From a virus: 41,745 nucleotides of DNA. Where the stretch lies: positions 1 through 41,745 of the IMG/VR virus record IMGVR_UViG_3300006919_010540; one strand, 5' to 3'. Below are positions 1 to 41,745 of the stretch, piece after piece. The notes beneath the pieces were generated by a model. That model was not told the origin of the DNA and did not search any database. It saw only the letters and a list, made by a program, of their open reading frames with translations. Both the position numbers and the translations under genes were made by a program. How positions within the stretch are numbered: the stretch's first letter is position 1; the number at the start of each line of letters is the position of its first letter.

Positions 1-101
1 TCGTTTATCCACACACAAGGTCTAACTATACCTTTAGAAGTAATGTAGAGTTGATCTCCATTTGCACATTTTGGATTTATATCAATTTGCCACTGTTTCA
101 T
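1..101 (-). CDS. SPASM-like domain protein, 5' end only (truncated by window edge)
   Basis: An open frame starts at ATG 101-99 on the minus strand and runs off the left edge after about 33 residues. Near its start the peptide has Asn-Pro-Lys-Cys, then Tyr-Ile-Thr-Ser-Lys-Gly-Ile-Val and Pro-Cys. This Cys, six to ten residues, x-Thr-x-(Lys/Arg)-Gly-x-(Leu/Val)-x-Pro-Cys layout matches the SPASM-type auxiliary cluster region of radical SAM proteins, and closely resembles the start of the gene at 4172. Because the pattern begins within ten residues of the Met, it looks like a stand-alone SPASM half rather than the end of a full radical SAM enzyme. The frame is closed upstream by a stop at 128-126, so ATG 101 is the only canonical start. 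No Shine-Dalgarno sequence lies close to it; AAGGAAAG is about 20 nt away. A divergent late promoter faces it at 140-133. Function inferred from a short fragment. Confidence 0.5.
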   Translation of the reverse strand, partial: MKQWQIDINPKCANGDQLYITSKGIVRPCVWIN

Positions 102-123
102 TATATAAAAAATTATAAGCTTT

Positions 124-143
124 CCTTATAAATATTTATAAGG
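124..143. promoter_or_regulatory. Palindromic divergent pair of T4-type late promoters
   Basis: CCTTATAAATATTTATAAGG is a perfect 20-nt palindrome. It contains TATAAATA at 127-134 on plus and again at 140-133 on minus, overlapping by two bases. TATAAATA is the consensus -10 element of T4 late promoters, read by the gp55/gp33 sliding-clamp system. By T4 spacing the plus transcript would begin near 140, directly at the AAGGAG (140-145) that serves the gene starting at 155. The same element on minus would serve the truncated gene at 1-101. Sequence match is exact; promoter activity is inferred. Confidence 0.75.
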
Positions 144-154
144 AGTAATGTGTA

Positions 155-1024
155 ATGGAAGATGATAGACGTACAAAAATAATGAATATGTTTTATGATT
201 GGACTCAAGAGAGAGAAATCATGTACAAAATTCAAAAGTGTCAAAGAAATTGGGATTACTCTAAATGGGATTCATCTGTAGATACTTTTCAAGAAATGAT
301 TAATGAGTTACTATGGACAGCAGAGCAATCACCTTCAAAACAACACGAAGGTAATTATGACCTTTATTACACAGCTGATAGAGAAGTAATTCAAGAGTTA
401 TCAAGATATACATGGGGTAATACTAACAGAAGAGACCCACCATCTAATTGGCGTAATGCACAATCAAATGCTAGTCTTTATATTATATGGGTTGCTAAAT
501 ATCCTGAAACAGAGAGAAATTGTAATGCTGACGGTACAATAAAAAAGAACGGTCATCATGAAAGATGGCTTAATGGTTATGTAAGCATAGGTATTTCTAT
601 AGGGTTAACTATGAGAGCTGCAGCTAAAATGGGACTAGCTACAGGCTGTAACAAAAATCATAATGATATTAACGGTAATGATTTTTGGGGCAAACGATTA
701 GGTATTATGGACGAAATTAAAAATGGTACTAAAAAAATTACATATGGATTGGGTGTAGGTTTTCCACAAGAAGGTAGACCAAGATGGGAACAAGATGAAA
801 CAGAAATTATGATTGGAGCATCTAATGGTAGTAAAATTACATTAGGTGATCAAACTCATCATCCTAGAACAGGTCACCCAATGCGCAAAGCTAAGATAAT
901 TGATATTAGAACTACAGATAAAGCAGTAGACCCTTATGGTGTAACTCACATTATTCCTGATATGTCTAAAGCTGCTGTAAATTCTTTTCAACCAAAAGGT
1001 ATAAAAATAATAGAAATTAAATGA
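155..1024 (+). CDS. Nitroreductase-fold flavoprotein (first of two)
   Basis: This 289-residue protein has hallmarks of the FMN-dependent nitroreductase fold. A Ser-Pro-Ser-Lys-Gln segment at 59-63 corresponds to the N-terminal phosphate/FMN-binding loop. A helix at about 147-165, with Gly-Leu-Thr-Met-Arg-Ala-Ala-Ala and Lys-Met-Gly-Leu-Ala-Thr-Gly-Cys, matches the family's conserved 'AA..lGL' helix. Such proteins use FMN and NAD(P)H to reduce nitro groups, quinones, flavins or related substrates; the substrate here cannot be read. At 289 aa it is longer than the usual 180-220, with extra sequence at the N-terminus and a charged central insert. The start is ATG 155, with AAGGAG nine bases upstream; ATG 148 hits a stop at once. 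It heads the cargo operon behind the late promoter and overlaps the next gene by ATGA. Confidence 0.7.
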   Translation: MEDDRRTKIMNMFYDWTQEREIMYKIQKCQRNWDYSKWDSSVDTFQEMINELLWTAEQSPSKQHEGNYDLYYTADREVIQELSRYTWGNTNRRDPPSNWRNAQSNASLYIIWVAKYPETERNCNADGTIKKNGHHERWLNGYVSIGISIGLTMRAAAKMGLATGCNKNHNDINGNDFWGKRLGIMDEIKNGTKKITYGLGVGFPQEGRPRWEQDETEIMIGASNGSKITLGDQTHHPRTGHPMRKAKIIDIRTTDKAVDPYGVTHIIPDMSKAAVNSFQPKGIKIIEIK

Positions 1025-1845
1025 TTAACATAGTGTGCACAAGTAAACCTTGTGATGGTTTACTTTATTATAGTTATGAGTATTGTTGTTATCTAAATTC
1101 TATTGGTGTTCATACTGATCTTATTATAGTAACACACCCTAGATTTAATAAAGAAGATTATTTTAATGCTATTACTAACAAGTATGGTACTTTTCATAAT
1201 GTTATTTTTAACGATTTTGAAAGCCAATTTACTACATTAGTTTTAGGTCGCAGTATGATTACTCTGCCATTTTTAGATAGAGAATCTTACACAATGGATC
1301 AATTGTTAACACTTCATATACTTTTTAAGAATAAAATTATTGCAGTTTATTCTGAAAATCACACAGTAGAATATTTAAACGCTCTTAGTTATTTTTGTCC
1401 AGAAGAGGTTATAGACTTATGCGATTACGATATTTACCCTCTTGGCAAAGGTGCGCATTTTGAAAAGAAAATTTGGTTTGATATTTTTAAACCGATTGAA
1501 AGAAACTTGTCTTTTAAGTATCTGTTAAATGGTACAAATAAAGATTACTATAAAGCAGCAAGGTCAGTAATAAGCAAATATAAAAACCATGGTATTATGA
1601 TCTATGATATAGGTAATATAGATACAAGATACAACAATATAATAGTACCTATAGACAACCTAATGGGTATGTTTGAATTTTACGTTTACACAAAAAAAAT
1701 TATAGACCCTGCTCCTAGATTAATACAAGAATGTAAATATTTTAAAAAAGAAATAATTTTTGAAAATACAAATATAGGAGCTGAAGTCTATATGAAAAGA
1801 GATATTTCTAAACCAAATGTGGAGCCAATTTTAAATGCAATATAA
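1021..1845 (+). CDS. Putative glycosyltransferase (GT-B-like)
   Basis: A 274-residue protein that starts with a Rossmann-type strand (Ile-Asn-Ile-Val-Cys) and ends with a segment typical of GT-B-like sugar transferases in phage and bacterial surface-polysaccharide clusters. At about 219-248 it reads Phe-Glu-Phe-Tyr-Val-Tyr, then Asp-Pro-Ala-Pro-Arg-Leu-Ile-Gln-Glu-Cys, then Phe-Lys-Lys-Glu-Ile-Ile-Phe-Glu. In such proteins this is the C-terminal nucleotide-sugar binding part, where an Arg-x2-Glu-(Cys/Ala) stretch precedes a 'yfgK' turn. No signal peptide or membrane segment is apparent. The start ATG overlaps the preceding stop (ATGA), which implies translational coupling, and the end overlaps the aminotransferase gene by 11 nt. 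Donor and acceptor cannot be predicted. Family assignment is moderate: the N-terminal half is not diagnostic. Confidence 0.6.
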   Translation: MINIVCTSKPCDGLLYYSYEYCCYLNSIGVHTDLIIVTHPRFNKEDYFNAITNKYGTFHNVIFNDFESQFTTLVLGRSMITLPFLDRESYTMDQLLTLHILFKNKIIAVYSENHTVEYLNALSYFCPEEVIDLCDYDIYPLGKGAHFEKKIWFDIFKPIERNLSFKYLLNGTNKDYYKAARSVISKYKNHGIMIYDIGNIDTRYNNIIVPIDNLMGMFEFYVYTKKIIDPAPRLIQECKYFKKEIIFENTNIGAEVYMKRDISKPNVEPILNAI

Positions 1846-2890
1846 TGGATGGGATAGAGAGTATTTAGAAAACAAAGAATATTACTATACATTGTTTGAT
1901 AAAATAATGCAAGAAGATAATGAAAAAAATGTAGAGTTTTTAGAAAAGAGAATTGCAAAATTAGTAAACAGAAAATATGGAATAGCTGTTAACAGTGCTA
2001 CCGATGCTTTATATTTTTCTCTTAAAAGTTATAATATCGGCGTTGATGATGAAGTTTTAGTAAGTGACTTTTCTTGGATATCTTCAGCATCCTGTATTAG
2101 TATGACAGGTGCTACTCCTGTATTTTGTGATATAGATTTACATTCATATCATATTTCATTTGAAGAAATTAAAAAGAAAACTACTAGTAAAACTAAAGCT
2201 ATTATTTACACACATCTATTTGGTAACATGGTTGATGTTAGTCACATATTAGAATACTGTAAAGATAATAATATAATTTTTATAGAAGATGCAGCTCAAT
2301 CATTAGGGTCTAGTTTAAATGGTATTTCAGCAGGGTCAATAGGTGATATTAGTTCTTTTAGCTTTAATAATAATAAAGTTATTGCTGGTGTATCAGGTGG
2401 TGGTATTGTTCTGACAGATAATGAAAATATTGCTAACTATATTAAAAAAATAAGAAGACATGGTAAAGATAAAGATTTTGAAATGTTAGGTTATAATTCA
2501 AAAATGTTTTATTTTAATGCTGCAGTTATAGATTTTAGATTAGATAAACTTAAAGAATGGCAATTAAGAAGACAAGATATAGCTAGATTTTATAATGATA
2601 ATTTTGTGGACTTACCTGTTCATATTCAAATAGCTACAAACGGTCTCAATCATAATTATCACAAATATGTGGTTAGGTTTGAAGAAGAATGTGTAAGAGG
2701 TTTAATTAAAGAAAAACTTAACGCAAGCATTCATTATGATAAAGCTTTATCAGAAAATAATTTGTACAAAAATGTAGGTTGTACAAACGCTAAAAAAGTA
2801 AGTAGAACAATCTTATCTCTACCTATACACCCATGGTTAAGACAAGAAGAGATAGAAAAAATATCTAATACAATTATGCTTTTAAGTTAG
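1835..2890 (+). CDS. DegT/DnrJ/EryC1-family PLP-dependent sugar aminotransferase
   Basis: A 351-residue fold type I PLP enzyme. Recognisable features are Asn-Ser-Ala-Thr-Asp-Ala-Leu at 53-59 (phosphate cradle), Asp-Phe-Ser-Trp at 78-81, Thr-Pro-Val-Phe-Cys-Asp-Ile at 94-100 and Glu-Asp-Ala-Ala-Gln-Ser at 151-156, where Asp152 would pair with the pyridine nitrogen. Lys181 in Ser-Phe-Ser-Phe-Asn-Asn-Asn-Lys is the expected Schiff-base lysine, followed by a Gly-rich turn at 185-190. Family members mostly transfer an amino group from glutamate to a nucleotide-linked keto-sugar, giving amino sugars for O-antigens, capsules, glycoproteins or antibiotics. No sugar dehydratase partner is visible in the window, so a host nucleotide sugar would have to be used. 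The start overlaps the upstream gene by 11 nt. Confident on family; the product sugar is unknown. Confidence 0.9.
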   Translation: MQYNGWDREYLENKEYYYTLFDKIMQEDNEKNVEFLEKRIAKLVNRKYGIAVNSATDALYFSLKSYNIGVDDEVLVSDFSWISSASCISMTGATPVFCDIDLHSYHISFEEIKKKTTSKTKAIIYTHLFGNMVDVSHILEYCKDNNIIFIEDAAQSLGSSLNGISAGSIGDISSFSFNNNKVIAGVSGGGIVLTDNENIANYIKKIRRHGKDKDFEMLGYNSKMFYFNAAVIDFRLDKLKEWQLRRQDIARFYNDNFVDLPVHIQIATNGLNHNYHKYVVRFEEECVRGLIKEKLNASIHYDKALSENNLYKNVGCTNAKKVSRTILSLPIHPWLRQEEIEKISNTIMLLS

Positions 2891-2899
2891 AGATAAAAA

Positions 2900-3571
2900 A
2901 TGATTTTTGACACTTTAGATAAATGGAAATTTGTACACAAATTTAAACCAGGGTTAAACATAGACAGAGAAGTATTAAAAAATATTTTATGGCAAGCTTG
3001 GAAAACTACACCTTCTAAAAATAGTTTCATGCCTTACAGTGTACATGTTATAGGCCCTGAAGAGCCAGAATTTAAAAAAATTGTTTACAGTACAGCTTCT
3101 GAACAAGAATTTATTTCTAATTCTAGAAACAATAATGAAAATCAATGGGAAGTAAATCCATGTAAAACTAGTATTCTTAATGCTGAATATGTCATAGTTT
3201 TTACTTCTAGAGTTGAGTATAAACCAAGTCTTTGGCAACTACATTTACACAGAGGGGGTTGTTACATGGATGCATGGGCTATGTATGAAGACAACTTAGA
3301 TGATTATCTTCCTACTATTCATGTTGAAGTGGGTTTATTTGCTAGAGCTGTAAGCGCTCTTTGCTTAGAAAATGGTATAGATTCTAGCTACATAATTTCA
3401 TTTGATAGAAAATCTGAGCAATGGAAAAAGTTACCTTTTATTAAAAAAGAGCCGTGTTTAATTATGCCAATAGGTGTAGGAGAAATTTACAGAAGAGATG
3501 AAATGAGTGAAGAACATAAAGAATGGGATGTTAAACCTGATTTTGAAAGAGTGGTAAATTTTCATGGATAG
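2900..3571 (+). CDS. Nitroreductase-fold flavoprotein (second of two)
   Basis: A 223-residue protein with a nitroreductase-like layout. Trp-Lys-Thr-Thr-Pro-Ser-Lys-Asn-Ser-Phe-Met-Pro-Tyr at 35-46 fits the 'R.SpsN.qPw' FMN-binding segment, followed by a strand Val-His-Val-Ile-Gly. A helix at about 143-162 (Val-Gly-Leu-Phe-Ala-Arg-Ala then Leu-Glu-Asn-Gly-Ile) fits the conserved 'nl.laA...Gl' helix, and Pro-Cys-Leu-Ile-Met-Pro-Ile-Gly-Val-Gly at 185-194 fits the terminal strand. Cofactor FMN is inferred from the family. It is diverged from the nitroreductase-like protein at 155 and is not a recent duplicate. It sits 9 nt after the aminotransferase gene and overlaps the radical SAM gene by 8 nt. 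A redox step on a sugar or a flavin partner for the radical SAM enzymes are both possible; neither is shown. Confidence 0.65.
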   Translation: MIFDTLDKWKFVHKFKPGLNIDREVLKNILWQAWKTTPSKNSFMPYSVHVIGPEEPEFKKIVYSTASEQEFISNSRNNNENQWEVNPCKTSILNAEYVIVFTSRVEYKPSLWQLHLHRGGCYMDAWAMYEDNLDDYLPTIHVEVGLFARAVSALCLENGIDSSYIISFDRKSEQWKKLPFIKKEPCLIMPIGVGEIYRRDEMSEEHKEWDVKPDFERVVNFHG

Positions 3572-4172
3572 TTTTTGGAAGAGACCAAAACAAGCATTAA
3601 ATGTAGATTTATCTCATAGATGTCCTTTAGAATGTTCTTTGTGTGGTAGACAAAGACATTTTACATATAAAGGTTTAAATGTTCCAGGTAAAGATATTTC
3701 TTTAGAAGATTTTGATAAATTGTCAAACCATTTTAAAAAAATTGCTTTTGTAGGTCAATATTCAGATCCTATTCATCACCCTAAGTTTTTAGACATTCTT
3801 AATATTTGTAAAGAAAAAAATATTCTAACTGAAGTTAATACAGCTAGTTCTTTTAAACCAGAAACATTTTATGAAAAAGCGTTTAAAACTTATTCAAAAG
3901 CTAAATGGATTTTTGGTATAGACGGACTACCTTTTCAAAGCCATTTATATAGAGTAAATCAAGATGGTGAAAAACTTTTTAATATGATGCTAGAGTCAAG
4001 AAAATATTTAGATTATAAGCCTATATGGCAATTTATTATTTTTAAGTATAATGAAGACTATATTGATAATGCTATTCAAATAGCTAGAGATATTAAAGTA
4101 GATTTTAAATTAATTAATTCTGCAAGATGGGGCCCGGGTAGTAGTCCTCTCAAACCAAAAAGAGTGGTATAA
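3564..4172 (+). CDS. Radical SAM core protein, catalytic half
   Basis: A 202-residue protein with the canonical radical SAM Cys-x3-Cys-x2-Cys motif at Cys20, Cys24 and Cys27, within Arg-Cys-Pro-Leu-Glu-Cys-Ser-Leu-Cys-Gly. This binds the [4Fe-4S] cluster that cleaves S-adenosylmethionine. Further family features are the strand/turn Val-Gly-Gln-Tyr-Ser-Asp-Pro at about 68-74, where most members have a Gly-Gly-Glu-Pro-like motif, and Ile-Asp-Gly-Leu at about 117-120. At 202 residues it is short, and it stops exactly where an SPASM-type auxiliary-cluster domain normally begins. That domain is encoded by the next ORF, which starts inside this stop codon (TAATG). Together the two total about 314 residues, the usual length for one radical SAM/SPASM protein. 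Products of related proteins range from peptide modification to sugar chemistry; substrate unknown. Confidence 0.85.
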   Translation: MDSFWKRPKQALNVDLSHRCPLECSLCGRQRHFTYKGLNVPGKDISLEDFDKLSNHFKKIAFVGQYSDPIHHPKFLDILNICKEKNILTEVNTASSFKPETFYEKAFKTYSKAKWIFGIDGLPFQSHLYRVNQDGEKLFNMMLESRKYLDYKPIWQFIIFKYNEDYIDNAIQIARDIKVDFKLINSARWGPGSSPLKPKRVV

Positions 4173-4510
4173 TGAAAGAGTTAGATCCTTTATGTTTTAA
4201 AGATTCTATAGGTTATGCAGTTACCAACAGAGGTGAATTAATTCCTTGTTGTAGATGTGATGAACCAACTAATTTAGAAGATCCATTATTTAAGGACTTG
4301 TTGTCTGTAAGTAAAATATCTGATCACGACAATATTCAAAATATCTTAGATACTAAAGAGTGGAAACAGTTTTATACAAACCTATCTAACAACATAGGAC
4401 CTTTAGTTTGTTGGCATACTTGTATTAAAGACAAAGAAGATAAACAAGTACAGACTTTCTCTATAATAGATCCTGATACGGGTGAGATAAAACATAAACA
4501 AAGACGGTAA
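4172..4510 (+). CDS. Stand-alone SPASM-like domain, partner of the preceding radical SAM ORF
   Basis: A 112-residue protein rich in cysteines where an SPASM or twitch domain has them: Cys8, Cys26, Cys27 and Cys29 (Ile-Pro-Cys-Cys-Arg-Cys), and a C-terminal Cys-Trp-His-Thr-Cys at about 89-93. Tyr-Ala-Val-Thr-Asn-Arg-Gly-Glu-Leu-Ile-Pro-Cys-Cys matches the SPASM beta-hairpin preceding the cluster ligands. SPASM domains hold auxiliary iron-sulfur clusters and help bind substrate. It has no radical SAM core of its own, so it most likely works bound to the 202-residue protein upstream. The start codon shares its A with the upstream stop (TAATG), giving strong coupling; GAG at 4162-4164 is the only Shine-Dalgarno-like sequence. 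A one-base shift would fuse the two frames, so a split gene or an assembly indel are alternatives. Confidence 0.75.
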   Translation: MKELDPLCFKDSIGYAVTNRGELIPCCRCDEPTNLEDPLFKDLLSVSKISDHDNIQNILDTKEWKQFYTNLSNNIGPLVCWHTCIKDKEDKQVQTFSIIDPDTGEIKHKQRR

Positions 4511-4511
4511 A

Positions 4512-5324
4512 ATGAAATCTATTAAACAATTAAATGAAGAAGGTTATCTGGGTATAGATTTTTATCTATCTAAATCATGTAATAAGTCTTGTCATTATTG
4601 CACTGCTTGGACATTAGAAATGCGTAATTTAGATGTTGATATGGAATTTACAAGCAGAACTTTAGAGTACTTGTCACCTTACAAAGCTAGAATACAACTG
4701 CTAGGAGGCGAACCTGGTTTAATTAAAAACTTAGATGAAGTGTTAGATGAAATAAAAAAACATAAAAATTTATTTCCTTCTGTATTATCTAATTCATTTG
4801 CTAGAAAAAGATATCCGCATATCTTAGAAGACCCTAATATTATTTACCAAGAACATTTGGTGTTAGATTTTTATGAAGATAAAATAGAAAAACTAGGTAA
4901 TTTTGAATTCTTTGAAGAGAATAACAACAACAATTATAATGTAATAATTATGACACCCAATTATTATAAGTATAGAGAAAAATATGATTTGTCTATATTA
5001 GATCATAAGAACACTCAATTCAAACAATTTAATTCTAGAGCCCCTGATTATAATTTTATTGATCAAGCTCCTGAATTCGATAGAAGAATTTGCGCTGCAT
5101 TTCCTAAAGTACCTGTAGTAGATTTTGAACTTAAAAAAATTAGGCATTGTAGTAAAAAAGTTATTAACGGTTCTCGTACCTTTGATGTAACAAAAGAAAA
5201 CATAGATAAGATGATGAATTTTGAACTATTTGAGTTCGAAGAGTATTGTAAAAAATGTACAGAACATATAGAAAGAAGATCTCAAGATCATATATTGAAA
5301 GTGTTAGCAGCAGGTAATGTTTAG
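4512..5324 (+). CDS. Radical SAM protein (second, full length)
   Basis: A 270-residue protein with Cys23-x3-Cys27-x2-Cys30 (Ser-Cys-Asn-Lys-Ser-Cys-His-Tyr-Cys) and a clear Leu-Leu-Gly-Gly-Glu-Pro-Gly motif around 68-74, both canonical for the SAM-binding [4Fe-4S] core. The C-terminal third carries further cysteines: one in Arg-Arg-Ile-Cys-Ala-Ala, one in Arg-His-Cys-Ser, and Cys-Lys-Lys-Cys. These could ligate an auxiliary cluster, giving a compact radical SAM plus SPASM/twitch arrangement in one chain. It differs in sequence from the split enzyme just upstream. It starts one base after the previous stop and overlaps the carbamoyltransferase gene by 8 nt. Substrate unknown; the surrounding sugar enzymes make carbohydrate or glycoconjugate chemistry likelier than RNA modification, but this is inference. 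Confidence 0.85.
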   Translation: MKSIKQLNEEGYLGIDFYLSKSCNKSCHYCTAWTLEMRNLDVDMEFTSRTLEYLSPYKARIQLLGGEPGLIKNLDEVLDEIKKHKNLFPSVLSNSFARKRYPHILEDPNIIYQEHLVLDFYEDKIEKLGNFEFFEENNNNNYNVIIMTPNYYKYREKYDLSILDHKNTQFKQFNSRAPDYNFIDQAPEFDRRICAAFPKVPVVDFELKKIRHCSKKVINGSRTFDVTKENIDKMMNFELFEFEEYCKKCTEHIERRSQDHILKVLAAGNV

Positions 5325-6693
5325 TGTAGCTCTAGGTCCTCATGACCACAATACTTATGATGGAACTTTTCATAATCAATTAGAAAGACATAATAGAATT
5401 AAACATAGTTTTGGTCAGACAAAATTATTTTACGACAAATATTTTAAGCCAGAAGACTATGATATGTTTTTATTCACTACTACTGTTGGTGGTATTGAAC
5501 AGTCTAATTTTAATCACAAAGCATTGTCTTTTAAACCAAAACATTTATGGGACTATTGGTTAGAGGGTAATACATATTATATTGATCATCATCAATCTCA
5601 CGCAGCTTATGCTTTTTTAAGTTCGGGTTTTACAGAATCAGATATACTTGCTATTGATGGTAGAGGTTTAAACTACAATTGTATTTTTATTGATTCAAAA
5701 GGTAACATTACAGATTTATCTGATAAAATTAAAATAGGTTTACAGTGGAATTATTTTTCTAAGCTTTTAGGTTTTAGCGACCTTGGTGCTGGTAAGCTTA
5801 TGGGTTTATCTGCTTACGGGGAATACAATATAGCAGTTCATTTAGCATTAGAGAATATGCAATATCAATTTATTAGCAACTCCAAAAAAGAAGATATAGC
5901 ATTTACATTACAACAACATACTCTAGAACTTATAGAAAGACATATACATCCTCTTAAAACAAGTGACAATATATGCATTGCAGGTGGTGTTGCTTATAAT
6001 GGTTATATGAATGAAGAGTTTACTAAAGTTTATAAAAACGTACACGTACCTCCTGCAGTAGGAGATGAAGGTCAATCTTTAGGTACATACATGCATGCTG
6101 ATTATACTTTAAATAACAATGTTCATATACCTAATGTTTACAGTGGTAAAGAATATCTTTATGAAGGTAATGATCTAGATTTATCTTTTATTGCAAAGTC
6201 AATATCAGAAGGAAAAATAGTTGGGTGGTTTCAAGGTAAATCAGAAAGTGGTAATAGAGCTTTAGGTAATAGAAGCATACTAGCTGATCCAAGAAATCCT
6301 AATATTAAAGATATTATTAATAGTACAATTAAGAAAAGAGAAGATTTTAGACCTTTTGCTCCTTCCGTATTAGAAGAAAACTATAAAGAGTATTTTGATA
6401 CTAATCAACCAAGTCCTTACATGTCACGTATTGTACCAGTAAAGTCTAAACTAATACCTGGAGTGACTCATATAGACAATACTGCCCGTATACAAACAGT
6501 TAATAAAAAACAAAACGAAAAATATTATAATCTAATAAAAGAATTTGCTAAAGTAACAAACATAGCTATGTTGCTTAATACTAGTTTTAATTGTCAAGAA
6601 CCTATAGTAGAAACACCAGAAGAAGCTATCAATACTTTTAACAACACATCTTTAGATATATTAGTTATTAATAATAAGGTGCTTGCAAAATGA
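5317..6693 (+). CDS. NodU/CmcH-family carbamoyltransferase
   Basis: A 458-residue protein of the NodU/CmcH/TobZ family, which makes carbamoyl-adenylate from carbamoyl phosphate and ATP and passes the carbamoyl group to a hydroxyl of a sugar, nucleoside or antibiotic. The N-terminal Kae1-like part has the metal motif His-His-Gln-Ser-His-Ala at 91-96, Ala-Ile-Asp-Gly-Arg-Gly at 112-117, Gly-Lys-Leu-Met-Gly-Leu-Ser-Ala-Tyr-Gly at 159-168 and Ile-Ala-Gly-Gly-Val-Ala-Tyr-Asn at 221-228. The YrdC-like part has Gly-Trp-Phe-Gln-Gly, Arg-Ala-Leu-Gly-Asn-Arg-Ser-Ile-Leu-Ala-Asp-Pro (314-325) and Arg-Glu-Asp-Phe-Arg-Pro-Phe-Ala-Pro-Ser (341-350). It is about 100 residues shorter than typical members, mainly between the motif blocks, but all key motifs are present. 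The start overlaps the radical SAM gene; the stop overlaps the next gene as ATGA. Most likely acts on a sugar made or attached by its neighbours. Confidence 0.93.
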   Translation: MFSVALGPHDHNTYDGTFHNQLERHNRIKHSFGQTKLFYDKYFKPEDYDMFLFTTTVGGIEQSNFNHKALSFKPKHLWDYWLEGNTYYIDHHQSHAAYAFLSSGFTESDILAIDGRGLNYNCIFIDSKGNITDLSDKIKIGLQWNYFSKLLGFSDLGAGKLMGLSAYGEYNIAVHLALENMQYQFISNSKKEDIAFTLQQHTLELIERHIHPLKTSDNICIAGGVAYNGYMNEEFTKVYKNVHVPPAVGDEGQSLGTYMHADYTLNNNVHIPNVYSGKEYLYEGNDLDLSFIAKSISEGKIVGWFQGKSESGNRALGNRSILADPRNPNIKDIINSTIKKREDFRPFAPSVLEENYKEYFDTNQPSPYMSRIVPVKSKLIPGVTHIDNTARIQTVNKKQNEKYYNLIKEFAKVTNIAMLLNTSFNCQEPIVETPEEAINTFNNTSLDILVINNKVLAK

Positions 6694-7403
6694 TTAATAT
6701 TGTATGTGTAAAATGGGGTGATAAATTTAATAGTTATCATGTTAATAGATTATTTGATATGGTTAGAAAAAATTTAACTTTAAATTTTAATTTTATATGC
6801 TACACGGATAATGCTAATGAATTAAACAGAGAAATAATTACAGAACCTTTACAGGGGTACGATTTAGACAAATGGTGGTGGAAGTTAATTCTGTTTAAAC
6901 ATCCTACTAATATTCCTACAATTTATTTTGATTTAGATGTAGTAATACAAAACAACTTTGATCACTTCGTATTTTATGCTAAGAAAGATATTATTACAAC
7001 AATAGATTGTGTATGGAAGCCTCATAAAAGAAATATGAAACCTGAACCTCCTAATTATGATATGAGTTTAAATTCTTCTATTATGATATGGAAAGGAGAT
7101 TTATTTAATATTTGGTGGGATTTTTATTGCGATAATAATTATTATATGTTAAAATATAAAGGTGTAGATTCTTATCTTTACTTTAATCATTATGATAAGA
7201 TAGATTGGTTACCTTCTAAAGAAGTTTATTCTAGAAAATACGGTATAGATGAATATAATTATTACATAGATGGTCAGGACTTTAAAGGTTTTTTCTATAG
7301 TGATTTACACACCGTTTGTATTTTTAACGGATGGAATAAACCTACTAAGTGGACAGTTTTAGATAATAAAGGCTATGAGGGTTATGAAAAGTATTGGAAT
7401 TAA
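6690..7403 (+). CDS. GT-A-fold glycosyltransferase (DxD type)
   Basis: A 237-residue protein with a GT-A-like plan. It starts with a strand (Ile-Asn-Ile-Val-Cys-Val-Lys-Trp-Gly), has Phe-Ile-Cys-Tyr-Thr-Asp at 35-40, then Trp-Trp-Trp-Lys-Leu, and Ile-Tyr-Phe-Asp-Leu-Asp-Val-Val-Ile at 78-86. Asp81 and Asp83 form the DxD motif that binds metal and nucleotide sugar. Leu-Asn-Ser-Ser-Ile-Met-Ile-Trp-Lys at 127-135 corresponds to the 'N(S/T)G...' acceptor-side segment of GT8-like enzymes. No membrane anchor is apparent, so it should act in the cytoplasm. The ATG overlaps the carbamoyltransferase stop (ATGA). A 38-nt gap, the longest in this operon, follows. Donor and acceptor unknown; protein, lipopolysaccharide or DNA-base acceptors are all formally possible. 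Confidence 0.75.
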   Translation: MINIVCVKWGDKFNSYHVNRLFDMVRKNLTLNFNFICYTDNANELNREIITEPLQGYDLDKWWWKLILFKHPTNIPTIYFDLDVVIQNNFDHFVFYAKKDIITTIDCVWKPHKRNMKPEPPNYDMSLNSSIMIWKGDLFNIWWDFYCDNNYYMLKYKGVDSYLYFNHYDKIDWLPSKEVYSRKYGIDEYNYYIDGQDFKGFFYSDLHTVCIFNGWNKPTKWTVLDNKGYEGYEKYWN

Positions 7404-7405
7404 TA

Positions 7406-7434
7406 TCTTCCGTAATATGTTAGAAGAAGGAAGA
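7406..7434 (+). promoter_or_regulatory. Possible small hairpin over the ribosome binding site of the methyltransferase gene
   Basis: In the 38-nt gap between genes, TCTTCC (7406-7411) can pair with GGAAGA (7429-7434), leaving a 17-nt loop. The right arm includes the AAGGAAG (7427-7433) that is the only good ribosome binding site for ATG 7442, eight bases on. Six base pairs in an AT-rich gap may be chance; a role in tuning translation is a weak inference. Confidence 0.2.
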
Positions 7435-7441
7435 AATAAAA

Positions 7442-8134
7442 ATGATTGATAGAGAAGATTTAGGACTGTTAAAAAATATTTTAAGTTTACATAATGATAA
7501 TGTAGATTTTGAATTTTTATATAAAGTTCTAACAGTCACTAAAGATTATCCAACAGAACAAGAAACACTGTTCGATTCGTTCAGTAATAATCAATTTAAT
7601 GCTAAGCTTGCTCTAGTAGATAGTATAAAAAAATTAAACATATTAACTAAAGAATCTAAGATTGTTATTTTTGGATCTTGGTATGGTAGTATATTAATAC
7701 CAGCTTTTTATAAAGATGTTAAAAAGATAATCTTAGTTGATATGGACAGTAAAGTTATAGATATAGCTAAAAACAGACTGTTTAACCACCTAACTAATAT
7801 AGAGTATTTCGTTTCGGATATATTTGAAGAGTTTAAAGATCAATACTTAGATACAGATCTTTTTATTAATACTTCATGTGAGCATATGCTACCTATGAAA
7901 GAATGGGGCCCTTGGCCTAAATATGCTAACCCTTGGTGGGGTAGAGTTTCACCTAGCCACTTTGCTTTTCAATCAAACGATATGTTTGACATACCTACCC
8001 ATATTAATTGTGTTCATACTATAGAACAATTTAAAAGCCAGCTACCATCTAATGCTTCTGTATTACACGAAGAAGAAATAGATGACACTAGAGGTGTTAG
8101 ATTTACTCTTATAGGTAAGTTATGCGAAGAGTAA
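7442..8134 (+). CDS. SAM-dependent methyltransferase (class I fold)
   Basis: A 230-residue protein with a Rossmann-type SAM-binding core. Motif I is Ile-Val-Ile-Phe-Gly-Ser-Trp-Tyr-Gly-Ser at 74-83, an acidic motif II is Leu-Val-Asp-Met-Asp at 98-102 ending the second strand, and Val-Ser-Asp-Ile-Phe lies at 124-128. Asn-Thr-Ser-Cys-Glu-His-Met at 143-149 follows the fourth strand and probably forms the active-site loop. The N-terminal 70 residues are helical and unlike common small methyltransferases. Members with this Gly-Ser-Trp-Tyr-Gly loop occur in phage and marine bacterial surface-sugar clusters. It overlaps the next glycosyltransferase gene by 13 nt. Target not predictable; capping of a glycan is a reasonable guess from context. 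Confidence 0.75.
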   Translation: MIDREDLGLLKNILSLHNDNVDFEFLYKVLTVTKDYPTEQETLFDSFSNNQFNAKLALVDSIKKLNILTKESKIVIFGSWYGSILIPAFYKDVKKIILVDMDSKVIDIAKNRLFNHLTNIEYFVSDIFEEFKDQYLDTDLFINTSCEHMLPMKEWGPWPKYANPWWGRVSPSHFAFQSNDMFDIPTHINCVHTIEQFKSQLPSNASVLHEEEIDDTRGVRFTLIGKLCEE

Positions 8135-8952
8135 TATTCAGTCTTTATATAGATATTCCAAAAGAAAATTTAGTATCTCATTTTAAAAGTAAAAATAAAT
8201 TTGAGAAAAATTATGAATGGTTATTTCAAAAGAAGTTTTCTTATGCTAAAAAATTAGGAATTGATTTTAGATTTTTTTCTTATGACGAGAAATATGAAAA
8301 TTATTTAAAAGATTTTAAACAAAAATTTCCTCAGGTGCCAGAATATAACATAGTAAATTTTTATAAATTATTTTTATTGTATGAATTATCAAAGGAATAT
8401 GATGAAATACTTTATTTAGATTTTGATGTAATACCTGTAACAAATATAAACTTTTTTGAAGAATGGAATTTAAATAAAGGTGTTGTTATATTTTGTCCTA
8501 CTGAAAGAATAGACAAGAAGGTGAACGAATTAGATACTTTAAAATTAACCTACACGCCTAGATCACCTATTGCTAAATTTTGGACTACTAAATGCTTGTT
8601 AATGGAAAATAATATTAAAGCTGAGCCTCAAGTATTCAATACCGGTATTATTGGTATTAATAGAAAATATCTTAACCAGTTAAATTATTTTGAAAATTTT
8701 TCTGATATTCTTAACAATATATCTAATCTTATGAATGATGATTTCTATCCTAATAGTATTAGAAAACTTTTTAGCCATAATAATGAAGCTATATGGGCTT
8801 ATAAAACTATTATTAATAAAGTAGAATGGCAAGAAATAGGACCTTCTTGGCATCACTTTATGGATAAATGGGATTATATTCCTAAAGATACAAATTTAAT
8901 TCATTGCATAAACAAAAATTTTGAATATGTTAAAGAATGGGAAACTAGGTAA
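8122..8952 (+). CDS. GT-A-fold glycosyltransferase (DxD type), last gene of the cargo operon
   Basis: A 276-residue protein with Glu-Ile-Leu-Tyr-Leu-Asp-Phe-Asp-Val-Ile-Pro at 95-105; Asp100 and Asp102 are the DxD metal/nucleotide-sugar site. Phe-Asn-Thr-Gly-Ile-Ile-Gly-Ile-Asn at 172-180 is the conserved segment after it in GT8/GT32-like enzymes, and Trp-His-His-Phe-Met near 252 may complete the site. No transmembrane segment is seen. It starts inside the methyltransferase gene. The stop (TAA 8950-8952) lies beyond the stop of the convergent minus-strand gene, so the two 3' ends overlap by 8 nt with no room for a terminator. It shares no obvious close similarity with the DxD enzyme at 6690 beyond the fold motifs, so the two probably add different sugars. 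Confidence 0.75.
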   Translation: MRRVIFSLYIDIPKENLVSHFKSKNKFEKNYEWLFQKKFSYAKKLGIDFRFFSYDEKYENYLKDFKQKFPQVPEYNIVNFYKLFLLYELSKEYDEILYLDFDVIPVTNINFFEEWNLNKGVVIFCPTERIDKKVNELDTLKLTYTPRSPIAKFWTTKCLLMENNIKAEPQVFNTGIIGINRKYLNQLNYFENFSDILNNISNLMNDDFYPNSIRKLFSHNNEAIWAYKTIINKVEWQEIGPSWHHFMDKWDYIPKDTNLIHCINKNFEYVKEWETR

Positions 8953-9445
8953 GATTACCTCTATCTACAATTTCCATAGCCACTCTTGTTGCATCACATA
9001 CTGTAGTAGTTTTTCTCAATTTAGCTTTAAGTTCTTTTTTATCTGAATTTTTAATTGGATCTGACTCAAACAAAGCTAGTTTATACATAAACAATCTTTC
9101 AATATCAGAATCGTCGCCAAATAAAATATTATCAACAAACACTTTATAAAATCTACTATTGATAGAATCAACGTCGTAGATTAAGCCTCTCTTCTTTGCA
9201 ATTGTAATAACATCTTTTTCAAAAATAGTATTTTGTTCTCTAATATATTTGTAAGTTGTTTCATGTAATTCATCTTCAGATATATGAGATAAAAGTCTAT
9301 TCCAAGCTGCGTCACCTTGCTTAGCTTCCACAACTTCAATATGAAACATACCGTCCTTATCTAACCATTCAACTTGAACGATACTTCTTTCATTGTTAAT
9401 AAAGTATGCAGTAATAAATTCAAATTCATCGTACTCTTTAATCAT
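8945..9445 (-). CDS. Conserved-looking phage protein of unknown function (166 aa)
   Basis: A 166-residue acidic/basic protein with no signal peptide or membrane segment. The N-terminal third is beta-rich (Phe-Glu-Phe-Ile-Thr-Ala-Tyr-Phe, then Ser-Ile-Val-Gln-Val-Glu-Trp). The middle is helical, and the end carries Phe-Glu-Ser-Asp-Pro-Ile-Lys-Asn-Ser followed by a Lys/Arg-rich helix (Ala-Lys-Leu-Arg-Lys). One Asp-Ser-Asp occurs in Gly-Asp-Asp-Ser-Asp. It is the last gene of the long minus-strand virion block, 8 nt after the 299-aa protein gene, so expression with structural genes is likely. Length is near that of a small terminase subunit (gp16), but I see no sequence support for that. Function not recognised. 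Confidence 0.6.
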   Translation of the reverse strand: MIKEYDEFEFITAYFINNERSIVQVEWLDKDGMFHIEVVEAKQGDAAWNRLLSHISEDELHETTYKYIREQNTIFEKDVITIAKKRGLIYDVDSINSRFYKVFVDNILFGDDSDIERLFMYKLALFESDPIKNSDKKELKAKLRKTTTVCDATRVAMEIVDRGNLT

Positions 9446-9453
9446 AGTAGCCT

Positions 9454-10353
9454 CTAAATTATTGTTTGTCTAAGAAAATATGTATTAGCGGTAATAGCTG
9501 TACCGTCAGGAAACTCTTGTGCTCTATAATCATCCGTATTAACATATCTAGTCTGATAGTTTCCACCACCATTTAAAATAGTATTAATCATTCCTGTTCC
9601 TTGATTACTTCCAGCACCGTTAATGTTGTATGAAACTTGACTACCAGATATAGTAGCATAATATCTCATAAAATTTTGCAAAAGAGTTTCAAATTGAGAA
9701 TAAGAATATTCTCTAACACCAGATGTACCATCAATGTATAAAGGTAAATTAAATGAACCACCGTCTATTGTAGCTGATCTATAAACTAAAGAATAATTAC
9801 TAGTAGTAGTTGGCTGATCCAATGCTTCATAAATACCACCTGCGGTATAAGCTCCTACGTTAGCTCTAGTATCTGTAAACACAATACCTAGTCCTGTATT
9901 ACCTTGTACAATATAGTATGTTCCTTGAGCATAAGTGTTTGCAATCATAGCTTGAATAGCAGGGTAAATAAAAGTATCAAAAAAATCTTGTGTAGTCATT
10001 TCTTTAAGACCACTTGTACCATCTCTATATAAAGGTAACCCTTGTGGTGTTGATGGAACACTAATAGATTGCACACCCATTTGAATTTTTGAATAATTTA
10101 CAGTGACAGTAGAAGGTTCAGCTGTTTCACCTTCTGTAGGAAATCTATCTACTCTTGAACTACCTGCACCAGCTTGCTTTCTTGTATCGCTAATTGTTCC
10201 TAAGTTACCTCCTGAGCCTACAACTGCTAAAACAACAGAAGGATTTAAAGCGTATTGGTAAGTTGATTCTTTAATAATATTAGTAATGTCAGTAGAGGAC
10301 ATTTCTATGAGTCCGGATGTACCATCAATTTTAACAGGCGCGCGCAAAGTCAT
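9454..10353 (-). CDS. Structural protein with three ~100-residue DGTSG repeats
   Basis: A 299-residue protein built from three diverged copies of a unit that opens with Asp-Gly-Thr-Ser-Gly (residues 10-14, 111-115 and 208-212; spacings 101 and 97). Each is followed by an acidic, helical stretch such as Leu-Ile-Glu-Met-Ser and Leu-Lys-Glu-Met-Thr. Units two and three are preceded by Leu-Pro-Leu-Tyr. Asp-Thr-Arg recurs at 56 and 161. Gly/Ser/Thr-rich composition, lack of cysteine and position after fibre-type genes suggest a virion decoration, whisker or fibre-tip protein. Unlike most of its neighbours it has no Asp-Ser-Asp/Glu motif. A good ribosome binding site (AAAGGTAG) precedes ATG 10353. 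No named T4 counterpart recognised. Confidence 0.7.
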   Translation of the reverse strand: MTLRAPVKIDGTSGLIEMSSTDITNIIKESTYQYALNPSVVLAVVGSGGNLGTISDTRKQAGAGSSRVDRFPTEGETAEPSTVTVNYSKIQMGVQSISVPSTPQGLPLYRDGTSGLKEMTTQDFFDTFIYPAIQAMIANTYAQGTYYIVQGNTGLGIVFTDTRANVGAYTAGGIYEALDQPTTTSNYSLVYRSATIDGGSFNLPLYIDGTSGVREYSYSQFETLLQNFMRYYATISGSQVSYNINGAGSNQGTGMINTILNGGGNYQTRYVNTDDYRAQEFPDGTAITANTYFLRQTII

Positions 10354-10364
10354 AATAACTACCT

Positions 10365-11684
10365 TTAATTGTTACCAGGATTAGGTACGTCACTAGATGT
10401 ATGTAATAAGTATCCTGAAATAACTACTGTACCACTAGCATTTTTTACAGTAAATTTATTTGTATCATCAAAAACATGATTATCAAAAGTAAGATTTCCA
10501 CGAAGTTCTGTGTTACCTTCTACAAGCAAATCTTCTCTTATATGTACATCACCATCAACAGTTAAATCACTATCAATATGAACTGATCCATTAAACTCTG
10601 CATTTTCATCTACAGTTAAACCACCTTTAACATATAAGTCTGAATCAATAGTAACATTATTATTAAAACCTACATCACCATCAAATGTGTTTCCACCAGC
10701 TGTACCTAACAATGAAGTTGAAACTATGGCGCGCCATTCACCCCAAAGATCATTTCCGTTACCATCTGAATCGACTATAACAGCATTAGCTTCTTTTCTT
10801 TCATCTGAATCCATTGCTCTGATAGAAGTTTGAAAATCAGAGTCATCCATAATAGAAGTATCTAACCAGTACAACTTTCCTGATTCAGAATCTCTATTTC
10901 TAATCCAAAAATTACCTGCTGCTAAAGCTTTTTCTGGTGCGGTAGGTTTTATTGTAGGTATATTATTAATTTCAATAATTTGATATTCTTGTCTTGGATT
11001 TCTTTGAGCTATTTTATACCCAATTTCTACTCTACCAGAAAAATCTTTTAAGTATAATTTAGATGTAACATGACTAATTAACCTACCAGTGCCAAACGTT
11101 CTCCTAAAACCTGAAGTAGCTAAATCAAAATCTATAATTGTACTAGCATTTGAATTAGTTAGAGATACAGCTGAGCTCATTTCAACTCTAATAATAGGTT
11201 GATAATAAAAATCTAAATATTTTACAAAATTAGAACTAAATGAAACACTAGAAGAGCTCCCGGTTGTTCTATAAAAAGAAACACTATTAGCATCTGATGT
11301 AACTTGAGCAGCACCAACTTCTGCAATCGCTGCATTTTTAATTTGTAATATAACGTCAGCTATAACACTATCAGAATCTAAAATTAAAGTTTTACTATTT
11401 CCATTAATATTATAGTCTATACTTGCAATATCTGAATCAAAATCAATATCACTAATAGTAATAATATAACCAGCGTTTTCATCAAAACCTGTTACGGTTT
11501 GACCAAAAGTAAATGTGTTATACATTTGTCTTTTAGTATATAACTTTCTTGTTTCAAGGTTAATTGCAATTTCACCTTCAAGTATTTGACTAGCTAGAGG
11601 TTGACCTTCACCGTTAACACCGCTAATTCTAGATCTACGGTGTTGAACAAAACCTCTTTGTACTTGAGTATCACTATCAATCAT
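10365..11684 (-). CDS. Tail fibre-like protein with beta-helical C-terminal stalk
   Basis: A 439-residue protein. The N-terminus (Leu-Glu-Gly-Glu-Ile-Ala-Ile-Asn-Leu-Glu-Thr-Arg-Lys-Leu-Tyr) matches the 'GEiAiNl..g.lf' segment common at the N-termini of phage fibre and tropism-determinant proteins. The middle is beta-rich and includes Asp-Ser-Asp-Gly-Asn-Gly-Asn-x2-Trp. Residues from about 335 carry short repeats of the type Asp-Ser-Asp-Leu-x-Val-x-Gly-(Gly/Asp)-(Leu/Val), as seen in trimeric beta-helical stalks. I count nine Asp-Ser-Asp/Glu motifs. The start overlaps the stop of the 466-aa protein gene by 8 nt. Likely a trimeric fibre or whisker component; receptor role not demonstrable. Confidence 0.7.
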   Translation of the reverse strand: MIDSDTQVQRGFVQHRRSRISGVNGEGQPLASQILEGEIAINLETRKLYTKRQMYNTFTFGQTVTGFDENAGYIITISDIDFDSDIASIDYNINGNSKTLILDSDSVIADVILQIKNAAIAEVGAAQVTSDANSVSFYRTTGSSSSVSFSSNFVKYLDFYYQPIIRVEMSSAVSLTNSNASTIIDFDLATSGFRRTFGTGRLISHVTSKLYLKDFSGRVEIGYKIAQRNPRQEYQIIEINNIPTIKPTAPEKALAAGNFWIRNRDSESGKLYWLDTSIMDDSDFQTSIRAMDSDERKEANAVIVDSDGNGNDLWGEWRAIVSTSLLGTAGGNTFDGDVGFNNNVTIDSDLYVKGGLTVDENAEFNGSVHIDSDLTVDGDVHIREDLLVEGNTELRGNLTFDNHVFDDTNKFTVKNASGTVVISGYLLHTSSDVPNPGNN

Positions 11685-13077
11685 CTACACGTGCTCCTGG
11701 AACTAATAACTGCACCATACCAGGAAATGGTTCGTCAGTAATTAAAAGAATGTTACCGGTCTGGTCAACTATAGAACCAGTAGTAACTTGTTTAAAGACT
11801 TGAGCAGGAGAAGCATCAGCAAAACCGTTATAAATTTTTGGTCTACCTTGGCCATCGGAATCTAAGTCAGGAGAGTTAGAAAACGCTCCGTCTGAATCTC
11901 TACCAAACACTGCTTTAAGTCTTTTAAATGTATCTCTATTAGAAGAAGTTTCTTGTTGTGTATTGATATAATCATACAAGAAACTATTAATTTGAATTAA
12001 AGCTTCTGAATCATACATAGAATTAGTCATTCTTCTATACACTTGAAACACTGGTTGAGATACCGCATCGTCAATATCACTCTGTAGAGTAGAAGGAGCT
12101 ACAGGTAAAATATATTGATTATTTCTTAATTCTAGCTCACCACCGACCGTTAAGTCAGGCTTGTTCCACTGAATCCAGTCTGCTGCTTCAAAATTATCTT
12201 GTCTAGCATTCATAATTTGCTGAGTGCTAATAAGAGTTGTTCTTCTTAATACCCAACCTCTATTTGGACCTTGATAAGTAAAAATTAAAGTGTTATCTTG
12301 TGCAGTACTAAAATTAACAAAAGACCTGCCATCATCAATATCAAATTTTTGCCATAGTTTAGGATAGGTAGTACCAACATCAGAATCAAATTTATCATAG
12401 TTAAAATTAACTCTTTTATAAACAGGGTAATGTTTTACACCTAAATGATCTGTAAGAGAAACAGCATCTGAATCAGGGTACATGCTTTGTGATTCGGGTG
12501 TATGGGTTTTCCATTCTGTAATTTGTTGTGATGATCTAAACTCATAAGGTGTAGTCCAGATAGAAATATTTTTGTGCTGCCATGAAGAAAAAGAATCTCT
12601 TATTTCAACTACATCACCAGCTCTAGCTAGAGGTAATACAAGATGAATTGTTCTACCTTGGGAAACTTCTCTCAGATCAGCTGTAATTCTTTCACCTCGA
12701 GATAAAAAATACCACTCACTATCTCTAAAAATATCAGGTATACCGTCTACGTTAGTGTCAACAAATTCACCTTCACTATCTACACCATAACCAAAATTGT
12801 TAATAGTGTCTCTAGGAGTAGAAGCTCCTCCTGATTTAAAATTAACTATAGTATATTTACCTGCAGGATGTAACTCTCCTACTTTATATTCATAATCTCT
12901 AAACGGTCTTCTGTAACCATAAAAAGCATTATTAGGATCATTTCCTATAGGGTTGTCTCCAAAATTAGAATAAAGATCAGCAAACAGATTATTGATCTTT
13001 AGACCACCTCGTCTAGCTGAATCACCTGTACCCGAATCTGGAGTAGTACCTAAATTAATTAAATCTTTAGAAGCCAT
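11677..13077 (-). CDS. Virion structural protein with N-terminal GTTPDSGTGD motif
   Basis: A 466-residue protein that opens with Leu-Gly-Thr-Thr-Pro-Asp-Ser-Gly-Thr-Gly-Asp, then Leu-Lys-Ile-Asn-Asn-Leu-Phe-Ala-Asp-Leu-Tyr at 26-36. This motif occurs at the N-termini of many phage fibre and baseplate-attached proteins and probably forms the attachment helix. The 255-aa protein at 15013 carries the same motif. The rest is beta-rich with many aromatic residues, and seven Asp-Ser-Asp/Glu motifs are present. The C-terminus (Pro-Gly-Met-Val-Gln-Leu-Leu-Val-Pro-Gly-Ala-Arg) is hydrophobic. It lies directly after gp15, where T4 has gp16/17. AATAAATA stands only 4 nt before its ATG. Likely a neck- or tail-associated structural protein; exact role unknown. 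Confidence 0.65.
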   Translation of the reverse strand: MASKDLINLGTTPDSGTGDSARRGGLKINNLFADLYSNFGDNPIGNDPNNAFYGYRRPFRDYEYKVGELHPAGKYTIVNFKSGGASTPRDTINNFGYGVDSEGEFVDTNVDGIPDIFRDSEWYFLSRGERITADLREVSQGRTIHLVLPLARAGDVVEIRDSFSSWQHKNISIWTTPYEFRSSQQITEWKTHTPESQSMYPDSDAVSLTDHLGVKHYPVYKRVNFNYDKFDSDVGTTYPKLWQKFDIDDGRSFVNFSTAQDNTLIFTYQGPNRGWVLRRTTLISTQQIMNARQDNFEAADWIQWNKPDLTVGGELELRNNQYILPVAPSTLQSDIDDAVSQPVFQVYRRMTNSMYDSEALIQINSFLYDYINTQQETSSNRDTFKRLKAVFGRDSDGAFSNSPDLDSDGQGRPKIYNGFADASPAQVFKQVTTGSIVDQTGNILLITDEPFPGMVQLLVPGARVDD

Positions 13078-13081
13078 ATTT

Positions 13082-13089
13082 TATTTATT
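13082..13089 (-). promoter_or_regulatory. AATAAATA late-promoter-like octamer, unusually close to the ATG
   Basis: In the 14-nt gap after gp15, the minus strand reads AATAAATA ending 4 nt before ATG 13077, a one-base variant of T4 TATAAATA. By T4 spacing, transcription would begin at the start codon itself, giving a leaderless message. The same arrangement precedes gp25. It may instead be an A-rich translation enhancer; no Shine-Dalgarno sequence is present. Confidence 0.35.
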
Positions 13090-13091
13090 AC

Positions 13092-13961
13092 CTAAATTGT
13101 GCTTAGATCTCTCACGATCTTAACTATATTACCATCTGAGTCTGATAAATTTATCACAGAAGGACTAAGATTAGAATCATTGTTTAACACAGCATCTGAA
13201 TCCGTTTGTGTAACTTGAACCCAGCCTACTTCAGAACCCTCTATAGGTTTTAAACCTCTAGATAGTTGATATAATTCTGGAACATTACCATCTGAATCTC
13301 TTGCTGGAATACCTATAATAGCTCTTGAATCATAGATTATATTTGTAGTTGTAGCTGGTCCGTATAACCAAATTTTAGAAGTAAATTCTAAATTCCACTC
13401 TACTATTCTTCTATCACCAATGTCACCTGTCCAGTCATCTGCCCAGGTTGCTGCAGTAAGAATAAAAGGCATATCATATGTGTTAGTTGGAACAGGTGTA
13501 TCACTATCTGCATCCATAGGAAAATTTCTTACTTTTACAGTATATGCTGGTGTAAAGAATGGTAATATTTGTTCTACTATTTGCCACCCATCATTTAAAT
13601 TTTTTGTAGTAATATACATAGTAAAATCTAAATTATAAGGTGTAGGAGAATGAACTCTTTGTCTTGGAATATTTAAAGTATCTGGAGTTCTAATGACTGT
13701 TTGTTTATTAGAAATTTTTCTATCAGTATCATAATTCATAGCTACAATCTCATATGAGATTCTAGGAAGCAATTTTTCAAACATTTCTTCTTCACGTTTA
13801 AATTGTTTTTGAGCTTCTAACCATTTAACTCTAGGTCCATAAGAAATAGGAACCGGAAGAAATTTACCATCTCTTCTTTTAATTACAATATTATTAAACA
13901 AGCTTCCAAACACTGCGACAGCTGTTTTAATACTTTCATTGTAAAAATGTTGACCTATCAT
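13092..13961 (-). CDS. 15: Tail sheath stabiliser / tail completion protein, T4 gp15-like
   Basis: A 289-residue protein (T4 gp15 is 272) recognisable along its length. The start Gly-Gln-His-Phe-Tyr-Asn-Glu-Ser and Gly-Ser-Leu-Phe-Asn-Asn-Ile-Val-Ile-Lys-Arg parallels T4's opening. Next come Val-Pro-Ile-Ser-Tyr-Gly, Leu-Pro-Arg-Ile-Ser-Tyr-Glu, and Gln-Ile-Val-Glu-Gln-Ile-Leu-Pro-Phe-Phe-Thr-Pro, then Arg-Arg-Ile-Val-Glu-Trp-Asn-Leu-Glu-Phe, the most diagnostic parts. gp15 forms a hexameric ring at the head-proximal end of the tail, stabilises the sheath and binds the neck. The gene follows gp14 by a TAATG overlap, keeping T4 order. It has about 60 extra C-terminal residues rich in Asp-Ser-Asp, including Asp-Ser-Asp-Gly twice, that T4 lacks. 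Confident. Confidence 0.92.
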   Translation of the reverse strand: MIGQHFYNESIKTAVAVFGSLFNNIVIKRRDGKFLPVPISYGPRVKWLEAQKQFKREEEMFEKLLPRISYEIVAMNYDTDRKISNKQTVIRTPDTLNIPRQRVHSPTPYNLDFTMYITTKNLNDGWQIVEQILPFFTPAYTVKVRNFPMDADSDTPVPTNTYDMPFILTAATWADDWTGDIGDRRIVEWNLEFTSKIWLYGPATTTNIIYDSRAIIGIPARDSDGNVPELYQLSRGLKPIEGSEVGWVQVTQTDSDAVLNNDSNLSPSVINLSDSDGNIVKIVRDLSTI

Positions 13962-15013
13962 TAAATATCATCCAGATTGTTTATTATTCCAGAATAACCA
14001 AATGCTTCTGCTGTATAGTCTTTAGTAACTACATCACCCTTGTCTCTCAAAGGCTCTCCTTGACTATCATACTTAGTTTCTTTCTGTGATCGCTCTTCAA
14101 TAGCTTTGTTATCTGCCCAAGTATCAAAATGATCATCACTGTCGTCTGCAATATTAAGATTTTGTGAATCTGAATCAGTTAATTCTAATCCTGTCTTGGC
14201 TCTAGCGATAGGTCCTGTATCAGAATCAATAAGATTTTTCTGAGAACCATTTTTATTATATTCCACCACTCTTGGATTAAATTCTAAATCTTCTCCACTA
14301 AGCTCAAACAATCTACATCTTAATTTGTATTGATAGTTATCACCTATTTGATAAAATGCACCATCATGATAAGTAGTAACCCGCAAAATTTCAAACACTT
14401 TAGGAATATATTGTTCTTTATTCTGAGCAGATCTACCAAAAGGTATAACAACTAAATCTCCTTCTAAAGGTCTTGTTCTAGCAAAAGTAATAGCCTCGTC
14501 ACTATCACCATTTGATTTTAAATCAGAATCAAAATTATCATAAAGAGATTCAAACTTAGGTATTGCAACTGACAGAATAACTTCTTCACGGAATTCAATT
14601 CCATAAGTAGTCATTACATCACCTTCACCCTCAAAACCAGCTGCAGCTACAAGTAACACATCCATTTGAAGACCTCTATGAAATCTACTTTCAGGTCTTT
14701 CGTTCCACACTTCATCAGTGTAAGGAGCTGTTCTTGGCATGTACCTTACAGTAATACCATTAATATTAATTGATTCTCTAATTAAATTTTGAACTAATCT
14801 TTGTTCATTTGTTGAGAAACGAGAAGAGGCGCCGAATTGGTTAATGTAGCCATCAATATAAGTATTTCTAACACCTGCAGAGAGGGCATAATCGTCGTTA
14901 ACTTTTTGGATTGATCTGTTGAGATTAACACCGAAGTCTGAGTCATTATCAGCGTTGTTTAGTTCTGTTGTTGACGCAAGTGTAAAACCTGAATAATTGT
15001 TTCTGATTGCCAT
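13961..15013 (-). CDS. 14: Neck protein, T4 gp14-like
   Basis: A 350-residue protein (T4 gp14 is 256). The core has Glu-Gln-Arg-Leu-Val-Gln-Asn-Leu-Ile-Arg-Glu-Ser-Ile, Gly-Ile-Thr-Val-Arg-Tyr-Met-Pro-Arg, Ala-Gly-Phe-Glu-Gly-Glu-Gly-Asp and Tyr-Gly-Ile-Glu-Phe-Arg-Glu-Glu, which match the conserved gp14 block of T4-like cyanophages. Later Gly-Asp-Leu-Val-Val-Ile-Pro and Tyr-Lys-Leu-Arg-Cys-Arg-Leu-Phe-Glu follow. gp14 forms part of the collar joining the capsid portal to the tail. Extra length comes from acidic stretches holding six Asp-Ser-Asp motifs, one near the N-terminus, two around residue 165 and three near 265-292. TAATG overlaps link it to the genes on both sides. No gp13 gene is visible upstream. 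Confidence 0.9.
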   Translation of the reverse strand: MAIRNNYSGFTLASTTELNNADNDSDFGVNLNRSIQKVNDDYALSAGVRNTYIDGYINQFGASSRFSTNEQRLVQNLIRESININGITVRYMPRTAPYTDEVWNERPESRFHRGLQMDVLLVAAAGFEGEGDVMTTYGIEFREEVILSVAIPKFESLYDNFDSDLKSNGDSDEAITFARTRPLEGDLVVIPFGRSAQNKEQYIPKVFEILRVTTYHDGAFYQIGDNYQYKLRCRLFELSGEDLEFNPRVVEYNKNGSQKNLIDSDTGPIARAKTGLELTDSDSQNLNIADDSDDHFDTWADNKAIEERSQKETKYDSQGEPLRDKGDVVTKDYTAEAFGYSGIINNLDDI

Positions 15014-26100: not shown

Positions 26101-26549
26101 AAAGGAAATGAAAGATATTTACCTTCTGAAGCTTCAATAATATTGTCTCTGGTTTCAAAGATATCAATATCTTCATTGTATAACATACGGAATAATAATT
26201 CAAAAGATTTAGGAGAACCTTTTGCTAAGTATACATCTCTTATCTTTTTAATTAATACTCTATCTTTAACAGCTGATGTTTCAACCGCTATAGGTAAAAA
26301 TTCTCTTTTAAAATAATTAATAAAGCTATCTAAAGTTGTGTCAATATCTTTATAAGAGGTAGAATTGTTAACCGCAGCCATTGGGTTGTCAATAGCTTTA
26401 AACATTTCTTTTACATTAACAGCTTCTGAATCATTTCTTTTATCTAAATATTCGTAATATGCTTCTATAAAAATTTTAAAAGAAGGATTATCAGAGTTAA
26501 TAAACTCTGGTAAGCTATCGCTAATAAATGATCTTACTGTTTTTTCCAT
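23181..26549 (-). CDS. Baseplate wedge protein in the gp7 position (1122 aa)
   Basis: A 1122-residue protein between gp6 and gp8, the place and approximate size of T4 gp7 (1032). The N-terminal ~150 residues (Leu-Pro-Glu-Phe-Ile, Phe-Ile-Glu-Ala-Tyr-Tyr-Glu-Tyr-Leu, Phe-Lys-Arg-Glu-Phe-Leu-Pro, Tyr-Leu-Ala-Lys-Gly-Ser-Pro-Lys-Ser-Phe-Glu-Leu-Leu-Phe-Arg) are conserved in the corresponding protein of marine T4-like phages. The remainder is beta-rich, with a Tyr/Asn/Asp-rich C-terminal half that includes Ile-Lys-Glu-Thr-Leu-His-Pro-Ala-Gly. It carries about 18 Asp-Ser-Asp/Glu motifs, among the highest counts here. It joins gp6 by a TAATG overlap and gp8 by GTGA. The gp7 name rests on order and size more than direct similarity to T4, so I leave the symbol empty. 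Confidence 0.75.
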   Translation of the reverse strand: MEKTVRSFISDSLPEFINSDNPSFKIFIEAYYEYLDKRNDSEAVNVKEMFKAIDNPMAAVNNSTSYKDIDTTLDSFINYFKREFLPIAVETSAVKDRVLIKKIRDVYLAKGSPKSFELLFRMLYNEDIDIFETRDNIIEASEGKYLSFPLATFKVVNYSDQLNDLNFSLATLSHSDDNFSTDSDVATVLSGQILGKTGDSDSAFIISCQLNFAFNPDVTQTYRITDPNDPRIFIEVSPFLSLVNLIAKNNAPGYIEGDIIQVKSVSLNRTFNVIVDSVNNGPVTGIHFRDRGEFFKEGDSFVFTPNAPGQGAGGGAIVTQVDKNGRILQVDGYNVRTGKLNNGFLSDDFENVIVPVIGGGSYNVLPDVSISSSTSINQGLPYAKNPTSPQGLNISPISTQIGTITDFTIFDRGYFADANDILIEAPMNVTVEGRSEFLKGQLVTFQYLDQKNEAFSNDSDRLDLSIKIYKTEDSGTKYNIKSIRIPYAMDSEIFQWIDSDFVIDSDNGLSLITSQWKRLVDSEDNFNYEVIKDSDQGFKVRIYNKFLNSLDHYHFNQLNNYTFNDSDYQFKWYNDYTDPKLGVDSEIAQWQNTGYFGIINRVSPTKKIISLSPAKNRAFASDSDLEEFDKIKNRVLRVAAFSPASNQVIIRNKKTLANYVAYHSRASFNPVLSSAGTTTKTFINEDGFLNSLSGGVIQDNYLYSHYTYIIQSNLSIDLWRAKIKETLHPAGLLLFGETNVNQNVNVPVNITGKSFNETLNTYYTFDTVLDHYTDPKDANRITADNTRYESNSFLFYNPTTLNLNAIRASNFEKGYDESIVSEYGASWFDYEPMGLVRKEFVDYDNFYNNYYNFDSESFKRHITSQDSDGNNKVNSLILNYKKFNNTVQDFYKKESRTRDSYDPVQIASTKFIDPINDVFNIYDSDLPVGFHVRWSDSENKTYKAIDYSKLKKDPQDNRTFKWFNTDRKREMMFKKASDFNQAMRLNGSLTFTEQDGTVYTDFEAFEKKWNEINSLRQDSEGWQVNGYSSFIQNMKVKPRFLYTTYAEKRTQDYRKFKTPFKPIVWNNTDSDNIIWNTHYQTGEDSVLNNSVGNIFDWYDANERADLEEWRDPLSSMKGRKVK

Positions 26550-28354
26550 TAGATACTACGTGATAGGTTTAAGTTTTTAATTATACTTGTTTCATTTTTT
26601 TCTAAAACATCTACTGATGAACCCTCAGTATCGGTTTGCAATACTATGTTTTCCGTAGCTTGTACATCGAAAGAATCAGGAATAGCTGTAAAAATTATTT
26701 CACCGTCTTGTGGGTTAAAATCCTGTAATTCTACAATTCCTGTTTCATAATTTATAGTTCCAGAGTAAGGAACTACAGTAATTTTTTCATCATCTATAAA
26801 ATCAAACAACCTTATATTACCATAACCATCATCATCAAAGCCTGATCTTACATCTCTGCCTTCTCTAAAAAATAAATTTGAAGTAACAACTCCTCCATTT
26901 TTTGCATTAAAACCATTAGCTGGATGATAAAGTTTATTGGAAAAATTTAAAGTATACTTATCTAAAGTTCCGTTTAAAGCAAAAGTTTTTATTTTTAAAG
27001 ATACTCTTGTATTAGAACTTATTATAGATGAATCAAGTTCTTCTACCTGTTTTGAAAAAAATGATTCAGTAAAATTAGCTAAAAAGTTGCCAATATAGGC
27101 ATTATTAAGATTTCCTATTAAAGATATTATTTTAGACTTTAAAGCATTTCTGTTAGTTACTAGTTTAGTTTCATCAAATATAACTACACTTTTTAAAACT
27201 AAATATATAATTTCTGGATCTACAAATTGTGGTCTTATTGTTACTACGCTACTTTTATTAAGTATTTCAGTAAGTAGAGTGTCTTTAGTAGATGTAGTAA
27301 GCTTGTCTCCTGATTTTGGTTTAATAGCAATAAAAACTTTTCCTGGCTGGTTTACTTTTTCACCACCGTAAACATTTATAGATTGAATGTCTGCAAATTT
27401 ATTAATTAAGAAAGTTTTATAGTCATTTTCAGTAACAGCTCTAAACTGAGATTGAAACCAATGAGGAGCATTATCCTTTATAGACTGTATACTTTCAGGT
27501 GGTTGTCCACCTTGAGAAATATCAGGTGTATTTAAAATAGTAATATCTGTTCTACCTGGTATGTTAATACTAAAAGTTCTAGCGCCGTTAGCTATAGAAC
27601 CAGAAGATTGAATAAAAGTAGCTAAAATTACACTACCTATGCTAGGTTTATTACCTAAAACATTATTACCAAATACTATTCGATGTGTACTATCTTTTGA
27701 TTCTTCTACAAAAAATACTCTTGAATTTTTATCTACTGATGTCATACCTTCTAGTTCTGGTGTAACTTGAGTATATTTTATACCGTTTACACTAACTTTT
27801 AAAGTAGTTGTGTCAATATTAGGTAAGTTTAAATCAAAAGAAGGGTATTCTACTGAAGCGTTATTATTAACAAATCTTTGAGTAAATAATCTACCTTCAT
27901 AAATTTGTACATCAATAGTGCTATTAACTTGACCAGAAACAAAACCTACTGTATAATCTTGAATTGTGTAAAAATTAAATTTAGTGTCACCAGAAGAAGC
28001 AGAGAAAAAAGAACCTGCTGGAATAACATAAAAACCTTCTGAACCTAATCTAGGTACATTTAATTTAATTGTTGTAGAAGAAGACCTAGCTGATCTAGGA
28101 ACATAATTTAAAGATTTAGCTAAAGACACTACGTTACTTCTAATTAAAGAAGTATCTAAAAAAGATTCATTTAACTGAAAATTTGCTGTAAGTGCATTGT
28201 AATGAGTGTTATATGCTAATATATCCATTAACAAGTTTAAACTTGAGCCTGAAAATTCATAGTCAGAAAATTCTGGCCTTTCTTTAAAATAATTTACTAG
28301 ATCATCTTTAATAGATTGAAAATCTAAATCGCTTACTATCGGTCTTTGATCCAT
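26549..28354 (-). CDS. 6: Baseplate wedge protein, T4 gp6-like
   Basis: A 601-residue protein (T4 gp6 is 660), the core wedge subunit that forms the inner ring of the baseplate. The N-terminus is diagnostic: Asp-Leu-Asp-Phe-Gln-Ser-Ile-Lys, Tyr-Glu-Phe-Ser-Gly-Ser-Ser-Leu-Asn-Leu-Leu-Met-Asp-Ile-Leu-Ala-Tyr-Asn-Thr-His-Tyr and Asn-Glu-Ser-Phe-Leu-Asp-Thr-Ser. The baseplate J-like middle has Ala-Pro-His-Trp-Phe-Gln-Ser-Gln-Phe-Arg-Ala-Val-Thr-Glu-Asn-Asp-Tyr-Lys. The gene follows gp25 by TAATG, as in many T4-like genomes, and precedes the gp7-like gene. It contains no Asp-Ser-Asp/Glu motif, in contrast to gp7-like and gp8 next to it. Confident. Confidence 0.95.
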   Translation of the reverse strand: MDQRPIVSDLDFQSIKDDLVNYFKERPEFSDYEFSGSSLNLLMDILAYNTHYNALTANFQLNESFLDTSLIRSNVVSLAKSLNYVPRSARSSSTTIKLNVPRLGSEGFYVIPAGSFFSASSGDTKFNFYTIQDYTVGFVSGQVNSTIDVQIYEGRLFTQRFVNNNASVEYPSFDLNLPNIDTTTLKVSVNGIKYTQVTPELEGMTSVDKNSRVFFVEESKDSTHRIVFGNNVLGNKPSIGSVILATFIQSSGSIANGARTFSINIPGRTDITILNTPDISQGGQPPESIQSIKDNAPHWFQSQFRAVTENDYKTFLINKFADIQSINVYGGEKVNQPGKVFIAIKPKSGDKLTTSTKDTLLTEILNKSSVVTIRPQFVDPEIIYLVLKSVVIFDETKLVTNRNALKSKIISLIGNLNNAYIGNFLANFTESFFSKQVEELDSSIISSNTRVSLKIKTFALNGTLDKYTLNFSNKLYHPANGFNAKNGGVVTSNLFFREGRDVRSGFDDDGYGNIRLFDFIDDEKITVVPYSGTINYETGIVELQDFNPQDGEIIFTAIPDSFDVQATENIVLQTDTEGSSVDVLEKNETSIIKNLNLSRSI

Positions 28355-28761
28355 TATCTAAGCCTTTTAAGTACGGTTTCAAAAGTGTTAACTGTTTTAC
28401 TAGATATAATATTATACACTATAGTAATAAAGTAAGCATTTGTATCAGAATTATCTCTAATTTCAATATCTCTTACTACTATTCTAGGTTCGTAATTTGT
28501 TAATACATCGTTAATAACAGTTTTTAAATCGTTAGCTACTACAGGTGAAATAGGTTCAAATAATATGCTTCTTATATTGCAACCTAATGTGGGTTGAAAA
28601 GGTCTTTCAAAAAAATTAGTGTTAATTAACGTCTTTATGCTTTGCTGTATAGCGTTAACATCACTTTTCGTACCCAAATCACCTGTAATTGGGTTTATAC
28701 TGAAAGACAAGTCAAAGTCTTTGTAAATTTTGGTCTTTTCATATGTTTGTAGTTGTGCCAT
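28354..28761 (-). CDS. 25: Baseplate wedge protein, T4 gp25-like
   Basis: A 135-residue protein (T4 gp25 is 132) of the gp25/lysozyme-like baseplate family, the sheath-initiating wedge component shared with type VI secretion TssE. Asp-Val-Asn-Ala-Ile-Gln-Gln-Ser-Ile-Lys-Thr-Leu-Ile, Glu-Arg-Pro-Phe-Gln-Pro-Thr-Leu-Gly-Cys, Leu-Phe-Glu-Pro and Tyr-Glu-Pro-Arg-Ile are the family landmarks; the Glu-Pro-Arg motif is present. It heads the gp25-gp6-gp7-gp8 block. No Shine-Dalgarno sequence precedes its ATG; AATAAATAAAAC lies directly upstream and a TATAAT at 28795-28790 further up. No Asp-Ser-Asp motif. Confident. Confidence 0.95.
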   Translation of the reverse strand: MAQLQTYEKTKIYKDFDLSFSINPITGDLGTKSDVNAIQQSIKTLINTNFFERPFQPTLGCNIRSILFEPISPVVANDLKTVINDVLTNYEPRIVVRDIEIRDNSDTNAYFITIVYNIISSKTVNTFETVLKRLR

Positions 28762-28765
28762 GTTT

Positions 28766-28784
28766 TATTTATTCTAGATAAATA
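28766..28784. promoter_or_regulatory. Divergent late-promoter-like octamers between gp25 and the fibre genes
   Basis: The 52-nt gap between divergent genes holds AATAAATA on minus (28773-28766), 4 nt before the gp25 ATG, and GATAAATA on plus (28777-28784), 29 nt before the fibre ATG. Both are one-base variants of T4 TATAAATA. The minus-strand copy is too close for a leader; a sigma70-like TATAAT at 28795-28790 on minus is an alternative. This is probably the divergent start of the wedge operon and the fibre operon. Confidence 0.5.
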
Positions 28785-28813
28785 ACTATATTATAGATAA
28801 CCTGCAGGTAAAA

Positions 28814-30790
28814 ATGTCCGGAAGAAAAAACCACGGTAACAATTCAAAACGATTTGACGTTAATTCTTTTTACGCTTACATTAAAAAAGCGCATATAGAA
28901 GAACTTTTAGACGCAGATGGTAATACACCTTTTGATTCGGAATCTATAGATAAAAGCGTTTGGGATTATGCTGCTTATCTTTATAAAGATATCCAAAATT
29001 ATGGAGGTTTGTTATCTTATTTTGATTCAGATTCTTTTAGAGATGATTCAGATGGTTCAGGTAACAATACTTGGTCTGCTATTTCTAAAACTAGTGCTGT
29101 AACTAAAGTATATAAACCTTTAAAAAGATGGTTATATTCATTAGATTCAGAAGATGGTATTAATAATACTATAGATCTTATTACAGGTGGCTTTAATAGA
29201 CGTTATTACACTCTTCCTTTATCAGATTCAGAAGGAACTGTTAGACATGTAAATATTTACACATTTTTAAAATCTCATTTTGACAGATGGTTACAGTTTG
29301 ATCCGTATGAAAGAAAAAAATTATCTTCAAGAATTATTGATAACTTAGAAGAAGATTCTGATCAAAGATATCAATACGCTAATCAAATTATTAGAGCAGT
29401 AGAAGAAGATTCAGATTTACAACGCAGGTTAGTTGAATTAATTAGTAATGTACTACAAACAGATTCAGAAGTAAGAAACGAAATTCTTAGAACTACAATT
29501 ACTGCGTTTCAAAATGATTCAGATAAAGCTAGAGAATTAGTAGAAATTATTAGTGCTGTACTGGAAACAGATTCAGAAATAAGAAACGAATTCGGAGATC
29601 ACTTCTTAGTATCTTTAAGAAATGATTCTGATCAACAAGTCGAGTTAGGTTTTATTTTATCTAGTCATGAATTTACTGAACTTAATACAGATAAAATATA
29701 TGCTAGACAAGTACTACCTATGGATGGAAATGATACCGGTAACATAGGTGATTCTGATAATAAATGGTCATTAGGTAATTTTGAAACTATTAGAACAGAT
29801 ACTTTAAAAGTAAGAGGTCTAGATAAAGATAGAATAGTTTATGTTAGTGATTCAGAAGGAACGCTAGCTACTCATAAAGACTTACAATGGCAAAACGATT
29901 CAGAATTAATTACAACTAGATTAACAACAACTGTTGATACCACTTTAGCTTCAACTAGAGTTACTGATCTTGACCCTACTGGAGTAGTTTTTGTATCTAA
30001 CGATTCAGAAAACAGATTAATAACTAGTAACAATTTAAGATTTACTAACAATACTTTGTATTACATGGGACGTGCTGTTCTACCAATAGATTCAGAAATG
30101 CTTAAAACTCTATTGGTAGAAAATATCGATTCAGAATTCAGTCAGTATGTAGGTCTAGATTCTGAAGCTGTAGAGAAAATTATTGGTGGTTCAACTGTTC
30201 TTTCACAAGTAGCAGTACCTGTAGGTGATAGAGGAAATATTTATTATATCGATTCAGATAATACTAATAAACTAGTAAATGGACCTTTAATTAAAATAGG
30301 TAATGATAGAGAAAATTATTATATTTCTCCTGGTGAATTAAGTGAAGCATTATCAAGACATAGCGAACATGAAAGTGGAGATGTTATCTGGGATCTAGAT
30401 TTACAAAATCCTAATGTGGGTGGTGCCGCTTATGTACATGATTCTGATGGAGCCGGAAACAAATCTTGGACTTTAGATAGTAATATTACTATTAATGGTG
30501 GTATTAATGAAGGTAGAATAGTTCATAACCCTAACACTAAGAAAACTTTTTATAATGATGGTGTAAATAAAATACATGAACTAGGCACTGCTAGAGATTT
30601 TTCTGATGTAATCGTTATGCAGCCCCTTACAGGTAGCCCTGATTCAGACACTCTTGGTAAAGAAGGTTTACGACCAGGTACTATTACAGTAGCTGATGGC
30701 ACTAATTGGGATCCAGGTTCTATTGGAGGAGCTACTCCTTATCCGGTATTCTGGGATGGTGGTCAATGGCTATACTTCTCAATGTTCTAA
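28814..30790 (+). CDS. DSD-rich tail fibre-like protein A (658 aa)
   Basis: A 658-residue fibre-like protein, paralogous to the next gene at both ends. It has an N-terminal domain (Arg-Phe-Asp-Val-Asn-Ser-Phe-Tyr to about 170); a helical repeat of exactly 18 residues with Asp-Ser-Asp/Glu at 181, 199, 217, 235, 253 and 271; a beta-rich middle; and a C-terminal domain ending Pro-Gly-Thr-Ile-Thr-Val-Ala-Asp-Gly, Pro-Tyr-Pro-Val-Phe-Trp-Asp-Gly-Gly-Gln-Trp, a tip seen in marine phage fibres. Asp-Ser-Asp-Gly-x-Gly-Asn-x2-Trp occurs twice. I count 21 Asp-Ser-Asp/Glu motifs. It is on plus, opposite to the surrounding virion genes. Weak AGGT ribosome site five bases before ATG. Receptor-binding or fibre-shaft role is inferred from composition and context. 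Confidence 0.7.
   Translation: MSGRKNHGNNSKRFDVNSFYAYIKKAHIEELLDADGNTPFDSESIDKSVWDYAAYLYKDIQNYGGLLSYFDSDSFRDDSDGSGNNTWSAISKTSAVTKVYKPLKRWLYSLDSEDGINNTIDLITGGFNRRYYTLPLSDSEGTVRHVNIYTFLKSHFDRWLQFDPYERKKLSSRIIDNLEEDSDQRYQYANQIIRAVEEDSDLQRRLVELISNVLQTDSEVRNEILRTTITAFQNDSDKARELVEIISAVLETDSEIRNEFGDHFLVSLRNDSDQQVELGFILSSHEFTELNTDKIYARQVLPMDGNDTGNIGDSDNKWSLGNFETIRTDTLKVRGLDKDRIVYVSDSEGTLATHKDLQWQNDSELITTRLTTTVDTTLASTRVTDLDPTGVVFVSNDSENRLITSNNLRFTNNTLYYMGRAVLPIDSEMLKTLLVENIDSEFSQYVGLDSEAVEKIIGGSTVLSQVAVPVGDRGNIYYIDSDNTNKLVNGPLIKIGNDRENYYISPGELSEALSRHSEHESGDVIWDLDLQNPNVGGAAYVHDSDGAGNKSWTLDSNITINGGINEGRIVHNPNTKKTFYNDGVNKIHELGTARDFSDVIVMQPLTGSPDSDTLGKEGLRPGTITVADGTNWDPGSIGGATPYPVFWDGGQWLYFSMF
29354..29677 (+). 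repeat. Six tandem 18-residue (54-nt) DSD helical repeats in fibre A
   Basis: Asp-Ser-(Asp/Glu) recurs at residues 181, 199, 217, 235, 253 and 271 with no deviation from 18. The consensus is roughly Asp-Ser-Asp-x4-(Glu/Leu)-Leu-x2-Ile-Ile-x3-Leu-x2. Eighteen residues equal five helical turns, so each motif would fall on one face of a continuous helix or cap each helix of a solenoid. The nucleotide copies have diverged, so the period is kept at the protein level. Confidence 0.85.
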
Positions 30791-30799
30791 GAGGTCATT

Positions 30800-33700
30800 A
30801 TGCCGGGTAAATTTCATTATAAAAATCAATCACAACGTTTTGATCTTTATACTTTTTACGCTTTATTAACTAAGTGCAAAATTGTCGAACTGTTAGACAA
30901 AAACGGTCATACCCCTTTTGACTCTGATACGATTAACAATAATGTATTAGATTACGCTTTACAAATTTACAAAGATATTTTAGATAATGGTATTATAACA
31001 TATTTTGATTCTGATTCTTTTAGACATGATTCAGATGGTAGCGGTAACAACGGTTGGAATGGTGTAACAAGAAACGCCTCTACAGCAAGAGTATATGAAC
31101 CATTAAGAAAGTTTTTATATTCTCAATCTAATAACAACGGTGTTGACGAAACTCAAGATATCATTACTACAGGTTTTAGCAGAAAATATTATACAATACC
31201 TCTTTCGGATTCAGAAGGAACAGTTAACCATATTAATGTATATTCTTTTATGAAAAGACACTTAAACAGATGGTTGTCTTATGATAGTTTTGAAAGATAT
31301 AAATTAACTAAAAATATTTTAACTGTAATGCAACAAGATTCTGATGTAAGCAATTTTTTTGCTAATCAGTTTATAAAAGCTTGTGAAGAAGATTCAGATT
31401 TATCTAGAAGAACTGTAGAGATGTACAGTAACAGATTGCAATCTGATTCTGAAGTTAGACAAGAGTTTCTCAAAACAGCTATTACAGCTTTATCCGGCCT
31501 AGCACCAGGTGGTGATTCTGATTCCGCTAGAGCTTTAACTGAAGTAGTAAGTTCAGTTTATGAAAATGATTCTGAAGTTAGAAACGAGTTTGGTGATCAA
31601 ATTGTTAATTCTTTGTTAGAAGACTCAGATCAACAAAACGAATTAAGAGATATTATAAGCAGTACAGAACTTGTTGTATTAAATGCTCCATTAGTTACAG
31701 CAAGACAAGTATTACCTATGCCGGCACCACCAGCAGCACCATTTGTAGCTGGTCAGACTGTAGAGTATATAGGATACTCCAATCCTAACAGTAGACAATC
31801 TTTTTATGTAAATGTAAACGATGCATTAGGTGGCGCACCACCACCACCAGGATCAGTTATTACACCTCCATATTATGGTGGTTCCGGTGTAGTAATAAAA
31901 GATATACTTTTAGCAGGTGATCTAAACTCACCCTCTGAATTTTTAGAATTTAAATTGATAGGTGATAGTGATGGAGCCGGAAACATTCAAAACAATGCAT
32001 ATGATTTACAAGACAACTTAAATACTGGTTTCCAAGACGATAACTTTAATTCTATAACCGGTGGTAATACATTTGGCGGGAATTATTTTCCTAATTTTAA
32101 TGTTACCAATTATTTAATAATAGATTCAGTTGGAGATTTAGGCACACCAGGTGATGCTTATTTAAAATTTGATGTTTATTATACACCACAGGTTGGATCA
32201 TTTGTTTTCTCATCAGCTGAACAAGCTGCAGGTGTTATATTTAAATTTAAAATCGTATTTGATAGTGATTCTTTAATTAGTTCTAACCCACCACAATCAT
32301 CAGTTTCTACCGGATCTATAGGAGATTCAAATACAAAATGGTCTACTGCTAATTTTACTACATTAAGATCAGACAATACAAAAATAGATAACGCTGTTAG
32401 AAATAGAATTGTTTTAATTAATGATTCAGAAGGTATATTATATTACACCACAGTAAGAGCTTATTGGGCTAAAGATTCAGACAACGACTCTGATTTTAAA
32501 TTTGTTATAACTAGACTACAAGCAAATGTAGATTCTAAGTTTGCTTCTCTTAGAGTAAAAGATTTAGAAGCAAAGGGTATAGTACATATATCTAATGATT
32601 CAGAACAAACAGAAATAGATAGATTAATTACTAATAACAATTTATTTTTTAATGATTCAGATGGTATTATCTACAAAAATAAAAAATTAATAGCTATTGA
32701 TTCTGATAAATTTTATGATTTATTAATAGAAAATAGAGGTCTGTATACAATAGATTCTGATGGTGTAGATAGTGTAATTAAAGATACACCAGTTAAGTCT
32801 GAGTACTCTTGGTTTATAGGACAACGAGGTGATACATATGTTATTAACCCGGAATCAACTGATTCTGATTCTAATAATCTTTTTACAAGAAAGCTCGTAT
32901 ATACAAGTGATAAAGTAGTAGACTCGCAACAAGAATTATCTAGAGCTTTAGGTGATGTTGTAACTAAACAAGAAGTATTTGATACATGGTATAGAATTTC
33001 TCACCGATATAATGGTGGCGGAACTCCAGGTACTTTTAATTACCCTGCAAACTCAACTGAACAGAATAGTTGGGCGTTTGATGCAGTTAATGATATCATA
33101 TACACTACCGCTAACACAACTACTTACTGTGGTTTTATATCTTCAGATACTTATGATGATTTTACTTTTAATTCAACTCTTAATGCACCATACGTGACGC
33201 CTAGCAACCCGGATACTAATGATGATGATGTAATTTCTTCCATTGTCGCTTTTGTTACAGAAGGTCAATTTGGTCAACCGGGTTATAGAGAACATACTCT
33301 TTCTTTTATTAGAAACCATGGTGGTTTTCCTATGTTAACTCAAAACTATGGGTCTTTAGGACCTGTCACTTGGGCATTAGTTTATAATTATAATCAAGAC
33401 GATGTACGATTATTAGTTAACGGTACCTCTACAGCTCCAGTTTCTACAGCTCCTTGGAACACTTCTCCATATGGTACAAAAGTATGGATAAGAAGAAAAG
33501 GAGATAATATTACAGCTTATTGTTCTCAAATGAATGATTCTACATACACGTTAGATTCAGACACTGAAATTGTTTGGGACTTAGCTTCAGATTCTGATAC
33601 TATTAAATTTAGAGGTCCTGTTAGATATGGTTATGGTGCTCATAGTCAAAACGGTTCATACTGGTCTGATATATTCTTTGCACCTGATGCAGGATCTTAT

Positions 33701-34099
33701 TTACATAGTGTACAAGACGGTGCACTTTCAAGTGTTGGTGGAGTTGTTTATCAATATAACCCTGACACGGTTGCATGGGAACAAGATAGCGATTTAACTA
33801 TTGATAATACTGTTGGCGAAAGAATTTTACATAACCAAATTACACATAAAACATTCTATAACGATCCTGTATCTGATACTACATTTAAAATTATGACTGC
33901 TAGAAAATTTTCTGATGTGTTTACATTACCTGCATTAGTCAGTGAACCTGATTCAGATACTTTAGGTAGAATGGGGTTAAGACCAGGTACATTTGCCATG
34001 GCAGATGGTGTTAGTTGGGATCCAGGTTTTATTGGAGGTACAACACCTTACCCTGTATTTTATGACGGTGTTGCTTGGTATTATTTTAGTTTATATTAA
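30800..34099 (+). CDS. DSD-rich tail fibre-like protein B with lectin-like insert (1099 aa)
   Basis: Paralogue of fibre A with the same N-terminal domain, the same 18-residue repeat and the same C-terminal tip (Arg-Pro-Gly-Thr-Phe, Trp-Asp-Pro-Gly-Phe-Ile-Gly-Gly, Tyr-Pro-Val-Phe-Tyr-Asp-Gly). It is enlarged by two insertions. The first, about 306-503, opens with a Pro/Ala-rich linker and is beta-rich. The second, about 724-970, looks like a concanavalin/LamG-type jelly roll: Asn-Ser-Trp-Ala-Phe-Asp, Tyr-Asp-Asp-Phe-Thr-Phe-Asn-Ser-Thr-Leu, Val-Trp-Ile-Arg-Arg-Lys-Gly-Asp-Asn-Ile-Thr-Ala-Tyr-Cys. This would be a carbohydrate-binding module, fitting a receptor-binding role. I count about 24 Asp-Ser-Asp/Glu motifs. 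GAGGT precedes the ATG. Its stop overlaps that of the convergent endolysin gene within TTAA. Confidence 0.7.
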   Translation: MPGKFHYKNQSQRFDLYTFYALLTKCKIVELLDKNGHTPFDSDTINNNVLDYALQIYKDILDNGIITYFDSDSFRHDSDGSGNNGWNGVTRNASTARVYEPLRKFLYSQSNNNGVDETQDIITTGFSRKYYTIPLSDSEGTVNHINVYSFMKRHLNRWLSYDSFERYKLTKNILTVMQQDSDVSNFFANQFIKACEEDSDLSRRTVEMYSNRLQSDSEVRQEFLKTAITALSGLAPGGDSDSARALTEVVSSVYENDSEVRNEFGDQIVNSLLEDSDQQNELRDIISSTELVVLNAPLVTARQVLPMPAPPAAPFVAGQTVEYIGYSNPNSRQSFYVNVNDALGGAPPPPGSVITPPYYGGSGVVIKDILLAGDLNSPSEFLEFKLIGDSDGAGNIQNNAYDLQDNLNTGFQDDNFNSITGGNTFGGNYFPNFNVTNYLIIDSVGDLGTPGDAYLKFDVYYTPQVGSFVFSSAEQAAGVIFKFKIVFDSDSLISSNPPQSSVSTGSIGDSNTKWSTANFTTLRSDNTKIDNAVRNRIVLINDSEGILYYTTVRAYWAKDSDNDSDFKFVITRLQANVDSKFASLRVKDLEAKGIVHISNDSEQTEIDRLITNNNLFFNDSDGIIYKNKKLIAIDSDKFYDLLIENRGLYTIDSDGVDSVIKDTPVKSEYSWFIGQRGDTYVINPESTDSDSNNLFTRKLVYTSDKVVDSQQELSRALGDVVTKQEVFDTWYRISHRYNGGGTPGTFNYPANSTEQNSWAFDAVNDIIYTTANTTTYCGFISSDTYDDFTFNSTLNAPYVTPSNPDTNDDDVISSIVAFVTEGQFGQPGYREHTLSFIRNHGGFPMLTQNYGSLGPVTWALVYNYNQDDVRLLVNGTSTAPVSTAPWNTSPYGTKVWIRRKGDNITAYCSQMNDSTYTLDSDTEIVWDLASDSDTIKFRGPVRYGYGAHSQNGSYWSDIFFAPDAGSYLHSVQDGALSSVGGVVYQYNPDTVAWEQDSDLTIDNTVGERILHNQITHKTFYNDPVSDTTFKIMTARKFSDVFTLPALVSEPDSDTLGRMGLRPGTFAMADGVSWDPGFIGGTTPYPVFYDGVAWYYFSLY
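31337..31675 (+). repeat. 18-residue DSD helical repeats in fibre B with one 5-residue insertion
   Basis: Asp-Ser-(Asp/Glu) lies at residues 180, 198, 216, 239, 257 and 275. Spacing is 18 except between 216 and 239, where Leu-Ala-Pro-Gly-Gly adds five residues, one probable kink in the helix or loop between units. The register returns to exactly 18 afterwards. Positions match the six units of fibre A one to one. Confidence 0.8.
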
Positions 34100-34542
34100 G
34101 ATAAAAATAGAATTTTTTCGTCGGCTCTTCTTTTAACTAAACCTTTGAGGATTTTTCCTCCAGCTTTTCTCCATTTCCAGAATTCATTTGCGGCGCCTTC
34201 ATAGTCTCTTCTGTTAAGTTTTGCTCTAAGTGTAGACGATTGATAGTTTCCAAGACCCACGTTAAATGAAAAAGACACCAAAGCATCAAATTGACCTTGC
34301 GAAAGATTGACTTTCGTGAGTCTCTCAATACCATCTTCAAAACGCTCAAGATCTTCAAATAATAATTCATCGACTTCTTCATCAGTGAGCACTTTTCCTT
34401 TCCATTCTTTTGAAAGAGATTTACCATCACCAATTAAATGTCCCACCCCAACAGTCCATAAACCGATAGGGTCTTGATAAGGTTTTCTGACAAAACCTTC
34501 ATGGTGTTTTATCATTTTAATGCACTTTTCGCTTACTTTCAT
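34096..34542 (-). CDS. Endolysin, GH24 T4-type lysozyme (muramidase)
   Basis: A 148-residue phage lysozyme that cleaves the MurNAc-GlcNAc bond of peptidoglycan. With the ATG at 34542 the catalytic triad is Glu15, Asp24 and Thr30, with exactly the 9- and 6-residue spacing of T4 lysozyme Glu11, Asp20 and Thr26, within His-His-Glu-Gly-Phe and Trp-Thr-Val-Gly-Val-Gly-His. Phe-Asp-Ala-Leu-Val-Ser-Phe-Ser-Phe-Asn-Val-Gly and the C-terminal Gly-Leu-Val-Lys-Arg-Arg-Ala-Asp-Glu are family blocks. A reading from TTG 34551 adds three residues; ATG is preferred because it forms TAATG with the upstream stop. No signal or anchor sequence, so export must rely on the holin. It lacks Asp-Ser-Asp. Its stop shares TTAA with the stop of the convergent fibre gene. 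Confidence 0.95.
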   Translation of the reverse strand: MKVSEKCIKMIKHHEGFVRKPYQDPIGLWTVGVGHLIGDGKSLSKEWKGKVLTDEEVDELLFEDLERFEDGIERLTKVNLSQGQFDALVSFSFNVGLGNYQSSTLRAKLNRRDYEGAANEFWKWRKAGGKILKGLVKRRADEKILFLS

Positions 34543-34748
34543 TAACTCCAACTTTCTGGATTAGCAGCTCCTCCTGAGCCAGGTGGTGTTATTAAATTTT
34601 CTTCATATCTAATAGATTCATCAGAAGCAGTAATAAACATGTTTTCTTCTACATTTATACCTGTCGCATAATCACTATCATATACATTTTTATAAGTAAC
34701 TATTTCTGTGTTTGTTACCCCTAAAACAGAACCCTCAGCAGATAACAT
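34542..34748 (-). CDS. Small protein of unknown function (68 aa) between adhesin and endolysin
   Basis: A 68-residue protein with one Asp-Ser-Asp (Val-Tyr-Asp-Ser-Asp-Tyr) and a Gly/Pro-rich C-terminus (Pro-Pro-Gly-Ser-Gly-Gly-Ala-Ala). No membrane segment. It starts 6 nt after the 244-aa protein gene and is coupled to the endolysin by TAATG. No clear Shine-Dalgarno sequence. The composition resembles the virion proteins upstream, so it may be a small fibre or tip component; function not recognised. Confidence 0.5.
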   Translation of the reverse strand: MLSAEGSVLGVTNTEIVTYKNVYDSDYATGINVEENMFITASDESIRYEENLITPPGSGGAANPESWS

Positions 34749-34754
34749 TTCAAT

Positions 34755-35489
34755 TTAATGTAAAGTTACACCATAGCTACCTTCTTGTGTTAGATTAAAT
34801 CTTATGTAAGGGTAATTAGATAATAATACACCTCCAGTACCCTCTACAAAATGAATTACTTTATCCCCAGCTACATAAGAGGATGTGTCAATAGGAGACC
34901 CTGAAGTACCTATAGCGGTACCATCACTATCATTAAGTGAGACCCATGTAGTGTTATCAGCTGATTTTTCTAACCAGTAATTAGAACGAGCATCAGATCT
35001 TGTCCATGGTACTACTCTTATTTTCTTTACAGCATTTATTGAAGTGCTAGAAAAATCAAAAGTTAAAGTTTGATTCCCGGAACTACTAGTTAACCAGTAT
35101 GTGTTAACCCCACCGGTTTCAACACCATTAAATAAATATTCCATATTGTAATAGTTAGAGCCATTGGGATATGAACCCGCAGAAGATGTTATTACTAAAC
35201 CGTCTGTTTCATTACCTGTACTAGTGATAGTGTAAACAGTCATTCCAGATGAATTAGAATTCCTACCTGTGTAAAAATCTATTTCAGAATCAGGGCCTGT
35301 TTTATAAAAACCACCATTTAAACTAGTACCATCAGCTGCTAAGTTAAAGTTAGATAGTTGTAAACTATAAGCATCTGCGTAAAAAAAACCTTTTTCTTTA
35401 CTATTAATATACATGTCTAAACTAGACATTAAAGAATACGTAGATTCGCTATCTTTACTACCCGTTAAAACAAAATCAAGGGATGTCAT
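34755..35489 (-). CDS. Adhesin-like virion protein with discoidin-like C-terminal domain
   Basis: A 244-residue protein. The C-terminal ~150 residues resemble an F5/8 type C (discoidin) beta-sandwich: Tyr-Leu-Phe-Asn-Gly near the start, Gln-Thr-Leu-Thr-Phe-Asp-Phe, Ile-Arg-Val-Val-Pro-Trp-Thr-Arg, Tyr-Trp-Leu-Glu-Lys-Ser-Ala-Asp-Asn-Thr-Thr-Trp and a closing Tyr-Ile-Arg-Phe-Asn-Leu strand. Such domains bind carbohydrates or lipids. The N-terminal part has Phe-Val-Leu-Thr-Gly-Ser-Lys-Asp-Ser. Three Asp-Ser-Asp/Glu motifs. AAGGAGAG stands before the ATG and it follows the 665-aa gene by 10 nt. Likely a receptor-binding accessory; domain call is by pattern only. Confidence 0.55.
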   Translation of the reverse strand: MTSLDFVLTGSKDSESTYSLMSSLDMYINSKEKGFFYADAYSLQLSNFNLAADGTSLNGGFYKTGPDSEIDFYTGRNSNSSGMTVYTITSTGNETDGLVITSSAGSYPNGSNYYNMEYLFNGVETGGVNTYWLTSSSGNQTLTFDFSSTSINAVKKIRVVPWTRSDARSNYWLEKSADNTTWVSLNDSDGTAIGTSGSPIDTSSYVAGDKVIHFVEGTGGVLLSNYPYIRFNLTQEGSYGVTLH

Positions 35490-35499
35490 ACGACTCTCC

Positions 35500-37497
35500 T
35501 TAAATAGCTACAGATGCTTTAATTGAAGCAAATCCTGAACCTGTAATAGTAAGAGCCGCTGTAGCTTGTGCACCTGATGCTGTAGTAGTAACTGTAGTGG
35601 TAGTATTACCAGCAAAATTCATAGAATTTCCGGTTATTGTTAATAACACATCTGCTGCAATTCTGTTACCGTAAAAATTAGTAGCAGATACTGTCACGGT
35701 TGTGTTAATATCTGAACCGGTATAATTATAAGTATTTGCTGCTGAAGTTAAAGTAATATTAACAGGTATAGTTTCTTGTAACATATTTACATTACTGTAA
35801 CCGTTACCATCACCTACAATGTACCAAATTCTGTCTCTTTTATCTCTACCTATAGACCAAACCTGACCAGCAATTGTGTGTATATTTACCCAACCGTTAG
35901 TATTATCCCATTTTAAAATATATGTATTTGAGTGACAAATAACTGCCCATAGTTTTCTATAATCATCTAAATATAAATTGTTAATAGGGCATTGAGGCAA
36001 TTGTAGATGACTATGGTAAGTTAATGTATTAGGATCTGCGCTTGAAATTTGATATGAAACTATATTTTTATATGCTTGTGCTAGAGAATCAGCATCATAG
36101 TCTGTTGCGCCTTTTTTACCACTAACATTATACACAGTAAGGTATCTGTTACCAGAATTTTTAATAACTTTACATGGTGTAAAATAAGCGTTGTTAAAAT
36201 ATTCACCGTTGTGTGTATATGCCTGGTAAATAGATTTAAACAAACCTGAAGTATCTGATTTATGATAACCATTATTATTATGTACAATTCTTACATCACT
36301 ATCTCTAGTAAATGTATCTGAGCTAATATCCCATTTAAACAACCACGGGAAGAAATTATGGTTTTCATCAAAGTTAGGAACATACCAACAAACATCTTCT
36401 GAATCTCCTGTTCCCGCTTTAGAATCATCTCTAAACCAGTTTGAAGCTGGAAGATTTATTTCCATGGTTCCAGAATAACCACCTTGTTGATATTCACTAT
36501 CATCTGTCCTTTCTACAGAAAGAGTATTAAAAGATGCAATAGTTGTTACAGAATTTGAAGTAGGGTCATATGTTTTAATTATATGATCTTTATGATTTTG
36601 CGCTTTTCCTCTTAGAAAAATATAAAAGTTAGAGTTATTACCTGTACCGCATGCGTCAGATGTAATGTGTTGCCATCTATAACTAGCTTGAGGATCTGTC
36701 AAATTAGTTGACAAAGCTGCAGTAGAAGGGTCATTACCTGAAGCAACCCAAATAGGTTCATAACCCCATGTATCGTCTGGTCTTCTTGCTGCGTTTGATG
36801 AAGGAGCAGTCGATCTGTTGCCACCACCTATATAGTAACCAGTGCCTCCAACAGTCCAATATCCATGATCTAAAGGTTGATATTCATTACTAAAATTAGT
36901 AGTATAAGCAAAAGGTGTTCTAAAACTACCATCACCAGTTTGTGCAGCATTAGATGTTGAATTTGATGCACCAGCAACAACAGGGTTGTCATGCATATTG
37001 TTACTAGCTCCGCCAGCCCAATATCTTACATTATAGTATCTGTTAAAACCACCAGAAGAGGAAACAATATGTTCATTATTTGATTCATAGTAAATAGCAG
37101 GTCCTCTTACAGCTTGGTTCTTATACATAGGGTCCATATGTCTATGAACCGGTGTTTCACTAAAACCGGTATTCCATTCACTATTTAAAGCTTGGTAAGT
37201 GCCATATGATTGATGTACATGGTGAGGTTGAGCAACACCTTTAGATAGTGCCATCCCATCCATAGTGTATCTACCAATATGCTCATCATAAACATAACCT
37301 TCTGTAGTAGTGTTATATCCAGTAACAGAGTCTGCTCTAACTGAGGATGTAGTGTTTAATAAAGTTTTACCAAAAATGGGAGAGAGTGTTAAATGATCGT
37401 ATGCAAAGCCATCTAAATAAATATAATCTTGTCCGGGTCTTGGATCCTCTACAACGGCTTGTGAGCCGGTTCTAAACGTGTTAAAAATAAGTGCCAT
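35500..37497 (-). CDS. Large adhesin/tail fibre-like protein with propeller-like middle and Ig-like end
   Basis: A 665-residue protein. The N-terminal ~130 residues are His-rich (Pro-His-His-Val-His-Gln, Pro-Val-His-Arg-His-Met). The middle has blade-like repeats (Ile-Ile-Lys-Thr-Tyr-Asp-Pro-Thr-Ser-Asn-Ser-Val; Leu-Phe-Lys-Trp-Asp-Ile-Ser-Ser-Asp-Thr-Phe; Leu-Trp-Ala-Val-Ile-Cys-His; Ile-Trp-Tyr-Ile-Val-Gly-Asp) suggestive of a beta-propeller. The last ~85 residues (Thr-Val-Thr-Val-Ser-Ala-Thr-Asn, Ala-Ala-Leu-Thr-Ile-Thr-Gly-Ser-Gly) look like a bacterial Ig-like domain. Three Asp-Ser-Asp/Glu motifs. TAATG links it to the small upstream gene. Most likely a host-recognition protein; no known homologue named. 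Confidence 0.55.
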   Translation of the reverse strand: MALIFNTFRTGSQAVVEDPRPGQDYIYLDGFAYDHLTLSPIFGKTLLNTTSSVRADSVTGYNTTTEGYVYDEHIGRYTMDGMALSKGVAQPHHVHQSYGTYQALNSEWNTGFSETPVHRHMDPMYKNQAVRGPAIYYESNNEHIVSSSGGFNRYYNVRYWAGGASNNMHDNPVVAGASNSTSNAAQTGDGSFRTPFAYTTNFSNEYQPLDHGYWTVGGTGYYIGGGNRSTAPSSNAARRPDDTWGYEPIWVASGNDPSTAALSTNLTDPQASYRWQHITSDACGTGNNSNFYIFLRGKAQNHKDHIIKTYDPTSNSVTTIASFNTLSVERTDDSEYQQGGYSGTMEINLPASNWFRDDSKAGTGDSEDVCWYVPNFDENHNFFPWLFKWDISSDTFTRDSDVRIVHNNNGYHKSDTSGLFKSIYQAYTHNGEYFNNAYFTPCKVIKNSGNRYLTVYNVSGKKGATDYDADSLAQAYKNIVSYQISSADPNTLTYHSHLQLPQCPINNLYLDDYRKLWAVICHSNTYILKWDNTNGWVNIHTIAGQVWSIGRDKRDRIWYIVGDGNGYSNVNMLQETIPVNITLTSAANTYNYTGSDINTTVTVSATNFYGNRIAADVLLTITGNSMNFAGNTTTTVTTTASGAQATAALTITGSGFASIKASVAI

Positions 37498-37742
37498 TAT
37501 TCAATTCCCTCTTGTTTATTAACCCAAGATTCAACTTCAGATTCATTAGTAAAAGGAAATGCTTTTCCTTTAGGAGTAAAATTAGATCTCATGTTGTAAG
37601 TTGTAGCATTGTCTAAAATATTTCCTTCTGCATCACATTTAAAATACTTACATCCTCCACTAACATTTATAGAAGTGTTGTAATAGATAGTAGTTGCTTC
37701 ACTATCACCTGGATAAGTCTTACTTATAGTAACTATTGCCAT
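37497..37742 (-). CDS. Small protein of unknown function (81 aa)
   Basis: An 81-residue protein: Thr-Ile-Ser-Lys-Thr-Tyr-Pro-Gly-Asp-Ser-Glu at the start, a beta-rich middle with two cysteines (Gly-Gly-Cys-Lys-Tyr-Phe-Lys-Cys-Asp) and an acidic C-terminus. No membrane segment. It has a late-type octamer plus AAAGG ribosome site directly upstream and couples by TAATG to the 665-aa adhesin, so it may be its chaperone or a structural partner. Not recognised. Confidence 0.5.
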   Translation of the reverse strand: MAIVTISKTYPGDSEATTIYYNTSINVSGGCKYFKCDAEGNILDNATTYNMRSNFTPKGKAFPFTNESEVESWVNKQEGIE

Positions 37743-37760
37743 TTAATTAAACCTTTATAT

Positions 37761-37768
37761 TATTTATT
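37761..37768 (-). promoter_or_regulatory. Late-promoter-like octamer before the 81-aa gene
   Basis: AATAAATA on minus overlaps the holin stop codon and ends 18 nt before ATG 37742. A predicted start near 37755 falls at AAAGG, giving a 13-nt leader. Same layout as at 21738 and 38234. Confidence 0.55.
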
Positions 37769-38216
37769 TTTTAATTGCTCTTGAACCAAACCAAAAAGCA
37801 ATAATTGCAGCAAAAATTGATTGGGTTTCTTCGGACCATAAAGTACTTGCTACTGTTGCAACATCACCACCGTCTCGAAGGACTACATAAACAGCTACTC
37901 CTTCTACAAAGAAAAATAAAAGAAAAAAGAGATAAGTTATAACAGGTCTAACTGAAGAACGCATGTTATTAACCCATGTTGATGCATGCTCAGCTGATTT
38001 AGCATCATGATCTAATAAAGCGGTTTCTCTTTGAATTTCTGATTGAAGTAACATAGCTTCTGCTTTTTGAGATTGTAATTTTTCTTCTCTTTCAATCTGA
38101 AGGCTCATGACCGCTAGTTCATGTTTCTTGTCTTTAGCATCTTGTGCAAAATCGAGTAGTTTTGGGACAAATGATGTACCAAAACCTAGCGCTGTTGATA
38201 AAATAGTTGCAATCAT
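37764..38216 (-). CDS. Holin, 3TM gene-transfer-release type
   Basis: A 150-residue membrane protein. An amphipathic/hydrophobic N-terminus (1-24) is followed by a long charged helix (25-75, Glu/Lys/Gln-rich), then a strong membrane segment at about 91-113 (Pro-Val-Ile-Thr-Tyr-Leu-Phe-Phe-Leu-Leu-Phe-Phe-Phe-Val) and a second at 131-147 ending Ala-Phe-Trp-Phe-Gly-Ser-Arg-Ala-Ile-Lys-Lys. The Arg-Pro before the first segment and the terminal 'fWFGsRa.kk' match the 3TM holin family named for gene-transfer release. It would open the inner membrane for the endolysin encoded at 34096, four genes away. AAGGAG stands before the ATG and a late octamer at 38234. No Asp-Ser-Asp. Confidence 0.8.
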   Translation of the reverse strand: MIATILSTALGFGTSFVPKLLDFAQDAKDKKHELAVMSLQIEREEKLQSQKAEAMLLQSEIQRETALLDHDAKSAEHASTWVNNMRSSVRPVITYLFFLLFFFVEGVAVYVVLRDGGDVATVASTLWSEETQSIFAAIIAFWFGSRAIKK

Positions 38217-38233
38217 AATCTAACTCCTTTTAT

Positions 38234-38241
38234 TATTTATT
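38234..38241 (-). promoter_or_regulatory. Late-promoter-like octamer before the holin gene
   Basis: AATAAATA on minus overlaps the stop of the 750-aa gene and ends 17 nt before ATG 38216. The predicted transcript start near 38228 coincides with AAAGGAG, the ribosome site. This would give the lysis gene its own late transcript with a 12-nt leader. Confidence 0.6.
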
Positions 38242-40492
38242 AAGTAATTTGTCCACCAAATATTAGTTTATCAACAACACCGTCTTTATAAAGTATTTTT
38301 TTATCATACACTTTCATGTTTTCTATTAAAAAATCAACAGTGTTGTTTGCAAATTGAGTAGAATCTTTAAAACCTTTTTTATTCCATATACCCACACCAT
38401 CAGGTAGCAAATCATATCGGTCTGTTACTGGTAAACTTCCTGACACTCTTACAGGAACTTTGTAGTTAGTATCTTCGAGAACAAACAATTGAGCTTTATA
38501 TCTAGATTCTGCTGCAGGTGATCTAACCCCTAAGTATTGATCTCTGGCATAAGGAATAGCATAATCCCTTATTAAAGTTTTCATATCTGAACCAAAACGG
38601 CTATAAGCTCTTTTAATACCTATTTGGTATATCATTTCTTCAATAGCTGCTCTTTCTTCTAGTGAACCAAAGCCTTCTTCGTAGTATATTATACTTTGTC
38701 TTACACCTCTCCTGCTTCGTGGTTCTTTAGGAAAACGAGTAGACAAAGGATATTGAGGTCCTGCTTTAAATTCTCTCCAACTAGGTAACCACTCTTCATC
38801 TTTTATATCCAAAAACGTGTTTAATCTATTTTTCCAAGCATCTCTAAATGAATCAAATTCTGTTAAAACTGTTTCTGTTGGTTCTTTTACAAAACCAGAT
38901 GATGAAGCAGTTGCTTGAGCGTTAGCAATTGTAGGACTTTCAGCTACGTTATTTTCTGGTTCAGCTCTAATTACCGGTTCTTTTTTAGGTTGAGGTTTGT
39001 TTTCTTTATTTTTAATAACTTTTTCTTCTATTTTACCTGTTGTAGGATTTTTAAATTCTTCTTTAATAATTTTTACACCTATAGCAGGTAGCTTACAAGG
39101 ATCTAACGGAGTGTCTTCTGTCAGATCAATAGGAGGTACACCGGTTGTGACAGGTGGATCAATTTCTTTTTTATATTTTACTTTTACTGCTGCTCTTATT
39201 TCATACAAATATAAATCTGTTCCTTCAACTCTCCATCCAAAGTTATCACTCTTATTCATTTTTGAAAAGACATTATTTCCTTCTTTTTTAGTCAAAACTT
39301 CTACTACACCGTTAGCGCCGCCAGCTAGATCAGGTAAAGCTATAGCGTTTGTACCCGTATCATCCCTTACAGTGGTTTCTACAGTATAAACCGCAGGTTC
39401 ATTATTTGCATTAGCTAATGCAGTGTTTAACAAATCACCAGATTGAGCAGCACCTAATAAAGAGTTAATATCTTTACCAAATTGTGATGCTGCAGTATTA
39501 ATTTCTTTAGCTACGTTTCCTACTATACCTCCTACACTTGCAAAAGCTGAATTAACATCATCTAAAACATTTTGAGTTGAAGGAAATTTGTTAGTGCTAG
39601 CTCCTTCTAAAGCTGCTTGAGAAGTCTCACTTCCTTCTCCTTTATATTCAACTTTATATTGAGCATATAAATTATCACAAATTATTGTACCCGAATCTTT
39701 TAAAAATTTATATTGTACAACATTAAAAAAGAAATCAGTACCTGCTTTTCTAGCAGAAACTTTTTTAATACTTGTTGGTTTGTCGAGAGTTATTATATTT
39801 GACACTGCATTTGTTTTATCATTTATTGGTTCATATTTTATTTTATCTACAATAATTACAGCATCTGTTACTTTAGGTGGTATATTAGAATCTTTTCTAA
39901 TTTTATCTATAATAGAGGTTGTACCATCAAACACACCTTCAAAATTATCTTTAAATTCTGCTATTTTTTCATCCAATAATTTTTGCGCTGCTAATGTATC
40001 TCCACTTTGAATTCCTTTAAAAGCTGCAGCAGCTTTTTTTAAATCTGCTGTTGATGTTCTTAAATCTTTTCTTTCAGCATCATCTTCTTTAGTGTATGTT
40101 ACTTTAATTTTTTTATAACTAAAGTTTTTACCAGCTTTTTTGACATATACAACAGGGTTTGAAGCTTCATCTTCTCCAATAATCCAGCCATCATTAATTC
40201 CTTTATTTTTACTACTATAAACATTAGAACCTGGTGACATAACTTTTACTTCTTTTACTTCAACATAATCTAAAGGTAGCAAAACATTATCACCTGATCC
40301 AACTATTGTTCTAGTAATAAAATTCTTTTTACCGTTTGCTTTTTGTTCTGCCATAAGTTTATCGACACCAATACCGTTACTAAGAATATCGTTTAATTTT
40401 GCTTCAGCTTTTTTAAAACGAGAATCATTTTTAATTTGTTTAAACAAATTTCTTTGTTCTGCTACGGTTGGTGTTTTAATTGTACATGCCAT
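38240..40492 (-). CDS. Virion protein with three related beta domains and a conserved C-terminal domain (750 aa)
   Basis: A 750-residue protein after the spike and PAAR genes. Three diverged beta domains lie at about 70-136, 233-285 and 383-443. Each ends in a strand of the type Lys-(Ile/Val)-x-Val-x-Tyr-x-Lys-Glu, and two have an internal Gly-Trp. Helical linkers separate them. A Pro/Lys/Glu-rich linker (about 475-520) leads to a C-terminal domain (about 540-750) with Glu-Glu-Arg-Ala-Ala-Ile-Glu-Glu-Met-Ile-Tyr-Gln and Gly-Val-Arg-Ser-Pro-Ala-Ala-Glu-Ser-Arg. GGAGG precedes ATG 40492. It lacks Asp-Ser-Asp/Glu. Its place suggests a baseplate hub or fibre-connector protein; no T4 counterpart recognised. 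Confidence 0.6.
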   Translation of the reverse strand: MACTIKTPTVAEQRNLFKQIKNDSRFKKAEAKLNDILSNGIGVDKLMAEQKANGKKNFITRTIVGSGDNVLLPLDYVEVKEVKVMSPGSNVYSSKNKGINDGWIIGEDEASNPVVYVKKAGKNFSYKKIKVTYTKEDDAERKDLRTSTADLKKAAAAFKGIQSGDTLAAQKLLDEKIAEFKDNFEGVFDGTTSIIDKIRKDSNIPPKVTDAVIIVDKIKYEPINDKTNAVSNIITLDKPTSIKKVSARKAGTDFFFNVVQYKFLKDSGTIICDNLYAQYKVEYKGEGSETSQAALEGASTNKFPSTQNVLDDVNSAFASVGGIVGNVAKEINTAASQFGKDINSLLGAAQSGDLLNTALANANNEPAVYTVETTVRDDTGTNAIALPDLAGGANGVVEVLTKKEGNNVFSKMNKSDNFGWRVEGTDLYLYEIRAAVKVKYKKEIDPPVTTGVPPIDLTEDTPLDPCKLPAIGVKIIKEEFKNPTTGKIEEKVIKNKENKPQPKKEPVIRAEPENNVAESPTIANAQATASSSGFVKEPTETVLTEFDSFRDAWKNRLNTFLDIKDEEWLPSWREFKAGPQYPLSTRFPKEPRSRRGVRQSIIYYEEGFGSLEERAAIEEMIYQIGIKRAYSRFGSDMKTLIRDYAIPYARDQYLGVRSPAAESRYKAQLFVLEDTNYKVPVRVSGSLPVTDRYDLLPDGVGIWNKKGFKDSTQFANNTVDFLIENMKVYDKKILYKDGVVDKLIFGGQIT

Positions 40493-40494
40493 AA

Positions 40495-40791
40495 TTAACC
40501 TCCAGCAAACACATTAGGAGAACCAGAAGCCGAAGCATTTGGAACCCAAGAACCGTGACCACCAGTACTGTCACCTAATCTATGTACGCTTATATTATTA
40601 ACATAAACAGTACTACTACCCCCTGTTGCAGGATCACCACAACTAGTTGTATCTCCTACTCTAACAGTCTTGGCATTATTAGTAAATACGTTTGGAGAAC
40701 CAACTGCATATGCTGTCTGATGAAATGGATTTGGTGTAGGTGAAGCATGACCTACATGACTATCTAAACCTACTCTAGTTACTGCTGGCAT
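40495..40791 (-). CDS. PAAR-repeat spike tip protein (T4 gp5.4-like)
   Basis: A 98-residue PAAR protein, the sharp cone that caps the beta-helical membrane-piercing spike. It has the Gly-Asp-x2-Ser/Thr-Cys-Gly pattern (Val-Gly-Asp-Thr-Thr-Ser-Cys-Gly at 45-52), Val-Tyr-Val-Asn-Asn-Ile-Ser-Val-His-Arg-Leu-Gly-Asp at 62-74 and Gly-Gly-His-Gly at 77-80. His15, Cys51, His70 and His79 are candidate zinc ligands. Gly-Ser-Pro-Asn-Val-Phe occurs twice (31-36 and 90-95), as in many PAAR proteins. The ATG overlaps the gp5 stop as TAATG, and the spike directly precedes it, as expected for stoichiometric tip assembly. Confidence 0.9.
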   Translation of the reverse strand: MPAVTRVGLDSHVGHASPTPNPFHQTAYAVGSPNVFTNNAKTVRVGDTTSCGDPATGGSSTVYVNNISVHRLGDSTGGHGSWVPNASASGSPNVFAGG

Positions 40792-41745
40792 TAATTTAAA
40801 TCTATCCTCGCTGCATCTACATCTAAATTACCTACAATTGTTGTAGTTTGATTACCATTAACATTCTCTGTTACATTTCCAGAACCACTAGTACCTACAG
40901 AAACTGTTTTATTTTTATCTACATCTGTTATCATATTAGATTCTGTTTCAATAGTTAGATCTTTAGTCGATTTAATATCTAATGTACCAGTAACTGCTTT
41001 GTTTTCATTTCCAATTGTAATTAGATCTGTGTTACCAATAACAACTCTTCCATAATCTTTTTTAATTGTTCTTTCTTCATTACCGGTAATAGTAGTTCTC
41101 ATATCTGAATCTACAATTCTTAATTCCATACCACCTATACGTTGAGTGTAATCATCAGTAACGTTACTTACAAAATCATTTCCTGTTTCTTTAAATTCAG
41201 AATTTTTAATTTTAGTATGTTTTGAACCTTTAATATTTTGAGTGTAATCACCCTCGACTTCTAAATGATAATTTCCTTTTACTAACATTCTTACATCTTG
41301 ATCTACAGTAATGTTCATATTACCTTTTACATATAAATTGTTACCTTTAAGTATAAGTTGATAATTATCTCCTACGATAGTTTCTGTTTTATTACCGCTA
41401 GCATTTATTTCGTAATTAGTACCTGAAGTATGAAACTGAGCAAGTCTTTCATTAGTAGGTGTATCGTCTATTTCAATAGTATGACCTGATTCAGAAGCTA
41501 AAACTTTGTTAAAAGGGTAACTGGTAGAACTACCTTCCATAACATCTGGTGTAGACCATGTTTGTCTATTGTAATAAGAATCATCTTTGTCTTCTGCTAC
41601 AGTAGTAACTTTTGGAGGTATTGCTGTTTCAATATCTTCTACTCTTATATCTGCTCTGGTAAAATAAGAAGGATGTTCTTTGTAATTAAAAGTTGCTGAA
41701 AAAGGTTGATCATTATCATATATTGTACTGTAAGGATGCACACCA
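40791..41745 (-). CDS. 5: Baseplate hub spike, T4 gp5-like C-terminal part (5' end beyond window)
   Basis: At least 316 residues of a VgrG/gp5-type spike; the reading frame stays open to the window edge, so the true start lies outside. Tyr-Pro-Phe-Asn-Lys-Val, then Glu-Ser-Gly-His-Thr-Ile-Glu-Ile-Asp-Asp-Thr-Pro and Asn-Glu-Arg matches the T4 gp5 segment at the base of the needle. From about residue 130 a long series of short beta repeats (Val-Lys-Gly-Asn-Met-Asn-Ile-Thr-Val, Val-Lys-Gly-Asn-Tyr-His-Leu-Glu-Val, Val-Glu-Gly-Asp-Tyr-Thr-Gln) forms the triple beta-helix that pierces the outer membrane. The visible part shows no lysozyme domain; any would lie upstream. One Asp-Ser-Asp. A GTG at 41741 could be misread as a start. 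Confidence 0.9.
   Translation of the reverse strand, partial: GVHPYSTIYDNDQPFSATFNYKEHPSYFTRADIRVEDIETAIPPKVTTVAEDKDDSYYNRQTWSTPDVMEGSSTSYPFNKVLASESGHTIEIDDTPTNERLAQFHTSGTNYEINASGNKTETIVGDNYQLILKGNNLYVKGNMNITVDQDVRMLVKGNYHLEVEGDYTQNIKGSKHTKIKNSEFKETGNDFVSNVTDDYTQRIGGMELRIVDSDMRTTITGNEERTIKKDYGRVVIGNTDLITIGNENKAVTGTLDIKSTKDLTIETESNMITDVDKNKTVSVGTSGSGNVTENVNGNQTTTIVGNLDVDAARIDLN

Follow-up and report, generated by a model that had tools for sequence, protein, structure and literature searches.

The N-X-S/T sequon of N-glycosylation is a short consensus that excludes proline, is gained and lost as a unit and lies in exposed loops. In Staphylococcus aureus, SdgB attaches O-GlcNAc to DSD as its minimal peptide substrate (PMC8561734). 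Among phages, pelagimyophages generally carry glycosyltransferase genes beside their fibre genes, which have been read as agents of host O-chain rather than virion modification (PMC7029224), and for Maravista it has been suggested that phage-encoded glycosyltransferases glycosylate mycobacteriophage capsids (PMC11256854).

Here we analyse a viral DNA stretch of 41,745 nucleotides (IMG/VR record IMGVR_UViG_3300006919_010540; hereafter the window), in which an earlier note had described the tripeptide Asp-Ser-(Asp/Glu), DS[DE], as spread through virion proteins and missing from cargo and lysis genes. The observation is real, large and lineage-specific. We put at about an even chance the proposition that one tripeptide sequon runs through roughly a dozen unrelated outer tail families and that a single phage or host activity modifies or engages its serine, a surface code that would leave the contractile tail coated over its full extent, fibres included. 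The earlier note knew of no description of the motif; in agreement with this, the open-access literature searched yielded neither Asp-Ser-Asp together with bacteriophage nor a lineage-wide sequon of this kind in any phage.

Gene content and motif counts

The window encodes T4-type gp5, gp6, gp8, gp14, gp15 and gp25, and its relatives encode gp18, gp20 and gp23, placing it among the Kyanoviridae or T4-like myophages. Beside the tail genes lie two glycosyltransferase genes and a cargo operon that further encodes a DegT sugar aminotransferase, a nitroreductase-like protein, two radical SAM proteins, a carbamoyltransferase and a methyltransferase-like protein (Table 1).

Every ORF of the window was translated, and DS[DE] was counted in each protein against shuffles of that same protein. 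The virion block contains 112 copies against ~9.5 expected. Translation returned the earlier hand counts to the unit, including the zeros recorded for the eleven cargo ORFs, the lysozyme, the 150-aa holin-like protein, gp6, gp25 and the 299- and 750-aa proteins. Among all tripeptides of the block, DSD (75 vs 5.9 expected, z 28) and DSE (37 vs 3.5, z 18) are the two most over-represented, far above all others; DTD occurs once (5 expected), as do ESD and ESE.

Most of the rich proteins show a 10- to 20-fold excess over their shuffles: fibre A 21 vs 0.96, fibre B 24 vs 1.26, the gp7-like protein 18 vs 1.23, the 439-aa protein 9 vs 0.57, the 466-aa protein and gp8 7 vs 0.47 each, gp14 6 vs 0.40 and gp15 4 vs 0.19. 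The excess is modest in the DUF4815 protein (5 vs 1.28, P 0.006) and the 665-aa protein (3 vs 0.34), and the single copies in the 255-, 166- and 68-aa proteins and gp5 are not significant against shuffles. In fibre A, residues 181-273 form successive 18-residue units with six DS[DE] copies at unit starts.

The rich proteins are high in Asp and Ser, and an artefact of acidic, Ser-rich composition would be one explanation of such counts. Composition-matched shuffles, however, give about a tenth or less of the observed copies in these proteins, and the Ser-rich or acidic gp22 scaffold and gp6 lack the motif, which rules out a compositional origin.

Table 1. Features of the window, their coordinates and their DS[DE] content
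Feature	Coordinates	Strand	DS[DE]	Remarks
Remaining cargo operon	155..8134	+	0	possible nucleotide-sugar supply
PHROG 1962 glycosyltransferase family member	6690..7403	+		candidate modifying enzyme
GT8 glycosyltransferase	8122..8952	+		candidate modifying enzyme
166-aa protein	8945..9445	-	1	not above chance
439-aa tail-fibre-like protein	10365..11684	-	9	
466-aa protein	11677..13077	-	7	N-terminus T4 gp9/gp10-like
gp15 tail sheath stabiliser	13092..13961	-	4	
gp14 neck protein	13961..15013	-	6	
255-aa protein	15013..15780	-	1	between DUF4815 and gp14
DUF4815 (VrlC-like) protein, 1921 aa	15954..21719	-	5	
gp8 baseplate wedge	21745..23184	-	7	
gp7-like baseplate wedge protein, 1122 aa	23181..26549	-	18	PHROG baseplate wedge subunit
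gp6 baseplate wedge	26549..28354	-	0	internal control
gp25 baseplate wedge	28354..28761	-	0	internal control
Fibre A, 658 aa	28814..30790	+	21	
Fibre B, 1099 aa	30800..34099	+	24	fibre A paralogue, 49% identical
Phage lysozyme	34096..34551	-	0	control
68-aa protein	34542..34748	-	1	not above chance
244-aa adhesin-like protein	34755..35489	-	3	
665-aa adhesin-like protein	35500..37497	-	3	
81-aa protein	37497..37742	-	1	borderline (P 0.03)
gp5-like spike, cut by window end	40791..41744	-	1	clade-conserved, not above chance

Selection and turnover of the motif

Across the genes of the clade to which the window belongs, the coding word occurs in frame 1,471 times, against 23 in the other two sense frames and 67 in antisense. 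The serine codons TCA, TCT and AGT are each common within the window sites, and 51 of 151 conserved pairs from distant members switch between TCN and AGY, bearing out the earlier decision to treat the motif as a peptide and not as a DNA word. Restriction to the coding frame and the many codon combinations likewise rule out an expanding DNA repeat, leaving artefactual origins of either kind a negligible probability.

Close contigs retain 209 of 217 DS[DE] sites (96%) compared with 40% of comparable polar tripeptides, and distant clade members retain 50% compared with 11% of other tripeptides. Even in the DUF4815 protein all five sites are kept in three relatives, against 36% of its other tripeptides. 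Loss is all-or-none: exactly two of the three residues are kept in 4% of cases for DS[DE] and 27% for control tripeptides, and where both flanking acids are kept the middle residue is Ser in 3,602 of 3,662 comparisons and Thr in eight, these being counts of related sequence pairs and not of independent events. Asp and Glu swap freely at position 3 between distant members, and motif density holds steady while positions turn over. DS[DE] is thus under strong selection, acting at the level of the peptide.

In dereplicated outer proteins, position 3 is enriched 16-fold for Asp and 11-fold for Glu; at the middle position Ser reaches 14-fold and Thr 0.5-fold, and Thr, Asn, Gly and Asp are not enriched there. 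Apart from the D-S-[DE] consensus, no residue exceeds 1.9-fold at any of the three positions. The surroundings of the motif are depleted of additional acidic residues. Proline directly follows DS[DE] in 2 of 598 cases, against 3.3% after other Asp or Glu residues (P 4e-7), and Gly is favoured in this position (2.25-fold). A strict consensus, gain and loss as a unit and exclusion of Pro point to a sequon or a strict linear motif and away from a structural element.

Several alternatives to a sequon bear directly on these preferences. A favoured local structure, a helix N-cap or beta-turn reused in exposed loops, would agree with the preference for Gly and the exclusion of Pro, and in the fibre the motif precedes 18-residue units that look helical, at low confidence. 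Yet Ser is not replaced by Thr, Asn, Asp or Gly, each of which caps helices or forms turns well, homologues of the same families manage without the motif, and its contexts vary among disordered loops, helix starts and hairpins; we regard this account as very improbable. The earlier note had suggested a shared binding, capping or modification site. On the sequence evidence this appears right in kind, although its capping element is weakened, because none of these four residues is enriched within the motif and turnover is all-or-none.

Binding of divalent cations, to stiffen parts of the tail or to bridge them, would draw on the two carboxylates and the hydroxyl of the motif, and DSDG, which resembles calcium-loop cores, is common in the virion block (14 vs 0.4 expected). 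Cation loops, however, follow D-x-[DN] with x largely free, DND, DGD, DAD and DTD are not enriched, and a metal does not specifically need Ser, so that we see little likelihood in this proposal. Both the cation-site and the turn or cap readings fail to account for the exclusive use of Ser.

Phosphorylation, or another non-glycosyl modification of the serine, is a rather improbable alternative. Acids on both sides of the Ser would suit an acidophilic kinase, but Asp is required before the Ser while further surrounding acids are depleted, and the cargo yielded no recognisable kinase gene. Kinases also usually accept Thr, which DS[DE] does not. An O-glycosylation sequon remains our preferred reading of the consensus.

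Location on the virion

Clade proteins were sorted into classes by homology to Pelagibacter phage Mosig. Outer tail proteins (sheath gp18, gp13, gp14, gp15, gp7, gp8 and DUF4815) carry 483 copies against 39 expected (10.96 per 1,000 aa). Inner tail proteins carry 13 against 10.8 (0.84 per 1,000 aa), head proteins 5 against 7.1 (0.63 per 1,000 aa) and replication and packaging enzymes 2 against 9.5 (0.15 per 1,000 aa). The motif therefore lies far above shuffled expectation in structural and not in enzymatic proteins; its apparent avoidance by non-virion proteins is not significant (6 vs 11.3 expected, P 0.07).

Within the virion, DS[DE] is confined to the sheath, neck, outer baseplate, gp10-like proteins and fibres, at ~11 per 1,000 aa, and fibres adjoining the terminase reach 43 to 45 copies per protein. 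In the clade contigs the capsid, portal, tube and hub carry none beyond chance levels, so the broader statement that the motif marks virion proteins narrows to the exterior of the tail, the neck and the fibres. The major capsid protein is also exposed and has 0 or 1 copy; the rule is accordingly one of the tail exterior and not of all exterior surfaces. The 255-aa protein, with one copy in the window, has four to five in some distant clade members.

As proposed earlier, copies often fall in lineage-specific segments: three of the four gp15 sites lie in a C-terminal extension past the domain common to T4 gp15, and sheath sites are limited to a variable region (residues 97-305), with none in the conserved core. 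An AlphaFold2 model of the sheath (pLDDT 82) adopts the fold of T4 gp18 (Z 35 to that protein and 41 to a Klebsiella phage sheath), and all five of its DS[DE] sites fall in predicted coil between residues 101 and 285, matching T4 gp18 domains I and II. These domains form the protease-resistant, solution-exposed part of T4 gp18, and domain I protrudes outwards (PMC3004832). The sheath sites are solvent-exposed in this model, the one protein for which exposure was tested; the fibre A model was unusable (pLDDT 39).

Exposure also suits the strongest rival, in which DS[DE] is a linear docking motif and a single protein, from phage or host, binds its exposed copies. Examples would be a small decoration protein, a chaperone of assembly or a partner keeping the fibres folded along the sheath and neck. 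We consider this unlikely. A docking motif would be expected to leave nearly the same sequence signature as a sequon, including a strict tripeptide in exposed loops and steady density despite positional turnover, and DS[DE] is present on precisely the parts within reach of retracted fibres, the retracted long fibres of T4 being bound by gp18 domain I (PMC3004832). Against docking, no motif-free lineage-specific gene stands out as a reader of DS[DE]: widespread clade families without outgroup matches bear the motif themselves, save the lysozyme, a ClpX-like AAA+ protein and a 75-aa protein. Moreover, pocket-bound linear motifs usually allow S/T and other conservative swaps, unlike DS[DE].

Distribution among relatives

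Fibre A, gp6, terminase and gp14 served to draw relatives from IMG/VR; all clade contigs are fragments. Enrichment is bimodal with respect to gp6, contigs at least 63% identical carrying 9 to 14 times the expected number of DS[DE] copies and those at or below 38% around chance, and every contig with a gp14 at least 59% identical is 7- to 18-fold enriched. Four longer close contigs and eight further ones (longest 108.9 kb) have similar numbers on the same proteins.

Homologues in related marine myoviruses lack the motif. No excess was present in the proteins of Mosig, HTVC008M has 17 copies against 19 expected over 100 kb, and Methylophilales phage Melnitz and Synechococcus phage S-WAM1 are at or near chance. 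Together with the gp6 relatives outside the clade, these phages rule out a general trait of marine T4-like phages. The clade yielded no isolate: among 50,697 phage records fibre A has no match, and the closest sheaths are ~47% identical. In a sheath tree the motif-bearing proteins form one group with 100/100 support. DS[DE] thus characterises a single lineage of uncultured aquatic phages of the T4 type and arose once on the sheath tree.

Other phage groups were scanned for three spaced GATTCAGAT by exact DNA match, a narrow pattern and not an exhaustive search; multi-protein enrichment was detected nowhere but in this clade, and the other strong matches were each enriched in a single protein. 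Tripeptide scans of whole regions at other T4-like loci returned no equally strong dispersed motif; the top-ranking words there were glycine-rich or repeat-like. In a host search of genome contigs, no gp14 relative was found and the only terminase matches were two remote ones, without motif excess.

A candidate acceptor site on the tail exterior

Collectively, the sequence evidence suggests that DS[DE] is a recognition tag whose serine would be modified chemically, probably by a sugar. We give an even probability to the reading of D-S-[DE]-{P} as a sequon, most probably one for O-glycosylation of the tail's outer surface: a short acceptor site that would be read wherever an exposed, flexible stretch of a late protein contains it. 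This reading draws on the staphylococcal precedent, an exact one as far as the motif goes, and on the two glycosyltransferase genes adjoining the tail genes. The lineage would have multiplied this site over the exterior of the contractile tail, the neck, the baseplate periphery and the fibres. The Ser hydroxyl would most likely be glycosylated in the host cytoplasm, either ahead of assembly or while it proceeds, by a glycosyltransferase of the phage or of the host. The result would be a glycan coat on the tail, with ~11 sites per 1,000 residues, which might, for example, shield the tail or tune adsorption. The sequences show the motif, its independence of codons, its specificity, distribution, single origin and all-or-none conservation, whereas modification of the serine, the sugar nature of the added group, the enzyme and the function of the coat are points that we infer.

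The enzyme is the weak point of the glycosylation reading, because the PHROG 1962 glycosyltransferase, matched in 8 of 11 clade contigs searched, is shared, like much of the cargo, with Mosig, whose proteins show no motif excess. Searches of the clade contigs returned no match to GT2 families, and a comparison of gene families with outgroups, in which all contigs were fragments, found no lineage-specific transferase. It is possible that the host supplies the modifying enzyme.

If the serine is glycosylated, these phages would have a tail with a dense, sequence-encoded glycan coat, the motif would provide a sequence rule for spotting modified virions in metagenomes, and the widespread glycosyltransferases of marine T4-like phages may act on the virion and not only on the host envelope. 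A docking motif would be equally unusual, as one linear code common to many virion proteins of unrelated fold. On either reading DS[DE] marks one lineage, and the window by itself offers 112 precise sites open to testing.

Comparison with known systems

The closest likeness is to staphylococcal SDR glycosylation by SdgB and SdgA (PMC8561734, PMC3794999), in which the acceptor is likewise an Asp-flanked Ser, with DSD, the predominant form in the window, as its minimal unit. The targets there are cell-wall adhesins with one uninterrupted Ser-Asp repeat domain. Such a contiguous domain is absent here: single sites, mostly at least 6 residues apart and with only nine spacings of 2, are distributed among numerous unrelated proteins of the phage tail, and Glu is allowed at position 3. 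No match to PF00534, the SdgB-type GT-B family, was found in 11 fragmentary clade contigs.

The host recognition clusters of Mosig EXVC030M and HTVC008M (PMC7029224) likewise belong to T4-like marine phages (Kyanoviridae), and Mosig has the same cargo genes adjoining its tail genes, at about 39-62% identity. The proteins of both phages are without DS[DE] excess, unlike those of the present lineage. Maravista is similar in that phage-encoded glycosyltransferases are proposed to modify the phage's own virion; the proposed target is the capsid, which is motif-free here, and the abstract mentions no scattered tripeptide (PMC11256854).

The general comparison is with the N-X-S/T sequon. DS[DE] differs from it in its residues, in not accepting Thr and in its presumed setting in the bacterial cytoplasm, and resembles it in its short consensus, exclusion of Pro, turnover as a unit and placement in exposed loops.

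Accessory genes and other tripeptide words

The 68-, 244-, 665- and 81-aa genes of the window lie between lysozyme and holin and are absent from contig G002 (loci L098/L099), with which the window was compared; this interval is a putative variable adhesin slot. The four paralogues of contig G004 (each ~850 aa, with a mutual identity of 38–47%) adjoin the replication module, carry 4–6 copies of the DS[DE] tripeptide apiece and are probably surface adhesins. The ClpX-like protein is 78% identical between clade members and had no match in the sampled outgroup loci.

Location of features
Feature	Location	Context
Lysozyme–holin interval	Window 34542-37742	
Tandem array of four paralogues	L103 (G004) 1174-11386	
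ClpX-like AAA+ protein, 378 aa	L095 1133-2275; L102 17397-18530	Near baseplate hub genes
Cargo operon	Window 155-8952	
Cargo operon relative	Mosig 60990-71305	

The tripeptide Ala-Asn-Thr shows a milder, recurrent excess (z 7–10) in the T4-like loci L027, L146, L149, L150 and L166, which are without DS[DE]; it may constitute a repeat family. MDE/DMD or EMA-type words are in excess in the head-module loci L114, L123 and L128, perhaps derived from the acidic prohead scaffold.

Comparison with Mosig

Sequence comparison identified a relative of the cargo operon in the Pelagibacter phage Mosig. Most cargo genes are 39–62% identical between the two, whereas many structural genes reach only about 23–36%; because cargo identity exceeds that of these structural genes, the comparison suggests that the cargo moved between lineages by transfer.
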